Source: Bradyrhizobium sp. CCGB01
GTDB lineage: Bacteria > Pseudomonadota > Alphaproteobacteria > Rhizobiales > Xanthobacteraceae
Direction of reading: 5' to 3'
Assembly: GCF_024199795.1 (NCBI RefSeq)
Contig: NZ_JANADK010000001.1
Coordinates: 6,634,001 to 6,698,000 of the forward strand
Length of the DNA: 64,000 nucleotides
Shown: one piece after another, positions 1 to 64,000 of the stretch
How positions within the stretch are numbered: the stretch's first letter is position 1
Layout: every line of letters begins with the position of its first letter
Made by a program: the position numbers and the translations under genes
Notes under the pieces: generated by a model
Database searches by the model: none
Told to the model about the DNA's origin: nothing
Seen by the model: only the letters and a program-made list of their open reading frames with translations

Positions 1-2
1 GC

Positions 3-224
3 CCGCCCTCCGGCCGTGACATCGAGCTCGCCAATGAAATTCACGGCACGTCCATCGAGGCCCTGCAGATCGAGGCGCGCGCGCTTCAAGCCCAGGTATC
101 GGGCGCGGTGCATCATCCACTCAGCACTCTCATGCCGGTGCTGGTGCCGCTGATCGCGATCATCGTGAAGAACCTGCAGAAGACGGCCAAGGAGACGGCA
201 GCTGCTTCCGAAGCGGGCTCGTAG
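3..224 (+). CDS. C-terminal part of an unidentified protein, cut by the window edge
   Basis: An open frame runs in from the left edge and ends at TAG 222-224, leaving 73 residues. The part seen has an amphipathic stretch (residues about 7-38) followed by one hydrophobic segment (LMPVLVPLIAIIVKNLQ) and a short Lys/Ala-rich tail, which suggests a small membrane-anchored protein. I do not recognise the family. It converges on the acyl-CoA synthetase gene only 8 bases away. Confidence 0.45.
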   Translation, partial: PPSGRDIELANEIHGTSIEALQIEARALQAQVSGAVHHPLSTLMPVLVPLIAIIVKNLQKTAKETAAASEAGS

Positions 225-232
225 CCGAACGC

Positions 233-2926
233 TCAGAGCTTGAGCCGGACGTCGCAGATGTCAGGCTCGGTCGGGTCCGGCTTCACTTCGAAACCAAGCT
301 GCCGGCACATCTCGAGCATCACGGTGTTCTCCTGGAGCACGTCGCCCGAGATGGCCTTCAACCCTTCCGATCTCGCGTAGTCGATGATCAGCTGCATCAG
401 GGTCCATCCGAGCCCCCTGCCCTTGAGGTCCGACCGCAGCAGGATAGCGTATTCGCCGCTCTCATAGACCGAGTCCGAGTGGAGCCGGACCACACCGACC
501 ATCTCGTTGGTGGCTTCGTCGAATGCGATGAAGGCCATTGCACGCGCATAGTCGAGCTGGGTCAGGCGCGCGATGAACTCGTGGGTGAACTCCTTCATCG
601 GCGCGAAGAAGCGCAGGCGGAGGTCGTGCGCCGTGACGTGACGCAGGAATTCGTGGATGGTCGGCTCGTCTTCCGGGCGCAAGGGCCGTACGAAGATGCG
701 CCAATCGTCCTTGAGCGCCAGGCGACGCTCCCATTGCGACGGATAGGCCCGGACGGCGAAATTGGCCGGGCCGGAGCCAGCGAACTTCCGCAGCGGCGGC
801 CCCACTGCGACGCGGGCGTCGACCGCGGTCACGCCGGTCTCGTCCGCAAGCAGCGGGTTGATGTCGAATTCACGGATCTCGGGAATATCGGCGGCCATCT
901 GGGCGAGCTTGACCAGCACCATTGCGACGGCATCCTGCGCGACCGCGGGTACGTCCCGATAGGCATTCAGCAGCCGTGATACACGCGTGCGGCCGATCAG
1001 GTCGCGGGCGAGTTGCAGATCGAGCGGCGGCAGCGCCAGTGCCTTGTCGTTGATGATCTCGACCGCCGTCCCGCCCCGGCCGAAGACGACGACGGTGCCA
1101 AAGGTGGGATCGTCGGCAAGACCCAGGATCAGCTCGCGCGCCTTCGCCTTGACGACCATCGCCTGCACGATAACGCCCTCAATGCGGGCTTCGGGACGGA
1201 GCTTCCTCGCACGTGCGAGAATGTCGGTGGCAGCCGTGCGTACGGCCTCGGGCGTGGTCAGATTGAGGACGACGCCGCCGACGTCCGACTTGTGGACGAT
1301 GTCGCGCGACATGATCTTCAGCACGACTGTGGCGCCTTGCCCGAACATCTCGCCGGCGCAGGCGACCGCCTGCTCGACATCATCAGCAGCACGGGTCGGC
1401 ACCATCGCGATGTCATAGGCCCCGAGCAAGTGCTTGATCTCGACGGGATCGAGCCATTTGCGACCGTCCGCGATCGCTGCGGCGACGATCTGCCTGGCAG
1501 CCCGGGCGTCAGGCACGAACGTGTCGGGCATCGCGGGAGGAACCTGGCTCAACTCCTCCACGACTTCGCGGTGGCGAACCAGATGCATGAAACCGCGCAC
1601 CGCATCGCCTTCGGTCGGGTAGTTCGGAATGCCGGCGCCGGAGAGCGCCTGAATGATGTCCTGATCGGCTCCGACCCAGACGGCCAATACGGGCTTTGCC
1701 CATCGGCCGTGCTGCTTGCGGTATTTGCCGACGATTTCCGTTACGGTTGCCGCGATGTCGGCAGCCGGGGCGATCGCGGTCTGCACGTTGAGGACCAGAA
1801 CTGCGTCATTATCAGGGTCCGCGAGCAGCACCTCCAGCGCCGCCGCGTAGCGCGATGCATCGGCATCGCCGACGATGTCGACGGGATTTGCCCCGGACCA
1901 GGTCGACGGCAGCACTGCATCGAGGTTCTTGCGCGTCTCGGCCGAGATGGACGCCGGGATGCCGCCAAGCTCCACCAACCGATCCACAGCCAGGACGCCG
2001 ATGCCGCCGCCATTGGTGAGGATGGCGAGACGCTTTCCTGCCGGCGATTCGACGCGACCGAGCGTCTCGGCGCAATCGAACAGCTCGCCCAGATCGGAGA
2101 CCCGCAGGACGCCCGCACGGCGGAACGCGGCGTCATAGACGGCGTCGGCTCCGGCGAGAGCGCCCGTATGCGTTGCCGCGGCCCTGGCACCCTGCGCCAT
2201 GCGGCCGGACTTCACCACGACGACCGGCTTCACGCGCGCCGCGGCCCGTGCCGCCGACATGAACTTGCGTGCGTCCTTGATGGCCTCGATATAGAGCAGG
2301 ATCGCGCGGGTCTTGTGATCCATCGCGAAATGGTCGAGCAGGTCGGCAATATCGACATCGATCTGATCGCCGATCGTGACGATGCCGGAGAACCCCACGC
2401 CGCGCTGCGCGGCCCAATCCACCATTCCGGCCGCGATCGCGCCCGACTGTGAAATCAGCGCGAGGTTGCCCGGCCCCGGCATGTGCGCGGCAAAGCTGGC
2501 ATTGAGGCTGACACCGGGCATCATGATGCCGAGGCAGTTCGGCCCGATCAGCCGCATGCCGTATCTGCGTGCCGCAGCGATTGCGGCCTCGTGCAGGGAT
2601 CCCGGTCCATGACCGAGGCCCGCCGAGACGATCAGCGCGCCGGCCGAGCCGCGACGTCCGGCCTGGTCAATAATGCCGGGAACCTCTCGCGCCGGCGCGG
2701 TGATGACCACGAGCTCGGGCACGAAGTCCAGCCTGTCCAGGCTCTTCACCGCGGCGAGGCCGCCGATCTCGGCATGGCGTAGATTGACGAGGCCGAACCG
2801 ACCCTTGAATTCGGCCTTGCGAATGTTCTCGAGAACGGCGCGTCCGACGGAGAGTGGGCGGGAGCTCGCGCCGACGAGCGCAACCGAATGCGGCGACAGC
2901 AGATTCTTCAAGCGATAGGTTGACAT
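233..2926 (-). CDS. ADP-forming acyl-CoA synthetase fused to a GNAT acetyltransferase domain (Pat/YfiQ-like)
   Basis: This 897-residue protein has the order known for Pat/PatZ-type lysine acetyltransferases: a CoA-binding Rossmann domain (about 10-130), succinyl-CoA-ligase-like domains (about 145-450), an ATP-grasp domain (about 490-700, with IVHKSDVGGVVL) and a C-terminal GNAT domain (about 735-897). Family members either make acyl-CoA with ADP release or acetylate lysines of acyl-CoA synthetases. Which activity applies here is not decided by sequence. It lies 69 bases downstream of the universal stress protein gene on the same strand, so both may be transcribed from the FixK-type box at 3883. 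A posttranslational brake on acyl-CoA ligases would suit the CoA-ligase-rich island next door, but that link is inference. Confidence 0.9.
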   Translation of the reverse strand: MSTYRLKNLLSPHSVALVGASSRPLSVGRAVLENIRKAEFKGRFGLVNLRHAEIGGLAAVKSLDRLDFVPELVVITAPAREVPGIIDQAGRRGSAGALIVSAGLGHGPGSLHEAAIAAARRYGMRLIGPNCLGIMMPGVSLNASFAAHMPGPGNLALISQSGAIAAGMVDWAAQRGVGFSGIVTIGDQIDVDIADLLDHFAMDHKTRAILLYIEAIKDARKFMSAARAAARVKPVVVVKSGRMAQGARAAATHTGALAGADAVYDAAFRRAGVLRVSDLGELFDCAETLGRVESPAGKRLAILTNGGGIGVLAVDRLVELGGIPASISAETRKNLDAVLPSTWSGANPVDIVGDADASRYAAALEVLLADPDNDAVLVLNVQTAIAPAADIAATVTEIVGKYRKQHGRWAKPVLAVWVGADQDIIQALSGAGIPNYPTEGDAVRGFMHLVRHREVVEELSQVPPAMPDTFVPDARAARQIVAAAIADGRKWLDPVEIKHLLGAYDIAMVPTRAADDVEQAVACAGEMFGQGATVVLKIMSRDIVHKSDVGGVVLNLTTPEAVRTAATDILARARKLRPEARIEGVIVQAMVVKAKARELILGLADDPTFGTVVVFGRGGTAVEIINDKALALPPLDLQLARDLIGRTRVSRLLNAYRDVPAVAQDAVAMVLVKLAQMAADIPEIREFDINPLLADETGVTAVDARVAVGPPLRKFAGSGPANFAVRAYPSQWERRLALKDDWRIFVRPLRPEDEPTIHEFLRHVTAHDLRLRFFAPMKEFTHEFIARLTQLDYARAMAFIAFDEATNEMVGVVRLHSDSVYESGEYAILLRSDLKGRGLGWTLMQLIIDYARSEGLKAISGDVLQENTVMLEMCRQLGFEVKPDPTEPDICDVRLKL

Positions 2927-2995
2927 GACAATAAATGCGCCCGGTCGGTGGCGGTTCCGAAGGTTGACGATCAGGCCGATAGATCGGCAATGCGC

Positions 2996-3835
2996 CTAGT
3001 GCGAGATCATAACCCAGCACGGTGGCTGGCCAATGATGGTCTTTGTCACACCACCCCAGACGATCTCGTTCAGGCGCGAATGATGGTAGGCGCCCATCAC
3101 GATCGCATCCATGGCATGGGAATTCGCCCAGCTTCCGAGCACCTTACCGGTCGAGCTGCCGCCGCCTTTCACGGTCTCGAACGAGGCGTAGACCCCGTGT
3201 TCCCGCAGATGGTCGACGAGCGCGGTTCCCGATTTCATGATCGCATCGGTCTTGTCGTCCGCCACCGTGACCACCCGGACGGATGCCGCAGCCTGAAGAA
3301 TGGGCAGCGCGTCGCCGACCGCCCGCGCGGCACGCGCGGAATGGTCCCAGGCGATCATGACGTTCTCGAACTCACCTCGCAGCTCGTCCGCACGCTGTTC
3401 CGGACACAGCAGCAGCGGCCGGCCGGATTCGAACAGGAACGTCTCGATGATGTGCTCCGTTCGACTGTCGTGCGGCTTCACGGGGATCAGCGTGAGATCG
3501 CTGAAGCGCGCCTGCTCGGCCAGGATCGACGCGACCTGGTCCGCCGGCACCTTGCCCGAACGGCTTTGGGCCCGAATGTTGGCGCGGGACGCCGCGAGGG
3601 TGAAGGCGTTGAGGAGTTGCTGCATGTCGCCCACGTCGCGCGCGCCCGCAGCCGCGGCGGATTCCAGATCAGTCGGGAGCACGACCGCCGGACGAACGAA
3701 AATCTCGTCTTCCAGCGCGAGCGCGGTGATCCTGGCGCCGAGGTCGGCGGCGACAGCCACGCATTTCTCGATCGCCACGAGGGCCGGTCCGCGCGGCTGG
3801 CCGACAAGCGGCAGAAAGACGTCCTTGATGGGCAT
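2996..3835 (-). CDS. Universal stress protein with two tandem UspA domains
   Basis: The 279-residue protein has an N-terminal Usp half (MPIKDVFLPL, residues 1-150) and a C-terminal half (VMIAWDHSARAARAVGDALP, about 158-279) with a G-to-S/T nucleotide-loop-like end (VMGAYHHSRLNEIVWGGVT). Tandem Usp proteins are cytosolic and are typically induced by oxygen limitation or stress. The start is preceded by a good Shine-Dalgarno sequence (AAGGAG, 5 bases before ATG). A TTGA-N6-TCAA box centred about 41 bp upstream of the expected transcription start makes this a likely FixK2/FNR target. Confidence 0.92.
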   Translation of the reverse strand: MPIKDVFLPLVGQPRGPALVAIEKCVAVAADLGARITALALEDEIFVRPAVVLPTDLESAAAAGARDVGDMQQLLNAFTLAASRANIRAQSRSGKVPADQVASILAEQARFSDLTLIPVKPHDSRTEHIIETFLFESGRPLLLCPEQRADELRGEFENVMIAWDHSARAARAVGDALPILQAAASVRVVTVADDKTDAIMKSGTALVDHLREHGVYASFETVKGGGSSTGKVLGSWANSHAMDAIVMGAYHHSRLNEIVWGGVTKTIIGQPPCWVMISH

Positions 3836-3882
3836 CGGAATTCTCCTTGCCGGTCAGGATAGGCCGCCTTTTGTCAGAACGC

Positions 3883-3896
3883 TTGATCCTGCTCAA
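3883..3896 (-). promoter_or_regulatory. FixK2/FNR-type box for the universal stress gene
   Basis: TTGATCCTGCTCAA fits the Bradyrhizobium FixK2 pattern TTG(A/C)-N6-(T/G)CAA. Its centre lies 54 bp upstream of the ATG at 3835. A class II activator site at -40/-41.5 would place the transcription start near 3848. Confidence 0.7.
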
Positions 3897-3933
3897 GGCG
3901 GGAAAACATCACGCAGTCAGCCGACGACAGACC

Positions 3934-3947
3934 TTGACGGAAGTCAA
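3934..3947 (+). promoter_or_regulatory. FixK2/FNR-type box for the APH/P-loop kinase gene
   Basis: TTGACGGAAGTCAA is a perfect TTGAC/GTCAA inverted repeat with a 4-base centre. It is centred 69 bp before the ATG at 4009, so a transcription start near 3982 would give class II spacing. With the box at 3883 it forms a divergent promoter pair, one box for each gene. Confidence 0.75.
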
Positions 3948-4008
3948 GGACTCGCCCCGATCCGCCCCTAAGGGTTAGCCTGTTGCCTCACCGCCGAAGC
4001 ATCTGGAT

Positions 4009-5544
4009 ATGCTCGCAGAGATGACGGACGATTCTGCCACCCAGGAACGGGTCTTCCAAGCTCTGAGCGTGCGTCCCGGCGCGAAGCGGATCGACACGCA
4101 CGCGGCGTCGGTGCTTCTCGACGGGAGTCACGCGCTGAAGATCAAGCGGGCCGTCAAGTTTCCATTCCTCGACTATTCGACCCTCGAAAGGCGCAAGGCG
4201 GCCTGCGAGGAGGAGATCAGGATCAACCGACCGCTCGCGCCGCAGATCTATCACCGCGTCGTGGCGATCACGGAAGAGCCGGATGGATCGATCAAGATCG
4301 ACGGCCGCGGCCGGCCGGTCGAGTATGCAGTCGACATGTCCCGCTTCGACGAAGACCAAACGCTGGACCATCTGGCAAAGGCCGGCCCGATGGACGTGGA
4401 GCTGGCCCAGGCCGTCGCAGATGCAATCGCAGCGTCGCATGCGAGAGCGATGGTCGCGGATGGCGCTGCGTGGATAACGTCCGTTCCCGCTTTGATCGAT
4501 GGCAACACCAATGGCCTGCGCGTCGGTGGCCATTTCGAAGCGGCAGAGGTCGATCAGCTTGGCGAAGCCTCACACCAGACATTCCTGCGCGTCCGTGCGA
4601 CACTCGTGGAGCGCGCCCGCAAAGGCTTCGTGCGCCGCTGCCACGGCGATCTGCATCTTGCCAACATCGTTCTGGTCGACCGGCAGCCCGTCCTGTTCGA
4701 TGCGATCGAATTCGACGCGCAGATGGCGACCGTGGACGTGCTCTACGATCTTGCGTTCACGCTGATGGACCTGCTGCGCCACGACCAGTCGGTCGCGGCC
4801 AATGCCGTCCTGAACCAGTATCTGACGTCGGCGCCCGACGAGACGCTCGACGCCCTGGCGGCGCTGCCACTGTTCATGTCCATTCGCGCGGCGATCCGTG
4901 CGCAGGTGGCGCTGGCGCGGCTGGAGCGGCCCGATGCCGACGGCCCTGCGGTTCTCGACGAGGCACGCCGCTATTTCGACCTCGCCCGGGTGTTGATCCA
5001 TCCCCCCGCTCCCCGCCTGATCGCGGTCGGCGGACTGTCGGGCACCGGAAAATCCGTGCTCGCCCGCGCGCTGGCGGCCACTGTGCTGCCGCAACCGGGC
5101 GCCGTCGTGCTGCGCAGCGACATCATTCGCAAGCAGTTGTTTCAGGTGGCACACACCGACCGGCTGCCGTCGTCCACGTACCGCCCCGAGGTCACGGCAC
5201 AGGTGTACGACATGCTCGTGCAGCGCGCCCGGCGGGTGCTGGCCCAAGGCCATTCGGCAATCGTCGACGCGGTCTTTGCACGCGAGTCCGAACGGGACGA
5301 CCTGGCCGCCCTGGCTCGCGCGTGCGGCGTGCCACTCAGCGGACTTTTCCTCGTCGCGGATCTCGCGACCCGGCAGGCGCGAATCGGAAGCCGCCGGGGA
5401 GACGCATCCGACGCCACGCAAGAGGTTGCCGCGCAGCAAGAGCACTATAATATCGGCCATGTCGGTTGGGCGACCATCGATGCATCCGGGACACCAGAGC
5501 AGACGCTCCAGCGCTGCCGGGACGCGATCGCTGAGGGCAAGTAA
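4009..5544 (+). CDS. Aminoglycoside-phosphotransferase-like kinase fused to a P-loop (AAA/zeta-like) kinase
   Basis: The 511-residue protein carries an APH/choline-kinase-like N-terminal domain (about 1-320, Brenner loop HGDLHLANIVL) and a C-terminal P-loop kinase domain (about 340-510, Walker A GGLSGTGKS). This two-domain family is common in proteobacteria and its substrate is unknown. It is not evidence of antibiotic resistance. The start at 4009 is chosen by length; the ATG at 4021 is an equally good alternative and neither has a strong ribosome site. The FixK-type box at 3934 suggests micro-oxic expression, and the CHAD gene follows after 25 bases. Confidence 0.85.
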   Translation: MLAEMTDDSATQERVFQALSVRPGAKRIDTHAASVLLDGSHALKIKRAVKFPFLDYSTLERRKAACEEEIRINRPLAPQIYHRVVAITEEPDGSIKIDGRGRPVEYAVDMSRFDEDQTLDHLAKAGPMDVELAQAVADAIAASHARAMVADGAAWITSVPALIDGNTNGLRVGGHFEAAEVDQLGEASHQTFLRVRATLVERARKGFVRRCHGDLHLANIVLVDRQPVLFDAIEFDAQMATVDVLYDLAFTLMDLLRHDQSVAANAVLNQYLTSAPDETLDALAALPLFMSIRAAIRAQVALARLERPDADGPAVLDEARRYFDLARVLIHPPAPRLIAVGGLSGTGKSVLARALAATVLPQPGAVVLRSDIIRKQLFQVAHTDRLPSSTYRPEVTAQVYDMLVQRARRVLAQGHSAIVDAVFARESERDDLAALARACGVPLSGLFLVADLATRQARIGSRRGDASDATQEVAAQQEHYNIGHVGWATIDASGTPEQTLQRCRDAIAEGK

Positions 5545-5569
5545 GGCAATCTGATTGGCGCGGGCAAGG

Positions 5570-6544
5570 ATGGCGCGACCCACCACGAGTTCGACGGCGA
5601 CCGCGCGCGCCAAGCCTGCGGCGCGGCGGAGTGCCCTGCCCGGCCGCCTCAGCCCCGGCATGGCCTGCGACACCGCATTCCGGATCATTGCCCGCCGTCA
5701 TCTCGATGCCGTCCTCACCTAGCATGACGGCACATGCCGCGGTGATCCCGAGGCGCTGCATCAGATCCGGATCGCACTGACGCATCTGCGCACCGCCATC
5801 CGCTTCTTCTCGCCGATGGTCGATGACGGGCTGCGGCCGCAGGTCTGGACCGAGCTGAAATGGCTGAACAGCCAGCTCGGCATGGTCAGGGACCTCGACG
5901 TCGCGATCGACCGCGTCATCGCCGACAGCGGCGGCGAGCTTGACGTGATCGCGGAGCTTCAGCACTGGGACGAGAAGCGCGCCGAGAGCCATCGCCTGCT
6001 GACGCGCGCCCTGCAATCCGCGCGCTATCGCCGCCTGGTCGAGCAGACCTCCAGCTGGATCGAGAGCGGTCCCTGGTCGACCAGGCGCACCAAGGAAGCC
6101 ATCAGGCTGCGCCGCTGCTCGCTCGCCGACCACGCGACGGCGCGGCTGACAGAGTGGGAAAAGACACTGCTCAAGAAGGCCCGGAAGCTCAACAAGCTCG
6201 ACGTCGAGAAACGACACAAGCTACGGCTTCTCAACAAGCGGATGACCTATTCGGTCGAGTCGCTTCAGGACCTGTTCGCCGACGAATCGCTGACGAAGCA
6301 GAAGTCGATCCTCAAGCAATTGCGCAAGGCGCAGAAATCCCTCGGACAATTGAACGACGATGCGCGCGGGCAAACGCTGGCAGCGTCATTGAACGAGGCC
6401 GTTCCCGGAGCGGGCATTCGCTTCCTCAACCGCAAGCGGGAAAAGAAGCTGTTGCGGACCGCCTCGGAAGCCTACCGGAAACTGGCCAAGGCCAAGCCGT
6501 TCCGTTCCTCCGACCTCGCGCCGAATGCAGAGCCCGAGGATTAG
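5570..6544 (+). pseudogene. CHAD-domain gene interrupted by an in-frame TAG codon
   Basis: CHAD domains are helical, histidine-rich polyphosphate-binding modules. One reading frame runs from ATG 5570 to the stop at 6542-6544 and gives a normal CHAD protein of about 324 residues, with the hallmark HQIRIALTHLRTAIRFF and the later WLNSQLGMVRDLDVAIDRV. It is interrupted at codon 51 by TAG (5720-5722), where related proteins read a sense codon (CAG is one transition away). If translation restarted at ATG 5816 the 242-residue product would lack the first conserved helix with its HxxR motif. The downstream frame is otherwise undamaged, so either a very recent nonsense mutation or a base-call error is possible. 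Confidence 0.75.
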
Positions 6545-6561
6545 GTGCGGGCCAACCCGGC

Positions 6562-6575
6562 TTGACCTGGGTCAA
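6562..6575 (+). promoter_or_regulatory. FixK2/FNR-type box for the CBS-BON gene
   Basis: TTGACCTGGGTCAA is again a perfect TTGAC/GTCAA dyad. It is centred 72 bp before the ATG at 6641, so a transcription start about 30 bases before the gene would put the box at about -41. This is the third box of the same form in 2.7 kb. Confidence 0.75.
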
Positions 6576-6640
6576 ATCACCTTCCTGCCGGTGATCTAAG
6601 CTCCACACATCGATATCAGTGTGAACTTGCGGAGCCCACC

Positions 6641-7369
6641 ATGCGCGCCCACCAGATCATGACCCGGTCGGTTATCTCGGTGACCCCCGACACCAGCATC
6701 GTCGAAGCCGCAAACATCATGCTGAACCGGCATATCAGCGGCCTCACGGTGGTCGACGATGCCGGCAAGCTGGTCGGCGTGGTCTCGGAAGGCGACTTCA
6801 TCCGCCGCAGCGAAATCGGCACCGGGCGCAAGCGCGGCCGCTGGCTGCGGTTCATTCTCGGCCCCGGTACATCCGCCAGCGACTTCGTGCACGAACATGG
6901 TCGCAAGGTCGCGGAAGTGATGACTGTCTCGCCCGTGACCATCACCGAGGATACGGCGCTTGCAGAGATCGTCGATCTCATGGAGCGGAACAACGTGAAG
7001 CGCCTGCCGGTGGTGCGCGGCGACAAGGTCGTCGGCATCGTCTCCCGCGCTAACCTGTTGCAGGCCGTCGCGGGCCTCGCCGGCGAGGTGCCGGATCCGA
7101 CGGCCGATGACGATCACATTCGCAGCCGCATCATCGACACCATGGAGAAGAACGACTGGTGCCCGTTCGGGCTGAATGTCATCGTTCGCGACGGCATCGT
7201 TCATCTCAGCGGCGTCATCACCGAGGAACGTGCACGGCAGGCCACCGTCGTCGCGGCGGAGAACATCGAAGGCGTCAAGAAGGTGCACGACCATCTGTGC
7301 TGGGTCGACACCATGACCGGGGTCTATCTCAACTCGCCCGAGGACGACGATCTCGCCAAGGCCAGCTGA
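6641..7369 (+). CDS. CBS-domain pair fused to a BON domain
   Basis: The 242-residue protein begins with two CBS motifs (MTRSVISVTPDTSIVEAANIM at about 4-60 and VMTVSPVTITEDTALAEI at about 93-150), which usually bind adenine nucleotides. It ends with a BON domain (about 155-222, with LNVIVRDGIVHLSGVI). Such CBS-BON proteins are soluble regulators of unknown target, often induced with universal stress proteins under low oxygen. The FixK-type box upstream supports the same use here. The gene is intact and has its own promoter region. Confidence 0.9.
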   Translation: MRAHQIMTRSVISVTPDTSIVEAANIMLNRHISGLTVVDDAGKLVGVVSEGDFIRRSEIGTGRKRGRWLRFILGPGTSASDFVHEHGRKVAEVMTVSPVTITEDTALAEIVDLMERNNVKRLPVVRGDKVVGIVSRANLLQAVAGLAGEVPDPTADDDHIRSRIIDTMEKNDWCPFGLNVIVRDGIVHLSGVITEERARQATVVAAENIEGVKKVHDHLCWVDTMTGVYLNSPEDDDLAKAS

Positions 7370-7392
7370 GGCGACCTGAGGCCCAAAACGGC

Positions 7393-7857
7393 TCAGCGGG
7401 GAATGACGGCGGTGGCTTCGATCTCGACTCGCGCCGCCTTCTCGACGAGGCGGACGACCTGCACCAGCGCCATCGCGGGATAGTGCACACCGAAGATGGC
7501 ACGGTAGACCTTGCCGAGCTCCTTCAGGTTCGCCAGGTACTCGTCCATATCGACGACATACCAGGTCAGGCGCACGAGATGCTCGGGCCGCGCGCCGGCC
7601 TCCGCGAGAATCTCGGCGATATTGCTTAGGGTCTGCCGCACCTGCGCGACAAAGCCGTCAGCAAGACGCTCCTCGGCATCCCAGCCGATCACGCCGCCGG
7701 TGACGACGATACGTCCCTCGGCGGCCATGCCGTTGGCATAGCCTTTCGGCACCGGCCAACCAGACGGCTGGAGCACCTGCACCCTGGAACCGGTTTCGCC
7801 CTCGGCTGCTGTTGGCAGCACCGCAAGGTGCGGGCCTTTCGGCGTCGTCACGGACAA
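7393..7857 (-). CDS. RidA/YjgF-family enamine/imine deaminase
   Basis: The 154-residue protein has the Rid fold pattern, with GRIVVTGGVIGWDAEERLADGFVAQ in the middle and RPEHLVRLTWYVVDMDEYLANL near residue 100. RidA proteins hydrolyse reactive enamines/imines to ketones and ammonia. The gene sits 15 bases downstream of the aryl-CoA ligase on the same strand. Aminobenzoyl-CoA degradation passes through enamine-type intermediates after ring reduction, so a dedicated deaminase there makes chemical sense; this role is inferred from context. Confidence 0.88.
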   Translation of the reverse strand: MSVTTPKGPHLAVLPTAAEGETGSRVQVLQPSGWPVPKGYANGMAAEGRIVVTGGVIGWDAEERLADGFVAQVRQTLSNIAEILAEAGARPEHLVRLTWYVVDMDEYLANLKELGKVYRAIFGVHYPAMALVQVVRLVEKAARVEIEATAVIPR

Positions 7858-7872
7858 TTCTCCATCCTTCTC

Positions 7873-9564
7873 TCACTCCGCCGCGACGCCAGAGGACGTC
7901 GCTGCCGCCTGCGCCAATTGCCGCAGGGCAAATCGCTTCAACTTGCCGGTCTCGGTCTTCGGCAGCTGCGTCACGAACTCGATCGCGCGCGGATATTTGT
8001 ACGGCGCAATCTCGCGTTTGACATGCTCCTGCAACTCGGCTGCGAGCTGAGCGTCCGGCGTCACACCGGGTGCGACGATGACATAAGCCTTCACGATCAT
8101 GCCACGCGCCTCGTCCGGCGCACCGACGACGCCGCACTCGGCCACGGATGGATGCGTGAGCAGCGCCGCCTCCACATCCGTACCCGCGATATTGTACCCG
8201 GCCGAGACGATCATGTCATCGGAGCGTGACTGGTACCAGAAGTAGCCGTCGCTATCCATCAGATAGGTATCGCCGGTGATGTTCCAGCCGTTCTGGACGT
8301 ATTTGCGCTGCCGCTCGTCGGCGAGATAGCGGCAGCCGGTCGGCCCGCGCACGGCGAGCCGCCCCATCGTGCCCGGCGGCAGGTCATTGCCGTCGTCATC
8401 GACGATCTTTGCCTCATAGCCCGGTACGGGCTTGCCCGTCGCTCCGGGACGAATCTCGTCTTCGGTCGCGCTGATGAAGATGTGCAGCAGCTCGGTCGAG
8501 CCGATGCCGTCCATCAGCTTGATGCCGGTGGCCTTGAGCCAGGCGTCGAATGTGGGCTTGGGCAACGTCTCGCCAGCTGAGACGCATTTGCGCAGTGAGG
8601 AGATGTCGCGGCCGGCAAGTTTGCCGATCATCGCGCGGTAGGCCGTCGGCGCGGTAAAGCAGACCGTCGTCTTGTACTGCTCGATCGCCGACAGCATGTC
8701 GTCCGGTGTCGTCTTCTCCAGCACGACGAAAGACGCGCCGATATGCATCGGAAACAGCACGCCGCCGAATCCAAAAGTGAAGGCGAGCGGCGCCGAACCG
8801 ACGAAGCGATCCTTCTGCTCCGCCCGCAAGATATTGTGCGCATAGCCGTCGCAGACCGCCAGCATATCCCGGTGGAAGTGCATGGTGCCCTTGGGGTCAC
8901 CCGTCGTGCCCGACGTGAAGGCGATCAGGCAGACGTCATCGGAGGCGGTATCGACCGCCTTGAACTCCGGGCTCGCATCCGCAATCAGCGCCTCGAGCGA
9001 GTCGCCCGCGCCATTGCCCCAATAGACCACGTGCTTGAGATCGGGTGCCGCCGCTTTCGCTTTCTGCATCTCCTCCGAGAGCTTCCCATCGCAGAGCGCG
9101 AGCGTGATCTGCGCCTTCTGGATCGGATAAGCCAGCTCCTTAGCGCGCAGCAGAGGCATGGTCGCCACCACGATGCCGCCGGCCTTGATTACCGCCAGAT
9201 AGGTCGCGACCATCATCGGATTGTTGGCAGAGCGCAGCAGCACGCGTGCGCCGGTGACGAGGCCAAGCTTGCGAACGAGCACGTTAGCGATGCGGTTCAC
9301 GAGCGCTTGCAGCTCGCGATAGCTGTAGCTGACGGCGGGGCTGATGACGCAGGGCGCGTCGCCGTGGCCCTGCTCGACCCAGCGGTCGAGAAAATAGCCG
9401 ACGCAATTCAATCGCGGCGGATAGTGCAGCTCCGGCCGGGTGAAAGTGAATTCGGGCCAGAGCTCGCGCGGCGGCAGATGCTGCCGCGCGAATGTATCGA
9501 CGTGGGCCGTCGCGGCGTTGCCGTCATGCGAGCCCGACACTTGAACCTTCGCGGCGTTGGCCAT
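7873..9564 (-). CDS. Aryl-CoA ligase, probably 2-aminobenzoate-CoA ligase (benzoate-CoA ligase family)
   Basis: The 563-residue ANL-superfamily enzyme has the AMP-binding P-loop LIAFTSGTTGDPKGT (about 209-223), the A5-like motif GIGSTELLHIF, the hinge region YQSRSDDMIVSAGYNI and the C-terminal catalytic lysine in PKTETGKLKRF. Family members activate an aromatic acid with ATP and CoA in the cytoplasm. The N-terminal pattern (ELWPEFTFTRPELHYPPRLNC) resembles 2-aminobenzoate-CoA ligases, and the presence of an aminobenzoyl-CoA monooxygenase/reductase-type fusion nearby agrees. An operator-like palindrome lies 47 bases before the ATG, which supports this start. Another benzoate derivative remains possible. 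Confidence 0.85.
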   Translation of the reverse strand: MANAAKVQVSGSHDGNAATAHVDTFARQHLPPRELWPEFTFTRPELHYPPRLNCVGYFLDRWVEQGHGDAPCVISPAVSYSYRELQALVNRIANVLVRKLGLVTGARVLLRSANNPMMVATYLAVIKAGGIVVATMPLLRAKELAYPIQKAQITLALCDGKLSEEMQKAKAAAPDLKHVVYWGNGAGDSLEALIADASPEFKAVDTASDDVCLIAFTSGTTGDPKGTMHFHRDMLAVCDGYAHNILRAEQKDRFVGSAPLAFTFGFGGVLFPMHIGASFVVLEKTTPDDMLSAIEQYKTTVCFTAPTAYRAMIGKLAGRDISSLRKCVSAGETLPKPTFDAWLKATGIKLMDGIGSTELLHIFISATEDEIRPGATGKPVPGYEAKIVDDDGNDLPPGTMGRLAVRGPTGCRYLADERQRKYVQNGWNITGDTYLMDSDGYFWYQSRSDDMIVSAGYNIAGTDVEAALLTHPSVAECGVVGAPDEARGMIVKAYVIVAPGVTPDAQLAAELQEHVKREIAPYKYPRAIEFVTQLPKTETGKLKRFALRQLAQAAATSSGVAAE

Positions 9565-9610
9565 CGCACGCTCCTTTCAGCATGGAAAGCACCCGGCAGC
9601 ACTATCTGGG

Positions 9611-9634
9611 AAACATTTTAGGCTTAAAACAATT
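9611..9634 (-). promoter_or_regulatory. Shared island operator, site A
   Basis: AAACATTTTA-GGCT-TAAAACAATT matches the island palindrome (10-base arm, 4-base spacer, 10-base arm). It is centred about 58 bp before the aryl-CoA ligase start, overlapping or just upstream of the expected promoter. Confidence 0.65.
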
Positions 9635-9714
9635 TGGCGCAATAGCGGATTTTGGGCATCCCATGCATTTTCCTGCGGCAAGGTGGGACTGGCCGGCGTG
9701 TCCCGCTGGCGGAT

Positions 9715-10233
9715 CTACGGCCGGCGGCGACTGGCCGATTTCTGCGCCGACGCCTTGGTCTTGGCGAGAAGGCGCATCAATTCGCGGACATCCTTCGGGG
9801 TCAGGTCGGCGAACAGATCGGCAATCCAGGTCTCGTGCTCCGCAGCCATCCTGCGGAACTCGGCGCGGCCCAGCTTCGTGAGGCGGATCACCTGGACGCG
9901 GCGGTCCGTCTCCGAGGTACGGCGGTCGAGATGACCCGACTCCACGAGACGCTCGACGAGGCCGGTGACGTTGCCGTTGGACACCATCATGCGCTTGGAG
10001 ACGTCCGACAGCGTCATGCCGTCGGGCGCCTTGTCGAGCTGCGCCATCAGGTCGAACCGGGGCAGCGTGACGTCGAAGCGCTGCCGCAGGCGGCCGCGGA
10101 CTTCGCCCTCGATCAGGGTCGTGCAGGTGAGCAGACGCAACCACAGCCGAAGCTCTTCGGCATGGTCCTCCGGCGTCTCGACGGCCTTGGTCTCGGAATC
10201 GAGCATCTCGATGCAATCACTCACGGCCGGCAT
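9715..10233 (-). CDS. MarR-family winged-helix regulator, candidate regulator of the island
   Basis: The 172-residue protein has a typical MarR layout: N-terminal dimerisation helices, then the winged helix (DLMAQLDKAPDGMTLSDVSKRMMVSNGNVTGLVERLVESGHL, about 79-120) and the wing residues DRRVQVIRLTKLGR. Several characterised MarR proteins repress aromatic catabolism and release DNA on binding an aryl-CoA. It is the only classical transcriptional repressor I see in the 27-kb island. Two copies of the island palindrome lie between it and the divergent binding-protein gene, so autoregulation is likely. That it binds all seven palindromes is inference. Confidence 0.92.
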   Translation of the reverse strand: MPAVSDCIEMLDSETKAVETPEDHAEELRLWLRLLTCTTLIEGEVRGRLRQRFDVTLPRFDLMAQLDKAPDGMTLSDVSKRMMVSNGNVTGLVERLVESGHLDRRTSETDRRVQVIRLTKLGRAEFRRMAAEHETWIADLFADLTPKDVRELMRLLAKTKASAQKSASRRRP

Positions 10234-10253
10234 TGGCGCCGGCTCGGATTCCC

Positions 10254-10277
10254 CAACGTTTTGAGCTTCAAATAAAT
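10254..10277. promoter_or_regulatory. Shared island operator, site B
   Basis: CAACGTTTTG-AGCT-TCAAATAAAT lies 20 bases upstream of the marR-like ATG. It is the least perfect of the seven copies, which may suit weak autoregulation. Confidence 0.5.
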
Positions 10278-10322
10278 CGGCCCCGGCCGCAAGCCAAAAG
10301 CTGCAACAATCGACCGCACCAG

Positions 10323-10346
10323 AGTTTCTTTAGGCTTCAAATAATT
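10323..10346. promoter_or_regulatory. Shared island operator, site C
   Basis: AGTTTCTTTA-GGCT-TCAAATAATT lies 69 bp (centre to centre) from site B, in the divergent intergenic region before the substrate-binding protein gene. Sites A and C share the identical spacer GGCT. Confidence 0.6.
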
Positions 10347-10494
10347 GGCGCGCCGCTTGCATGCGCCTCTGCCCGCAGGATGGCGACGCCTCGCGCGTGC
10401 TTGAGCTTGCTTGCCGCGGCCGCCATCATCAGCATAAGCTTGGATTGGAGTACGCGGCTTGCGGCGCAAGCCCGATCGTCACGGGGGACACATC

Positions 10495-11670
10495 ATGAAG
10501 ACGCAAATGACCTTGGCCGCAGCCGCCGTGGTGCTCGGCACCGCGGTGAGCCCTTCCCTCGCCCAGGAGAAGATCAAGCTGGGAGTGGTCGTGACCCTGT
10601 CGGGCCCCGCAGCCGCGCTCGGCCAGCAGGTCCGCGACGGCTTTGCGCTCGCAGTGAAGGACCTCGGCGGCAAGATGGGCGGGCGCGATGTCGAGGTGAT
10701 CGTCGCCGACGACGAATTGAAGCCGGACGCAGCGGTCACGAAGGTCAAAGGCCTCCTGGAGCGCGACAAGGTCGACTTTGTGGTCGGCCCGATCTTCTCC
10801 AACATCCTCCAGGCGATCCACCGCCCCGTGACGGAGTCCAAGACGTTCCTGATCAGCCCCAACGCGGGCCCGTCGACGTTCGCCGGCAAGGACTGCAACC
10901 CGTTCTTCTATGTGACGTCCTATCAGAACGACCAGGTCCATGAGATCCTCGGCAAGGTCGCGCAGGATCGTGGCTACAAGCGCATGTACCTGATGGTGCC
11001 GAACTATCAGGCCGGCAAGGATTCGGTGGCGGGTTTCAAGCTCGACTACAAGGGCGAGATCGTCGAGGAATCCTACATGCCGCTGAACACGTTGGACTTC
11101 CAGCCGGAGCTTTCCAAGATCTCGTCGCAGAAGCCCGATGCACTGTTCACGTTCATGCCGGGTGGCCTCGGCGTCAATCTCGTCAAGCAATACCGGCAAG
11201 CCGGCCTTGCCGACACAATTCCGGTGCTCTCGGCTTTCACGGTGGATGAATCGACGCTACCGGCGCAGCAGGATGCGGCCGTCGGCATGTTCGGCGGCGC
11301 GAACTGGGCGCCCAATCTCGACAATCCCCAGAACAAGAAATTCGTCGCTGCCTATGAGGCCGCCTATAACGTCGTGCCTGGCACCTACGCTTTCCAGGCC
11401 TATGACGCCGCGATGCTGATCGACAGCGCGGTCAAGGCCGTGAAAGGCGATCTCTCGAACAAGGATGCAGTCGGGGCTGCGCTGAAGAAGGCCGACTTCA
11501 CCTCGCTGCGCGGCGCCTTCAAGTTCAACACCAACGGTTATCCGATCCAGGATTTTTACCTGACCAAGGTCGCCAAGCGTGCGGACGGCAAGTTCCAGAC
11601 CGAGATCGTTCAGAAGGTCTTCGAGAATTATGGCGACCGGTATGCCAAGGACTGCAAGGCGGCGAACTAG
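10495..11670 (+). CDS. ABC transporter substrate-binding protein, LivK/branched-chain-amino-acid type
   Basis: The 391-residue periplasmic protein starts with a clear signal peptide (MKTQMTLAAAAVVLGTAVSP, cleavage near SLAQ-E) followed by IKLGVVVTLSGPAAALGQQV, the start of a PBP1-type binding fold. I chose ATG 10495 over an upstream in-frame ATG because only it puts the signal peptide first. Related proteins in aromatic-acid operons bind benzoate-type ligands rather than amino acids. No LivHMGF permease or ATPase genes accompany it, so it must share a transporter encoded elsewhere. Operator sites B and C precede it. Confidence 0.9.
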   Translation: MKTQMTLAAAAVVLGTAVSPSLAQEKIKLGVVVTLSGPAAALGQQVRDGFALAVKDLGGKMGGRDVEVIVADDELKPDAAVTKVKGLLERDKVDFVVGPIFSNILQAIHRPVTESKTFLISPNAGPSTFAGKDCNPFFYVTSYQNDQVHEILGKVAQDRGYKRMYLMVPNYQAGKDSVAGFKLDYKGEIVEESYMPLNTLDFQPELSKISSQKPDALFTFMPGGLGVNLVKQYRQAGLADTIPVLSAFTVDESTLPAQQDAAVGMFGGANWAPNLDNPQNKKFVAAYEAAYNVVPGTYAFQAYDAAMLIDSAVKAVKGDLSNKDAVGAALKKADFTSLRGAFKFNTNGYPIQDFYLTKVAKRADGKFQTEIVQKVFENYGDRYAKDCKAAN

Positions 11671-11697
11671 GCCGCATCGCGTTACGGGAGGACTGCA

Positions 11698-12153
11698 ATG
11701 AAGAGCGAAATCACCGGCATCACGCGGGCCAATGAAGGAATCCAGGGCATTTCCTGGAACATCCTCGGCCAGACCTATGTGCCGAAGAGCAATACCGAGC
11801 ACAGCTTCTCCTGGCACGCGACATTGCCGCCGGGCACGTTCGTGCCGCCGCACATCCATCCAGATCAGGATGAGTATCTCTACATGCTCGAAGGCAAGCT
11901 CGACTTCGTGCTCGGCAATTCGGAGTCGCAGGCGACCGCGGGCGATCTGATCCGCCTCGGCATGGGCGTGCCGCACGGAATCTTCAACAAGTCGGAGCAG
12001 ACCGCAAAAGTGCTGTTCTGGGTGTCGCCGACCAAAAAACTGTTCGACCTGTTCTGGGGCCTTCACAACATGAAGGAGCAGAAGCCCGAGGACGTGGTGG
12101 CGATGGCAGCCGAGTTCAACATCCACTTCCTGCCGCCGCCACCCGGCGGCTAG
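11698..12153 (+). CDS. Cupin-domain protein
   Basis: This 151-residue single cupin has the metal-site pattern PPHIHPDQDEYLYMLEGKLDFVLG (motif 1, about 46-69) and a second motif ending in GVPHGIFNKSEQ. The His/His/Glu set is present, so a bound metal is likely. A strong Shine-Dalgarno sequence (GGGAGG) precedes ATG 11698, 27 bases after the binding-protein gene, so they form an operon. Small cupins in aromatic operons can be dioxygenases, isomerases or ligand sensors; the sequence does not say which. Confidence 0.85.
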   Translation: MKSEITGITRANEGIQGISWNILGQTYVPKSNTEHSFSWHATLPPGTFVPPHIHPDQDEYLYMLEGKLDFVLGNSESQATAGDLIRLGMGVPHGIFNKSEQTAKVLFWVSPTKKLFDLFWGLHNMKEQKPEDVVAMAAEFNIHFLPPPPGG

Positions 12154-12155
12154 CT

Positions 12156-13406
12156 TTAAGCCCGCACCGCCGCAAGTCCCGGCACTGCGGCGAAGCCGGC
12201 CTTGGTGGCATAGCCGCGCACGATCGCTTCGCGCTGGGAATAGCTCAGCACGTTGTCGACATTGTCGAAGCCATCGGGCGCAAGCTGCTCGACCGCGTCG
12301 ATGACGCCTTCGGGGCCACCGCGCCGGTTGGAGCGGACGATGTCAGCGGTCATGGGCAGGCGCTTCTTCTCGTATTCGAGCAGCGCCTGGCGGGGATGCT
12401 CGGCGCGCACCAGCGCATCGGCAATGCAGCGCGCGTCGAGGATGGCCTGAGATGCGCCGTTCGAGCCTACCGGATACATCGGATGCGCGGCATCGCCGAG
12501 CAGCGTGACGCGCCCGGACGACCAGTAGGGCAAGGGATCGCGGTCGCAGGTCGGATATTCGTAGAATTCGGGTGTTGCCGAGATCAGGCTCCTCACGTCG
12601 ATATAGGGCACGGAGAAGCGTGCGACGTGCGGCATCAGTTCCTCGCGCCGGCCGGGCCGCGACCAATCCTCTTTCCGCGGCGGCGGGGCATTGCCCTCGC
12701 CGACCTTCACCAGCACTGCCCAGTTGGTGAGGCGGCTCGCGGGGCTCGATCCTTCCGCGATCGGATAGATCACCACCTTGGCATTGAGGCCACCGGCCAC
12801 GATCATCGACTTGCCGGTGAGGAACAGCGGCCAATCGCGCGCACCGCGCCACAGCATCAGGCCGTTCCAGCACGGCGGTCCCTCGTTCGGGAACAGCGTG
12901 TCGCGAACGCGTGAATGGATGCCGTCAGCACCGATCAGGATATCGCCGCGCGCAGTGTGGATGTGCACACCCGTGCGATCGAAGAAATAGGCGGTGACAC
13001 CGCCCTCGTCCTGCGTGAAAGCGCCGAGCCGGCAGCCGGTGTGGATTGCTGCGGGGCCGAGCCGCTCCTCGACAGCGCGATGGATGACGCCCTGAAGCCG
13101 GCCCCGGTGGATCGAGAATTGCGGCACATCGTGGCCGGCGTCGATGCCGCGGGCTTCGCGCCAGACCTCCTGACCGTGGCGATTGAGGTAATAGAGCTGG
13201 TCGGTGCGGATCGCGACGTCGTCGAGTTTCTGAAGCAGGCCGAGGCCGGCGAGTTCGCGCATCGCATGCGGCAACGTGTTGATGCCGACGCCGAGCTCGC
13301 GGATTGTATCGGCCTGCTCGAAGATCTCGCAGTCCAGGCCGCGCGAGCGCAGCATCAATGCCGTAGTGAGACCACCGATACCGCCACCGACGATAATCGC
13401 CTTCAT
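12156..13406 (-). CDS. FAD-dependent aromatic monooxygenase (PhzS/salicylate-hydroxylase-like)
   Basis: The 416-residue group A flavoprotein has the dinucleotide motif MKAIIVGGGIGGLTTALML at the start, the DG motif ILIGADGIHSRVR near 165 and GRVTLLGDAAHPMYPVGSNG near 305. ATG 13406 is preferred over an ATG 18 bases upstream because GGAG lies 10 bases before it and the FAD motif then begins the protein. Such enzymes hydroxylate aromatic rings with NAD(P)H and O2. It is downstream of the aminobenzoyl-CoA monooxygenase/reductase gene and its stop nearly abuts the convergent cupin gene. Substrate unknown. Confidence 0.88.
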   Translation of the reverse strand: MKAIIVGGGIGGLTTALMLRSRGLDCEIFEQADTIRELGVGINTLPHAMRELAGLGLLQKLDDVAIRTDQLYYLNRHGQEVWREARGIDAGHDVPQFSIHRGRLQGVIHRAVEERLGPAAIHTGCRLGAFTQDEGGVTAYFFDRTGVHIHTARGDILIGADGIHSRVRDTLFPNEGPPCWNGLMLWRGARDWPLFLTGKSMIVAGGLNAKVVIYPIAEGSSPASRLTNWAVLVKVGEGNAPPPRKEDWSRPGRREELMPHVARFSVPYIDVRSLISATPEFYEYPTCDRDPLPYWSSGRVTLLGDAAHPMYPVGSNGASQAILDARCIADALVRAEHPRQALLEYEKKRLPMTADIVRSNRRGGPEGVIDAVEQLAPDGFDNVDNVLSYSQREAIVRGYATKAGFAAVPGLAAVRA

Positions 13407-13458
13407 CGCCCTTACTCCACTCAATACCTAGGCAACGGGGTTAACGTCGCACGGGCGA

Positions 13459-15810
13459 TCACTCCGCCGCAAGCGGCTTTGTCGCCTCCGCCTTGAGCTC
13501 GGCCCGGGTCTTGGGCTTAGCCTTAATTCTCAGCTCCTCGAGATCCTGCCTGTCGCGCACGCTGTTGCGGAAAATCTGATCTTTTCCGGGGAGGTATTGC
13601 GGCGGACAGAACGCATCGTTTGCCCCGTACCAGGCCGCCGCCCTCATGGTAAAGAAGGGATCCACCAGATGCGGCCGGCCAAGCGCGACGAGATCCGCCC
13701 GGCCGGCCGCCAAAATGGTGTTGGCCTGGTCCGCGGTCGTGATGTTGCCGACGCACATGGTGGCGACACGCGCCTCGTTACGGACCTGGTCGGAAAACGG
13801 CGTCTGGAACATGCGGCCGTAGACCGGCTGCGCATCACGCACGGTCTGCCCGGTCGAGACGTCGACGAGATCGACGCCAGCCTCGGCAAAGGCGCGCGCA
13901 ATCGCAACCGCATCGTCGCCGGTGATGCCGCCGTCCGCCCAGTCGGTCGCGGAAATACGCACCGACATCGGCTTGTGCGACGGCCACACCGCCCGCAGCG
14001 CTTCGAAGATTTCGAGCGGAAAGCGCAGGCGGTTTTCGAGTGAGCCGCTATAGTCGTCCGTGCGGGCGTTCGTCAGCGGGGAGATGAAGCTCGCGAGCAG
14101 ATAGCCATGGGCGCAGTGCAATTCGAGCATGTCGAAGCCACAGCGCTCGCCGCGCTCGGCAGCTGCGACGAAGGCGTCCCTCACCGCGTTCATGCCGGCA
14201 CGGTCGAGCTCGTGCGGGACCTGGCTGTCCGGAAAATAAGGCAGCGGCGATGCCGAGAACACCTCCCAGCCGCCCTCGTCCAGGGGACGGTCCATGCCGT
14301 CCCACATCAGCTTGGTGGCGCCCTTGCGGCCGGCGTGGCCCAGCTGCAGGCAGATTCTTGTGGCCGAATTGCCGTGGACGAAATCCACGATGCGCCGCCA
14401 CGCCGCCTCCTGCTCGTCGTTCCACAGGCCGGCGCAACCAGGCGTGATCCGGGCGTCTCGGCTAACGCAGGTCATCTCGGTGAAGATCAGGCCGGCACCA
14501 CCGATCGCCCGCGAGCCGTAATGTACCAGGTGGAAATCGGTCGGTACTCCCTCCTTCGCCGAATACATGCACATCGGCGACACCACGGCCCGGTTGGCGA
14601 TCTCCATCTCGCGCAGGCGGAATGGCTGGAACAGCGGCACGATCGGCTTTTCCGTGTCGACGTCGAAGCCGCTGTCGCGAACCTGCCTGGCAAACGACTT
14701 CTCGACCTCAGCCACAAAATCCGGAGCGCGGAGCTTGAGGTTGTCATAGGTGATCGCCTTCGACCTCGTCATCACGCCGAAGGCGAATTGCACGGGATCG
14801 AAATCCCAGAAGCGGTCGACGTGCTCGAACCAGACCAGCGAAACGTCGGCGGCGTGCTGGGTCTTCTCGACCTCCTCGCGGCGGCCGTGCTCATAGACTT
14901 CCAGCGCTGCCTTGATGCTGGGCGCCTTCTCCATTGCATCGGCCAGTGCGATCGCGTCTTCCATCGCGAGCTTGGTGCCGGAGCCGATCGAGAAATGTGC
15001 GCTCGCCTTGGCGTCTCCGAGCAGCACCATGTTGTCCTTGACCCAACGCTTGCTGCGGACCATCGGGAAGTTGCGCCACATCGAACGGTTGGTGAGCAGC
15101 TTGTGCCCGTCGAGGAACCAGCCAAAAATCTCTGCCATCCGCGCCGCGGACTGGGTCTCGTTCAGCCCTGTCAGCCCTGCCCGCTCGAACGTCTCCGGAT
15201 CGGTCTCGAAAATCCAGGTCGAGTGCCCGGCTTCATACTGATAGGCGTGGGCAATGAACGGACCCCACTCAGTCTCCTGAAAGATGAATGTGAAGGCATC
15301 GAGTGGCCTGGTCGATCCCATCCAGGCGAACTTGTTGGAGCGGAGGTCCACCTCCGGCTGGAAGTGCTCGACATATTTTTCGCGGAAGCGGCTGTTGATG
15401 CCGTCGGCGAGCAGAACGAGATCGGCCTCGGCGAAACGGGACTCGTCGTCGATGTCCACCTCGAAATGCAGGACGACGCCGAGCTCCCGCGCCCGCTCCT
15501 GGAGGATCAGGAGCAGTTTCTGCCGCGAGCAGCCGCAAAAGCCGTTGCCGCCGACCCGATGCACCGTGCCGCGAAAGTGTACGGCGATATCGTCCCAGTA
15601 AGCGAACTCCTGGGTGATGCGGCGGTAACTCGGAAGATCATGCTTCTCAAAATTGTCCAGCGTGGCGTCGGAGAACACCACGCCGAAGCCGAACGTGTCG
15701 TCGGCCAGGTTGCGCTCGTATACGGCGATGTCAGCGCTCGGCCGCTGCTTCTTGAGCAGAATGGCTGCGTAGAGACCCGCAGGTCCGCCACCGATGATCG
15801 CGACTTTCAT
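13459..15810 (-). CDS. 2-aminobenzoyl-CoA monooxygenase/reductase-type fusion (annotated elsewhere as bifunctional salicylyl-CoA 5-hydroxylase/oxidoreductase)
   Basis: The 783-residue protein joins a flavin monooxygenase ([20 protein letters not shown], residues 1-about 390, with [21 protein letters not shown]) to an Old-Yellow-Enzyme-type NADH:flavin oxidoreductase (about 400-760, with [20 protein letters not shown] and [11 protein letters not shown]). This exact architecture is known from the Azoarcus evansii enzyme that monooxygenates and then reduces the ring of 2-aminobenzoyl-CoA. The start at 15810 is set by the FAD motif and by the perfect operator D at 15838-15861, which an earlier in-frame start would place inside the gene. 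It is the key enzyme for assigning the island to CoA-dependent aromatic degradation; a salicylyl-CoA substrate is the main alternative. Confidence 0.9.
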
Positions 15811-15837
15811 GGAAGCCTCGCCAAATGACCCGGCGGA

Positions 15838-15861
15838 AATTATTTTAACCCTAAAATAATT
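15838..15861 (-). promoter_or_regulatory. Shared island operator, site D (perfect palindrome)
   Basis: AATTATTTTA-ACCC-TAAAATAATT is a perfect 10-base inverted repeat around a 4-base spacer. It sits 28 bases upstream of the monooxygenase/reductase ATG and serves as the reference for the other six copies. Confidence 0.75.
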
Positions 15862-15908
15862 CCGCGCAAGTCCCCGTTGTTGGCCTCCCGCAGGAAAGGC
15901 TCGCCGGC

Positions 15909-16745
15909 TCAATCCCCCCTGAAGACCGGCTTGACCTTGTTGGCGAACGCTTCAAAGGCCCGTTCGAAATCGGCGGTCGTCATGCACAGGGCCTGGGCAA
16001 CGGCTTCCGCCTCGATTGCCTCTTCCACCGACATCGCCCATTCCATCGCCAGCATCCGCTTGGTCATGGTGTTGCCGAAGGTCGGTCCTTCCGCGACCTG
16101 CTTGGCCAGCAATTGTGCCTGGGGCAGCACCTGCTCAGGCGTGACGATGCGGCTGAAGAAGCCCCAGCGCTCGCCCTCTTCCGCGGTCATGAACCGGCCG
16201 GTAAACAGGAGCTCGGAGGCGCGGGACTGTCCGATGATCCGCGGCAGGATCGCGCAGGCGCCCATGTCGCAGCCACCAAGACCAACCTTGTTGAACAGGA
16301 ACGCGACCTTGGCGCCGCTCGCTGCGAGCCGCATGTCCGATGCCATCGCGATGATCGCGCCGGCGCCGGCGCAGATGCCCTCAACCGCGGCCACGATCGG
16401 CTGCGGGCAGGCCCGCATTGCCTTGACGAGGTCACCCGTCATCCGCGTGAAAGCCGTCAGCCCCTTGGTGTCCATCTTCACGAGCGGGCCGATGATCTCG
16501 AACACGTCGCCGCCGGACGAGAAATTACCCCCGGCGCCGGTGACGACGATCGCCTTCACCGCATCGTCGAAAGCGCAAGCGCGGAAGAAATCCGTCAGTT
16601 CCCGATAGCTTTCGAAGGTCAGCGGATTCTTCCGCTCGGGACGATTGAGCGTCACGTTGGCAACACCGTCGACAACAGCTAGCAGAAAGTGCTGCGGCGA
16701 ATAGTCCGCGAGCGGCACCGTCACAGGATTGGCTGGTCTGCTCAT
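15909..16745 (-). CDS. Enoyl-CoA hydratase/isomerase family protein
   Basis: The 278-residue crotonase-fold protein has the oxyanion-hole motif [20 protein letters not shown] (about 64-83) and the second loop [24 protein letters not shown] (about 119-142). It would hydrate an unsaturated acyl-CoA or open a ring in a crotonase-type reaction. It lies between the monooxygenase/reductase gene and the SDR gene on the same strand, consistent with the beta-oxidation-like steps that follow ring reduction. Confidence 0.9.
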
Positions 16746-16788
16746 GCGATCTCCTTAAGCTCCTTGTTACGCACCTGCGCCATGCACG

Positions 16789-17550
16789 TTAGATCTCACC
16801 GCCCGCAACCGCGATCGCCTGTCCTGTGATCGCGCCAGCGCCCTCGCCGCACAGCCAAAGCACGGCGTCTGCCACCTCTTGAGGCGTGATCAGCCGTCCC
16901 TGCGGATTGTGCTTCGCGAGCTCGGCGATCGCCTGGTCGCGGCTCCTGCCGGTCTTCTTCATGATGTTCTCGATGCTGCCGGCGACGAGATCGGTATCGG
17001 TGAAACCAGGACAGACCGCGTTCACGGTCACGTTGCTTCCGGCTATCTCCAGCGCAAGCGAACGGACGAGACCAACCACGGCGTGCTTGGCAGCCGTGTA
17101 GGCGCTGACATAAGCATAGCCCTTGAGCCCGGCCGTCGATGCAATTGCGACAATGCGACCATAGGGGCGATCCTTCATCCCCGGCAGAACGGCGCTGATG
17201 GCATGGACCACGCCCATGAAGTTGACGTCCATCATACGCGCGAACATTGCACTGTCGGATTTCGCAAACGGCGCGGATTCAGCGCTGCCCGCGTTGGCGA
17301 CCAGGATATCGATCGGCTGTCGCGCGCTCGCTTGCGCGATGGCGGCTTTCAACGACGCCTCGTCCGAGACATCGGCAACGGCCACAAAGTGCGCGGCGCC
17401 TGCCCCGACCGCCTCTTCGAGAACGGCGACGTTCCGGCCGAGCACCGTTACGGTCGCACCTGCCCCGACAAGAGAGGCCGCGATCGCGCGACCGATGCCG
17501 CGACCGCCACCGGTCACCAGCGCGTGCGGCGAGTGCGGCAATCCGGACAT
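16789..17550 (-). CDS. Short-chain dehydrogenase/reductase (SDR)
   Basis: The 253-residue classical SDR has the cofactor motif TGGGRGIGR near the start, NAG at about 90, catalytic Ser (AIASTAGLKG) and YTAAK. It probably oxidises a beta-hydroxyacyl-CoA or alicyclic alcohol intermediate. A longer frame opens at 17604, but that start would include operator E (17587-17610). ATG 17550 puts the Rossmann motif at the normal distance, so I use it. It heads the leftward hydratase and monooxygenase gene group. Confidence 0.9.
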   Translation of the reverse strand: MSGLPHSPHALVTGGGRGIGRAIAASLVGAGATVTVLGRNVAVLEEAVGAGAAHFVAVADVSDEASLKAAIAQASARQPIDILVANAGSAESAPFAKSDSAMFARMMDVNFMGVVHAISAVLPGMKDRPYGRIVAIASTAGLKGYAYVSAYTAAKHAVVGLVRSLALEIAGSNVTVNAVCPGFTDTDLVAGSIENIMKKTGRSRDQAIAELAKHNPQGRLITPQEVADAVLWLCGEGAGAITGQAIAVAGGEI

Positions 17551-17586
17551 GCGTTGGCTCCCTGGGATCTGCTGATCGTTCCCTCG

Positions 17587-17610
17587 ATATATTTTAACCT
17601 TCAAGTTTTT
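17587..17610 (-). promoter_or_regulatory. Shared island operator, site E
   Basis: ATATATTTTA-ACCT-TCAAGTTTTT lies 37 bases before the SDR ATG. The left arm matches the site D arm at 8 of 10 positions and the spacer differs from D by one base. Confidence 0.6.
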
Positions 17611-17666
17611 GCAACGAAAGTGCCGATCAACGCCGCGAATGCTATCGCGCGAGAGGCCGGCCCGAA

Positions 17667-17690
17667 AATTGCTTTAAGTATAAAATTATC
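17667..17690 (+). promoter_or_regulatory. Shared island operator, site F
   Basis: AATTGCTTTA-AGTA-TAAAATTATC lies 57 bases before the GTG start of the alpha/beta hydrolase operon and 80 bp from site E, so the divergent promoters each have one copy. Confidence 0.62.
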
Positions 17691-17746
17691 GCTTCCCATC
17701 CCCCACAGGCCTGTTAGCATCGCCGGGCCAAGCAAAAGGATGTCGC

Positions 17747-18562
17747 GTGTCGCAGCCTGCGCCAATGATAACAAAAGACGGCCGCTTCGCCTATGAAGCC
17801 GCGGGCGATCCGGACGCGACGCCCCTTATTTTCCTGCATGGCATTGGCGGCGCGGCACGGGCCTGGCGACAGCAGCTTGCCAGATTCGGCACCCAATTCC
17901 GCGCGATTGCATGGGACATGCCGGGCTACGGCGGATCGGCGCCGCTCGCCAACGTCAGCATCGCGGCCCTGGCCGATGCGCTTCAGCAATTCATCGAGCA
18001 GCTTGGGGCGACCGGGCCAGTTCTCGTCGGCCATTCAATCGGCGGCATGATCGTCCAGAAATGGCTGACGCAATCACCGAAGCTGGCGCGTGCGGTCGTC
18101 CTTGCGCAGACCAGCCCGGCCTTCGGCAAGGCCGACGGCGACTGGCAGAAATCGTTCATCGCGGCGCGGCTTGGGCCGCTCGATCGCGGCGAGACGATGA
18201 AGTCGCTGGCTCCCTCCCTGGTGAAGGAGCTTGTCGGCGACGATCCTGATCCGAAGGGAATGGAGCTTGCGCGCGAGTGCATGGGCAGCGTACCCGAGGC
18301 AAGTTATCGCGCCGTGATGCTGGCCTTGATCGGCTTCGATCAGCGCAGCTCACTCAAGGACATTACCATCCCGACGCTGTTGCTGTCCGGCTCCAAGGAC
18401 AACAATGCGCCTGCGCCTATGATGGCGAAGACAGCAACATTCATTCCCTCGGCCGAATATGTCGAGCTACCCGGCGTCGGCCATCTCGCCAACCTAGAGC
18501 GCCCCGATGCCTTCGATGAGGCCGTCGGCCGGTTCCTGAACTCCCTCGCAAATGTAGGGTGA
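17747..18562 (+). CDS. Alpha/beta-fold hydrolase
   Basis: The 271-residue hydrolase has the oxyanion motif LIFLHGIGGAARAW, the nucleophile elbow GHSIGG (Ser near 101), a probable acid in LLLSGSKDNN and catalytic His in GVGHLANLERP. It starts with GTG at 17747, with AAAAGGA six bases before, because the ATG at 17740 is out of frame. It is the first gene of a five-gene rightward operon with acyl-CoA dehydrogenase, ligase, opine-dehydrogenase-like and 3-hydroxyacyl-CoA dehydrogenase genes. It may hydrolyse a ring-opened CoA thioester or a C-C bond; the sequence alone does not tell. Confidence 0.88.
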   Translation: MSQPAPMITKDGRFAYEAAGDPDATPLIFLHGIGGAARAWRQQLARFGTQFRAIAWDMPGYGGSAPLANVSIAALADALQQFIEQLGATGPVLVGHSIGGMIVQKWLTQSPKLARAVVLAQTSPAFGKADGDWQKSFIAARLGPLDRGETMKSLAPSLVKELVGDDPDPKGMELARECMGSVPEASYRAVMLALIGFDQRSSLKDITIPTLLLSGSKDNNAPAPMMAKTATFIPSAEYVELPGVGHLANLERPDAFDEAVGRFLNSLANVG

Positions 18563-18569
18563 CTGCGCA

Positions 18570-19859
18570 ATGATCATGCAAGTCAGCAAGAACATCGGCG
18601 CAACCGACAAGGTCGCGCTCGATGCTCCGATCTTCGATCCCGTCGCATTCCGCCTGAGCGACGAGCAGGCCGGCATCATCGCGCGCGCCCGCGAGATCGG
18701 CCAGAGCGTGTTCGCAGGTCGCGCCGCGACTTACGATCGCGAGGCCATCTTCCCGACCGAGAATTATCGCGACCTGCATCGCGTCGGCCTGCTCGGCATC
18801 GCGGTTCCCAAGAAGCATGGCGGGCTCGGCGCGAACTATCAGACTTACGCACTGGCGGCAGCCGAAATCGGCCGCTATTGCGGCGCGACTGCCCTCACCT
18901 GGAACATGCACGTCTGCTCGACCCTGTGGTCAGGTCCGCTTGCCGACGATCTCGACATGGACGCTGAGACCCGCGCCGAGCACGAACGGCGGCGCGCGGT
19001 TCATTACAAGCGCATCGTCGAGGACGGCGCGATCTATTCGCAACCGTTCTCCGAGGGCGGCGCTGCGGCCGCAGGCGGCGTCGCCTTCGGCACGGAGGCA
19101 AAGCCCGTGGAAGGCGGCTGGATCGTCAACGGGAAAAAAATCTTTGCATCGCTTTCCGGTCACGCCGACTATTACGGCGTGCTCTGTACCGAGATCGAGG
19201 AAGGTGAGAAAGCCTCACGCCGCAATACCCTTTATCTCGCCATCTCTGCCAAGTCGCAGGGCGTCTCGGTCGTCGGCGACTGGGATCCGCTCGGCATGCG
19301 CGGGACGGTCTCGCGGACGCTGCTGTTCAAGGACGTGTTCGTGCCGGCGGATTCTGCGCTGATGCCGCGCGGCGTCTACTTCCAGGCAGCGATGCGCTGG
19401 CCACACATGTTCCTGACGCTGTCGCCCACCTATATGGGGCTGGCGCAAGCCGCCTATGATTTCACCGTGCGCTATCTTCGCGGCGAGGTGCCGGGCATGC
19501 CGCCGGTCAAGCGCCGGATGTACCCGACCAAGCAGATCGCGGTGGCGCAGATGCAGATCAAGCTTGAGCAGATCAAGGCGGTCTGGTTCCAAGCCGTCAC
19601 CGAGGCCCGCGCCAATCCAAGCAAGGAACAGGTGCTGCGCGCCTACGCTGCGCAGTATTCGGTGATGGAGGGCGCCAATGAGCTCGCGGCTCTCGCGATC
19701 CGCACTTGCGGCGGCCAAGCCATGCTCCGTTCGCTGCCGCTGGAACGGATCTATCGCGACAGCCGCTGCGGCTCGCTGATGCTGCCCTGGACCGCCGAGC
19801 TTTGCCTCGACCGCATCGGTCGCGAGGCGCTGTACGAGGCCGGCGAGACGGATGACTGA
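18570..19859 (+). CDS. Acyl-CoA dehydrogenase family flavoprotein
   Basis: The 429-residue protein has the N-terminal helical domain (FRLSDEQAGIIARAREIGQ), the central beta domain (WIVNGKKIFASLSGHADYY) and a C-terminal helical domain ending with NELAALAIRTCGGQAMLRSLPLERIYRDSR. This C-terminal form is typical of FAD acyl-CoA dehydrogenases, not of flavin monooxygenases. It follows the hydrolase after 7 bases and precedes the ligase by 2, so expression is coupled. It likely oxidises a ring-derived acyl-CoA. Confidence 0.88.
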   Translation: MIMQVSKNIGATDKVALDAPIFDPVAFRLSDEQAGIIARAREIGQSVFAGRAATYDREAIFPTENYRDLHRVGLLGIAVPKKHGGLGANYQTYALAAAEIGRYCGATALTWNMHVCSTLWSGPLADDLDMDAETRAEHERRRAVHYKRIVEDGAIYSQPFSEGGAAAAGGVAFGTEAKPVEGGWIVNGKKIFASLSGHADYYGVLCTEIEEGEKASRRNTLYLAISAKSQGVSVVGDWDPLGMRGTVSRTLLFKDVFVPADSALMPRGVYFQAAMRWPHMFLTLSPTYMGLAQAAYDFTVRYLRGEVPGMPPVKRRMYPTKQIAVAQMQIKLEQIKAVWFQAVTEARANPSKEQVLRAYAAQYSVMEGANELAALAIRTCGGQAMLRSLPLERIYRDSRCGSLMLPWTAELCLDRIGREALYEAGETDD

Positions 19860-19861
19860 CG

Positions 19862-21397
19862 GTGGACCTCTGTAGTCTGATCGATCGCAACGCGGCGTTT
19901 GCGCCAGACAAGACGGCCATTGCCTTCGAAGGAACACGGTTGAGCTACGCGGCGTTTGCCGCCCGTATCGAGCAGACCGCCACAGCATTGAAGCGGGAGC
20001 TCGGAGTCGGTCGGGGCGACCGCGTCGCGATCCTGAGCGTGAACCGGCCGGACTACCTCGTTCTGCTCTATGCCTGCGCGCGGCTCGGCGCGATGCTGGT
20101 GCCGCTGAACTGGCGGCTGGCCGTCGCCGAGCAGCTGTTCATTCTTACCGATGCTGGCGCCAAGGTCCTGGTGCTCGAGCAGGCGTTTGAAGGAGTTCTT
20201 CCCGAGCTGGCGCAGACTGTGCCGGGAACCGCTGTCGTCGGCCTCGACTTCGAGCCGCCGCACGGCACGGCATTCGAGAACCTGCTGACTCGCCGCGAAG
20301 GCAGCGGCCGGAACCCACACACCGATCTCTCCTGCCCCCTCCTCATCGTCTACACGTCAGGAACGACCGGACGGCCCAAAGGCGCCGTGCTGCGGCAGGA
20401 CGCTTTGTTCTGGAACGGCGTCATGAGCCAGCACATGCACAATATGACGTCCGACGATCACGTATTGACGGTGTTGCCGTTCTTCCATGTCGGCGGCCTC
20501 AACATCCAAACCACACCTGCTCTCCAGCTTGGCGCGACCGTCACGATCCATGCTCGCTTTGCGCCGGATACGGCACTTGCCGCCATCGAACGGGAACGGC
20601 CGACACTGACGGTGATGGTGCCGGCCATCATCCAGGCTGTCAGCGAGCATCCCGACTGGGCCACGACCGATCTTTCGTCGCTCAAGGCCGTCGCGACCGG
20701 ATCGACAATCGTGCCGCCGCATCTGATCGACCGCTTCGAGGCGCGCAATGTTCCGGTGCTTCAGGTTTATGGTTCCACGGAAACCTGCCCCATCGCTGTC
20801 TACACCCGACTTGGCGGCGATCTTTCGCGCGCGGGATCGACTGGACTTGCTGGCTTGTGCTGCGAAGCGCAGGTGATCGATCAACTAGGCAACGAGGTGC
20901 CTGCGGGCACGCCGGGCGAGATCGCGGTGCGCGGGCCCAACGTCTTCTTCGAATATTGGGGCAATGCGGACGCGACGCGCGACGCCTTACGCGACGGCTG
21001 GTATCGCACCGGCGATATCGGCCTGTGCGACGCTGACGGCTATTTCTGGATTCGCGACCGCAAGAAGAACATGATCATTTCCGGCGGCGAGAATATCTAC
21101 CCGGCAGAGGTCGAACGCGTCCTGCTCGAGCATCCCGATGTCAGCGAATGCGCCGTGATCGGCCGGCCGGACCCGCGCTGGGACGAGGTGCCGATCGCCT
21201 ATGTTATCGCGCGTTCCGGATGCCGGCCCGAAGCCGATGAGCTGAGGGCACATCTACAGGCGCAGCTCGCGCGATTTAAGGTCCCGCGCGATATTGTCTT
21301 CGTCACCGATCTGCCGCGCACTGCCCTGGGCAAAGTCCAGCATTTCCTGCTGAAGCAAGCTGATGCGCAGTCACGCGCGCAAGGAGAAACATCTTGA
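19862..21397 (+). CDS. Class I adenylate-forming acyl-CoA ligase
   Basis: This 511-residue ANL enzyme has LLIVYTSGTTGRPKGAVLR (about 160-178), VYGSTETCPI, the hinge WIRDRKKNMIISGGENIYP and the catalytic lysine in LPRTALGKVQHFLLK. It starts with GTG at 19862, two bases after the dehydrogenase stop. It is the second CoA ligase of the island and is closer to medium-chain/fatty acyl ligases than to the benzoate type, so it may reactivate a ring-opened acid. The product specificity is not determinable here. Confidence 0.88.
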   Translation: MDLCSLIDRNAAFAPDKTAIAFEGTRLSYAAFAARIEQTATALKRELGVGRGDRVAILSVNRPDYLVLLYACARLGAMLVPLNWRLAVAEQLFILTDAGAKVLVLEQAFEGVLPELAQTVPGTAVVGLDFEPPHGTAFENLLTRREGSGRNPHTDLSCPLLIVYTSGTTGRPKGAVLRQDALFWNGVMSQHMHNMTSDDHVLTVLPFFHVGGLNIQTTPALQLGATVTIHARFAPDTALAAIERERPTLTVMVPAIIQAVSEHPDWATTDLSSLKAVATGSTIVPPHLIDRFEARNVPVLQVYGSTETCPIAVYTRLGGDLSRAGSTGLAGLCCEAQVIDQLGNEVPAGTPGEIAVRGPNVFFEYWGNADATRDALRDGWYRTGDIGLCDADGYFWIRDRKKNMIISGGENIYPAEVERVLLEHPDVSECAVIGRPDPRWDEVPIAYVIARSGCRPEADELRAHLQAQLARFKVPRDIVFVTDLPRTALGKVQHFLLKQADAQSRAQGETS

Positions 21398-22482
21398 AGA
21401 TCGCAGTTCTGGGAGGGGGAAACGGCTCTTTCGCGGCCGCCGGCGATTTTGCGCTATCGGGACATGAGGTCCGACTCTGGCGCCGCGACGCGGAGCGGGT
21501 TTCGGCACATCGCGCCGCCGGCTCGCGCATCCTGGTGAAGGACCATAATGGCCCTCACGACGTGAAGCTCGCGCTCGTCACGACCGACATCGCCGAAGCC
21601 GTCAACGGCACAGAGCTGATCCTGTGCCCCGCCCCTGCCTTCGCACAGCCGGACATTGCTCGACTGCTCGCCCCGCATTTGCGGGATGGACAAGTCGTAT
21701 TTCTGCCGCCAGCGACATTCGGCTCGATGATCTTTGCCCAGGCTGCGAGGGATGCTGGCAACCACGCGAAAGCGAGTTTTGCCGAAACCGGGACACTACC
21801 ATGGCTCACCCGCAAGCACGGTCCGTTCGAGGTCGCGATCACCATCCGCGCCAAGCGACTGCCGGTCGGCGTGTTCCCGCTCGACCAGGAATCGCATGCG
21901 CTCGCGGTGATTGGGCACGCTTTCCCCGATGTGATCGAGCCCTGTGGAGACGCGCTGTCCGGCGCACTGATGAATGCAGGCCCGATCATCCATCCGCCGC
22001 TGATCGTGATGAATGCTGGCCCCATCGAGCATTTCGAAAAGTGGGACATCCACAAGGAGGGCACACAGGCCGCAATCCGACGGGTGACAGACGCGCTCGA
22101 CGCCGAGCGGATCGCCGTGCGCGAGGCGCTCGGCTATGGCGCGCCCCACTACCCGCTCGCTCACCACTACGCCAAGGAAGGCGAGATCTGGATGTACGGC
22201 CGCGGCTCGCATGACCGCCTGACCGATTCCGGCGACTGGCGCGAGCGGATCGTGCTGACCGAGCACCGTTACATGCGCGAAGATCTGCGGCTTGGTCTGT
22301 CGCTACTGGTCTCCGTCGCCGGCTTGGCGGGCGTGGCGACGCCGCTGGCCAAAGCATTTCTGGCCATCGGCGGCGCGATCTGCGGTGAGGATTTTGCAAA
22401 GAGCGGCCGAACGCTCGATACGCTGGGGCTTGGCAATCTCGGCAAGGCCGAACTGCAGACGCTTCTTCGCACGGGATTTTGA
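21394..22482 (+). CDS. NAD(P)-dependent octopine/nopaline-dehydrogenase family protein
   Basis: The 362-residue protein has an N-terminal Rossmann domain (MKIAVLGGGNGSFAAAGDFA) and the C-terminal opine-dehydrogenase domain (about 185-330), including HPPLIVMNAGPIEHFEKWD and the active-site region YGAPHYPLAHHY. Such enzymes make or oxidise N-(carboxyalkyl)amino acids. The start is TTG at 21394, overlapping the previous stop (TTGA) with a strong AAGGAG 7 bases upstream. An opine-type enzyme inside an aryl-CoA operon is unusual; it might process an amino-acid-like, nitrogen-bearing intermediate. Confidence 0.85.
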   Translation: MKIAVLGGGNGSFAAAGDFALSGHEVRLWRRDAERVSAHRAAGSRILVKDHNGPHDVKLALVTTDIAEAVNGTELILCPAPAFAQPDIARLLAPHLRDGQVVFLPPATFGSMIFAQAARDAGNHAKASFAETGTLPWLTRKHGPFEVAITIRAKRLPVGVFPLDQESHALAVIGHAFPDVIEPCGDALSGALMNAGPIIHPPLIVMNAGPIEHFEKWDIHKEGTQAAIRRVTDALDAERIAVREALGYGAPHYPLAHHYAKEGEIWMYGRGSHDRLTDSGDWRERIVLTEHRYMREDLRLGLSLLVSVAGLAGVATPLAKAFLAIGGAICGEDFAKSGRTLDTLGLGNLGKAELQTLLRTGF

Positions 22483-22485
22483 CCG

Positions 22486-23478
22486 ATGACCAGCCGCACC
22501 AACATTGCCTGTCTCGGGGCCGGCCGCATGGGGCGCGGCATCGCCGTCGCGTTCGCCTACGCCGGGCATACGGTCGCGATGATCGACATCAAGGCGCGTT
22601 CCGCAGAGGACTTCGCGAAGCTGGAAGGGGAAGCGCTCGGCGAAGTCAGGACAACCTTTGCGAGCCTGTCGAAGCTGGGGCTGCTGACCGAGGCAGATGT
22701 TGATCCCCTCATCGCGCGGGTCTCGGTGGTGCCGGCCAGCCAAAGCGGTGCGACACTGGCCCGAGCCGGAATGGTCTTCGAGGGCGTTCCCGAAGTCGTC
22801 GAGCTCAAGCGCGAGGTGCTGGAAGCGGCTTCAAAGCAAGTCGGCCCCGATACGATCATCGCATCGACGACCTCCACAATTCTCGTCGACGATCTCTCCG
22901 ACGTGATCGTGAACCCTCGCCGCTTCCTCAACGTGCACTGGCTCAACCCGGCCTATCTGATCCCGCTGGTCGAGGTTTCACCCGGCAAAGCCACCGACCC
23001 CGCCATCATCGACGAGGTGAAGGCCCTGCTTGAAGGCATCGGCAAGGTGCCGGTGGTCTGCGCGGCGACGCCAGGGTTCATCGTCCCGCGTATCCAGGCA
23101 CTGGCGATGAACGAGGCCGCACGCATGGTCGAGGAAGGTGTTGCCAGCGCCGAGGAGATCGACAAGGCGATCCGCTACGGCTTCGGCTTCCGCTACGCCG
23201 TGCTCGGGCTGCTCGAGTTCATCGACTGGGGTGGCGGCGACATCTTGTACTACGCCAGCCGATATCTCGAAGGCGCACTTGGCAGCGACCGCTATCGCGC
23301 GCCGGACGTCATTTCCCGCAATATGCACGAGGGCCGGATCGGCCTGCGCACTGGCGCAGGCTTCCTCGATTATTCAGGCATGGACGTCGACGCCTATCGC
23401 GCAAAGCGGCTTCAGGCCATGGTCGACCTGCTCCGGCACTTCGACCTGGCTCGCCCGCCTGTGCTCGATCGCAACTAG
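22486..23478 (+). CDS. 3-hydroxyacyl-CoA dehydrogenase (3-hydroxybutyryl-CoA dehydrogenase type)
   Basis: The 330-residue enzyme has the NAD-binding motif CLGAGRMGRGIAVAFAYAG, the catalytic region LNVHWLNPAYLIPLVEV (His near 148) with VPRIQALAMNEAARMVEEGVA, and a C-terminal dimer domain. It would oxidise a 3-hydroxyacyl-CoA with NAD+. It ends the rightward operon. Its TAG and the TAG of the convergent NicX-like gene overlap in the same CTAG (23475-23478), so the two genes share their stop bases. Confidence 0.9.
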   Translation: MTSRTNIACLGAGRMGRGIAVAFAYAGHTVAMIDIKARSAEDFAKLEGEALGEVRTTFASLSKLGLLTEADVDPLIARVSVVPASQSGATLARAGMVFEGVPEVVELKREVLEAASKQVGPDTIIASTTSTILVDDLSDVIVNPRRFLNVHWLNPAYLIPLVEVSPGKATDPAIIDEVKALLEGIGKVPVVCAATPGFIVPRIQALAMNEAARMVEEGVASAEEIDKAIRYGFGFRYAVLGLLEFIDWGGGDILYYASRYLEGALGSDRYRAPDVISRNMHEGRIGLRTGAGFLDYSGMDVDAYRAKRLQAMVDLLRHFDLARPPVLDRN

Positions 23479-24521
23479 CCAAAGACGTCCTGAAGCACGC
23501 CTTCCCGCACCACCGCCACGCCATCGAGCTCGATGGTCGTTCCCATCATCGGCAAATCAAAATGGCCCGCCGTATAGCGGCCCGCGAATTCGTTCGCGCC
23601 GGTCGAGAACAGGAAATTGCCGGAGACAGCACGGATCTCCGTGCCGTTGGTGTCACGCTGGTCGTACATTGACAGCGCTTCGTAGCGCGCGCCCGGGTTC
23701 ATGCCGAAACCGACATGTGAGACCGCATAGGCCTCGCGATCGCCCCAAGCGGCGAGATAGGCGCGCATCATCGCGGCATCCGTGCCCTCGCCGTCCAGCT
23801 CGACGACGTAATCGTCCTTCAAGGTCATCTTCACCGGCGACGTCAGGTAGCGCTTGAAGGTCAGGTTGATGTCACCAGGCGCCATTACGAGCGTGCCGTT
23901 GATCGTCCCGCTCTTGGGGAAGCTGACGACGATGCCGCCCGGCCAGTGCGCCAGCGTGCCCGGCTTGTCGGTCCATCCCCAGACGCCGACCGTAGACGCA
24001 CCGACCATATCCACGTCGAGCGCGGTGCCCGCCTTCGAGGTAACCCGCATCCGCTTGGTTCCACGCAGCATCTTGGCGGCTGCGCGGACACGCTTCTCCA
24101 GCGCGGGATCCGGCACCATGCGCTCCAGCGCCTCGGGATGTTCGTTGGAGATCACCAGGATCCGCGCGCCGGCTTTCAGGATCTCGGGCGTCTCCACGGC
24201 GTGCATCAGGCCCTCAATGGTGCAGTCCACGACAAAACCGGCCTGCTGAAGGGCGGTGATGACCGGGCCAAGCCTTTGGATCGCCTCGCTCGCTCCTGTC
24301 GAGCGAACCGGCACGATATTCCGGTTACGCGGCGTCGGCATCACAACATGAAACGGCCTCGCACCTATCCGCAACAGCGCGAGCTCCGCCAGATGCACGT
24401 TCAACGCGCGCGATTGGGTTTCCGAGAGGATCGCCGCGGTATCGCCAGCCTTGACGGCGCAGCGCTCAAAGATCTCGCAAAATGCGTCGATCCATTTTGC
24501 CTCGATGCGGTCAGCCAGCAT
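23475..24521 (-). CDS. NicX-like ring-cleaving dioxygenase (2,5-dihydroxypyridine 5,6-dioxygenase family), often labelled M29 leucyl aminopeptidase
   Basis: The 348 residues align by eye along most of the length with Pseudomonas NicX, the Fe(II) 2,5-dihydroxypyridine 5,6-dioxygenase: VTSKAGTALDV, DKPGTLAHWPGGIVVSFP, GTLVMAPGDI, SHVGFGMNPGARYEALSMYDQ, ISGNFLFSTGANE-like and GHFDLPMMG. As I recall, NicX iron is held by two His and one Asp; here SHVGFG gives one His and GHFDLP gives the H-x-D pair. The fold is shared with M29 peptidases, which explains the peptidase label. Substrate could be a hydroxylated pyridine or another N-containing ring. Confidence 0.75.
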   Translation of the reverse strand: MLADRIEAKWIDAFCEIFERCAVKAGDTAAILSETQSRALNVHLAELALLRIGARPFHVVMPTPRNRNIVPVRSTGASEAIQRLGPVITALQQAGFVVDCTIEGLMHAVETPEILKAGARILVISNEHPEALERMVPDPALEKRVRAAAKMLRGTKRMRVTSKAGTALDVDMVGASTVGVWGWTDKPGTLAHWPGGIVVSFPKSGTINGTLVMAPGDINLTFKRYLTSPVKMTLKDDYVVELDGEGTDAAMMRAYLAAWGDREAYAVSHVGFGMNPGARYEALSMYDQRDTNGTEIRAVSGNFLFSTGANEFAGRYTAGHFDLPMMGTTIELDGVAVVREGVLQDVFG

Positions 24522-24559
24522 GGTTCACTCCCGGTCTTCTAGTTTCTTGTCCAGTCAGA

Positions 24560-25327
24560 TCACGCTTCAGGAAATCCCCGCAAGAGATACGATCGCACGG
24601 CGCCCAACAAGCCATTCAGGATCAACCCGAGCAGCGAGATCGTGATCAGCGGCACGAACATGTCAACCGCCTGAAACGTTCGCGCAGCCGTGACGAGCAT
24701 ATGGCCAAGTCCGTCCGTCGACGTGATCATCTCGGCCAGAAACACCACGATGCAGGAAATGACAAGCCCGATCCGGCAACCGGTCAGGATCGAGGGCATT
24801 GCCGCCGGCAACACCACCTTGAACAGGATTTCATAGCGCGGCGTTCCCGCCGCCATGGCCGACCAGATCAGCTTCTGCTCGACGGTCGATGCGCCGTAGT
24901 AGGTGGACAGCAGAATGGGAAAGAGAGCGTCCGCCGCCACCAGCGTGATCTTCGACCCATGACCGAAACCGAGCAACAGCAGAAGTGCCGGATAGAGCGC
25001 GACCTTGGGCAACGGCGCCAACACCCGGACGATCGGTCGAACCACCGCGTTGATCGCCGGATTGGCCGCAGCGGCGATGCCGATGCTCACGCCGAGCACG
25101 ACCGCGATCGCAAAACCGGCAAACAGCCGGATCAGGGTCGCCGCGATCTCCTGCTGGAACGTCCACGTCACAAGCTGCTGGAGCAGCCGGCTGAAGACAT
25201 ATCCCGGCGGCGGCAGCAAGACCGCAGGCGCGAAGCCGAATGATACGAGGCCTTGCCACAGCGCGATCACCAGCACGATCGGCGCGAGCCCGAGGAAGAC
25301 GTTTACCGAGAGAAGGCGCGATGTCAT
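24560..25327 (-). CDS. ABC transporter permease, NitT/TauT (SsuC) type
   Basis: The 255-residue inner-membrane protein has about six hydrophobic segments and the ATPase-contact (EAA) loop AAGTPRYEILFKVVLPAAMPSILTG (about 147-171). The upstream in-frame start at 25411 lies deep inside the preceding gene; ATG 25327 gives the 4-base ATGA overlap usual for these operons and starts the protein at MTSRLLSV. It forms a heterodimeric channel with the next permease. Confidence 0.88.
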   Translation of the reverse strand: MTSRLLSVNVFLGLAPIVLVIALWQGLVSFGFAPAVLLPPPGYVFSRLLQQLVTWTFQQEIAATLIRLFAGFAIAVVLGVSIGIAAAANPAINAVVRPIVRVLAPLPKVALYPALLLLLGFGHGSKITLVAADALFPILLSTYYGASTVEQKLIWSAMAAGTPRYEILFKVVLPAAMPSILTGCRIGLVISCIVVFLAEMITSTDGLGHMLVTAARTFQAVDMFVPLITISLLGLILNGLLGAVRSYLLRGFPEA

Positions 25328-26109
25328 GAGAAGCTCAGCGGCATGTCGAACTGAGGCTCGGACCAGCGCACCAGCCGCGCGCGGACCCGTTCGAAGATCG
25401 CATCCAGGCAAATTCCCATCGCGCCAACGATGATGATCATCGCGAAGACCGTGTCGTACTGCCCCATGTCGAGCGCATTAAAGAGGATGTTGCCTGCGCC
25501 GGACTGGCGGGCGATCATCTCGCTGGTGATCATCGTGATCAGCGCGAGCACGAGTCCTGTACGGCACCCGGTCAGGATCTCCGGCAGCGCCGCCGGCAGC
25601 ACGATCCGCACCAGCCTTTGCACCGGCGAAAGCCCCATGGCCGCCCCCGACCACAGCATCTTCTCTTCGACCGCCTTGGCACCCTCGAAGCTATGATAGA
25701 TCACAGGCAAGCTGACGCCGAGGAAGATCACCAGCGTCTTCGTAATATCGCCGACGCCCAGCCACAGCATGATGATCGGCATCAGTGCCGCCTTCGGCAC
25801 CGGGTAGATTACCATCAGGAGCGGATTGAAGAAGGCTGCGACCGCTCGGCTGCGTCCCATCAAGAGACCGAGCGGAATCGACACCAGCACGGCGATGCCG
25901 AATCCGATCGCCATGCGGCGGAGCGAGGCGAGAATGTTGATCAGGGACTCCTTGTCGCCAAGGATATCGGGGATCGCACGGATCGCCTCGATCGCCGTCG
26001 GGAAACTATCGTTCTTCAACGCCAGCGAACTGACCTGCCACGCCACCAGCAATCCGATGCAGGCGAGCACCGGGGCAGCGCGTCTCATCACGACGGCCAA
26101 TGAAATCAT
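25324..26109 (-). CDS. ABC transporter permease, NitT/TauT (SsuC) type
   Basis: The 261-residue inner-membrane protein is a paralogue of its neighbour with the EAA loop AAMGLSPVQRLVRIVLPAALPEILTG (about 165-190). Both ends overlap neighbouring genes by ATGA, so the ATPase and two permeases are translationally coupled. Two different permeases with one ATPase and one binding protein is less common than the single-permease nitrate/taurine system. Confidence 0.88.
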   Translation of the reverse strand: MISLAVVMRRAAPVLACIGLLVAWQVSSLALKNDSFPTAIEAIRAIPDILGDKESLINILASLRRMAIGFGIAVLVSIPLGLLMGRSRAVAAFFNPLLMVIYPVPKAALMPIIMLWLGVGDITKTLVIFLGVSLPVIYHSFEGAKAVEEKMLWSGAAMGLSPVQRLVRIVLPAALPEILTGCRTGLVLALITMITSEMIARQSGAGNILFNALDMGQYDTVFAMIIIVGAMGICLDAIFERVRARLVRWSEPQFDMPLSFS

Positions 26110-26951
26110 GGGGTAGACCCGGGTTGGTCGCTCTCGTCGAACATGCGCTCGATGTCGACGACGTATTTCTGATAGCGCGGGTCGAGCAACAACTCGTTGC
26201 GGCGGCGTGGCCGCGGAAGGTTGATGTCGATCACCTGCCGGATACGGCCGGGCGATTTCGACATCATCACCACCTTGTCCGACAGAAAGACGGCCTCGTC
26301 GACCGAGTGGGTCACGAACAGCACCGTCTTACGGTCGCGCTCCCAGATATTCAGGAGATCGTTCTGCAGACGCGTCCGGGTGTGAGCATCGAGCGCACCG
26401 AACGGCTCGTCCATCAGCAGGACCTCGGGATGGTAGGCGAGCGTGCGAGCCAGAGCGACGCGCTGCTTCATGCCGCCGGACAGTTCCTTCGGATAGAAAT
26501 TCTCATAGCCCTTGAGGCCGACCATCTCGATCAGAGCCCGGCTTTGCGCTTCTGCATCGGTGGCGCGCACACCCTGCTGGCGCGGACCGTACATGACGTT
26601 GCCCAGCACAGTCTTCCACGGAAACAGCGCGAACTCCTGAAACACCGGACCGCGGTCCGGCCCGGGCCCCGTGATCGCCTGCCCCTTGATCTTTGCCGCG
26701 CCGCTGGTCGGGCTGACGAAACCGCCGACGATGTAGAGCAGCGTAGACTTGCCGCAGCCAGACGGACCGAGGATGGAAACGAAGGCTCCCTCGTCGATCG
26801 TCAGCGAGATGTCCGACAGCGCCAAATGATCCTTCCGCGCCGAGGTCTGAAAAACCTGCGAGACGCGGTCGATCTCGATGATCGCAGAAGCCGGCTTTGG
26901 TGACGTCACCGGTTTCACCCATTCGCTCGATCTCGAAGGCGCTACCTTCAT
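26106..26951 (-). CDS. ABC transporter ATPase, NitT/TauT (SsuB) type
   Basis: The 281-residue ATPase has Walker A GPSGCGKST, Q-loop VFQEFALFPWKTV, signature LSGGMKQRVALARTLA, Walker B VLLMDEPFGALD and the H-loop VLFVTHSVDEAV. I use ATG 26951 (MKVAPSRSSEW) because a purine-rich stretch precedes it; a start at 26987 is possible. It powers uptake of the ligand of the binding protein at 28848-29831, whose gene is separated from it by the dehydratase gene. Confidence 0.9.
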   Translation of the reverse strand: MKVAPSRSSEWVKPVTSPKPASAIIEIDRVSQVFQTSARKDHLALSDISLTIDEGAFVSILGPSGCGKSTLLYIVGGFVSPTSGAAKIKGQAITGPGPDRGPVFQEFALFPWKTVLGNVMYGPRQQGVRATDAEAQSRALIEMVGLKGYENFYPKELSGGMKQRVALARTLAYHPEVLLMDEPFGALDAHTRTRLQNDLLNIWERDRKTVLFVTHSVDEAVFLSDKVVMMSKSPGRIRQVIDINLPRPRRRNELLLDPRYQKYVVDIERMFDESDQPGSTP

Positions 26952-27074
26952 CTTGTCTCTCGCCTCACCCGCACGCCCCTCGCGCAACCGATCAGCTGAT
27001 CGTTCTCTTTCAGCAGCGCGAGCTTAGCAAGAAACTTGCCAGACTACCGGCTGTTTCCGCGCGGACGCGGCGCG

Positions 27075-28769
27075 TCATTCGAACCAGGGCCATTCTGCAG
27101 GCCCCTCATGTGTGACCGCTCCTCCGGGCGCCTGGCCAACCAGCCGCGCATATTTTGCGAGCGCACCTGCGCGGTGACGCGGCGGCCGTTGCTTCCAGTC
27201 GCGACGCCGCGCGGCGAGTTCCCGCTCATCGACCAGCATATCCATCCGCCGGTTTGCGGCATCAATCCGGATCCTGTCGCCGTCGCGAACGAGCGCCAGC
27301 GGACCGCCGACAAACGCTTCCGGAGACACATAGCCGATGCACATGCCGCGGGTCGCGCCGGAGAACCGTCCATCGGTGATGAGAGCCACCTTCTCGCCCA
27401 TACCCTGGCCATAGATCAGCGCAGTGACGCCGAGCATCTCGCGCATGCCGGGGCCGCCGACCGGTCCTTCATTGCGGATCACCAGCACCTCGCCCGCTTT
27501 GTAACTGCGGTCGCGAACCGCCGCGACACAGGCTTCCTCATCTTCGAAAACGCGCGCCACGCCCTCGAAAAATTGGTTCTTCAAACCCGCGACCTTGATC
27601 ACCGCACCGTCCGGGCAGAGATTGCCCTTCAACACAGCCACACCACCGTCGGGCATGATTGGCGCGCGGGCCGGGTAAACGACTTCTCCATCGGGAGGGT
27701 TGGCCGCGCCATATTCTTCAGCGAGCGTGCGTCCGGTGACGGACAAGCAGCTCCCATCGATGTGACCGCTCTGGATCAGCTCGCGGATCACTACGGCGGC
27801 ACCGCCAATATCGTAGACGTCCTTTGCAGTGTACTTGCCGCCCGGTCGCAAGTTTCCGATCAACGGCGTCCTTGCAAAAACCTCGCCGACGTCATCGATC
27901 GTGAACGCGATCCCCGCCTCATTCGCGATCGCCGGCAGATGCAGCGCCGCGTTGGTCGAACCGCCCGTCGCAGCGACAATGGCCGCACCGTTCTCAAGGG
28001 ATTTCCGCGTCACGATGTCGCGCGGCAGCGGCCTCCCTCGTTCCAGCATCTCCATGATCAGCCGCCCCGCGCGCCGCGATATCTGCGCGCGCTCGGCATA
28101 GACACCGGGCACCATCGAGACGTTCGGAATGGTCAGGCCCATCGCCTCCGAAACCATGCCCATCGTGTTCGCGGTAAACTGGCCGGCGCAGGCGCCAATG
28201 GTGGGCAGGCAGGCGCGCTCGATCCGCTCAAGTGTGGCGCCGTCGATCTCTCCGGTCATGAAGCTGCCGACAGCTTCATAGGAGTCGAGCACCGTGAGGG
28301 TTCGTCCGTCTACTCGGCCCGGCAGCGAGCTGCCGCCGTAGATGAAAATGGATGGTACGTTGCAACGAACCATGCCCATCATCACACCGGGAAGCGTCTT
28401 GTCGCATCCGCCGTAACCGATCAGCGCGTCATAGGCGAGACCATGGACGACGGCTTCGATCGAATCGGCAATCAGCTCACGCGAAAAGAGAGAAAACTTC
28501 ATTCCCTCGTGATTCATGCTGATGCCGTCGGAGACTGACACGGTCGAAAATTCGCGTGGCGTGCCGCCAGCCTCCTCGATTCCCGTCTTGGCTGCGGCCA
28601 CCTGGAAGTCGTGGGTCATGTTGCAGGGCGTCTGCTCGCCCTTCATGCTGACGACGCCCACCATCGGCTTGGCAATCGCAGCGTCATCGAGCCCCATTGC
28701 GCGCATGAAAGCGCGGTGCGGAGCCCGGTCAAGGCCGTCTGTCGTGACTCGTGATCGCAACTTCTTCAT
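27075..28769 (-). CDS. IlvD/Edd-family dehydratase
   Basis: The 564-residue protein has the three cysteine motifs of the dihydroxy-acid dehydratase [2Fe-2S] site: TPCNMT (near 49), [11 protein letters not shown] (near 117) and [15 protein letters not shown] (near 190), plus the [10 protein letters not shown] catalytic serine loop. It is full length. IlvD homologues in catabolic islands dehydrate sugar acids or hydroxy acids rather than make amino acids. Its place between importer genes, with no other branched-chain synthesis gene, supports a catabolic role. It lies 79 bases downstream of the binding-protein gene on the same strand. Confidence 0.85.
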
Positions 28770-28847
28770 AAGTGCATCTTCTTAATACAGCGTCCCGGAT
28801 GATCCGGGGCGCTGCGATCTTCCTTGTTCGAATGTTTGTCCGGCCGC

Positions 28848-29831
28848 CTATTCCAGCGGCGCGACGATCGTCGGATGCTTGAATTGCGCAGCATCCAGCT
28901 TCGGCAGCATCCCCGTCTCCGCGTAGATGTCGAGCATCTTCTGGATCGCCGGGAAGTTCGGTGCTGCGCCGGGGTCGCGACCGAAATCGTTGTCTTTGAG
29001 CAGATAGGTCTCGAGCACCGGAATAGGCGCCTTGAGGACTTCATTCACGACCTTTAGCGTCTCTTCACGGTTCGCCAGTGCCTTCTTCATGCCTAACGTG
29101 ATATCGCGGACATAGGCCTTGACGACCTCCGGGTTCTTGTCGACGAAATCGGCACGGCACGCTTCCAGGATGTGCACGATGTTCGGCATGGCCTGCGACA
29201 GGGAGAACAATTTGCGGGTGCCGCCCTTTGCCTCCGCCCGCGCGGCAAACGGCTGATTCATGTTGACCGCGTCGACGCGGCCCTGGCGCAACGCATCTTC
29301 AGAGACGGCAAAGCCAACCTCGACCAGCTTGATATCCTTTGCCGGATCGACGCCGTTCTGCTTCAGGAGCAGGTTGAACGGGCCTTGCGTGCCGCCGCCG
29401 ATCACGGAAATGCCGACCGTCTTGCCCTTGAGATCCGCAATCGTCTTGATCGGCGAGTCATCCATCACCGCCCAATAGACCGAAAAACCGCCGGGCTTCT
29501 CGAAGACGTGCTGCGCCACGATGTAGGCCTTGAGATTGCCGCCGACCACGCCGTTCGCGAGCGACAGCGGCGCTTGCGTCGCGCAATCGAGAGCGCCGGC
29601 CGCCAATGCCTGCGTCATCGGCGCGGTGCCCTGAAACTGGGTCCATTCGATGTTGTAGGCCTTGCCGATATTGGGAAACTCGGCCGGCCTGCGCATCATC
29701 CAGTACTTGGATTCCTCGGCCGGGATCGTCCAGCCGACGCGGATGGTCTGCTGCGCCCATGACGGGCCTGCACCCGCGGTCATAGCCGCGGTCGCCCCCA
29801 AAGCCAGGATCCACTTCGAAACGGTTCGCAT
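28848..29831 (-). CDS. NitT/TauT-type ABC substrate-binding protein
   Basis: The 327-residue protein has a signal peptide (MRTVSKWILALGATAAMTAG, cleavage near SWAQ-Q) and the SsuA/TauA-like pattern TIRVGWTIPAEESKYWMM and DLKGKTVGISVIGGGTQGPFNLLLK. ATG 29831 is preferred over 29870 because it puts the signal peptide first. Relatives bind sulfonates, nitrate, pyrimidine precursors or small aromatic acids. It heads the leftward group dehydratase-ATPase-permease-permease-NicX, and operator site G lies 56 bases before its ATG, tying this arm to the aryl-CoA arm. Confidence 0.88.
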   Translation of the reverse strand: MRTVSKWILALGATAAMTAGAGPSWAQQTIRVGWTIPAEESKYWMMRRPAEFPNIGKAYNIEWTQFQGTAPMTQALAAGALDCATQAPLSLANGVVGGNLKAYIVAQHVFEKPGGFSVYWAVMDDSPIKTIADLKGKTVGISVIGGGTQGPFNLLLKQNGVDPAKDIKLVEVGFAVSEDALRQGRVDAVNMNQPFAARAEAKGGTRKLFSLSQAMPNIVHILEACRADFVDKNPEVVKAYVRDITLGMKKALANREETLKVVNEVLKAPIPVLETYLLKDNDFGRDPGAAPNFPAIQKMLDIYAETGMLPKLDAAQFKHPTIVAPLE

Positions 29832-29886
29832 CGTGCCCACTCCGCTGCTCCGGCGCTGACTGGCGCCCACTCAACCCGACCGCCGC

Positions 29887-29910
29887 AAATGTTTCATGGT
29901 TCAAACAATC
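29887..29910. promoter_or_regulatory. Shared island operator, site G
   Basis: AAATGTTTCA-TGGT-TCAAACAATC shares the arm-spacer-arm layout of site D, with a C in each arm replacing the outer T/A of the core. It lies between the divergent binding-protein gene and the 3-hydroxyisobutyrate-dehydrogenase-like gene, 12 kb from site F. Confidence 0.5.
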
Positions 29911-29998
29911 AGGCAAGCCATGCGAGCCCGGCGGTTTCGCGGTTCGACCCACGATGTATGGTAAGGCCGCGTTGCGCTGCGACAGAAGGAGGCAACCT

Positions 29999-30925
29999 AT
30001 GGCTGATGCGAGCAAGACAAACCCGCAAGGCGTTGAGCGGCTAGGTTATCTCGGCCTCGGGCTAATGGGAACGCCGATGACCCGGCGTCTTCTCAAGGCC
30101 GGTCATCAAGTCGCGGTCTGGAATCGTTCGCAGGGTAAGGTCGCCCCGCTCGTCGCAGCCGGCGCCAAGCCCGCAGCCACGCCTCGTGACCTTTTGGCAA
30201 ACGCGGATATCGTGTTCATGTGCGTGACGGATGCCGCCGCCGTCGAAGGGGTGATCTTCGGGCCCGAGGGTCTTGCAGCGGCTCCCAGCGCAGGCAAGCT
30301 CGTCGTCGACTTCTCGTCGATCCATCCCGACGCCACGCGCGATCTTGCAGCGCGGCTGAAAGACGCGAATGGCGCGGGTTGGATTGATGCCCCGGTGTCC
30401 GGCGGCACCAAGGGCGCAGAAGAAGGCACGCTAGCGATCATGGCTGGTGGCGAAGCTGCTGACATCGAGCGGGCACGACCCTATGTGCTGCCTATGGCGC
30501 GCAGGTTCACGCACATGGGCCCTACCGGTGCTGGTCAAACCACAAAACTCTGCAACCAGGTGATCGTCGGATGCGCGATGGCCGTGCTTGCGGAAGCAAC
30601 GCGCCTTGCCGCCAATGCAGGAATTGACGCAGGCCGGCTGCCCGAAGCGCTCGCCGGCGGCTTTGCGGATTCGATCCCGCTTCAGCTGTTCGTGCCGCGC
30701 ATGGTCCAGGGCATCCACTCGCCGCCGCTCGGTCACATCGCGACAATGCTCAAGGATCTCGACACGGTCGCCGATGTCGCCCAGGCGACGTCAACGCCGG
30801 TGCCGATGGCGACCCTCGCGGGCCAGATATTCAGGCTGGCGAAGGCTGCACGCGGCGCGGACGCGGACGCTTTGGAAATCTACAAGCTCTCGGCCACAGA
30901 CCGCCAAGCCGACAAGCGCCCCTGA
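29999..30925 (+). CDS. NAD(P)-dependent beta-hydroxyacid dehydrogenase (3-hydroxyisobutyrate dehydrogenase family)
   Basis: The 308-residue protein has the Rossmann motif LGYLGLGLMGTPMTRRLLKAG, the substrate motif DAPVSGGTKGAEEGTLAIMAGG (about 124-145) and the catalytic lysine in GAGQTTKLCNQ. ATG 29999 follows a perfect AAGGAGG seven bases upstream, which rules out an upstream ATG. It would oxidise a small beta-hydroxy acid or reduce an aldehyde acid. It is divergent from the binding-protein gene across operator G. Confidence 0.9.
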   Translation: MADASKTNPQGVERLGYLGLGLMGTPMTRRLLKAGHQVAVWNRSQGKVAPLVAAGAKPAATPRDLLANADIVFMCVTDAAAVEGVIFGPEGLAAAPSAGKLVVDFSSIHPDATRDLAARLKDANGAGWIDAPVSGGTKGAEEGTLAIMAGGEAADIERARPYVLPMARRFTHMGPTGAGQTTKLCNQVIVGCAMAVLAEATRLAANAGIDAGRLPEALAGGFADSIPLQLFVPRMVQGIHSPPLGHIATMLKDLDTVADVAQATSTPVPMATLAGQIFRLAKAARGADADALEIYKLSATDRQADKRP

Positions 30926-30931
30926 ATCGCC

Positions 30932-31495
30932 TTAAGGCGACTTCTTGCGTTCGTCGTCAACCAGGAACCGGCCATACGTCCCACGCGCAAACAGCAGTGG
31001 CTCCCCGGTATTGTAGGCATAGGCCTCGACCGCGCCGAGAAAGATCACGTGATCGCCGCCATAATAGCGATTGACGGATCGGCATTGAAAGTTGGCGACA
31101 TTCTCGGTGAGCACCGGCGCATCGCCGAGACCCGGTGTCCAGTCGATTCCGGCGAACTTATCCTCGGACGATTTTGCAAACTTGTTCGCAAGCCCCTGCT
31201 GTGAAGTCCCGAGTATGTGAACGGCGAAATGGCTGGCGTTCTGAAACACGGTCAGGCTTGAGGAATAGATTCCGAGGCTCCAGAGGACCAAAGGAGGGTT
31301 CAGGGAGACCGATGCAAACGAATTGCAGGTGATGCCATAGGGCTTTCCGTCAGGAGCCATGGCGGTGATGATCGTTACGCCCGTCCCATATGTACCGAGC
31401 GCATTGCGAAAATCGCGGGGATCGATCGGCGAGCTGTCGCTCGCGAGCTCATTGGCTGGATCGGGAGCGGCCGGCTGCTTCGGCAGATCATTCAT
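30932..31495 (-). CDS. Flavin reductase, small component of a two-component monooxygenase
   Basis: The 187-residue protein has the HpaC/HsaB-type pattern FRNALGTYGTGVTIITAMAPDGKPYGITCNSFASVSLNPPLVLWSL (about 28-72), written here only by its conserved GTYGTGVTIIT and NSFASVSLNPPLV parts. It reduces FMN or FAD with NAD(P)H and hands it to an oxygenase. It is 9 bases downstream of the acyl-CoA-dehydrogenase-fold gene, which identifies the partner. Confidence 0.88.
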   Translation of the reverse strand: MNDLPKQPAAPDPANELASDSSPIDPRDFRNALGTYGTGVTIITAMAPDGKPYGITCNSFASVSLNPPLVLWSLGIYSSSLTVFQNASHFAVHILGTSQQGLANKFAKSSEDKFAGIDWTPGLGDAPVLTENVANFQCRSVNRYYGGDHVIFLGAVEAYAYNTGEPLLFARGTYGRFLVDDERKKSP

Positions 31496-31504
31496 CGACC
31501 GGCC

Positions 31505-32734
31505 TCACAGCGTGAGATTCTCGGACGGCAGGCCAAGTGCCACGCGCCCATAATTGGTTCCGGCCGCATCGAAATTGAATGCCAGATGCGAGTTGATCGC
31601 ATGCGCATCGCGGAATTGCCGCTGCAGCACGCCCGTCGTGAACAAGCCGCGGGCGCCGCTCGCGGCGAACAACATCGACACAGCTTCGGTGCACAGATTG
31701 ACAGAGAAAGCCCCGTCGCGCCGATACCTGGTCTTGCTGGCCATGTTGGGAATATGACCGCGCCGCGCGTCGTCCATGGCATTGATGCAGGCTGAACGCA
31801 TGATCAGGCGCGCGGCATCGACCTTGGCCGAAGCCTCCGCGATCTTGATCTGGGTGCTTTGAAAGTCGCTGAGCTTGGCTCGGTTGTAGGTCGATATGCG
31901 ATGACGTGCGACTTCCGCATAGTCGTCGAGGCACGCTTGCGCATTTCCGAGCGCAACGCCGGACAGGACGTAGGGAAACAGCGAAAACACAGGTAGTGTA
32001 TATGACGGATTGGGATTGACTCTGCTTCCAGGCGTCGGGCCGCCGGCAAGATCGCCGACGGCGACCGTCATGTAGTCGGGCACAAAGGCATCCTTGACTT
32101 CGACGTCGCAGGAGCCGGTACCGCGCAGTCCCGCGACATTCCAGGTGTCGAGCACGTTGTAGTCGGCTTTCGGCAGCAGAAAGATCCGGTACTCGATGCC
32201 GTCTGCTTCGTCGTCAGAATAGACCACGCTTGCCAGCATGTTCCATTCGCAGGAGGCAACGCCCGAGGAAAACGGCCAGCTCCCGTGCAACCTGTAACCG
32301 CCCTCCACCCTCGTGGCGCGCCCCGCCGGAAAAATGAACGAAGACGCAATCAGTGCGTCGGCATTACGGCCCCAGACCAGATCCTGCGCCTTCTGCTCGA
32401 ACATGCCGAGCATCCAGTGATGGCTCGCCAGATTGGCAAGATTCCAGGCGACCGACGCGTCCGCCTGCCCAAGCAGATCGGCGCAGTCGATGAGCGCGAC
32501 ATAGTCAAGTTCGGCGCCGCCGATGCGCTTTGGTTGAAGCATACGGAACAGACCCGCGTCGTGCATATCCTGTTCGGTTTCCGGCGGAAGCTGTCGCAGT
32601 TCCTCGGTCCGCGCCGCGCGCTCTCGCAGCCGCGGCGCGAGCGCCCGGGCCTTCGCGATCATTGCTGCATAGGCACGTTCGCCGGCCTCCGGCCCAGTGG
32701 GCTGGTCCATGCTCGGCTCTTGACCAGGCGCCAT
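31505..32734 (-). CDS. Flavin-dependent monooxygenase oxygenase component (HsaA/HpaH-like group D)
   Basis: The 409-residue protein has the acyl-CoA dehydrogenase fold but the group D monooxygenase pattern: LPPETEQDMHDAGLFRMLQPKRIGG near the start, YRLHGSWPFSSGVASCEWNM in the middle and the C-terminal SGARGLFTTGVLQRQFRDAHAINSHL, in which an arginine/histidine cluster replaces the acyl-CoA dehydrogenase end. Such proteins hydroxylate phenols with FMNH2/FADH2 supplied by a reductase, which is the next gene. ATG 32734 has GAGGG six bases upstream and is preferred over ATG 32755, which has no ribosome site. Confidence 0.8.
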   Translation of the reverse strand: MAPGQEPSMDQPTGPEAGERAYAAMIAKARALAPRLRERAARTEELRQLPPETEQDMHDAGLFRMLQPKRIGGAELDYVALIDCADLLGQADASVAWNLANLASHHWMLGMFEQKAQDLVWGRNADALIASSFIFPAGRATRVEGGYRLHGSWPFSSGVASCEWNMLASVVYSDDEADGIEYRIFLLPKADYNVLDTWNVAGLRGTGSCDVEVKDAFVPDYMTVAVGDLAGGPTPGSRVNPNPSYTLPVFSLFPYVLSGVALGNAQACLDDYAEVARHRISTYNRAKLSDFQSTQIKIAEASAKVDAARLIMRSACINAMDDARRGHIPNMASKTRYRRDGAFSVNLCTEAVSMLFAASGARGLFTTGVLQRQFRDAHAINSHLAFNFDAAGTNYGRVALGLPSENLTL

Positions 32735-32915
32735 TCGTGTCCCTCGCTTCGACATAGTTATGCGGCGGGAACTTCGTCAAATCAAGCCGAGGCTAGGTCA
32801 ACGGGAGGCAGTCGCCCAGGCTCTTGGTCGCTGGAAATGATGCGAGGTCGCGAACGCCGGCATCGAAGGAATTCCCAGAAGTCAGGCGATGCCTCGTCCC
32901 ATGAACCAACCAGGT

Positions 32916-34184
32916 TCAAGCCGACGCCGAAGGCTTCCCGGATCCAAAGACACCCTTTTGCGTGAATTCCGAGATCCGACGCTCGTCGTAACCAAGCGTA
33001 TCACGCAGGACGTCCTCGGTATGCTCACCTAACAGGGGGGCGGCAACGGGATCGACCGGGCCGGTCAGGCTCATTGTAATCGGCGGCTCGATGTTGGGGA
33101 TCCATTCCGCCGTAGGATGTGGAATCTGGCTCAAGCGATGGCGCTCCCGAGCCTCGGGTGCATTGAACCCCTCTTCAACGGTCCGGAGATAGCCGACAGG
33201 GATATTCGCCAGCTTCATCTTTGCCATCCAGTTTTCGAGGGTATCGCTCGCGAAAACCTCTGCGATGGCTGCCCGCAGAAGCTCCTTGTTTTCGGAGCGC
33301 GCTTTGCGCGACGCGAACTGCGGATCGGTGATCAGATCAGGCCGGTTCAGCACCTCGACCACCAGCCGGCGGTAGAGCCGGTCGTTCGCGCAGGCCATGT
33401 AAAGCGGCCCATCGGAGGCTTCATAGACGCCGACGGTGGGGGACCCGCTCGGCGAATTTCCGAACCGGCCGGGGTTCTCACCGTTGATCAGATAGGCCAT
33501 GCCGTAGAACCCGGTCATGCCCATGGCGACGTCGAACAGGGCGACCTCGACATGCTGCCCGCGACCGAGCCGATCGCGCGCCAACAGCGCCAGCAAGATG
33601 GCATTGCAGGCGGACATCCCCGTCGCCATGTCCACGATCGGTGGGCCCGTTCGAACCGCCGGCCCATCGGCAAACCCGTTGAGCGACATGAAGCCGCTTT
33701 CCGCCTGTGTGATGGGATCGAAGCCTGGGCGCGAGGCGAACGGTCCGGTGCGTCCGTAAGCCGAAATCGAGCAATAGACGAGCCGCGGATTGAGCGGCGC
33801 CACCGCCTCATAATCGAGGCCGAACTTCTTCATGACTCCGCTTGAAAAATTCTCCACGACCACATCAGCCTTGCGGATCAGATCCAGCGCGATCTGGCGG
33901 GCCTCCGGCACGGCGAGGTCGAGCGCAATACCGCGCTTGTTGCGGTTCAGGCTCAGATAAGCGGCGCTTTCGCCGCCGATTTCGGCGTGCTCATAGGCAC
34001 GCGTATCGTCGCCGCCGTCCGGATTCTCGATCTTGATGACGCGTGCGCCAAAATCGGCGAGCGTCTGAGTGCAGGCCGGCCCCGCCACCACGCGCGTGAA
34101 ATCGACGACCAGAAGACCATCGAGCGCGGTAGGCGCGCCCGTCGTCCGCGACGAACGTTCCGGCAAGTGAGGCTTGGTGGGCAT
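32916..34184 (-). CDS. CaiB/BaiF-family (class III) CoA-transferase
   Basis: The 422-residue protein has the family pattern LDGLLVVDFTRVVAGPACTQTLADFGARVIKIE (start at about 22, catalytic Asp in the LNRNKRGIALDL-to-Asp region near 160-175) and NSPSGSPTVGVYEASDGPLYMACAND. It moves CoA between carboxylic acids, so it may activate the substrate of this arm. It is transcribed leftward toward the monooxygenase pair, 181 bases away. No operator copy is visible upstream. Confidence 0.88.
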   Translation of the reverse strand: MPTKPHLPERSSRTTGAPTALDGLLVVDFTRVVAGPACTQTLADFGARVIKIENPDGGDDTRAYEHAEIGGESAAYLSLNRNKRGIALDLAVPEARQIALDLIRKADVVVENFSSGVMKKFGLDYEAVAPLNPRLVYCSISAYGRTGPFASRPGFDPITQAESGFMSLNGFADGPAVRTGPPIVDMATGMSACNAILLALLARDRLGRGQHVEVALFDVAMGMTGFYGMAYLINGENPGRFGNSPSGSPTVGVYEASDGPLYMACANDRLYRRLVVEVLNRPDLITDPQFASRKARSENKELLRAAIAEVFASDTLENWMAKMKLANIPVGYLRTVEEGFNAPEARERHRLSQIPHPTAEWIPNIEPPITMSLTGPVDPVAAPLLGEHTEDVLRDTLGYDERRISEFTQKGVFGSGKPSASA

Positions 34185-34300
34185 CGACGGCGCTCCCTTA
34201 CATCGGCTTATGGTCGCCGAATTTCCTGCAAGAGCAAACTTAAAGCCCGGCGCCGCCGACTTCGCAAGTGCTTCAGCAGCATCGCTTCAATACGCAAAAG

Positions 34301-34330
34301 GGGCCCGGCAGCCGTCAAGCTGCCGGGCCC
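34301..34330 (-). terminator. Intrinsic terminator-like hairpin
   Basis: A perfect 12-base stem (GGGCCCGGCAGC with GCTGCCGGGCCC) surrounds the loop CGTCAA. On the minus strand it is followed by CTTTTG, so it would end leftward transcripts coming from the terminase remnant and shield the CoA-transferase gene. No T-run follows on the plus strand. Confidence 0.55.
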
Positions 34331-34429
34331 TCGGACATCCCGGGTGCACAAGGTCGCGCTATGTCTCACGTAGGCCATTCTACGTGGAGAAGAACACGTT
34401 CCACACCACGGGAAACCTGCCCATTTCCC

Positions 34430-34525
34430 TCAGCGAAGCCACTTTCGCCAATAAAGCGTATGCGCCCAGGCCCAAGGCACATCAGGTTCGTAGAGCCGAT
34501 AGCCCGCCTGAATGAAATTATTGGC
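34430..34525 (-). pseudogene. Short protein-like tail fused after the broken terminase
   Basis: Directly after the terminase frame breaks, a shifted frame reads 31 residues (NNFIQAGYRLYEPDVPWAWA, then HTLYWRKWLR and stop). Its aromatic-rich, non-random composition looks like the C terminus of another protein, perhaps a host gene left at an integration junction. I do not recognise the family. Confidence 0.3.
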
Positions 34526-35345
34526 AGATTTCGTTCCCGACCCACTGCACGACCCAGATCGTGAAGGCATCCGCCGCGGCGCCCGCGCCACCGATGTCGA
34601 TGAAGGCGCGGAGCGGCAAGAGCGGATCTGCAGCAACCTTCCCGATCCGCCCCTGCGCGCGTGCCTCTGACAGCAGCGCGGCGAAATAGGCGCCCTCGAA
34701 GGCACGCGCATACTCACCCTCCCAGATGTGATCGTAGCGCTCCGGATAGAGTTTCTGGTCGAGCAACCGCTCCTCCTCGAGCACCTCCGGAAACCAGGGA
34801 TTGTCGCGCCAGTTCGCCTTGACGGTCACCGCCCCGTCGGGACGGCGCCCGCGCAAAAAATCGTCGATCGCATCGCTCTTGCGGCGCGGATTCCAGCTCG
34901 CCCAGAGCTCGGAATCCTTGGCGCGGATCGTCGGCCGCAGCAGCGCAAGGCTGCGCGCGCTCAACGATTGTGCCTCGTCGATCCAGGCGATGCGAAATCC
35001 TTCCAAGGACTTGATCGAGTCCGCCGTGTGATCCTGCAGCCCGCGGAAAATGATCAAGCCGTCCCCGGGCGTCTCGATCTTGTCGCTGAACAGCTTGAAG
35101 CCGTGACCGAGGCCAAGGCTCGCGATCTTGCCCTCGATCAATCGCTTCGAGGATTGCGCCAGCGTCCGCTGCGCCTCTCGGATGCAGACCGCGAGCGTGC
35201 CGCGCTCGGCCTGGCAGGTTTCGACCAGCAGCTCGCCGAAGAAATGCGATTTGCCCGAGCCACGTCCACCGTAAACGCCTTTGTAGCGCGCAGGCTTCAG
35301 CAGCGGCTCGAAGATCTTGGCGGTTGGAATTTTCAGGGTCGACAA
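34518..35345 (-). pseudogene. Phage terminase large subunit, truncated
   Basis: The 275 residues hold the packaging ATPase: Walker A GVYGGRGSGKSHFFGELLVE (about 25-44), Walker B RIAWIDEAQSLSARSLALLRP (about 118-138) and the coupling motif SWNPRRKSDAI. The nuclease domain begins (AFIDIGGAGAAADAFTIWVVQWVGNE) and stops after two more residues, whereas PBSX-type large terminases have about 420 residues. So the DNA-cutting half is lost and the gene is likely dead. The start is TTG at 35345. The small-subunit-like gene lies upstream in the usual order. Confidence 0.82.
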
Positions 35346-35556
35346 TAGATACGCTCGCTTGCCCTAGGGCAGGCCGATACGCCTGCGGTCACGCCATACG
35401 TTCAGCCAGCGATCGCTTCGGCCGACACGCCGTACCTTGCCGCCGCAGCAGCGATCTGAGACGTCATCCCTCCATGAGGGAAGCCACTATCGCCTTTAAT
35501 GGCGCGCCTATAGCCGGCAACGGGCGGCCAGCAACTGGCAGAACAATTTATCGAGA

Positions 35557-35646
35557 CGAAAAACCCGCGGCCAATTGCTCGGCGCGGGCTGAACCAACTA
35601 AATTTCGATGATGCCATTCTGCCAGTGTTTTGCCCGACGTGTCAAA
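35557..35646 (-). repeat. Hairpin repeat, copy R1
   Basis: This is a GC-rich hairpin (about 35562-35589) plus the conserved tail ending TGTTTTGCCCGACGTGTCAAA on the plus strand. On the minus strand it reads TTGACA-N18-CAGAAT, about 50 bases of leader, a hairpin and T5. It lies 43 bases downstream of the small terminase gene, where it could end transcription. Confidence 0.85.
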
Positions 35647-35688
35647 CGGCAGATCCGGCCGACTTCCAGATCGAGTCTCTTCCGCAGC

Positions 35689-36024
35689 TCAGGCGTCACG
35701 CCCAGGGTCACTGCCCGAGCTTCCCGGATGAACGATGATGCGCTCGATCCGGTGAATCAATTCCAGCGCGCCGTCCTCGCCGTTCTCGATCGGCTGCGTA
35801 GCCTTGCCCCAGCCGCGGTCGAGGATCGCGTTGGCGGCCGAGACGCGGGCCGCCGGCGTCGCGTCATCGCTGCGCATGATGCCGACGAGGACGCGGACGG
35901 CTGTCCTGGTGTGGCTGCGCGCGAGCGAACGAATCTCGGTCAGCGTCCGCGCTCGGGATGTCTTCCGCGCTGCGGGCAGGCGGACCGGCTCGTTCTCGAC
36001 CTCGCCTTCGATTTCCTCGCTCAC
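35689..36024 (-). CDS. Small-terminase-position phage-like protein
   Basis: The 111-residue product (from GTG 36024, VSEEIEGEVENEP) contains LTEIRSLARSHTRTAVRVLVGIM and SAANAILDRGWGKATQPIE, a pattern I know from proteins encoded just before large terminases in Bradyrhizobium phage remnants. The role as small terminase subunit (DNA recognition) is inferred from position. The GTG overlaps the stop of a 23-codon membrane peptide gene (GTGA). A longer frame with ATG 36108 exists but would bury that peptide. Confidence 0.6.
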   Translation of the reverse strand: MSEEIEGEVENEPVRLPAARKTSRARTLTEIRSLARSHTRTAVRVLVGIMRSDDATPAARVSAANAILDRGWGKATQPIENGEDGALELIHRIERIIVHPGSSGSDPGRDA

Positions 36025-36092
36025 GAAAATGTCTCCCACAGCACGATTGCGATCAGGCCCGCAATCGCGAGCGATATCAGATAGGCGGTCAT
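36021..36092 (-). CDS. 23-residue single-helix membrane peptide
   Basis: ATG 36092 is preceded by GGAGAG at the proper distance and encodes MTAYLISLAIAGLIAIVLWE plus TFS. Almost the whole peptide is one transmembrane helix. Its TGA overlaps the GTG of the terminase-small-like gene, so translation is probably coupled. Position suggests a phage-derived small membrane protein; function unknown. Confidence 0.55.
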   Translation of the reverse strand: MTAYLISLAIAGLIAIVLWETFS

Positions 36093-36351
36093 CGTCTCTC
36101 CACGACAAAGAAAATGCGCGGCAGATCGCGTAACGAAGCGCGATCGTTTCGGGCGCGAACCCTATCTCCGTGAAGCCCGGAGACCGCAGCGGCGCGAGCG
36201 ACTGGCCCAGCGCCGCGAGGCCGGCACGTTCGCGCGTGCACGGCCAGCAATGGTTCGGACGGCGGCACGCCGATCGGCGCTCTCTGAACGCGTATCAAGC
36301 GAGTGCGTGGCCGTGTTGCGTGGGCCACCGTCCGATTCTGGAATCGAAACG

Positions 36352-36440
36352 AAAAAACCCGCGGCGGATGTTTTCCGCGCGGGTGAACAAACTCGTTTCG
36401 ATGATGTCATTATGCCGGTGTTTTGCCCGACGTGTCAAAA
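36352..36440 (-). repeat. Hairpin repeat, copy R2
   Basis: Hairpin at about 36358-36383, conserved tail at 36398-36440. On the minus strand this copy has the best promoter-like form, TTGACA-N18-CATAAT, and ends in a hairpin followed by TTTTTT. It stands in tandem with R3, 11 bases apart. Confidence 0.88.
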
Positions 36441-36451
36441 CCTGTGTTGAA

Positions 36452-36543
36452 ATGAAAAAGCCCGCCGCAGATTGCTCCGCGCGGGCCGAACCAAACGTCT
36501 TTCGATGATGCCATTCTGCCAGTGTTTTGCCCGACGTGTCAAA
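36452..36543 (-). repeat. Hairpin repeat, copy R3
   Basis: Same layout as R2: hairpin about 36459-36486, tail 36502-36543, minus-strand TTGACA-N18-CAGAAT and a T5 tract after the hairpin. The loop and the segment between hairpin and tail differ from R2, while the tail is almost identical. Confidence 0.88.
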
Positions 36544-36625
36544 CTCCGTCGTTCGACCACGCCGTGCGGGGAACTTACGCAAAGAGCCGCGCGTTTATTC
36601 CTGCGGTCAAAGGAACGTTCGTGCG

Positions 36626-36970
36626 ATGAGCCATACTGTACTCGTTGTTGACGACGATCCCCTTGTTCTCGACGTCATCGTGGGCATGCTGGAAGATCTC
36701 GGCTACGAGGTGATAAGCGTCCAAAGCGGGCCGGAAGCGCTCGATCGGCTCAGGCAGAACGAGAACATCTCCATCCTCATCACGGACATCAATATGCCGG
36801 GCATGGATGGTCACGAACTGGCCGAACTGGCGAGGCGGCTACGCCCGGAGTTGAAGATCCTGCAATTGTCGGGTCGCGAACCCCGGCGCGGGGGCCTGCC
36901 AATGATCAGGAAGCCGTTTTCGTTCGAGGAACTCGCCGAAGCCATGCGGCGAACCACCGGCGGTCATTGA
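36626..36970 (+). CDS. Single-domain response regulator
   Basis: The 114-residue protein is a receiver domain only: acidic triad VVDDDP (Asp 9-11), phospho-acceptor Asp 54 in ILITDINMPGMDG, Ser/Thr region ILQLSGRE and the lysine in MIRKPFS. It has no output domain, so it acts by phosphotransfer or protein contact. ATG 36626 is used because the receiver fold starts there and AAAGGAA precedes it; an in-frame start at 36527 lies inside repeat R3. No histidine kinase is adjacent. Confidence 0.88.
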   Translation: MSHTVLVVDDDPLVLDVIVGMLEDLGYEVISVQSGPEALDRLRQNENISILITDINMPGMDGHELAELARRLRPELKILQLSGREPRRGGLPMIRKPFSFEELAEAMRRTTGGH

Positions 36971-36982
36971 ACGTCGGATGCC

Positions 36983-37072
36983 AAAAAGAAAACCCGCGGC
37001 GGGCTCCCGCGCGGGCTGAACCAAACTCATGTCGATGATGCCATTCTGCCGGTGTTTTGCCCGACGTGTCAA
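36983..37072 (-). repeat. Hairpin repeat, copy R4
   Basis: Hairpin about 36992-37015 and conserved tail 37032-37072. It lies 12 bases after the response regulator stop, in the 5' region of the FAD monooxygenase gene. On the minus strand it again reads TTGACA-N18-CAGAAT, leader, hairpin, T4. Confidence 0.87.
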
Positions 37073-37204
37073 CGCGGGGAACGCGGAAGAACGATCCCTT
37101 CCTCCCAGCTTGATATGTGGTGTGCAAGGGGCTTGCTTCAAGTCCCCCGCCCGGCCGTAGAACCCCCGACCCAAAGACCAAAGCAGCAACTCGAGGGGAT
37201 CCAC

Positions 37205-38734
37205 ATGCCTGTATTGCTTCCGACGTCCCGGCCGCGCGGCCACACCAAACGCGCCGGCGCCAGTCGCGCAAGGCACCATGCCGTGGTGATCGCCGGCGGC
37301 GGCCCGACCGGGCTGATGCTGGCCGCGGAGCTCGCGCTCGCAAATGTCGACGTCGCCGTGGTCGAGCGGCGCGCGGATCAGGAGCTTGTCGGCACGCGGG
37401 CCGGCGGATTGCACGCGCGCACCATCGAGATCCTGGATCAGCGCGGCGTCGCGGAGCGCTTCCTGCGCGAAGGGCAAGTCACCCAGCTCGCAGGCTTCGC
37501 CTGGACCAGGCTCGACATCGGCGATCTCCCCACCCGGCACGCTTACGGCCTCGCGCTGCGACAGAGCCACATCGAGCGCATCCTGGCCGGCTGGGTCGCG
37601 GAGCTCGCGGTGCCGGTCTATCGAAACTCCGAGGTGACGGGCTTCGTTCAGGACGCGACCGGCGTCGACGTTACGCTCTCCGGCGGCGCGGCATTGCGCG
37701 CAAGCTATCTCGTCGGCTGCGACGGCGGCCGCAGCCTGGTGCGCAAGACGGCCGGCATCGATTTCGTCGGCTCCGATCCGACGCTCAGCAATCTCATGGC
37801 CGAAGTCGAGTTGCGCGACGAGCCGGCATGGGGCCTCCGCCACGACAAGCTCGGCTTTCACGGCCTCAGCAAGACGGAGAGCGGACGCGTGCTGGTCGTC
37901 GTGACGGAAGCGACGCTCGGCCGCACCGGCGAACCCGGCCTGCGCGATCTCGGCGATGCGCTCGTCGCCGTGTACGGCACCGACTTCGGACTCCAAAATC
38001 CCGCCTGGATCTCCCGCTTCACCGATGCGGCGCGGCAGGCCGTGTCCTATCGCCGGGAGCGGGTGCTGCTCGCCGGCGATGCCGCGCATATCCATCACTC
38101 CGTCGGCGGGCAAGGCCTCAACACCGGGGTGCAGGACGCCGTCAATCTCGGCTGGAAGCTGGCGCAGGTGGTGAAGGGCATTTCGCCCGACAGCCTGCTC
38201 GACAGCTACCACGCCGAACGTCATCCCGTTGCCGCGCGCGTCCTGCGCAACACCATGGCGCAGATCGCCCTGCTCCGCCGCAGCGACGACGGCCTCAAGG
38301 CCGCGCGCGAGGTGGTGTCCGACCTGCTCGCCATGGACGAGCCGCGCAAACGTTTTGGCGCGATGATGAGCGGGCTCGACATTCACTACAATCTCGGCAA
38401 AGGACACGAACTGCTCGGACGCCGCATGCCCGATCTCGATCTGGTGGTCGAAGGCCGTCCCACGCGGCTGTTCACGCTGCTGCACGGCGCGCGAGCCGCG
38501 CTGCTCAATCTCGGTGAGGGCGGCGATTTGAACATCGCACCCTGGGCGGACCGCGTCAGACTCATCCGCGCGGCTTGCGACGAAGGATGGGAGCTTCCGG
38601 TCATCGGACAGGTCGCCGCCCCCGAAGCCGTGCTGGTGCGGCCAGATGGGCACGTCGCATGGGTCGGAGATCATAGACACCTCGGACTAGCGGAGGCACT
38701 TACCATTTGGTTCGGACCGGCTGCTGCGGAGTAA
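37205..38734 (+). CDS. FAD-dependent monooxygenase (PheA/TfdB and rifampicin-monooxygenase-like)
   Basis: The 509-residue group A flavoprotein has AVVIAGGGPTGLMLAAELAL (about 26-45), the DG motif SYLVGCDGGRSLVRKTAGI near 175, and RVLLAGDAAHIHHSVGGQGLNTGVQDAVNLGWKLA (about 285-319, quoted for its GDAAH-HxxxGGQG motif), ending with a thioredoxin-like C-terminal domain. ATG 37205 has GAGGGG ten bases before it; an in-frame ATG at 37052 lies inside repeat R4. Substrates of relatives include phenols and polyketide-like aromatics. It stands alone without partner genes. Confidence 0.88.
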   Translation: MPVLLPTSRPRGHTKRAGASRARHHAVVIAGGGPTGLMLAAELALANVDVAVVERRADQELVGTRAGGLHARTIEILDQRGVAERFLREGQVTQLAGFAWTRLDIGDLPTRHAYGLALRQSHIERILAGWVAELAVPVYRNSEVTGFVQDATGVDVTLSGGAALRASYLVGCDGGRSLVRKTAGIDFVGSDPTLSNLMAEVELRDEPAWGLRHDKLGFHGLSKTESGRVLVVVTEATLGRTGEPGLRDLGDALVAVYGTDFGLQNPAWISRFTDAARQAVSYRRERVLLAGDAAHIHHSVGGQGLNTGVQDAVNLGWKLAQVVKGISPDSLLDSYHAERHPVAARVLRNTMAQIALLRRSDDGLKAAREVVSDLLAMDEPRKRFGAMMSGLDIHYNLGKGHELLGRRMPDLDLVVEGRPTRLFTLLHGARAALLNLGEGGDLNIAPWADRVRLIRAACDEGWELPVIGQVAAPEAVLVRPDGHVAWVGDHRHLGLAEALTIWFGPAAAE

Positions 38735-38794
38735 CGCACACGCAATTCAAGCGACGTCGCCAATCTTGAGCGGCGTAAAGACAACTGGCGTTCA

Positions 38795-40427
38795 CTACGG
38801 CCGAAGGAGAGGTCCTATCCAGCGCGAAAACCACTCCTCGGCATCGTTGCGCGGATTGCCCGGATCATCCACTCCGAAGATCGGAGGCGGAATGAGGTAG
38901 CTCGGTTCATCCGCAAACACTCCGATCGGCTTGCTCGCCTGCTGCTGCGGGCCCTCGCCAATCGGCGCGCTCCAGCTGCCAAACCGATCGTTGAATTCTG
39001 CGGGAGGCAGATATGGGATTGGCGTACTTCCCGACGCAAACACGCTACCCGCGTTCGACCCGTTCACACGGGTCAGGCGCCGAACTTCTTCGGGCGATCG
39101 CACCCACAGCACGCGGTTCGCTCACTGTCGATGGCCGATCGGGCGTGATACCGTTCGGCGTTACACTCCAGCGGCCAAAGCGATCATCAAAGGTGCCAGC
39201 GCTTGTCGGGCCTTGATCAAACGAGTTGCCGGCGGCTTGCGATGCAGCGGGGCCAGACCCGAGTGGACGGTCCTCGTTGCCAGTACTCGACATGTCACCA
39301 TTCGGACTGAACGGACCGTAAGGAGACGCCTCTGTGGCAGAGGTTGCGGTCGCTCTGTCACCAGCAGGCTCTGCACGAGCCGCCGTTGCCCCCGCCAGTC
39401 CAAGAGCCGCTATTGGCGCCATAATCGGCAACAATGGAAGCAATGCAGGTGTAGCCATTGCCGCCGCGAATATCGCCATGCCCCGCAGAACCGCTGCACC
39501 GTCAGCCGGGTCATGAGGCATGTCGTAGGGATCCGGCCCCAGCATGGGCGATCCATCGGTGAACCTCAGCGGATCACCGGTCTCGCGGTGGAATTGCAGG
39601 ACTTGCGGTGTCGGCGGCATGGCTGTGCTGGGAGGCAATCGACCAAGCCGCTGCTCGTCCGGACTTGGCATTGGAAATGCTGGCGAACCGCCCGAGAAGC
39701 GTGGGTCACTCCGCGTGAACCCTTCCTTCTCGTTTAGATCGGAGTGAGCGGGTGGAGAGAAGCCTCGCAAGCGAGTATCAACTTGAGAGGGAGTAAGTCC
39801 CGGGAGGCCAGGAACAGGGCCGACGGCGGTGGATTGCAGCGAAATTGGCGAGCCTTCCGGGAAGCGCTTTAAGACTTCGATCCTCTCTGCCATGCTGAGA
39901 CCGCTGGTCGGGTACAGAAGCGGAAAATGCAAGGCCGCATCCCGTCGACCGGCATTGTGCAACTGATCGACCGTTTCCTGCATCTGCCGGATCTGCTCTG
40001 CATTGTCCGCGGCATACTTCCGCCAGGTTGAGAACCATTTGCGGTTCTCGGCATTTGCCTCCTCAGGCGTCATTCCCTCGGGTGTATTGGCAAACAGATG
40101 GCCGTTCGCCTGGGCGTACTTGGCAGCGGCTACGAGCGCGTTCACGTCGGAAGCTATCTCGTCAAGCGCACGTGCATCGCCCGTGCTAGCCGCCGCGAAC
40201 CCTGGAGACGACTTGACCTGCTTTAGATACTCGCAAAATCCCTCATAGTACTTTCCGAGATGTCCCCCGGTATGCGGACTCGAACTAAATTCCGTTGCCA
40301 GCCGCTGCCTGGACGGCAACTTAATCAGATTTCGGATCGCATCATGATTGAACCGTTCCCCCAAGAGACGGATGACCGGATGGCTTGCAAATTTCTGCGG
40401 AAAAACGTGATGATCTTGGAACATGCG
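38795..40427 (-). pseudogene. Frameshifted polymorphic-toxin-like protein with N-terminal AHH nuclease domain
   Basis: From ATG 40427 the protein opens directly with an AHH/HNH-type nuclease pattern: DHHVFPQKFASHPVIRLLGE, then NDAIRNLIKLP-like HDAIRNLIKLPSRQ and HTGGHLGKYYEGFCEYLKQV. A proline-rich stretch, one hydrophobic hairpin (LPLLPIMAPIAALGLAG) and a motif FDDRFGRW follow. The frame then ends at 39045, but the frame starting near 39112 continues naturally (SPEEVRRLTRVNGSNAGSVF ... EFNDRFGSW) to 38795. A one-base shift near 39112-39116 therefore splits one gene. AHH domains are nuclease toxins of polymorphic toxin systems; here the usual N-terminal secretion part is missing. Confidence 0.6.
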
Positions 40428-40789
40428 ACTGCTGCTTTCTGGCGCCGGCCAGCATCCGAGCTGCTGGTGATCGCAGCCGGCGGGTCTGATCTGAAATGCT
40501 TGGTGGATGGCCGGCAGCGAAGGCCGGCCTCTTTGCGTGCGCTGGATATCCATGCGGCCCGCCGCGCCCGGCATCGCCGCTCAGCACACAGCGCCTAAAG
40601 GTCGTCGCCTTCAGGTCGGCGTAACGACGACAGCGCTCAGCAATACTGAAACAAAATCAGGGCATCCGCCCCTCTGCTGGAGTCGTGCAAATGTCTTCGG
40701 CAACAGAGCGATTTTGCGACGAACCCACGAACGGAAAAGCCAGATCTTGCGCGACTCTCAACGTGAAGAAACTAGGGACGAAGGTTCTA

Positions 40790-41407
40790 TCAATTGAGGT
40801 AGGCTTCTCCGAAGCTCAGGCCCCTAAGACCGGCAGCCTTACAGGCGTCCTTCATGGCCTGGTCACAAATAACCCTCGTCTCCAGAAAGCGTGGCCGGAA
40901 AATATGAGCCGAACCGATGGCCGCCTCTCTGAAGACAAAACTGGAAATCGCCATGTTGTCGTACCGCCTGAAATCTGTCCCATCATCGAGGATTACGACG
41001 TTCGACTTTTCCTCGTCGATGACATCGAGCTGGCGCACGACATCGCAAAGCCAATAGACAGGCGCATCTCCACTCGGCGACCGTGTTTCGCACCTCAGGA
41101 ACGCCACACCGCCTCTATCCACGGCCTCCAGAACACTCTTCATCCGATCAGACACGAGCCAAAAGTCGTCAAATAGCTCCCAATCGACCGGCGGCCGCCC
41201 GAGAGATTTGTCGATCAGCAGCCGTGGCGTTTCGGCGAGTGGAGGAAAGCTTCGCTTGCCTCGCGGTGAAAGCAGCACGCGGCCGGCGCCAAGGGCGTCA
41301 AAATTCTCCATTTGCCAGCCGGGATTCGTCCGAAATCTGAAATCCAGCCCCACACGATGGAGTTTCGGCGCGTTTGGTTTTCGCCTTTCATGACGGGTCG
41401 CAGCCAT
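40790..41407 (-). CDS. Imm11 (DUF1629)-like immunity protein
   Basis: The 205-residue protein has a pattern I associate with DUF1629/Imm11: GKRSFPPLAETPRLLIDKS, VDWELFDDFWLVSDRMKSVL, PVYWLCDVVRQLDVIDEEKS, FREAAIGSAHIFRPRFLETR and the end DACKAAGLRGLSF. Imm11 proteins are predicted immunity partners of polymorphic toxins, and the AHH toxin gene lies just downstream on the same strand. ATG 41407 follows GGAGGAG. No membrane segment or signal is present, so it would act in the cytoplasm. Exact partner pairing is inferred. Confidence 0.65.
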   Translation of the reverse strand: MAATRHERRKPNAPKLHRVGLDFRFRTNPGWQMENFDALGAGRVLLSPRGKRSFPPLAETPRLLIDKSLGRPPVDWELFDDFWLVSDRMKSVLEAVDRGGVAFLRCETRSPSGDAPVYWLCDVVRQLDVIDEEKSNVVILDDGTDFRRYDNMAISSFVFREAAIGSAHIFRPRFLETRVICDQAMKDACKAAGLRGLSFGEAYLN

Positions 41408-41439
41408 AAATTATCGCTCCTCCACATATCTCCGCTCAT

Positions 41440-41620
41440 CACACCATCATGCCAAACCGTCGGTACAGAAAAACAAAGGCAATCGACCGAGCTAATTGGA
41501 GTCCGCTCAATCGCGCGCTGAGTCGTTTCGAAGCGGCCTTTTCTTCACCGATGACTGCGCCCCATTGAAACACCGTACCTGCAATGACGCCATGTAGAGA
41601 ACCAATATCAACTGCCCAAC
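41440..41620 (-). pseudogene. Decayed 3' fragment of a second DUF4261-like gene
   Basis: On the minus strand the segment mirrors the last part of the intact DUF4261 gene: FQWGAVIGEEKAASKRL corresponds to VEHGAVVKDGNTFGGDARER, and the last 60 bases align with the 3' end of 41756-42532 at roughly two thirds identity with shifts in frame. The 5' side stops exactly where repeat R5 begins. It reads as the remnant of a tandem duplicate. Confidence 0.5.
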
Positions 41621-41705
41621 AATAAAGCCCGCGGCGTTCCGCGGGCTTCATCCAAATTCATCTCGATGATGCCACTCTGCCAGTGTTTTGCCCGACGTGT
41701 CAAAC
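41621..41705 (-). repeat. Hairpin repeat, copy R5
   Basis: This copy has a perfect 9-base stem AGCCCGCGG-CGTT-CCGCGGGCT (41626-41647) and the conserved tail to 41705. It lies 50 bases after the DUF4261 stop and directly abuts the decayed duplicate, as if inserted between the two. Confidence 0.87.
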
Positions 41706-41755
41706 GAACGATCCTGAACGGCACGCCCGCAACTCCCTCCGCGAATCATCACACT

Positions 41756-42532
41756 CTATTGTGCCGAACCATCGCTACAGAAAAGCACGGGCAAGCCGCC
41801 GAATTGATCGGAGTTCTTGTGACGAACCGTAAAGCGCTCGCGCGCGTCGCCACCAAACGTATTACCGTCTTTGACCACCGCCCCGTGTTCAACCAGATAG
41901 ACGGCAAGACCGTCCACCTTGTTGATCATTGTTCCAAGGGGCAGCTTGTGGGTCTCGAACTGAATTTCACGTTCGGCAAACGCCGACAGCCCCATCGTCA
42001 CCGCTCCGATGCCCGTCTCTGATCGGAACGGCAGGATGTCGACCCACAGCGAGCAGGGATAGTCGGGGTACGGCGCGAACGATCGGCTGGACATGTCCAG
42101 CCATAGATCGGCGGGTCGCGCAACCTTGCCGTTCCAGACCACGCCGCAGCATTGTGGCATGGTCGCAATCAACGCGCCGATGACGGCAGTCGTCAGACGC
42201 GCGGTGGGCAACGGTCGCTGGTTTTGGCCAAGCACCGAAACGATCAGATGCCCTTGGTGCTGCGCCGCAATCGCCTTGCCCTGCGGCCACAACGTGGACG
42301 CGCGCGACCACAGCCCTGGATCCTCTGGAATGGGCGCCGGCATCGACATCACCGCCACGAGTTCGTCGCCACAGCGAATGAGCGGCGAACCCCGGCGAGC
42401 GCTCCCCTCGCCGCCTCCTTCCACCTCCATCGGCAGCTCGGGATGTCGTGCGCGAATGGCCTCGGCAAGCGCGACCATATCCGGAGTTGCGGGAGTATCC
42501 AGCAGGACCAGGGCAAGAAAGGACTTACTCAT
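41756..42532 (-). CDS. DUF4261-family protein
   Basis: The 258-residue protein begins MSKSFLALVLLDTPATPD and contains VVWNGKVARPADLWLDMSSR, YPDYPCSLWVDILPFRSE and the end SDQFGGLPVLFCSDGSAQ, which I associate with DUF4261. Family members often occur beside secretion-system and toxin genes; a role as immunity-like protein is only suggested by the neighbouring Imm11 gene. ATG 42532 has GAGG upstream and is preferred over ATG 42544. It is followed by repeat R5. Confidence 0.6.
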   Translation of the reverse strand: MSKSFLALVLLDTPATPDMVALAEAIRARHPELPMEVEGGGEGSARRGSPLIRCGDELVAVMSMPAPIPEDPGLWSRASTLWPQGKAIAAQHQGHLIVSVLGQNQRPLPTARLTTAVIGALIATMPQCCGVVWNGKVARPADLWLDMSSRSFAPYPDYPCSLWVDILPFRSETGIGAVTMGLSAFAEREIQFETHKLPLGTMINKVDGLAVYLVEHGAVVKDGNTFGGDARERFTVRHKNSDQFGGLPVLFCSDGSAQ

Positions 42533-42544
42533 CGGCCGCCTCAC

Positions 42545-43053
42545 AGAAGGCTTGAGGCGCGACCTATGTTCTGCCGCGGCTCGCCCACAGATTGTATCGC
42601 GCCAAAATAGAACATAACAGGAACAACGTCAACTCCTGATTGCGCTGCACTTCGCTCTCTTGGTGTTCTGCACGATGGGCGAAAGTCCGGCTCCCCCGCC
42701 CTTCAAGCCGGCGTCGGCTCTGGACCGCTAGCATGGCTCCGTCGATGGCGAGGCGTTCGCCGACGACCGGCCGAGCGCCTTCAAACAATTCCTGCACCTC
42801 AACTTGTCGGATTGATCCCCGTTGCGCCCCCTCATCGCCAGCGTCGATCTCGGCAAAGAATGAGTAAGCGGCTCAAGGGACTAAAACCTCGCCTCGACGG
42901 ACGCGCGAAATTTGCAGCGCAATGTATCAAATGATGCAGACTCCCGCCGAAGGCAGGCATACGGTTCCCTCGTCACCGCACGGCCCGTGGCATAGACCGG
43001 TGATGAGAACGCCAGTTGCGCTCCCGCCCCTGCGCTAACGAGGGAGCAGCGCC
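42545..43053. other. 509-base stretch without a convincing gene
   Basis: Short frames on both strands here have no ribosome site and no recognisable composition. A fragment near 42725-42815 (HGSVDGEAFADDRPSAFKQF) has protein-like composition but opens after a stop without a start, so it may be the relic of a deleted gene. Confidence 0.5.
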
Positions 43054-43254
43054 ATGATGAAACGGCGTCGTTTCAGACAATCCAGAACGCTCAACGAACG
43101 GCCTGCGGACGAGGCCGCACGGCTTCGCAAGGAAGCGCGCGCGCTCAGGCCCGGGCACGACCGCGAGATGCTGCTGCGCCGGGCGCGGCAGGACGAGACC
43201 GCGATCCAGATCGAGGCCTGGCTGAAGTCGCCGGGCCTGAGGCCGCCGACATGA
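43054..43254 (+). CDS. Small conserved protein, LNER/LEER-type family (66 residues)
   Basis: MMKRRRFRQSRTLNERPADE followed by AARLRKEARALRPGHDREML and a C-terminal GLRPPT. GGGAG precedes the start. It is a small basic helical protein of a type I know from Bradyrhizobium but without a known function. It is paralogous to the 65-residue protein at 44218 (both have the pattern xLxERxAxxAxRLRxxAxxLxxGxxRExLLxRAR). The next gene overlaps its stop (ATGA). Confidence 0.75.
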   Translation: MMKRRRFRQSRTLNERPADEAARLRKEARALRPGHDREMLLRRARQDETAIQIEAWLKSPGLRPPT

Positions 43255-43454
43255 CCCATCAATATCGCGCTTACCTCGTCGGGGAGAACGGGGTGTTTCG
43301 CTCCGCCGAAGCGTTCGAGGCCGCCTCCGACGAGTCCGCGCTTCGCATTGCGCAGCAGTTCACGCGGCACGGCAAGGTCGAGGTCTGGCAGCTCGGCCGA
43401 AAGATCGCGGTGCTCGAGCCCGAAGAGCCGGCGAGATTGCTGACGCCTCAATGA
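43251..43454 (+). CDS. Small conserved protein (67 residues)
   Basis: MTHQYRAYLVGENGVFRSAE and then SALRIAQQFTRHGKVEVWQL show a compact alpha/beta protein of unknown function, frequent in this genus. Its ATG overlaps the stop of the preceding small gene by four bases, so the two are translationally coupled. Confidence 0.75.
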   Translation: MTHQYRAYLVGENGVFRSAEAFEAASDESALRIAQQFTRHGKVEVWQLGRKIAVLEPEEPARLLTPQ

Positions 43455-43481
43455 CCTCTGCGCCGGCTCGCGCAGCGGCCC

Positions 43482-43730
43482 TCACTCCTCCGCAAGCTTG
43501 CGCTCGATATAGGCGTCCACCGTCTCGGCAAAGGAGCGCTGCACCCCGACCGCGGCACCGTGCTGGTCGAGCGCGTCGCGCTGGAGCACGCGCAGGCCGC
43601 GGCCGCGCAGGCTGGCCGGCGCCGTGTTGAGATATTGATCGATGGCGCCCTTGGCGATCGGGATCGCCCTCGGATCTCCCCTTGCGATCAACAGACGCAA
43701 GAGGCTCTGGCAATCGGCCAAACCGGGCAT
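43482..43730 (-). CDS. Hypothetical protein (82 residues)
   Basis: A helical protein (MPGLADCQSLLRLLIARGDP to AETVDAYIERKLAEE) with AAGG nine bases upstream. It follows the 34-codon gene at 43742-43846 by 11 bases and is probably co-transcribed. Family not recognised. Confidence 0.5.
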   Translation of the reverse strand: MPGLADCQSLLRLLIARGDPRAIPIAKGAIDQYLNTAPASLRGRGLRVLQRDALDQHGAAVGVQRSFAETVDAYIERKLAEE

Positions 43731-43741
43731 GGGTTCAGCCT

Positions 43742-43846
43742 TCAGCCCTGCCGCGATTTCGGCCTCGGCCGCTTGACCGGCTGGGTGTGGGTGCCGAACA
43801 GCGCCAGCAGCAACGCGACTTCTTCCTTCGAACCGATCTGGATCAT
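43742..43846 (-). CDS. 34-residue hypothetical peptide
   Basis: ATG 43846 with GGAAG upstream encodes MIQIGSKEEVALLLALFGTH followed by a basic tail QPVKRPRPKSRQG. It has one amphipathic helix and a proline/lysine tail. No function can be given; the tight spacing to the next gene supports that it is real. Confidence 0.45.
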   Translation of the reverse strand: MIQIGSKEEVALLLALFGTHTQPVKRPRPKSRQG

Positions 43847-44217
43847 GACTTGCTTCCCTTTCGCTCCGTTGGTCGGGACGAACGGGCGCGGCGTTCAGGA
43901 CAATCGGGTTTCAGCAATGTTTCAGGCGTGTTTCGTCGGGATCGAAAACGCCAGCCCTCAATCGTGAAAACGGCCCCGGCGCGGGGACGGGGGGCTGGAG
44001 CGTCGGGGCCGTCATTCCAAGGCCGGCAATCGGCGGTAGGCCGGCCGCGAAACCAATTCGCGTTTGGAACAATAAGTTCCTAAAATTGAGCGGACGACTC
44101 CAAGAACTTTTCGCTCGCAGATTGCGCCGAACAAGTCAGTCATACTTTCGTTCCGAACAGGAACCGGCTCGATCCGATGCAGTTGAGGGGTATCTTCAAC
44201 GCCCCCGGGAGTCCGCC

Positions 44218-44415
44218 ATGACAGCGCGCCGTCTTAGAGTGAAGCAAACCCGCTCGCTCGAAGAACGAATGGCCGAGAACGCGGCCAGGCTCAGGGAGCG
44301 CGCCGATCAGTTGCCGGCGGGCACGGAGCGCGAAGCCCTTTTGAAAAGGGCCCGCCTCGCCGAGACCGGCGCGAAGCTCAGCGATTGGCTCATCACCCGC
44401 ACAACAGCGCCGTGA
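44218..44415 (+). CDS. Small conserved protein, LEER-type family (65 residues)
   Basis: MTARRLRVKQTRSLEERMAE, then LREERADQL-like and LLKRARLAETGAKLSDWL. GGGAG lies seven bases before the ATG, so the earlier in-frame ATG 44086 is not used. It is a diverged paralogue of the gene at 43054. Function unknown. Confidence 0.75.
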   Translation: MTARRLRVKQTRSLEERMAENAARLRERADQLPAGTEREALLKRARLAETGAKLSDWLITRTTAP

Positions 44416-44476
44416 GCGATTAGGAACGTTCTCGGCCGGAGCCAAGTTGGCGCCATGCTCGAGCAGCGGTGCCATC

Positions 44477-44713
44477 ATGGCGAGATATTTTTTCGACATT
44501 CGAGACGACGGCGAAGTTTATCCGGACGAAGAAGGATTGGAGTTCGCAACGCAACGCGAGGCCGAGGTGGAGGCGGCGCAAACCTTGGCAGGCCTGGCGC
44601 ATGACCTGGCCGTTCAGGACGAGCGGCCGGACGTGGCCGTCGAGGTTCGCACGGAGGAAGGGCGCGTCTTTCAGGCTGCGCTCATCTTCGAGTCCAATGC
44701 GAAGCGACATTGA
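44477..44713 (+). CDS. DUF6894-like small protein (78 residues)
   Basis: MARYFFDIRDDGEVYPDEEG, then REAEVEAAQTLAGLAHDLA and VAVEVRTEEGRVFQAALIFE match a small domain seen many times per rhizobial genome. The pattern RYFFDI at the start fixes ATG 44477 rather than 44447. Function unknown; probably cytosolic. Confidence 0.8.
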   Translation: MARYFFDIRDDGEVYPDEEGLEFATQREAEVEAAQTLAGLAHDLAVQDERPDVAVEVRTEEGRVFQAALIFESNAKRH

Positions 44714-44759
44714 GGCCGGTTCGATCAGAACAATGCCATGGCGAGCCGGTTATCCCGGC

Positions 44760-44852
44760 ATGGTTCGCATCTGGTATTTCACCGCCTTCCTCGCCGTCAC
44801 CGCAGCAATGTTCTGGCTGCTGGTCGGGTTCGACAAGTTTCTCGACGGGTAG
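44760..44852 (+). CDS. 30-residue single-helix membrane peptide
   Basis: MVRIWYFTAFLAVTAAMFWL followed by LVGFDKFLDG: one transmembrane helix with a charged C terminus. An in-frame ATG at 44733 would add nine residues. Neither start has a clear ribosome site, so this is a moderate call based on composition. Confidence 0.4.
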   Translation: MVRIWYFTAFLAVTAAMFWLLVGFDKFLDG

Positions 44853-44937
44853 GCAAAGCGAACAACCGGAGGACGCTTCGACAAGTTCGGCCATCGCGAA
44901 ATGGCCTTTGCGATCCGCCGCGCCTCGATCGGAAAAA

Positions 44938-45117
44938 TCAGGCGTTGCCGTCTTCGCGCGGGAACGGCTCATGCGTCTTGCGGCCGAGGAAGATATCAGG
45001 TTTCGGCAGCTTCAAGACCGCGAGGCCGAATTCATGCGCCGCAACACCACGCGCATAAACCTCCACGAAGCGACTTTGGCTTTCGAGAAATGCCTGGGGG
45101 TCGTATTCGGATACCAT
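44938..45117 (-). CDS. Small hypothetical protein (59 residues)
   Basis: MVSEYDPQAFLESQSRFVEV, then YARGVAAHEFGLAVLKLPKP. GGAG lies about seven bases before ATG 45117. No transmembrane segment. Composition and ribosome site support it; family not recognised. Confidence 0.5.
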   Translation of the reverse strand: MVSEYDPQAFLESQSRFVEVYARGVAAHEFGLAVLKLPKPDIFLGRKTHEPFPREDGNA

Positions 45118-45232
45118 TGCCGCACTCCGATTGCCCACCGACCATAACCGAAAATCAAATCACGACAGTCCAAAAGGATACCTGGCTAGGCACACCGATG
45201 GCACGACTCTGTTACCAATATTGCCGGAACGC

Positions 45233-45478
45233 ATGGACCAGGGGTCCATTAATCCACCGGATCGAACCAATTCAGGGATTGGTATCGTGGGCGTCGAGCG
45301 AAACCGGCCGCCGAGATACTGGCGGATGAGAGCGGAGGAGTTCCGAGCCAAGGCGGACAATGCCGAGCACCCGCCCGTCAAGGCATCGCTGCGCAAGGTC
45401 GCGGAGACTTACGAAGAGCTCGCCCGCCGTGCCGAGAAAATCCGCACCATCCGGGATGTGGACGGGACGTCCGAATAG
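45233..45478 (+). CDS. Small conserved protein with RAEEFRxKAD helix pair (81 residues)
   Basis: The conserved part is YWRMRAEEFRAKADNAEHPP plus ASLRKVAETYEELARRAEKI, two helices in a pattern repeated many times in Bradyrhizobium genomes. The start is uncertain: ATG 45233 is used, but a frame opens at 45131 and ATG 45326 is also possible. Function unknown. Confidence 0.6.
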   Translation: MDQGSINPPDRTNSGIGIVGVERNRPPRYWRMRAEEFRAKADNAEHPPVKASLRKVAETYEELARRAEKIRTIRDVDGTSE

Positions 45479-45529
45479 GATCGCCGTCGCCACACCAGCT
45501 TCTTTGGACAATGCCGGGGTATCAGGATT

Positions 45530-45751
45530 TCACGTGGGTCCTCCGAGCCGCCTGCGAGCCTTCGCAGCATGGATCTCGGACAGCGCGATGATGATTGCGA
45601 CAACGCCGCCGCCGCCAACCATCATGATCAACACCATTCCAAGCATTCGAATCGCCCGCGTGCCCCGCGAGGTTCCTAAGTACCAAAGTGAACCGTTCGT
45701 TCCAAAAACAAAACGAGCCATTGCAAGTTTCAAGTAGGTAGCGCGCAGCAT
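45530..45751 (-). CDS. Possible small membrane protein (73 residues)
   Basis: The C-terminal half holds one strong transmembrane helix (MLGMVLIMMVGGGGVVAIII) followed by a basic tail AKARRRLGGPT. The start (45751 or 45721) lacks a ribosome site, so the call rests on hydrophobic composition. Confidence 0.4.
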   Translation of the reverse strand: MLRATYLKLAMARFVFGTNGSLWYLGTSRGTRAIRMLGMVLIMMVGGGGVVAIIIALSEIHAAKARRRLGGPT

Positions 45752-45831
45752 CCAATAGGAGGCTAACCTTCACCTCAAGTTCATGATGCCTGCCCTAAAC
45801 CTCCGGCCGACAACGGCACGTAGGTAGGAAG

Positions 45832-46158
45832 ATGTCCTTTGACCCGATGGCCGCTGCGGTCGACTGGCTTGACGCCTACCGCGCCGGCAATATCGAAGCC
45901 ATCCTGGGAATGTATGCCGACGACGCGATCGTCCATTGCGGCTGCGATGGCATGAAGACGATTTCGACCCCGCAGGGCCTGCGCGCCTATTGGGTCGACC
46001 GTCTCAAAAATCACCCCGCCTCCCGCCTGGACGATCTCCAGCCGTCCGGGGATGGAGCCGCCATTTCCTATATCTCACACGCCGGCGTCGTAAGCGCGAC
46101 ACTCACCTTCAATGCGTCCGGCAAGATCACCTCGCTGAGGTGCGGACCTTCCATCTAG
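45832..46158 (+). CDS. SnoaL/NTF2-like protein
   Basis: The 108-residue protein has the NTF2-fold pattern AAAVDWLDAYRAGNIEAILG, MYADDAIVHCGCDG and the end GVVSATLTFNASGKITSLR. Members bind small ligands or catalyse isomerisations; the pocket residue pattern here does not identify the substrate. Stand-alone gene. Confidence 0.82.
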   Translation: MSFDPMAAAVDWLDAYRAGNIEAILGMYADDAIVHCGCDGMKTISTPQGLRAYWVDRLKNHPASRLDDLQPSGDGAAISYISHAGVVSATLTFNASGKITSLRCGPSI

Positions 46159-46313
46159 CCGCGTTCATTTTCTCAGGTTGTCGCCCGCGATACCCCGACG
46201 GGTCAAACTTTAACCAAATGCGGCGAAGCGGATTGGGCGGAACGAAATCTCTTCGCGCCATGCTGGGACATGTCCCCTGCGAAGGACGCTCGGGCAAGCT
46301 GGAGAGACCGTCG

Positions 46314-46499
46314 ATGTATTACGTCGCCGCCGCATTGCTGGTGCTGTCGGGACTGTTCTACTCCGCGGGCCATCACGAGCTCGGCCAGTTCGGCGCGAAC
46401 ATGTGCCGCTATGGCAGCACGTTCTGCGACAGCCCGGTGCTGGTCTTCACCGGCGGCGCGCTGGCCGCCGCCTGGGGCATGTTCGTCAGCGTCAAGTAG
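46314..46499 (+). CDS. Small membrane protein (61 residues)
   Basis: GGAGAG precedes ATG 46314 by seven bases. MYYVAAALLVLSGLFYSAGH, a four-cysteine-free middle with two Cys (MCRYGSTFCDS) and a second helix VLVFTGGALAAAWGMFVSV predict two membrane segments with a disulfide-capable loop between them. Function unknown. Confidence 0.7.
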   Translation: MYYVAAALLVLSGLFYSAGHHELGQFGANMCRYGSTFCDSPVLVFTGGALAAAWGMFVSVK

Positions 46500-46524
46500 C
46501 GGCACCCGCTTCGGCGCGCCGGCT

Positions 46525-46674
46525 TTAAGTCTCGTCGTTCTTGTAGCGCTTGCGCACGATGCTTTCGGCAACACGACGTTCGGTCGGGCTGCGGTAGCGA
46601 TTGCGCAGCACGCCGTAGATCAGCGCCACCAGCAGGACGAAGGCACCGACAAAGAACACTGCTTCCAGGCCCAT
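46525..46674 (-). CDS. 49-residue membrane protein with basic tail
   Basis: ATG 46674 has GAAGGAGG just upstream. The product starts MGLEAVFFVGAFVLLVALIY and ends with a charged tail (RNRYRSPTERRVAESIVRKR then YKNDET). It is one helix plus a cytoplasmic basic tail, a form common in rhizobia. Function unknown. Confidence 0.7.
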   Translation of the reverse strand: MGLEAVFFVGAFVLLVALIYGVLRNRYRSPTERRVAESIVRKRYKNDET

Positions 46675-46707
46675 GAGGCCCTCCTTCGAATTCTTCCGCT
46701 CAACGCG

Positions 46708-46881
46708 CTACCTCGCCAATTCCTTGCGGACGGCGGCGGCCGAATTGCCGACCTTGTCGACGGCCTTCTTCAGCTCCTCCTTCGATACGCCGAGCGCGTG
46801 CGTCCAGTACTTGACCTCGAAGGCCTCGTGCATGTTGATCTTGCTGCGGTCCGGTTGCTCGCGCTTCGTCAGGTTGTCCAT
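46708..46881 (-). CDS. DUF3606-like protein (57 residues)
   Basis: MDNLTKREQPDRSKINMHEA followed by FEVKYWTHALGVSKEELKKA and VDKVGNSAAAVRKELAR fit DUF3606: a small helical protein usually encoded near stress genes. GGAGG lies eight bases before ATG 46881. An earlier in-frame start at 47007 lacks support. Confidence 0.82.
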   Translation of the reverse strand: MDNLTKREQPDRSKINMHEAFEVKYWTHALGVSKEELKKAVDKVGNSAAAVRKELAR

Positions 46882-46948
46882 GGCGTTTCCTCCCTCAGGC
46901 AGGAAAAACGCCATCGGGGACCGGCCGTTCCATACGGTGCGGCGAGGC

Positions 46949-47038
46949 TCACACGTTGAGCCACAGCATCGAAGCGAGCACCGCTGAAAACACAAACAGC
47001 CCGGCAATTGCGATTCTGAAAACCAGGTCGGCGGCCAC
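46949..47038 (-). CDS. 29-residue membrane peptide with GTG start
   Basis: GTG 47038 follows AAAGGGGG and encodes MAADLVFRIAIAGLFVFSAV then LASMLWLNV, one transmembrane helix. The ribosome site and composition support it despite its length. It precedes the DUF3606-like gene on the same strand. Confidence 0.5.
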   Translation of the reverse strand: MAADLVFRIAIAGLFVFSAVLASMLWLNV

Positions 47039-47259
47039 GCGTGCCCCCTTTCGTGTTTGCAAATTCTTTGCCTGCACGGCGCGCGATCCCGGCCTTGGCT
47101 AGGCGGGGGACCGCACCGTGTGTTTGCTGCCGGGGGCGGGTGTGCAACGGCCCGTCGAGCGGCAGCGCAACGCGCGAATCAATCTATCGTTCCAAGCTTG
47201 CAGCGGGCGCTCCAGTTTGACGAATGTCAATCCGCACGAGAGCCGAGCGGAGTACTGCC

Positions 47260-47358
47260 TTGCACGACCCGACCGTGGACCATGACCTCGCTGCCCTGTC
47301 CGATGGCACGCTCGCCTTCATCGGCGACAAGGCGCTGAGAGGCGCGATGCACTGGTGA
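47260..47358 (+). CDS. Possible 32-residue peptide with TTG start
   Basis: TTG 47260 with GGAG eight bases upstream encodes MHDPTVDHDLAALSDGTLAF then IGDKALRGAMHW. The composition is protein-like but no family is recognised, and a longer ancestral frame may have been lost upstream. Confidence 0.3.
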   Translation: MHDPTVDHDLAALSDGTLAFIGDKALRGAMHW

Positions 47359-47380
47359 CCGGTTGAACATGGGGCAAACG

Positions 47381-47464
47381 AAGAGCCCGCGACCGGCGAC
47401 GGTGCGGGCTCTACGATTTCTGTGACGGTATAACTCTACAAGTGTTTTGCCCGACGCGTCAAAG
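47381..47464 (-). repeat. Hairpin repeat, copy R6 (most diverged)
   Basis: A hairpin GAGCCCGC...GCGGGCTC (47383-47412) is followed by a tail in which only the last 20 bases (AGTGTTTTGCCCGACGCGTC) keep the consensus. On the minus strand it reads TTGACG-N18-TAGAGT. It lies just before the Nramp-like gene. Confidence 0.75.
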
Positions 47465-47569
47465 CAACGGCGGAGCATTGGCGTCAGCAGGCGGCGGCGC
47501 TGGCCGACGATGGAACTTTGCTGGCCTTATCGCGCTTGAAGCACAATTCGCAATTCCGGAAGGTCAGCC

Positions 47570-48883
47570 CTGTCAAACCGATCGAAACACGCCGCCAGGC
47601 ACGCCAACACCGAAGGCCCGACGACGTCCGGGCCGGCGCTGCTGAAGCGGCTCGGGCCCGGCCTCGTCACCGGCGCCGCCGACGACGATCCGTCGGGCAT
47701 CGCCACCTATTCGCAGGCGGGTGCGCAATTCGGCTACGGGCTGCTCTGGACGGTGTTTCTGACCCTGCCGTTCATGATCGCGATTCAGCTCGTCAGTGGG
47801 CTGATCGGCCGGGTCACCGGCAAGGGTCTCGCCGCCAACGTCCTGCAGCTCGCGCCGCGCTGGATCGTGCTGGGGCTCGTGTCGCTGCTCGTCATCGCCA
47901 ACACCATCAACATCGCCGCCGACATCGCCGCGATGGCGGAGGCGCTCTCGCTGGTCATCGGCGGGCTCAATCACGAGCACGCGCTGATCTTCGCAGCCGG
48001 CTCGACCCTGCTTCAGGTGTTCGTGCCCTATCGCCGCTATTCGCCGGTGCTCAAATTCCTGACGCTGGCGCTGTTCGCCTATGTCGCCACCGCCTTCACC
48101 GTGAGGATCCCCTGGAGCACCGCCCTGCTCGCCGCGGTGTGGCCGAAGGCGAATGTCAGCGCCGAGTATTTCCTGATGGTCGTCGCCGTGCTCGGCACCA
48201 CCATCAGCCCCTATCTCTTCTTCTGGCAGGCCTCGCAGGAAGTCGAGGAGATGAACCAGGGCAAGCGCGACAAGCCGCTGCGCGACATGCCGAACGGCGG
48301 CGACCCCGAGATCGCGCGCATCCGCTTCGACACCATCGTCGGCATGCTGCTCTCCAACTGCATCGCCTTCTTCATCATCCTGACCACGGCGTCCGTGCTG
48401 AATGCCAATGGTGTCACCAAGATCAACTCGGCAACCCAGGCCGCCGAAGCGCTGCGTCCGCTCGCCGGCGACTTCACCTTCGCACTGTTCGCGATCGGCA
48501 TCATCGGCACCGGCCTCCTGGCGATCCCGGTGCTGGCGGGCTCGGCGGCCTACGGCGTTGCGGAGATTTTCGGCTGGCGCGCCACGCTGGAGGCGAAGCC
48601 GGAGAAAGCGGTCGGCTTCTACACCATCATCGCGGCCGCAACCATCATCGGCTTCGGCCTCGGCTTCACCGGCATCGACTCGATCCACATGCTGGTATGG
48701 AGCGCGGTGCTCAACGGTATCGTCGCCGTGCCGATCATGGCCATGATGATGCTGATCGTATCGAGCCGTGCGATCATGGGCCGCTTCAAGGCCCGCCCAT
48801 GGCTGGTCGCGCTGGGCTGGCTCGGCACCGCGATCATGGCGCTGGCCGTCCTCGCTCTGCTCGGCTCGTCATTGATCGGCTGA
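47570..48883 (+). CDS. Nramp-family divalent-metal transporter, apparent CTG start
   Basis: The frame encodes an inner-membrane transporter with TM1 motif VTGAADDDPSGIATYSQAG, about eleven helices and the TM6-like region LGTTISPYLFFWQASQEVEE. The frame is open from 47540 but has no ATG, GTG or TTG before 47753, which would remove TM1 with its metal-site loop. CTG 47570 begins MSNRSKHAARHANTEGP-like (CTG read as Met), six bases after GGAAGG, giving the normal length of 437 residues. So either CTG is the start or the true start codon has mutated. The DPSG variant differs from classical Nramp DPGN, so the metal may not be manganese. Confidence 0.78.
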   Translation: MSNRSKHAARHANTEGPTTSGPALLKRLGPGLVTGAADDDPSGIATYSQAGAQFGYGLLWTVFLTLPFMIAIQLVSGLIGRVTGKGLAANVLQLAPRWIVLGLVSLLVIANTINIAADIAAMAEALSLVIGGLNHEHALIFAAGSTLLQVFVPYRRYSPVLKFLTLALFAYVATAFTVRIPWSTALLAAVWPKANVSAEYFLMVVAVLGTTISPYLFFWQASQEVEEMNQGKRDKPLRDMPNGGDPEIARIRFDTIVGMLLSNCIAFFIILTTASVLNANGVTKINSATQAAEALRPLAGDFTFALFAIGIIGTGLLAIPVLAGSAAYGVAEIFGWRATLEAKPEKAVGFYTIIAAATIIGFGLGFTGIDSIHMLVWSAVLNGIVAVPIMAMMMLIVSSRAIMGRFKARPWLVALGWLGTAIMALAVLALLGSSLIG

Positions 48884-49121
48884 CCAGGGCGTGCACTCAT
48901 AAACGGCCGGATGGGAAGTCTGCTTCCGGGAGCATAGCAGACCAATTGTGCTCAACGAGAGTTCTTCGGATTTTGACCCCAAGCGGATTTCGTTAGCGCC
49001 TAGTAAACGACTTCACAACAAGAGTCGGTCTTCGATTTTGTCTCTATTGATTGGCACCGTGCAAATTAGGCGGGCATGGCTACCATGCACGCAAATTGGC
49101 AAAGACGCGTGAGAGTGACAG

Positions 49122-49610
49122 ATGAAGGTTACGATCGCTATCGCAGCGTTCCTGCTCGTTGGCTCTGTCGCGCTTGGTTATGCCTACATTGGTGGCTATG
49201 CACCATTCACGTCTCAATTTGTGCAGACTTGCGAGAATGCAATCAAAGAGCGGCTGGCAGATCCTTTGTCTTATCGTCGGATCGGTGTGGACGACTCCAG
49301 AAGTACGATCACATGGGACGAGTTTTTCGCTGAGCCGGAGCGGTCCGTGCCTGAATCAACCAGAAAAGCTATGATCCAGGCTGCGCGAGGGCAGCCGGTT
49401 CAGTATGTGGCCCTCATCGACTACCAAGCTCAGGACGCCATCGGCGCCATCATTCGAGAAAGGGCCTCATGTACATTCAACTCGCTCACTGGGAGCGATG
49501 CGCCTACTCGTACGTACTGGGTTAAGATCGATGGCGAACGTAACTTGGAATGGGCCGTTAGGCAGCCCAATGCCGCAACTCTCCATCAGCGTTTGCTGAA
49601 AAATATGTAA
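49122..49610 (+). CDS. Hypothetical exported or membrane-anchored protein (162 residues)
   Basis: The N terminus MKVTIAIAAFLLVGSVALGY is a signal peptide or anchor. The rest contains CENAIKERLADPLSYRRIGV and a second cysteine (ERASCTFNSL), allowing a disulfide. Base composition is clearly lower in GC than the neighbours, which suggests recent transfer. No family recognised. Confidence 0.65.
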   Translation: MKVTIAIAAFLLVGSVALGYAYIGGYAPFTSQFVQTCENAIKERLADPLSYRRIGVDDSRSTITWDEFFAEPERSVPESTRKAMIQAARGQPVQYVALIDYQAQDAIGAIIRERASCTFNSLTGSDAPTRTYWVKIDGERNLEWAVRQPNAATLHQRLLKNM

Positions 49611-49705
49611 GTGCAACTTCGAAAGGGTCGGCTGCTGGAGGGCGCCGAGATCTGCGACGCGATGACGAACGCCGCGCACACGGCCGGCACGCTGATGACC
49701 GCCTA

Positions 49706-49990
49706 TTACGGCGTCACGGGATTGACGGTCGGAGACGTCTTCGGCCCCAGCCGCTCCGGCTCGACCGGCGATTTCGGCTCGGTGGGTAGCACCCTGGCGC
49801 CGGCAGCGTGGGCAGCCTCACCCGTGTTCGCATACATCGCGACATGTGCCGGCTGCGTCTTGGCGCGGTTCCATGGCCCATGATCGACGATCAACATCGC
49901 AGCAATCGTCAAGCCGGCCACGATCAGCGCGATCACGCCGGGGTGGCGAAGCGCCGAGGACATGGAGTTCGCGAAGCGATGAGTTGCCAT
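49706..49990 (-). CDS. Small membrane-anchored protein (94 residues)
   Basis: One helix (HPGVIALIVAGLTIAAMLIV) follows a short basic N terminus; the remaining 55 residues are proline-rich and probably periplasmic (VLPTEPKSPVEPERLGPKTS). The pattern is familiar from Bradyrhizobium but has no known function. A rightward frame over the same bases is judged a shadow. Confidence 0.6.
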   Translation of the reverse strand: MATHRFANSMSSALRHPGVIALIVAGLTIAAMLIVDHGPWNRAKTQPAHVAMYANTGEAAHAAGARVLPTEPKSPVEPERLGPKTSPTVNPVTP

Positions 49991-50104
49991 CGAAAGACCC
50001 GTTATGTTTCCTCTCGCAGGTTAACTCAAACCCATCCTGCGAGTTCCGCCGTCGCTTTAAGCAAGTTCCGAGCCACTGCGCGAAACCGGATCGTGCCGAT
50101 ATGA

Positions 50105-50647
50105 TCACTTCTTCACATCGGGGCGCGCGTCGCCGACGAATCTGTCGCGGTTCGGCATTTTGACGGCCGCAAGCGATTTGGCATCGAGTGTCGCATCGGC
50201 TCCCACCAGCCCGTTCAGGTTCAGGATATAGGCGGACACCGCATAGACGTCCTCGTCACTCAGCGACTGCGGCGCGTTCTGCGGCATGGCGCGGCGGATA
50301 TAGTCGAACAGCGTGGGCGCATAAGGCCAATAGCTGCCGACGGTGCGGATCGGCCTCGCCGTCCCGATCGTGCCCTGCCCGCCGACGAGCCGGTCACCCA
50401 AGCCACCCTCGCCTTTGTCGCCATGGCAGGAGGCACATTGCTGCGCGAACACGTCGCGCCCATGGCTGACCGAGCCGCCTCCCTTCGGCAGATTGCTGCC
50501 GTCACGTCCGATATCGATATTCCAGCCCGCGATCTCCGCGGCCGTCGCCGGGCGACCGATGCCGTAGACGCTTTGCGCCTGCGCCTCGCTCGCGATGGCA
50601 CCGAGCGCGATTGCAGCGGCAATGCCGCAAGTCTCACGCCAGCGCAT
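50105..50647 (-). CDS. Periplasmic c-type cytochrome, partner of the sulfite dehydrogenase
   Basis: The 180-residue protein has a signal peptide (MRWRETCGIAAAIALGAIAS, cleavage near AQAQ), one heme site CASCH (about 71-75) and a likely methionine ligand in RRAMPQNAPQSLSDED. It accepts electrons from the molybdenum subunit, like SorB or the N-terminal part of SoxD. Its start overlaps the end of that gene by 14 bases, so the two are coupled. Confidence 0.88.
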   Translation of the reverse strand: MRWRETCGIAAAIALGAIASEAQAQSVYGIGRPATAAEIAGWNIDIGRDGSNLPKGGGSVSHGRDVFAQQCASCHGDKGEGGLGDRLVGGQGTIGTARPIRTVGSYWPYAPTLFDYIRRAMPQNAPQSLSDEDVYAVSAYILNLNGLVGADATLDAKSLAAVKMPNRDRFVGDARPDVKK

Positions 50648-51905
50648 TGGTCACCTCGCCGTCATCAGCGATGCGCCAGGGCCAGATCGCGTTGTTGTGG
50701 TAGAAATAGTTCTCGCCGCGCACTGCGAGCAGCTCGGCTAGCGTCGGCTGCACATAGCCGGTCTCGTCGACGGCACGGCTCTGGATCACGGCCGGCTTGC
50801 CGTCCCATTGCCAGGGCAGACGGAACCGCGTGAGGGCGCGCGTCAATACCGGCTCCTGCAATCGCGCATCCTGCCAGCTCTTGCCGTCATCGACCGACAC
50901 CTCGACACGCTTGATCTTGCCGTGTCCGCTCCAGGCGATGCCGGTGATCTCGTGGAAGCCAGGCGCTCCCAGGCGCTGACCGCCCGAGGGGCGCGTAATG
51001 ATCGACTTGGCTTCCATGTAGAAGGAAAACTCGCGCGCCGTGCCGTCAGGCAGGAGATCGGTGTATTTCGAGGTCTCTTCGCGCGAATAGGTGGGCTCCG
51101 CGGTCACATGCAGGCGGCGCAGCCACTTCACGCTCATATTGCCTTCGAAGCCCGGCAGGAACAGCCGCAACGGATAGCCCTGCTGCGGACGCAGCCGCTC
51201 ACCGTTCTGGCTGTAGACCAGAAGGGCGTCCTCGAGGCATTTCTCGATCGGAATGCTGCGTGTCAGCGCAGCGGCGTCAGCGCCTTCGGCGACGACCCAC
51301 TTGGCGCCCGGTTTCAATCCGGCCTCCTGGAGCACCAGCTTCAGGCTCACCCCGGTCCATTCGGCGCAACTCACCAGACCCACGAGGTCCGATGCCGTCT
51401 TGCCATAGGGCTTGGTGTAACCGGGATTGCCGGAGCATTCGAGGAAGTGGATGTGCGACTCCGACGGGAAACGCCGGAGATCGTCCATCGTGAACATCAG
51501 GGGACGCCCGACCAGCCCGTGCAGCATCAAGCGATGTTGCGCCGGATCGATGGTCGGAACACCGCCATGATGCCGCTCGTAGAACAATCCGTTCGGCGTG
51601 ATGATGCCGTCGAGCTCCTGTAACGGCGTCCGGCTGGAGGCCGATATGTACTGCTTCAGGGTCTTCGAGATGTTCTTGACGACGCCCTTCTCGAACGGGG
51701 ACGGCGCGCCATAGGGCTCGGCTCCCATCGGCTCGCCCGGCGCCTTCATCCATTCTGGAATGCCGGGCGGAAGGTTGTCCGTCTCAGCCGCGGCCGCCGC
51801 GCCAGCCCCCAGAGCGGCACTGCCCGCCACCGCAGTGCCGCCTTGCAGGAAGCGACGGCGTGTTGTCTGCGCGGATTTTCCGGCGGCGTCGATCGTGCTG
51901 CTCAT
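50634..51905 (-). CDS. soxC: SoxC-like sulfite dehydrogenase, molybdopterin subunit
   Basis: The 423-residue enzyme starts with a twin-arginine signal (TTRRRFLQGGTAVAGSAALG), then the oxidoreductase molybdopterin domain with the Mo-ligand cysteine in HIHFLECSGNPGY (about 150) and the C-terminal Mo-co dimerisation domain (GFHEITGIAWSGHGKIKRVE). It oxidises sulfite, or a sulfur group carried by SoxYZ, in the periplasm. It is paired with the cytochrome c gene. No soxXYZAB genes are present in the window, so it probably acts as a stand-alone sulfite dehydrogenase; SorA is the alternative name. Confidence 0.82.
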   Translation of the reverse strand: MSSTIDAAGKSAQTTRRRFLQGGTAVAGSAALGAGAAAAAETDNLPPGIPEWMKAPGEPMGAEPYGAPSPFEKGVVKNISKTLKQYISASSRTPLQELDGIITPNGLFYERHHGGVPTIDPAQHRLMLHGLVGRPLMFTMDDLRRFPSESHIHFLECSGNPGYTKPYGKTASDLVGLVSCAEWTGVSLKLVLQEAGLKPGAKWVVAEGADAAALTRSIPIEKCLEDALLVYSQNGERLRPQQGYPLRLFLPGFEGNMSVKWLRRLHVTAEPTYSREETSKYTDLLPDGTAREFSFYMEAKSIITRPSGGQRLGAPGFHEITGIAWSGHGKIKRVEVSVDDGKSWQDARLQEPVLTRALTRFRLPWQWDGKPAVIQSRAVDETGYVQPTLAELLAVRGENYFYHNNAIWPWRIADDGEVTNALA

Positions 51906-52065
51906 TGCGGATCCTCGGCTGAAGCTCGACCCGCATCAAACCTTCCGCGAAGTGCAATTGCAATTCGCTCGTATTTCAAAAACAGGCGATTTCGATCATG
52001 ACTGATCCAAATCCGCCGGTCGCGTCAGCAGTTCCATTCTTCGCAACGCACAAACATCTCTCGCG

Positions 52066-53043
52066 TTACTCGCCCGGAGCGATCGCGTTGCTCGGCGTCG
52101 GCCGATCGGTGATCTGCTGTCCGAACAGGCTGCCGATCAACTCCACCGCCGTGCGCGCGGTGCGACCGCGCTCGTCCAGGAACGGATTGAGCTCGACGAT
52201 GTCGACCGATCCCACCAAGCCGGAATCGTGCAGCAGCTCCATGATGAGATGCGCCTCGCGATAGGTCGCTCCGCCCGGTACCGTGGTGCCGACTCCCGGA
52301 GCCACACTGGGATCGAGGAAATCAACATCGAAGCTGACATGGAGCACGCCATTGCTCGCCTTGACACGCTCGATGACACGCCGGATCAGCACAGCGACGC
52401 CGAACTCGTCGATCTGGCGCATGTCGACAACCCTGATCCGGCGTGTGCGCATCAACTCCTTTTCGAGCTTGTCGACCGAACGCGCACCGAACAGGTCCAG
52501 CCTATCAGGATCGATCGAAGTGCGCGGATCATCGCCGAGCAATCCGTCGAGGCCGGGCTCGCCGCACAAGAACGCCGCCGACATGCCATGCATGTTGGCG
52601 GTGATCGTCGTCTCGGGCGTATTGTAATCGGCATGGGCGTCGAGCCAGAGCACGAACAGCTCGCGTCCGCGCTCCTGCCAGTGGCGCGCCATGGCATTCA
52701 CCGAGCCCATCGACAATGTGTGATCGCCGCCGAGGAAGATCGGTAGCGCGCCGGTTTGCGCGATCTCATATCCCTTGCGGCTCAGCAAGCGGGTCCAGCG
52801 CTGGATTTCGCGGTAGTGATTGGCTTTTCCCGGCGGCCTGTCAGCGAGGTCGCTGACCTCCGCCACCGAGAGATCGCCGCAATCGACAACCTCGAAATCA
52901 AGGCCTTCGAGCAGTGCCGCAAGGCCGGCGGTGCGCAGCGCCGCAGGGCCCATCAAGGTGCCGCGCTGCGAAGCCCCCATGTCGATGGGCGCGCCGAGCA
53001 AGGCGATGCGCCGGGCTCGATCCGTCATGATCCGATCGGTCAC
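52066..53043 (-). CDS. Arginase
   Basis: The 325-residue ureohydrolase has the manganese-site motifs GGDHTLSMG (about 116), WLDAHADYNTPETT (about 142) and SFDVDFLDPSVAPGVGT (about 237), all intact. It converts arginine to ornithine and urea in the cytoplasm. The start is GTG 53043, seven bases after AGGAG. An agmatinase-type substrate is less likely because of the DAHADYNTPETT loop. Confidence 0.9.
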   Translation of the reverse strand: MTDRIMTDRARRIALLGAPIDMGASQRGTLMGPAALRTAGLAALLEGLDFEVVDCGDLSVAEVSDLADRPPGKANHYREIQRWTRLLSRKGYEIAQTGALPIFLGGDHTLSMGSVNAMARHWQERGRELFVLWLDAHADYNTPETTITANMHGMSAAFLCGEPGLDGLLGDDPRTSIDPDRLDLFGARSVDKLEKELMRTRRIRVVDMRQIDEFGVAVLIRRVIERVKASNGVLHVSFDVDFLDPSVAPGVGTTVPGGATYREAHLIMELLHDSGLVGSVDIVELNPFLDERGRTARTAVELIGSLFGQQITDRPTPSNAIAPGE

Positions 53044-53202
53044 GGCAGTCTCCTGAGATCAGCAAGGCTCCGCCAGCCTAACAGAGATTCGCACCCGTCG
53101 TTGCCCGGGGATGACGAAAGGGCCCGCGCGCCCTGGAACAAATTCCCGCACGCCGCATTTCCTCCGCAAGGCCGGCACCCGCCGTTTACAGACGGCGCCT
53201 GT

Positions 53203-53267
53203 CGCGGATAGCCAAAGGTCGTTCGACCCGCTGTTCAAAACGAGCGCTCGCGCGGATAGCCAAAGGT
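53203..53267. repeat. Pair of 17-base direct repeats
   Basis: CGCGGATAGCCAAAGGT occurs at 53203-53219 and again at 53251-53267, 48 bases apart, between arginase and the small anchor gene. It may be a local duplication or a pair of binding sites for the 53307 promoter. Confidence 0.6.
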
Positions 53268-53306
53268 GCCGGCCTCCATCTCTTTTCCAACTCTGGAGTC
53301 GCGAGC

Positions 53307-53567
53307 TTGAGCACGGAAATACCGCAGCCCAATCCCCAGCCCGGGGTTGCCGAGCGTGCCATCGACGCAGCGACCGACGTGTCCCGCACCATCGGCGAGG
53401 TCGCAGGCGGCCTGCATGCCGCGGTCGATCGCCTCACTGCCGCAATCGACGAAGCACGAAAACCCGGCCGGCCGCTCGCGACAGTCGCGGCAATCACGCG
53501 CGAAGCGCCCCTGGCCAGCCTGTTCGTCGCCTTCCTCTTCGGCGTGGCGGTCGCACGCCGGCGCTAG
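53307..53567 (+). CDS. Small tail-anchored membrane protein (86 residues)
   Basis: TTG 53307 with GGAG upstream. A helical N-terminal part (AERAIDAATDVSRTIGEVAG, VDRLTAAIDEARKPGRPLAT) precedes a short C-terminal helix LASLFVAFLFGVAVARRR. The layout resembles ElaB/YqjD-type anchors; function unknown. Confidence 0.65.
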   Translation: MSTEIPQPNPQPGVAERAIDAATDVSRTIGEVAGGLHAAVDRLTAAIDEARKPGRPLATVAAITREAPLASLFVAFLFGVAVARRR

Positions 53568-53586
53568 CGATCGGAGTTGAAGCGAT

Positions 53587-56331
53587 TCAGGCTGCGCTGA
53601 CCGCTTCGAGTTCAGCGGCCAGGAATTGCCTCTCGAACGCCGCGGCAGGCATCGGGCGGCCGAAGAAATATCCCTGCCCTTCCTCGCATCCCATGCTGAC
53701 CAGGAAGTCGGCCGTGGCACGGTTCTCGATGCCTTCGGCCACGACAGTGAGCCCGAGTTGCTTGCTGAGACCGATGGTCGAGCCGACGATCGCGGCGTCA
53801 TCGGAATCGGTGAGCACGTCAAGCACGAACGACCGGTCGATCTTGAGCCCGTCGAGCGGAAACTTCTTCAGGTAGCTCAAGCTCGCATAACCCGTGCCGA
53901 AATCGTCGAACAGAACGCGGACGCCGAGCTGCTGGATCCGCTTGAACATGTCGAGCACGCGGCTTTCGTCATGGAGCAGGATATCCTCCGTGACCTCGAT
54001 CTCGAGCAGCGACGGCGTGAGCCCCGTCACCTCGAGCAGCGCCGCAACGGCAGGCGCGAGGTCGCCGGAATCCAGCTGCGACGGCGAGAGGTTGATCGCG
54101 ACGCGCACGTTGTTGCCGGACAATTCCCAGGCTCGGGCCTGCCGACAGGCGGTCTCCATCACCCAATTCGCGATCCGCTCGGACAGGGCCGAGGTGTTGA
54201 CCACCGGCATGAATTCCCCGGGCGAGACATAGCCGCGCACGGGATGCCGCCAGCGAATGAGCGCTTCGGCCCCGAGCAGGCTGCCGTCGACCAGCCGAAC
54301 CTGTGGCTGGTAAAACAGTTCGAACTCGCCGTGATCCGCGGCAAGCGCCAGTTCGCTCTCGAGCGTCAGCCGGTTCTCCAGCTCCTGCCTGATCGCACTC
54401 TCGAAGATCACATGGCTGCCGCGCCGCGTCATCTTTGCCTTGCTCAGCGCCAGATGACCATTGCTGAGAAGATCGTCAGCGTTGTGCCCGCCTTCCGGAT
54501 AGACGGCGACGCCGATGCTGCCCCTAACGCGATGTTGGCGCGCGCCCGTTATGAGCGGCTCCTCGAACGCGCGCGCAATCCGATCCGCAAACTCCACAAT
54601 CGGCTCGCCGGCCTCTGTACAATCAAGCACGATGGCGAACTCGTCGCCGCTGAGCCGGGCGACGACTGCCTTACCATCGACCTTGGACTGGAGGCGCTCC
54701 GCGACGGCCCGCAGCACGAGGTCGCCGGCCGCATGTCCAAGCATGTCGTTGATCTGCTGGAAGCCGTCGAGCCCGAGCACGAGCAGCGCGACGTCGGACG
54801 ACCGCCGCTCCGCAGCAACGATCAGATTGGTTAGGCTCGTATGCAGCATGTTGCGGTTGGCAAGACCTGTCAGCGCGTCATGTTCGGCGAGATACCTGAC
54901 GCGTTCGGCCTCGCGCTTGCGGACCGAGATGTCGCGCAGGATCGCTCCGTACTGGAAGCCATCCGTGCCCTGCCAGCCCGAGAAGCTCGCTTCGACCGGG
55001 AACGTCTCGCCGTTCTTCCGCCGCCCTTCGAACTCGACGACGACGGCGCCGCCGGGCACCAACAGCGCCTGGCGCGCAGCATCGCGCATGGCAAACACCT
55101 TTGCGCCACCGTCGGCGGGCTGCGCGCAGAGCGTTTCGAACGGACGTCCGATCATTTCAGTCGGCATGTAGCCGAAGATCGCGCTGGCGCCCGGATTCCA
55201 CACCGTGATCCGGTGATCCTCGTCGGTACAGATCAGACCGTCGCCGAGCGACATCGCGATACGGTGAAAGCGGCTCTCGGCAATGCGTCCCAGGAGACTA
55301 CGGAAATCGATTTCGTCGAGTGCGATCGCCGTCAGATAGGCAATGATTGCAATGTGAAACAGCGACGTGTCGATGATGAGCGGCCAGCTTGCCTGCACAA
55401 GGGCAGCAGCAAGTTCCACGCCCACTCCTGCGGCGACCAGGATCGTGACACGGATACCCGGTGCCAAACGGCGCCACGAATACATCATCAACAGGCAGAT
55501 CAGGCCCAACCCAATGATCATGCCGACATCGGACGTCCAGCGCAGCATCCGGTTCTGGAGGATCGATTCCGCCGCGAGCGCCTGGAGAACGGGCCCAGAG
55601 ATGATCTTGCCGTTTGGAACACTGAACCGGTCGCCCAGTTCGAGCGCGGTAGCACCGACGATGATCTTCTTGTCTTTCAGCTTGTCCACGGTCGCGGTAT
55701 CGCCGCGCAGCACGTCGAAATAGGAGACGCTTGGGATGGAGGCTGCACGAATGCCGAAATCGATCAGGAAGGGTGGCCGCCGATTGGCGTCCTGCCCGGC
55801 CAACACGACGGCCATCGACGGCATCACGGCATCGCCGAGCTTCTCTCCGACCGGATAGCGGCGAACGAGCCCGTCGGATTCGATCGCAACATTGACGACG
55901 GCCGGCCACGACTGGTTGCTGAACGGCTTCAGCGGACGATTGATGTGAGCTGCGCCACCATTCGGCGTCGGCTGCTTGAAGGAGGGCAGGATCGTCGATC
56001 CGCCGACCTCGCGCAGCGCCGTGACGAAGGCCTCGTCGGAGGCCGGGTCCGATGGTGTGCTGAAATCGACGTCGAAGGCAATGTCCCGCGCGCCCGCGGC
56101 CTCGAGCCTGTGCAACAGCTCCGCGTGGAGCCGGCGCGGCCAGGGCCACACCCCGATCTGGTCGATCGAGGGCGCGTCGATGGCCACCACAACGACATTG
56201 CCGCTGGCGGTACGCGATTGCCAGGCGAACCGCAGATCGGTCAGCGCGTTGCGAAGCGCGCCGTGCCACCCCGTGGATAGCACCACCGCAAGCGCGATCA
56301 TGACAAGAATATGCGGCCGATTTCGCTTCAC
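53587..56331 (-). CDS. CHASE2-PAS-GGDEF-EAL cyclic-di-GMP protein
   Basis: The 914-residue membrane protein has an N-terminal helix, a periplasmic CHASE2 sensor (about 25-270, with VVVVAIDAPSIDQIGVWPWP), three helices (about 275-345), a PAS domain (about 350-465, GLICTDEDHRITVWNPGAS), a GGDEF domain (about 475-640, active-site form SGDEF) and an EAL domain (about 655-905, GAEALIRWRHP, plus DDFGTGYASLSYLKKFPLDG). Key residues of both cyclase and phosphodiesterase are present, so either activity is possible. It lies 63 bases downstream of the FecR gene and would couple an outside signal to c-di-GMP. Confidence 0.93.
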   Translation of the reverse strand: MKRNRPHILVMIALAVVLSTGWHGALRNALTDLRFAWQSRTASGNVVVVAIDAPSIDQIGVWPWPRRLHAELLHRLEAAGARDIAFDVDFSTPSDPASDEAFVTALREVGGSTILPSFKQPTPNGGAAHINRPLKPFSNQSWPAVVNVAIESDGLVRRYPVGEKLGDAVMPSMAVVLAGQDANRRPPFLIDFGIRAASIPSVSYFDVLRGDTATVDKLKDKKIIVGATALELGDRFSVPNGKIISGPVLQALAAESILQNRMLRWTSDVGMIIGLGLICLLMMYSWRRLAPGIRVTILVAAGVGVELAAALVQASWPLIIDTSLFHIAIIAYLTAIALDEIDFRSLLGRIAESRFHRIAMSLGDGLICTDEDHRITVWNPGASAIFGYMPTEMIGRPFETLCAQPADGGAKVFAMRDAARQALLVPGGAVVVEFEGRRKNGETFPVEASFSGWQGTDGFQYGAILRDISVRKREAERVRYLAEHDALTGLANRNMLHTSLTNLIVAAERRSSDVALLVLGLDGFQQINDMLGHAAGDLVLRAVAERLQSKVDGKAVVARLSGDEFAIVLDCTEAGEPIVEFADRIARAFEEPLITGARQHRVRGSIGVAVYPEGGHNADDLLSNGHLALSKAKMTRRGSHVIFESAIRQELENRLTLESELALAADHGEFELFYQPQVRLVDGSLLGAEALIRWRHPVRGYVSPGEFMPVVNTSALSERIANWVMETACRQARAWELSGNNVRVAINLSPSQLDSGDLAPAVAALLEVTGLTPSLLEIEVTEDILLHDESRVLDMFKRIQQLGVRVLFDDFGTGYASLSYLKKFPLDGLKIDRSFVLDVLTDSDDAAIVGSTIGLSKQLGLTVVAEGIENRATADFLVSMGCEEGQGYFFGRPMPAAAFERQFLAAELEAVSAA

Positions 56332-56394
56332 TTTGCTCCCCCCCGCACCGGCGGTACCCGCCGCCAGGTGCTCCCCTATACCGACGGCACAGTC

Positions 56395-57639
56395 CTAGCG
56401 ATGGCCCCTGCCCCAATACCAACCGTAGTGGTGGCCGTTGTTGCCGCGTCCGCTGTTGCCGTTATTCCCGCTTCCGCTATTCCCGCTGCCGCTGTTGCCG
56501 TTATTGCCGCTGCTACCGTTGCCGGTCGCGCCGGTCCCGCTGCCTCCGGTGCCCGAGCTTCCGCCGGACACGTCGCTGGTCGAACCAGCAGTCGTCGCAA
56601 CGGTCGTCGTCGCACTTGACGACGTCGACGTGGCACTGGCCGCGGATGCACTGCTGCTCGCCGTGACCGCCGTTACGCTGGAGCTGTTGCTGGCCGTTGT
56701 CGTCGTGCTTGCCTTCGTATCGCTCCAGACCGTTTCGGTGCTGCTGCTACTGGCGTTCGCGTTACGCACGCGCCCCGGCGCGACGGCGCCGTGAGCGAGC
56801 CCGCGCGTGACCTTGTTGAAGTTCAGCTTGACCTCGCCGAGCGAGCTCGAGATGCGCACGACGCCGCCCTTGGGCGCCTGAGCGCCGGCCGCTGGATGCG
56901 ATTGCGCCGCCGCGCCGGCCGCCTTGGTCCCCTTGTCGATCGGACCGAGCGCATGGATCGCATGGCCGTTTGCCGCGTTGCGCGGTGCCGACAGGCCCGA
57001 CTTGGGCACCGGGACGCGCTCGATCGTCGAGGCGCGCGGCTTGCCGTGCTCGATCGGATTGAAGGTCCCGGCACCGCTCAGGCTGAGGCCGGGCTTGCCG
57101 TGCTCGAAGGCCGTGGCGGCTTGTCCCGGCATGACCTGCGCGATCTGTCCGGTCTTGAAGTCGGAGACTTCAACCTGGCCGCGGACCACGCCGACCTTGG
57201 TGCTGCCAGCATTCACGGTGACGCTGAACTGCGTTCCCTTGACCACGGCGGCGAGATACGGCGTCTCGACCTCGAAATGCTTGACGTTGCGCTTCTCGAC
57301 CTCCAGCAGGATCGAACCCGCCCGCTGGATGATCGTGGTCGAGAGCCCTTCCTTCTTCTCGGCCGGCAACCCGACCACCGAGTTGGGAGAGATCAAAATC
57401 GATTCCTCGCCGCGGACGAGCAGCACGCGTCCGTTTCGTCCGGTGCGAATGGTGTCGCCAGGCTTGAGCGCCTCGTCCTGATTCAACGACACAGGCTGCG
57501 CGCCGGTGGTGGCGACCCAGACCTCGCCGGTGGCTTTGCTGACTGACCAGACGCCATCCTCTGCGGCCGATGCAGCGGAAGCCATTCCCAGGATCAGCGC
57601 CGCCGCAAAGCCGCACCGCATTCCAATTCTGCCGAGCAT
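56395..57639 (-). CDS. FecR-domain exported protein with Ser/Thr- and Gly/Asn-rich tail
   Basis: The 414-residue protein has a signal peptide (MLGRIGMRCGFAAALILGMA, cleavage near ASAA), a FecR domain (about 40-180, with KPGDTIRTGRNGRVLLVRGE and TPYLAAVVKGTQFSVTV) and, from about 285, a low-complexity tail of Ser/Thr then Gly/Asn/Ser repeats ending HHYGWYWGRGHR. In this genus FecR proteins of this type often sit with CHASE2 proteins and two-partner secretion genes. The tail may be surface exposed. It is divergent from the TpsB gene. Confidence 0.88.
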   Translation of the reverse strand: MLGRIGMRCGFAAALILGMASAASAAEDGVWSVSKATGEVWVATTGAQPVSLNQDEALKPGDTIRTGRNGRVLLVRGEESILISPNSVVGLPAEKKEGLSTTIIQRAGSILLEVEKRNVKHFEVETPYLAAVVKGTQFSVTVNAGSTKVGVVRGQVEVSDFKTGQIAQVMPGQAATAFEHGKPGLSLSGAGTFNPIEHGKPRASTIERVPVPKSGLSAPRNAANGHAIHALGPIDKGTKAAGAAAQSHPAAGAQAPKGGVVRISSSLGEVKLNFNKVTRGLAHGAVAPGRVRNANASSSSTETVWSDTKASTTTTASNSSSVTAVTASSSASAASATSTSSSATTTVATTAGSTSDVSGGSSGTGGSGTGATGNGSSGNNGNSGSGNSGSGNNGNSGRGNNGHHYGWYWGRGHR

Positions 57640-57769
57640 GACGTTCCTCAGTCCGCGTTACAGCCAGACCGGGGACGTATCCGAAATCACTCAAGAGAGG
57701 ATTAGCGGGAAGTGGCGAGCCGAGCAGCGGCATTAACCAATCATTGACCATAAAAAACTAAGAAAAATC

Positions 57770-59566
57770 ATGCAGCTAACGAACTCTTACGGCACTGCGG
57801 GAAGATCTCAGTCAAACTACGGGGACCGCTTCGCCGCGTGCCTTAAGAAGCGGCATCTCCTTGCCGCATTGGCGCTCCTGGCACCAATTTTTACGAGTGT
57901 CCCGCACTCTTTCGCACAGCAGGCGAACCAGCCGGGCTTTGATCCGCGTCAGCCCGAGAAATACTTTGAGAACCAAACCGAGCAGGAATCGCTGAGCCGT
58001 CCTTCGGTCAAGCTGCCGAATGTCGGCCAGCCCAACACTGGTGGAGATACAAAGCCGCAATTCGTGCTGCGCGGCGTCAATGTCAGCGGCGCCCAAGCCA
58101 TTTCCCGCGATCGCATCGCCGCAGCCTATCAGCCCTATCTCGGCAAGAAGGTCTCGCAAGCCGACCTCGCCGCGATCGCCGGCGCGATCAGCGATCTCTA
58201 CCGCGCAGACGGCTTCCACTTAAGCCGCGCGATCGTGCCGCCGCAGGACATCGCCGACGGCCGTGTCCGGATCCAGGTGATCGAAGGCGCCATCGTGCAA
58301 GCCGAGCTGAAAGGCGACGGCGCCGGGCAGTTCGGCGTGAGGCCGATGCTGGGGCCGGTTCTTGCCGAGCAGCCGTCGCGCCTGGCAACGCTCGAACGTC
58401 AACTCTTTCTCATCAACGGCAGGCCGGGCGTCCGGATCACCGACACCGCACTCGAGGAGATCGGCGGTGCCACCGGCCGCTTCCGCCTCATCGTCTATTT
58501 GAAGACCTGGCACGTCTTCTCGTCGTTCGGCCTGGATAATCTGGGCTCGTCGTCAGTCGGCCCGTGGCAGACCTATGCGACCGGCGCTTTCAACTCCTAT
58601 CTCACGCCGGGCGACACGCTCGCGGTCAACCTGTCGACGATTACCAACGACCCGCGCGAGCTCGGCTTTGCGCGGCTGTCCTATGACGCACCCGTCGGCG
58701 TCGACGGCGTGCGTCTCGGCGCTTCCGTGCTGTACAGCGCGGTCCGGCCGGGCGACGCCCGCCGACTCGACAGCGACATCACCACGACAGAGGCGTTCGA
58801 GCTGCGGGCAAGCACCGTGCCCTTCATGTCACAATCTTCGGCGCTGACGCTCACCATGGCGGGGATCTTCAGCAACGTGTCCGAGCACGATGTTTACGGC
58901 CCGTGGTACAACGACCACATCAGGACCGCGAGCCTGACCGCCGACTACCGGCTCCAGGATCGCTTCGGCGGCACCAATTTCGCGACGCTGACCTACCGTC
59001 AGGGCCTCGACATCTTCGGCGCCTCGCATTTCGACGACGATCTGTTGTCGCGCGACGGCGCCGCGTCGAACTTCTCGGTGCTGAACCTCTGGTTCACGCG
59101 CTACCAGACGCTCAACGACGCCTGGTCGCTCAGGCTCTCCGCTGCGAGCCAAACGGCATCACGGCCGCTCTTCACCTCGCAGCAATTCTATCTCGGCGGT
59201 GCGGCGTTCGGCCGGGGCTATGGGGCGGCCGAGATCAGCGGCGACAATGGCCTTGCCGGCTCGCTCGAAGTGCGTTTCGACCAGAAGCTCAATTTCCGTT
59301 ACTGGACCGGTTATCAGCTCTACGCCTTCGGCGACGCGGGCGCAGTCTGGAACGACGGTTACCGCCTGAGCGACGGCCTGGCGCTGACATCGGCCGGAGC
59401 CGGCGTGCGGTTCTTCCTGCCGGACGATCTCCAGGCCGATCTCGGCGTGGCCGTTCCCTTGAGCTACCGGGCGCCGGACAACGAGCGCCGCAGCCCGCGC
59501 TTCCTGTTCACCCTGTCGAGCGCGTTCCGGCTTTGCCCCGAACGCGGCAGGGGCGGCTGCCTCTAG
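57770..59566 (+). CDS. TpsB/ShlB-type two-partner-secretion outer-membrane translocator
   Basis: The 598-residue protein has a long signal region (cleavage near SFAQ-Q at about 48), POTRA-2 (FVLRGVNVSGAQAISRDRIA to VRIQVIEGAIVQ, about 92-180), a second POTRA (ERQLFLINGRPGVRI) and a 16-strand barrel with the conserved RGYGAAEISGDNGLAGSLEV motif near 500. It exports a large TpsA exoprotein across the outer membrane. No TpsA gene is nearby on either side, so the substrate is elsewhere. The 130-base AT-rich gap to fecR holds divergent promoters. Confidence 0.92.
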   Translation: MQLTNSYGTAGRSQSNYGDRFAACLKKRHLLAALALLAPIFTSVPHSFAQQANQPGFDPRQPEKYFENQTEQESLSRPSVKLPNVGQPNTGGDTKPQFVLRGVNVSGAQAISRDRIAAAYQPYLGKKVSQADLAAIAGAISDLYRADGFHLSRAIVPPQDIADGRVRIQVIEGAIVQAELKGDGAGQFGVRPMLGPVLAEQPSRLATLERQLFLINGRPGVRITDTALEEIGGATGRFRLIVYLKTWHVFSSFGLDNLGSSSVGPWQTYATGAFNSYLTPGDTLAVNLSTITNDPRELGFARLSYDAPVGVDGVRLGASVLYSAVRPGDARRLDSDITTTEAFELRASTVPFMSQSSALTLTMAGIFSNVSEHDVYGPWYNDHIRTASLTADYRLQDRFGGTNFATLTYRQGLDIFGASHFDDDLLSRDGAASNFSVLNLWFTRYQTLNDAWSLRLSAASQTASRPLFTSQQFYLGGAAFGRGYGAAEISGDNGLAGSLEVRFDQKLNFRYWTGYQLYAFGDAGAVWNDGYRLSDGLALTSAGAGVRFFLPDDLQADLGVAVPLSYRAPDNERRSPRFLFTLSSAFRLCPERGRGGCL

Positions 59567-59721
59567 CCGCACAGCCTTTCGGTTGACGCGCGCCTTGATG
59601 CGGCCCTTTTGGGGCGCTTCTCACAGACTTGCCGAAATTTAATCCCGCAGCCTGCTCACGATCGCTCGATCCGGGAGTTCCCGATAGCCATGTTCAGCCG
59701 AAAGTGATTTGAGACCGATCC

Positions 59722-60552
59722 ATGAAAAGGGTGTTTGCAATCCTGGCTTTTCTCTGCGTCCTCGGCGTCGGCCAGTATTTCGTGGTCAGCCGGTTCGCGA
59801 TCCGCCATGAGGTTTTGACCCTGTTCGATGCCGCGCGTCAGCGGCCGATCACGGTCGAACTCGCGGTTCGGCGCGATTACGAGACCAAGGCCAATCTCGG
59901 ACTCTGGAAGCTCCCGCTCGCCATCATCAGCAACGGCAACACCGTCAAGGCCACCGAGTATTCCTTCCTCGCCAACGTGCTCGCCGCACGCGGTTATCTC
60001 GTTGCCAGCATCCAGCAGGACCTGCCGAGCGATCCGCCGCTGATGACCCATGTCGGTCAGCAATATGTCGGGCGGCGCGAGGTCTATATCCGCTGCGAGG
60101 CCAACATCCTTTTCAGCCTGGCCGAACTGAAGCGACGGCAGGAAAACGTCGACTACGACCACATCACTCTCGTCGGACATTCCAACGGTGGCGACGTCTC
60201 GATGTATGTCGCACATCAGCACCCGGAGATCGTGTCGAAGGTGATTACGCTCGACAATCTGCGGGTGCCCTTCGTGCTCAGCGACAACATGAAGATCTTG
60301 TCGTTCCGCTCCAAGGATCCGCATTTCCAGACCGATCCGGGCGTGCTGCCAACGCCGGAAGAAGCCAAGGCGCGCGGCATCGACATCGTCCATACCGGTG
60401 CTCAGCACACCGAGATGAGCGATCGCGGTCCCGATGCGGTCAAGCAGAAGATCCAGGAGACGCTCGACCGCTTCCTGCGTGACAGTGCCAGCAGCGCGCT
60501 CGCGCCGGCGGACACCAGAAGCCCGATGATCATGAACCCCGGCGACTATTAG
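59722..60552 (+). CDS. Membrane-anchored or exported alpha/beta hydrolase
   Basis: The 276-residue protein begins with a hydrophobic segment (MKRVFAILAFLCVLGVGQYF) without a clear cleavage site, so it may be anchored. The hydrolase fold has the nucleophile motif LVGHSNGGDVSMYVAHQHPE (Ser near 154) and a plausible His in HTGAQHTEMSDRG. Related proteins are esterases of unknown substrate. No operon partner is visible. Confidence 0.78.
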   Translation: MKRVFAILAFLCVLGVGQYFVVSRFAIRHEVLTLFDAARQRPITVELAVRRDYETKANLGLWKLPLAIISNGNTVKATEYSFLANVLAARGYLVASIQQDLPSDPPLMTHVGQQYVGRREVYIRCEANILFSLAELKRRQENVDYDHITLVGHSNGGDVSMYVAHQHPEIVSKVITLDNLRVPFVLSDNMKILSFRSKDPHFQTDPGVLPTPEEAKARGIDIVHTGAQHTEMSDRGPDAVKQKIQETLDRFLRDSASSALAPADTRSPMIMNPGDY

Positions 60553-60629
60553 CCCGGAGCCGTTTGCGGCAGATCAAGGCAGCTTCGGGCTGGCTACGAT
60601 AGGAAGGCCTCACCATCCCGGAGAGGCAC

Positions 60630-60806
60630 GTGTCGCGCTCCATCGAAAGCCTTGATACGAAAAGTCTTGATGCGGCAAGCTTTGGCCTGCCCGCAGCGAG
60701 GGCATTGGCATTTGCGCGGTATCTCTATCGTGCGACCCGCAAGCTGCTGCGGTCGATCATCGCCCGCATCGATCTCTCGCAATTTCCAGGATCGTGCTGC
60801 GGCTGA
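60630..60806 (+). CDS. Possible 58-residue protein with GTG start
   Basis: GTG 60630 follows GGAGAGG and encodes MSRSIESLDTKSLDAASFGL, then an amphipathic basic helix (RALAFARYLYRATRKLLRSI) and a Cys-Cys end. It could be a membrane-associated small protein. Only composition and the ribosome site support it. Confidence 0.4.
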   Translation: MSRSIESLDTKSLDAASFGLPAARALAFARYLYRATRKLLRSIIARIDLSQFPGSCCG

Positions 60807-61110
60807 GCGCCGGCGGCCGAAAGCAAATGCATGGGGGTCGCCGGATGCATCGGCAACTTTCCCTTGAATCGGACCGAACCCGACGGCATCGCGGCCTACA
60901 TCGGATCGCTACATCAGCTGCGCGCTGACGGGTCGCGACACAATCCGCGAAATGCAAATCCCTGCCGGAGGACCGACAGGGATCAGCAAAAGCATGATGG
61001 ACGGCGAATAGCCTGTTTGGTGGCCTGTCATGGACCTGCGCCAGCAGCGACGTGCGGATCTCCGCATCACGCACGATCAATATGTGGGCCTGCGGCGCAC
61101 CCGCCGGAAA
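60807..61110. other. 304-base stretch without a recognisable gene
   Basis: Frames on both strands are short, without ribosome sites or family patterns. I see no strong hairpin or repeat here. Confidence 0.5.
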
Positions 61111-61452
61111 TCAGGACTTCCCCTTGCCGGGCTGCATGAAACTGCCGGTCATCTGGCGCATATGGTCCCCTGCGCTGGTAAACTGGCTGCGCAGGAAGTC
61201 CGACTGGATTCGCATCGCTTCCTGAAGGTCGGTGGCTTGCACGAGCTTGCGCGCGTGCTCGAACGCCGACTTCATGTTCTGCTCAGTGAACGCGAGCGCC
61301 TGCTTGGACACTTCGGTGCCCGCTCCGGGAACCGACGTCATCGACTTCGTGGCGGCCTCGAAAAACATGCCGAATGCCTTTTCGGCCTGGTCGATCGTCT
61401 TTTCGGCCAAATCGCGCAGTTCGGCTGGGACTTCGAGCTTCGGTTCGATCAT
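61111..61452 (-). CDS. Phasin-family protein
   Basis: The 113-residue helical protein (MIEPKLEVPAELRDLAEKTI, AFGMFFEAATKSMTSVPGAG, AFEHARKLVQATDLQEAMRI, SDFLRSQFTSAGDHMRQMTG) fits the phasin pattern of PHB-granule coat proteins. GGAGGAGG lies right before ATG 61452, so the earlier in-frame ATG at 61527 is not used. It would bind polyhydroxybutyrate granules in the cytoplasm. No PHB synthase gene is adjacent. Confidence 0.88.
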   Translation of the reverse strand: MIEPKLEVPAELRDLAEKTIDQAEKAFGMFFEAATKSMTSVPGAGTEVSKQALAFTEQNMKSAFEHARKLVQATDLQEAMRIQSDFLRSQFTSAGDHMRQMTGSFMQPGKGKS

Positions 61453-61595
61453 GGTCGTCCTCCTCCCTTTTTCCCAACTGAATACCACACTTGCCGGATC
61501 GCATTCCAGCGGGAGCCTGGGGAACAAACGCCGTCCGGCGGTCCGGCTCCGGTAGGAAACGGGGAACGAGGCGTAGCGCCGGCGCTCGGCCGGGC

Positions 61596-61781
61596 TCAGG
61601 ACAGGGGGTGCTCGGGAAGGGTTTCTTCGGTGCCGAGGTCTTCGACCAGCTTGATGACCTCGAAGCGCTGTCGAGGCGCTAGCTTCAGGAACGCACGAAG
61701 CAGGCGTAGACTTTCGACGGTGCTGCTTGCGGGCGCGCCGAGCTTAAGGTGCAGTTCAGCCGCGAAATTGAGGTTTTTCAT
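61596..61781 (-). CDS. Small hypothetical protein (61 residues)
   Basis: MKNLNFAAELHLKLGAPASS followed by TVESLRLLRAFLKLAPRQRF and EVIKLVEDLGTEETLPEHPL. A helical protein of a type seen in this genus. ATG 61781 is preferred by content over 61850; the ribosome site is weak. Confidence 0.5.
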   Translation of the reverse strand: MKNLNFAAELHLKLGAPASSTVESLRLLRAFLKLAPRQRFEVIKLVEDLGTEETLPEHPLS

Positions 61782-62169
61782 CTCGCACCTATGACAAGCA
61801 TCGGCCTTCGTGATCAGATATCGAGGTCTCGCTCGAGAACCGAACACCATGACCGGACGCCATGGTGACCTTGAGATCTCCGCCGGGGCACCCGGTGGGT
61901 TAGCACGCTGAACCGCATATTCACACGAACTGGCTCAACCGAACAGGTTGCAATTATGTCAAGAAACAACCCTTCCGGCAAGCCCAACCGTCGCCGCAGC
62001 GATGCTCCGTCTGCAGCGCACCACGGCAATTCCGGATAACAGGAATATGAACAGCCGTCACCCTCCTGCGTCAAGAAGCGGCATCACTCACGCACACAGC
62101 CTTGATCGCTGTCAATCGGCGCGCCGTTTCGCCGTGTTTCCGGTGTGAACGGCGATTGGCGATGTCAGA
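61782..62169. other. 388-base stretch without a recognisable gene
   Basis: One leftward frame (61814-62074) exists but has cysteine-rich, unnatural composition and no ribosome site. The stretch is somewhat AT-richer than average, as expected for a promoter-containing spacer. Confidence 0.5.
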
Positions 62170-62391
62170 TTAAAGTTTCTTCAGAGTATACACGTAATTG
62201 TTGAGCCCGACCTTGGCGGTTGTATCGTCGACGAAATGAACTTCGACTTCGCATCCGGTCTCCAGCGTCTTGATCCGTCCGCCAGTGAAGCCGAGCGATG
62301 CGGCCAGCGCCTTGGGATCGGCCTTCTTGTCGCCCCGCTGCATCTCGTCGAATGCGCCCTGGAAGATCATGTCCGGGCCATCATTCGTCAC
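62170..62391 (-). CDS. Hypothetical protein (73 residues)
   Basis: The conserved-looking part is MIFQGAFDEMQRGDKKADPK, LAASLGFTGGRIKTLETGCE and VHFVDDTTAKVGLNNYVYTL. GTG 62391 is the chosen start; a TTG at 62448 and ATG 62370 are alternatives and none has a good ribosome site. Family not recognised. Confidence 0.5.
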   Translation of the reverse strand: MTNDGPDMIFQGAFDEMQRGDKKADPKALAASLGFTGGRIKTLETGCEVEVHFVDDTTAKVGLNNYVYTLKKL

Positions 62392-62596
62392 CTTAGTACT
62401 GCGGCTCTGTGCAGGCAAAGGGACGGGGCACTTGGATGACCTCCCCAAGGTTCATCGGTCCGAAGATTATCTCTGCCAATGAACCGTCGTTCAACCTGGA
62501 ACGACCAAGCGGTTGCGAAGCGGCCACGCAGACCAGGGGCGCCATGGCTGACGGACTTCTCGATTCGGGCGCGCCTCAGCACCAAAGGACGACGGC

Positions 62597-62953
62597 ATGC
62601 TTTCTCGCTGCGATCTCATCAAGGGCGCCGCGGTCGCGCTTCTCACCCTCTCGATACAAGGCGCACGGGCGCAGGAGACCAGAATGAATCTGTTCAAGAT
62701 CGTCACCATCAAGGACGAGATCGTCGTCGGATTGTCGGCGGAGGAACTCCAGGCGCTCGGCGGCAATGATGCGAGCGCGGTTGCGCACGCGCTGGCGCAA
62801 AAGGGCGATCTCACGGTCTGGCAGTACAACGTGCATCGCGGCCCCAACGGCGAATTGCAACAGGCGCCGACCGCGAAGATCGGGCTTCTGGCCAACGCAT
62901 CGCTCCGTGTCGAGCCCTATACGACGCCTTACCAGATCGTGCCGCATCCCTAA
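62597..62953 (+). CDS. Hypothetical exported protein (118 residues)
   Basis: The N terminus MLSRCDLIKGAAVALLTLSI with GARAQ-E is a signal peptide. The mature part (MNLFKIVTIKDEIVVGLSAE, VWQYNVHRGPNGELQQAPTA, SLRVEPYTTPYQIVPHP) has no cysteines and looks like a small periplasmic beta protein. Family not recognised. Confidence 0.68.
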   Translation: MLSRCDLIKGAAVALLTLSIQGARAQETRMNLFKIVTIKDEIVVGLSAEELQALGGNDASAVAHALAQKGDLTVWQYNVHRGPNGELQQAPTAKIGLLANASLRVEPYTTPYQIVPHP

Positions 62954-62958
62954 GGAGC

Positions 62959-62996
62959 GGCGGTGCGCCTGCGGCCGGGCTCGCAGGCGCACCGCC
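62959..62996. terminator. Bidirectional terminator-like hairpin
   Basis: A perfect 15-base stem (GGCGGTGCGCCTGCG with CGCAGGCGCACCGCC, loop GCCGGGCT) fills the gap between two convergent genes. There is no long T-run, so it may act as a Rho-assisted or 3'-end-stabilising structure. Confidence 0.6.
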
Positions 62997-62997
62997 G

Positions 62998-63573
62998 TCA
63001 TCGGGACCGCTGTGCCCGACGAGCCTCGCGTTCCGTTGCAAAGCCGTAGACCAGCGCCAGCCGGTCCAGGCATTCGCGAAAGCGCCGTGCGAAATAGTCG
63101 TTCCAGCGCTGGGTCCGAACGGCGCGCCGTTCCCCGATCTGATCCATGGTCAGCCCCAGCACCAGGACGTCGTGCACCAGCGCGGCGCCGTCGGTACCGA
63201 GTTCGCGCTCGACGTGGTTCAGGCGCAGCACAGCCTGGCGCTGGCCCTCGGTGACGGGCTCGCGCGAACGCGTGCCATCGACATATTCGCGCGTCGGGTC
63301 CACCGCCTGGGGACCGCGCTCCGCCCTCTCCCAATCGGTCTGGAAGGCGCGCCCGCCGCGATATTGCGCCTCGTCGATCTGGTGATGCGCGTGTAACCGG
63401 CCGAGCGGATCGCCGCGAACCGAGCGGACGGCCACGATCTTCTCGCCGGCATCAAGCGCCAGCGGATTGTCGACCTCGACCTCCGCCAAATCGGCATTGA
63501 ACGGCGCCTCGCGCGATCGCCGGTCGTAGATTCCACTCAGTCTGTAGGATTTGTTGCGTCGGGCACGGGCCAC
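62998..63573 (-). CDS. Phage-associated conserved protein (191 residues)
   Basis: MARARRNKSYRLSGIYDRRS, EAPFNADLAEVEVDNPLALD, DEAQYRGGRAFQTDWERAER and the helix-turn-helix-like end DQIGERRAVRTQRWNDYFAR, FRECLDRLALVYGFA. I know this pattern from Bradyrhizobium prophage remnants next to GcrA-like and terminase genes. The C-terminal part may bind DNA. Function is not established. Confidence 0.65.
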   Translation of the reverse strand: MARARRNKSYRLSGIYDRRSREAPFNADLAEVEVDNPLALDAGEKIVAVRSVRGDPLGRLHAHHQIDEAQYRGGRAFQTDWERAERGPQAVDPTREYVDGTRSREPVTEGQRQAVLRLNHVERELGTDGAALVHDVLVLGLTMDQIGERRAVRTQRWNDYFARRFRECLDRLALVYGFATEREARRAQRSR

Positions 63574-63618
63574 TCGGATACTCCTTGCAAAATTGACGAT
63601 CCAACGGATAGCAATCCG

Positions 63619-63978
63619 TCAGGCGGCAGAGACCAGCCTCAATACGACGGGACCAGCGGCACGGGCGGATCCAGATCCGGATCTCCGCGTCAGGCGAGCA
63701 TGCGGCGCGCAGTAACTCGAACCCGGCTGGCGCGGATGGCCGCAGAAGGCGATCTCCTCCCCCTCCCTGTCGCCGCCATAGGGATAGCGGCAGTCGTCGC
63801 GCCCGAGTTCGACCAGCGTGATCAGGCGCGGCTGGACGCCGACACAGCGCAACTTGACCCGCGCGACGGGCTTCATTGCGGACTTCGGCGGCACGTTCAG
63901 GTACGGCAATGTCGACCGGCGCGGCGACGGCATCCACGCCTCACCCGGCAAAGACGGCACGATCGACGGACTCCTCAT
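63619..63978 (-). CDS. GcrA-like protein, possibly continuing past the window edge
   Basis: The C-terminal half has the GcrA-family signature TLVELGRDDCRYPYGGDREG, IAFCGHPRQPG and SYCAPHARL with its paired Cys/His residues. The normal N-terminal helix-turn-helix of GcrA is not visible; the frame stays open to the right edge, so the start may lie outside. GcrA is a cell-cycle regulator of alphaproteobacteria and prophages carry shortened versions. It supports a second phage-like segment here. Confidence 0.7.
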   Translation of the reverse strand: MRSPSIVPSLPGEAWMPSPRRSTLPYLNVPPKSAMKPVARVKLRCVGVQPRLITLVELGRDDCRYPYGGDREGEEIAFCGHPRQPGSSYCAPHARLTRRSGSGSARAAGPVVLRLVSAA

Positions 63979-64000
63979 CCGTGCCGGCGCGATGAGGCCG

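Follow-up and report, generated by a model that had tools for sequence, protein, structure and literature searches.

Seven copies of an AT-rich repeat stand before the genes of a 20-kb catabolic block in Bradyrhizobium sp. CCGB01. Which protein binds them, and which substrate do the genes behind them degrade? We studied the block within a 64,000-nt stretch of the genome (hereafter the window). A sequence-only reading had listed the seven copies and named the MarR-family protein encoded at 9715 as the binder; its sites and its probable binder stood up to comparison, while the substrate and a paralogue of the MarR protein had been missed.

All seven 24-mers (A to G, Table 1) are present where that reading had placed them. 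Each site, scored with a matrix built from the other six, ranked seventh or higher in the window (leave-one-out scores 23.4-37.9 bits); with the seven-site matrix, the best other non-overlapping position had 10.0 bits. In 50 first-order Markov sequences of 64 kb each, no position reached the score of the weakest site (27.6 bits); the maximum was 22.6. The copy at 15838, earlier described as perfect, has strict pairing at 10/10 arm positions and is the sole perfect palindrome of the seven; pairing is 7/10 at 9611 and 29887, and 6/10 at 10323, 17587 and 17667. At 10254 only 3/10 positions pair; 'one palindrome' was loose wording for the seven copies. Six sites lie 17-57 bp before the start codon (20-60 bases had been given), and the distance of about 150 bases claimed for site C is 149 bp to the ATG at 10495. 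The description of the sites as lying at divergent promoters fails for 9611 and 15838, which are flanked on both sides by minus-strand genes. A promoter scan of sites A-F detected no sigma-70-like promoter above chance.

Table 1. Predicted operators and genes of the block (window positions; roles are predicted)
Feature	Position	Strand	Evidence or location	Predicted role
Site A	9611..9634		47 bp before ligase ATG (9564)	operator before aryl-CoA (2-aminobenzoate-CoA) ligase gene
Site B	10254..10277		21 bp before marR ATG (10233)	operator, marR autoregulation
Site C	10323..10346		ends 149 bp before ATG 10495	operator, branched-chain-type substrate-binding protein and cupin genes
Site D	15838..15861		28 bp before ACM ATG (15810)	operator, perfect palindrome
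Site E	17587..17610		37 bp before SDR ATG (17550)	operator, SDR-ECH genes
Site F	17667..17690		ends 57 bp before GTG 17747	operator, hydrolase-acyl-CoA dehydrogenase-ligase-dehydrogenase genes
Site G	29887..29910		17 bp before GTG 29870	operator, NitT-type transporter operon
Benzoate-CoA ligase family	7873..9564	-	TIGR02262, 387.9 bits (cut-off 375.25)	presumed 2-aminobenzoate-CoA ligase
MarR-family regulator	9715..10233	-	MarR_2 PF12802, 45.5 bits (cut-off 27; contig 6643898-6644074)	presumed regulon repressor
Branched-chain-type ABC substrate-binding protein	10495..11670	+	TIGR03407, E=1.1e-28, below cut-off
Cupin protein	11698..12153	+	PF07883
FAD monooxygenase	12156..13424	-	NF005720, 575 bits (cut-off 400)
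ACM, monooxygenase/old-yellow-enzyme fusion	13459..15810	-	NF006101, 1133.9 bits (cut-off 1078)	presumed 2-aminobenzoyl-CoA monooxygenase/reductase
Enoyl-CoA hydratase family protein (ECH)	15909..16745	-	NF006107, 463.5 bits (cut-off 330)
Short-chain dehydrogenase (SDR)	16789..17550	-	profile search
Alpha/beta hydrolase	17747..18562	+	profile search
Acyl-CoA dehydrogenase	18570..19859	+	profile search
AMP-forming CoA ligase	19862..21397	+	NF004837, 489.9 bits (cut-off 476)
Octopine/nopaline dehydrogenase-family protein	21394..22482	+	PF02317
3-hydroxybutyryl-CoA dehydrogenase family	22486..23478	+	NF006125, 537.5 bits (cut-off 427)
NicX-like protein	23475..24521	-	PDB 7cn3, E=1.7e-47; last gene of site G operon
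NitT-type transporter, two ABC permeases and ATPase	24560..26987	-	profile searches
Dihydroxy-acid dehydratase family protein	27075..28769	-	TIGR00110, NF002068
NitT/SsuA-type substrate-binding protein	28848..29870	-	TIGR01728, E=1.1e-34, below cut-off; first gene after site G

Within Bradyrhizobium the conservation of the sites exceeds the average for the intergenic DNA around them. Sites A, B and C were each found in 79 of 80 loci, with mean column identities of 0.99, 0.97 and 0.92, respectively, vs 0.83 in the rest of that intergenic stretch; the value for site C is not above that of the best non-site 24-mer of its stretch (0.93). Identity at site D is 0.92 (core 0.99) vs 0.73 (61 loci). 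Site F has 0.99 and site E 0.94 vs 0.80 (76 loci), the best non-site 24-mer in the comparison for E having 0.93. Site G scored at least 17 bits in 29 of 30 genus loci, and 16.8 in the remaining one (matrix without G; the 30 loci, own genome included, come from 63 matching genomes); the proposed tie of this distant copy to the same control is supported by its retention. A palindromic operator by the regulator's own gene is a MarR-family trait; site B, with rank 7 and 23.4 bits in the leave-one-out scoring, occupies that place despite its low arm pairing, and is co-conserved. Judged by these comparisons, the seven copies are real, conserved control sites.

The sequence-only reading had suggested comparing site positions in related genomes that keep the marR gene, and the motif does accompany this marR in other genera and in another family. 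Among 50 genomes outside the window's family (a subset of all matches of the MarR search), all carrying this MarR, 39 had a site of at least 20 bits; with 60 column-permuted symmetric matrices, the same genomes yielded 0.6 on average and never more than 11. Six of the 11 genomes without such a site had only about 3.4 kb of sequence examined; in the other five, with 18-19 kb, the best scores were 19.3, 18.5, 15.8, 12.6 and 11.0. In one further family, the best match lay directly before the ACM gene in 19 of 20 loci and scored at least 17 bits in 14 of the 20; five of the 19 positions before ACM had less than 12 bits, which shows that the sites drift. These 20 loci were taken from 30 (81 genomes matched), with iad-type, ACM-less and a few other loci (L352 and L356 among them) omitted; the scoring matrix for other families was drawn from the window sites. 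Permuted symmetric matrices of the same composition found few sites in both the 50-genome and the 20-locus sets.

A degenerate pattern made from the seven sites has eight exact matches in the 9.3-Mb genome, of which seven are A-G; as the sites themselves defined the pattern, only its rarity elsewhere is informative. With up to two mismatches, there were 87 + 83 (170) matches vs 90 + 64 (154) for the reversed pattern, no clear genome-wide excess; match positions were examined for the best ~100 of 195 and ~100 of 170 matches, exact and one-mismatch ones first. In 20 regions of 20 kb each around further MarR genes of this genome no site reached 17 bits (highest 15.9). Equal frequency of the motif at unrelated promoters, named earlier as the observation that would speak against a regulon, was seen neither among exact matches nor in these 20 regions. 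A site-like sequence at 2173170 (27.2 bits) adjoins the apparent 3' end of a tRNA gene, as read by eye, and was taken as a chance match; sites of 17-20 bits at 571260, 4532155, 5365261 and 1850609 had no link to the regulon that we could find.

The eighth exact copy (3915030) is located in the auxin-degradation (iad) locus, between the gene of MarR2 (3914308), a paralogue 48% identical to the window's MarR, and the ACM2 gene, predicted to encode a second 2-aminobenzoyl-CoA monooxygenase/reductase. No other copy outside the window is as strong, and its sequence is almost that of site D. Two weaker copies (3906651 and 3906843) lie in the same locus between genes for a transporter protein and an Asp/Glu racemase, and another (4664823) precedes a hydrolase-kynA-kynU operon; all 30 genus loci examined (from 44 matching genomes, the own genome among them) have a site of the latter kind before the kyn operon. 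Because further copies stand by a paralogous MarR gene and before the kynurenine operon, proteins other than the local MarR may bind as well.

Both MarR2 and a third protein, MarR3 (3890568), are encoded inside the iad locus, the window's MarR outside it. The IadR of this locus matches PDB 7kym, taken to be B. japonicum IadR by the code list in the available part of PMC9613470; the window's MarR matches PDB 3boq (E=6.9e-21). In a tree of MarR proteins (56 of 95 rows, the window's MarR being outside the 95 and its nearest copies L031, L040 and L090 filtered out), the window's MarR was represented by its relative L134 (89% identical), and L134, MarR2 and MarR3 fell into one group apart from IadR, with a long-branch warning; the tree leaves iad-linked MarRs of other genomes unplaced relative to MarR2 and MarR3. 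The recognition helices of the local MarR relatives, MarR2 and MarR3 look alike in an alignment inspected by eye.

The substrate is most probably anthranilate, degraded via the 2-aminobenzoyl-CoA pathway. Two traits of the aerobic form of this pathway are present, the benzoate-type CoA ligase (TIGR02262) and the monooxygenase/reductase fusion (NF006101), whose reading frame in the window is open over 783 aa. The same kind of cluster includes kynU and kynA on Aminobacter and Thalassospira plasmids, and follows iad genes in Azospirillum. The NicX-like identity proposed for the last gene of the site G operon proved correct by its PDB match; the protein has no Pfam family over cut-off.

In 14 Bradyrhizobium clusters the ACM gene is lost, and in all 14 of these genomes an iad-linked ACM2 stands behind the same operator. 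ACM2 was found in one of 27 searched genomes that keep ACM (27 out of a set of 30, from 63 loci with ACM). G111, presumed to be the same genome as L032, was counted once. On the tree, the loss requires eight changes, at least six of them forced by well-supported branches, vs 13.1 in shuffles; it is clustered, so that the 14 losses are not 14 independent events. Gene remnants of different lengths accompany the displacement, and 63 of 63 retained ACM genes are without a stop. Both genes are open in the window's own genome and in G771, and displacement is thus not obligatory; a supposed break in the cluster ACM of G771 was dropped, as the reported TGA lies past the gene end. The ACM2 match in G756 falls into two pieces, and the gene there may be interrupted. 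We infer from these patterns that iad-linked ACM2 can replace the central ACM; the pair offers a natural experiment in which an enzyme is replaced by a paralogue under apparently the same control.

What the sites are and which protein reads them can be weighed on this evidence. It is very improbable that they are AT-rich promoter elements or chance palindromes rather than operators: they do sit just ahead of start codons, and their AT-richness contrasts with the 63% G+C of the window, but the permuted symmetric matrices of equal composition find few sites, the 20 other MarR regions have none, and mean site conservation exceeds that of neighbouring intergenic DNA. A paralogue, MarR2 or MarR3, could be the main reader, or several MarRs could compete, the local protein tuning part of the set. 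The near-equal of site D beside MarR2, the grouping of L134 with MarR2 and MarR3 (under the long-branch warning) and the similar recognition helices would fit; yet 26 of the 27 ACM-keeping genomes are without ACM2, hence probably without MarR2 (as judged from the absence of ACM2), and still have sites A-F in their clusters, which makes such a reader unlikely. The predicted binder is very probably a MarR-type repressor of anthranilate breakdown, and we consider it quite likely that A-G are operators of the MarR encoded at 9715-10233 and the core of an anthranilate regulon. A regulon bounded by the sites with this MarR as binder, as proposed earlier, is well supported by comparison (rarity, co-occurrence and conservation).

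The chemistry admits two alternatives. The NCBIfam equivalog name of ACM (NF006101), salicylyl-CoA 5-hydroxylase, would suit a central cluster that degrades salicylate via salicylyl-CoA; however, kynA/kynU or iad genes accompany the same regulator, enzyme and operator, and ACM is replaced by ACM2 from an anthranilate-making locus, so that salicylate is an improbable substrate. As for the inducer of the anthranilate regulon, it is likely the 2-aminobenzoyl-CoA thioester. CouR and BadR, which repress aryl-CoA pathways, are MarR proteins that respond to CoA thioesters, a precedent against induction by free anthranilate or another small acid. Induction by a free acid is possible but doubtful: in the available part of PMC9613470, IAA-binding IadR and IacR respond to free acids, whereas IAA was not bound by the IadR2-type proteins MarR_50 and MarR_Bj2.

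The proposed mechanism is as follows. Without substrate, a MarR dimer on the palindromes would block the promoters of all seven transcription units: the ligase, marR itself, two transport operons, ACM, SDR-ECH and hydrolase-to-dehydrogenase. Anthranilate would enter the cell, or arise through the kyn genes (from tryptophan) or the iad genes (from indole-acetic acid). The ligase would convert it to 2-aminobenzoyl-CoA, which would release the repressor and then be degraded by ACM and beta-oxidation-like enzymes. MarR2 of the iad locus would read a near-identical operator, so that the auxin, tryptophan and central blocks could be switched together. A joint reading, which we put forward tentatively as plausible rather than probable, is that 2-aminobenzoyl-CoA-sensing MarRs and one operator couple auxin, tryptophan and uptake routes into anthranilate in Bradyrhizobium; IadR2 would be one such sensor, reporting the end product of auxin breakdown and not auxin, and the shared operator would let ACM2 repeatedly take over from ACM.

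Among the literature matches listed, mostly from outside subscription papers, none describes a regulator or operator of this pathway. Like CouR and BadR, the window's MarR is predicted to control an aryl-CoA pathway by binding a palindrome as a dimer; unlike them, it belongs to another sequence subgroup. A PDB search with MarR3 gave CouR as a weak hit.

Conway et al. 2022 (PMC9613470), in the part available, describe IadR and IadR2 as MarR regulators of iad loci, which let bacteria relieve auxin-induced root growth inhibition; IadR binds IAA, and for MarR_50 (IadR2) that part reports neither ligand nor DNA site as identified. The system considered here is similar in its MarR family and in that iad loci hold a second MarR (here MarR2 and MarR3). 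It differs in that the window's MarR is not encoded in the iad locus; MarR2 and MarR3 are at most candidate counterparts of MarR_50 and MarR_Bj2. Use of this operator by MarR_50 was tried on another genus, with iad genes seen in one species, and gave a mixed result: SDR-MarR units of three species had 20.8 bits, 14.6 bits and nothing before SDR, and in a fourth species marR showed no neighbouring SDR of this kind. For IadR2 (MarR_50), the common palindrome offers a candidate DNA site and the anthranilate setting a candidate ligand, and an unsolved regulator of auxin breakdown becomes testable. In the aerobic 2-aminobenzoyl-CoA pathway of Azoarcus evansii (PMC4539516, available in part), a CoA ligase is followed by the monooxygenase/reductase and by beta-oxidation-type enzymes, and the cluster of the window shares this order of enzymes. 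That account, as far as available, names no regulator or operator, whereas the window has seven predicted operators, spread across seven inferred transcription units; the pathway, which is widespread, thereby gains a transferable candidate operator.

Judged from gene order and strand, the block from 7.9 to 29.9 kb would form seven transcription units, each preceded by one 24-mer (10-base arm, 4-base spacer, 10-base arm; see table). In a profile search the ligase, the presumed 2-aminobenzoyl-CoA monooxygenase/reductase (ACM) and the enoyl-CoA hydratase passed NCBIfam cut-offs. These three together match the aerobic anthranilate breakdown via 2-aminobenzoyl-CoA described in PMC4539516. The NCBIfam name of ACM is salicylyl-CoA 5-hydroxylase; the assignment of anthranilate as substrate therefore rests on context. 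The operon behind site G combines the NitT-type transporter with dihydroxy-acid dehydratase-like and NicX-like genes.

Sites, genes and side features (window coordinates unless the genome or a locus, L, is named)
Feature	Position	Remark
Site A	9611	Before ligase unit
Site B	10254	Before marR
Site C	10323	Before transporter protein and cupin unit
Site D	15838	Before ACM and FAD monooxygenase unit
Site E	17587	Before SDR and enoyl-CoA hydratase unit
Site F	17667	Before unit from hydrolase to 3-hydroxyacyl-CoA dehydrogenase
Site G	29887	Before NitT transporter operon, NicX-like gene last
Local MarR gene	9715..10233 (-)	
ACM gene	13459..15810 (-)	
Site G operon	23475-29870	
Two adjacent unrelated imperfect palindromes	51957-52012	7/10 and 9/10 arm pairs
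MarR2	3914308 (genome)	Divergent from ACM2
MarR3	3890568 (genome)	
Weaker palindrome relatives	L125:4757-4780; L217:5212; L213:11654, 11810; L215:10850, 11005	20-24 bits
Caspase-domain (Peptidase_C14) gene	L112:10701-12014	Own genome, ~3 kb past ACM2, beside iad locus

All seven 24-mers listed by the sequence-only reading were found in the sequence. It had called them copies of one palindrome; symmetry is perfect at site D but at no other copy, and site B, which pairs at 3/10 positions, rests on matrix score and conservation. With leave-one-out matrices built from six sites, the seventh always fell within the window's top seven positions (23.4-37.9 bits); with the seven-site matrix the next independent position scored 10.0 bits. 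Across the 9,317,328-base genome the exact degenerate pattern, derived from sites A-G themselves, has eight distinct matches, these seven and one more. With up to two mismatches there was no clear excess over the reversed control genome-wide (170 vs 154). Equal frequency at unrelated places was not observed: none of 20 control 20-kb regions around other MarR genes reached 17 bits.

Within Bradyrhizobium, sites A, B and C are present in 79 of 80 loci keeping the marR-like gene, the single locus without the set (L093) being a lone marR copy. This copy, the second of Bradyrhizobium sp. Ghvi, is 97% identical, has no catabolic cluster and carries only a 16-bit site. At the sites, column identity to the window is 0.92-0.99; elsewhere in these intergenic stretches it averages 0.73-0.83 (61-79 loci), and the best non-site 24-mers there reach 0.84-0.96. 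Site C (0.92) is not above the best of its stretch (0.93). Conservation supports the proposal that the distant copy G shares this control: a matrix built without G detects it in 29 of 30 loci, counting the window's own.

Among the paralogues of the local MarR, MarR2 is the nearest (48% identity), and the eighth exact copy (41.2 bits) lies between MarR2 and ACM2, the ACM paralogue. Another MarR of this locus matches PDB 7kym (E=7.2e-97). We take this entry for the IadR that Conway et al. (PMC9613470) describe from B. japonicum; their list contains the code, and their section 10 treats an IadR structure from that species. Rieske dioxygenase, reductase, ligase and indolepyruvate-oxidoreductase-type genes are nearby; on the basis of these genes and the 7kym match, the locus is read as the auxin-degradation (iad) locus. 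Two weaker copies there are flanked by genes for a transporter protein and a racemase-like protein. A further copy (25.9 bits) precedes a hydrolase gene by ~70 bp, with genes for tryptophan 2,3-dioxygenase and kynureninase coming next; this copy is kept in 30/30 genus loci examined, own genome included. Tryptophan breakdown leads to anthranilate. Auxin breakdown is described as leading there too in PMC9613470. The weaker relatives in L125, L217, L213 and L215, before iad reductase/dioxygenase or oxidoreductase genes, are possibly the operator of regulators of the type of MarR3, another iad-locus paralogue.

No ACM was seen in 17 of the 80 Bradyrhizobium clusters, or 14 once two clusters cut by contig ends and the lone marR are set aside. 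All 14 genomes have ACM2 (92-96% identical to that of the window genome) behind a palindrome of 38-41 bits, with MarR2 adjoining in 13 and none seen in L320 within the DNA covered; the ACM2 match of G756 is in two pieces, and this gene may be interrupted. Among ACM-keeping genomes, 1 of 27 searched has ACM2 (Fisher's p = 4e-10, kinship ignored). On a tree of 76 clusters the ACM label needs 8 changes, at least six forced by well-supported branches (quick method), vs 13.1 for shuffled labels, which argues that the losses are partly inherited. ACM remnants vary in length, and site D is kept without ACM in 3 of the 14 (L031, L076, L081). In G771 and in the window's genome both genes are open. We read this replacement as repeated redundancy, with ACM2, behind the same operator, able to stand in for ACM in the central pathway.

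Across a phylum sample, 74 of 398 genomes, own included, have a MarR match at E <=1e-20, some closer to MarR3. Fifty genomes from outside the window's family were examined, and in 39 of them a site of at least 20 bits co-occurs; 60 symmetric column-permuted matrices averaged 0.6 genomes and peaked at 11. Of the 11 genomes without one, six were covered over ~3.4 kb only and five over 18-19 kb (G379 19.3, G246 18.5, G527 15.8, G410 12.6 and G322 11.0 bits). In a further family of the phylum, we scanned DNA upstream of ACM in 20 loci that combine this gene with a MarR of the same type. The best position lay directly upstream of ACM (within ~80 bp) in 19, five of these scoring <12 bits; 14 loci reached 17 bits and nine 20 bits, whereas permuted matrices averaged 0.9 loci at the 15-bit level and 0.2 at the 20-bit level (maxima 10 and 4). 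On Sinorhizobium, Aminobacter, Thalassospira and Rhizobium plasmids, MarR occurs together with ACM and a site upstream of it, with kynU and kynA inside the Aminobacter and Thalassospira clusters. In Azospirillum thermophilum ACM genes directly follow iad genes (site of 21.9 bits); the Ruegeria pomeroyi iad stretch examined has no site of 15 bits.

Sequence comparison establishes the sites, their conservation, their co-occurrence with this MarR and the replacement of ACM. The local MarR would repress through these sites and a CoA thioester would release it, and MarR and MarR2 may exert joint control; the binder could be either protein or both. A MarR tree sets a near relative of the local protein together with MarR2 and MarR3 and apart from IadR, without ordering the three. 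Our literature search, mostly outside subscription papers, turned up no description of an operator controlling this pathway among the matches listed. For MarR_50 (IadR2), the second MarR of the Variovorax paradoxus iad locus, Conway et al. (PMC9613470) report that neither ligand nor DNA site was found, that on deletion only its controlled neighbour, gene 51, was highly expressed without IAA, and that the locus then seemed to respond more strongly to IAA. SDR-MarR units of one genus gave mixed scans (20.8 bits, 14.6 bits and none), so the connection to IadR2 is a proposal: if MarR2 or MarR3 corresponds to IadR2, the palindrome is a candidate for its DNA site and 2-aminobenzoyl-CoA for its ligand.
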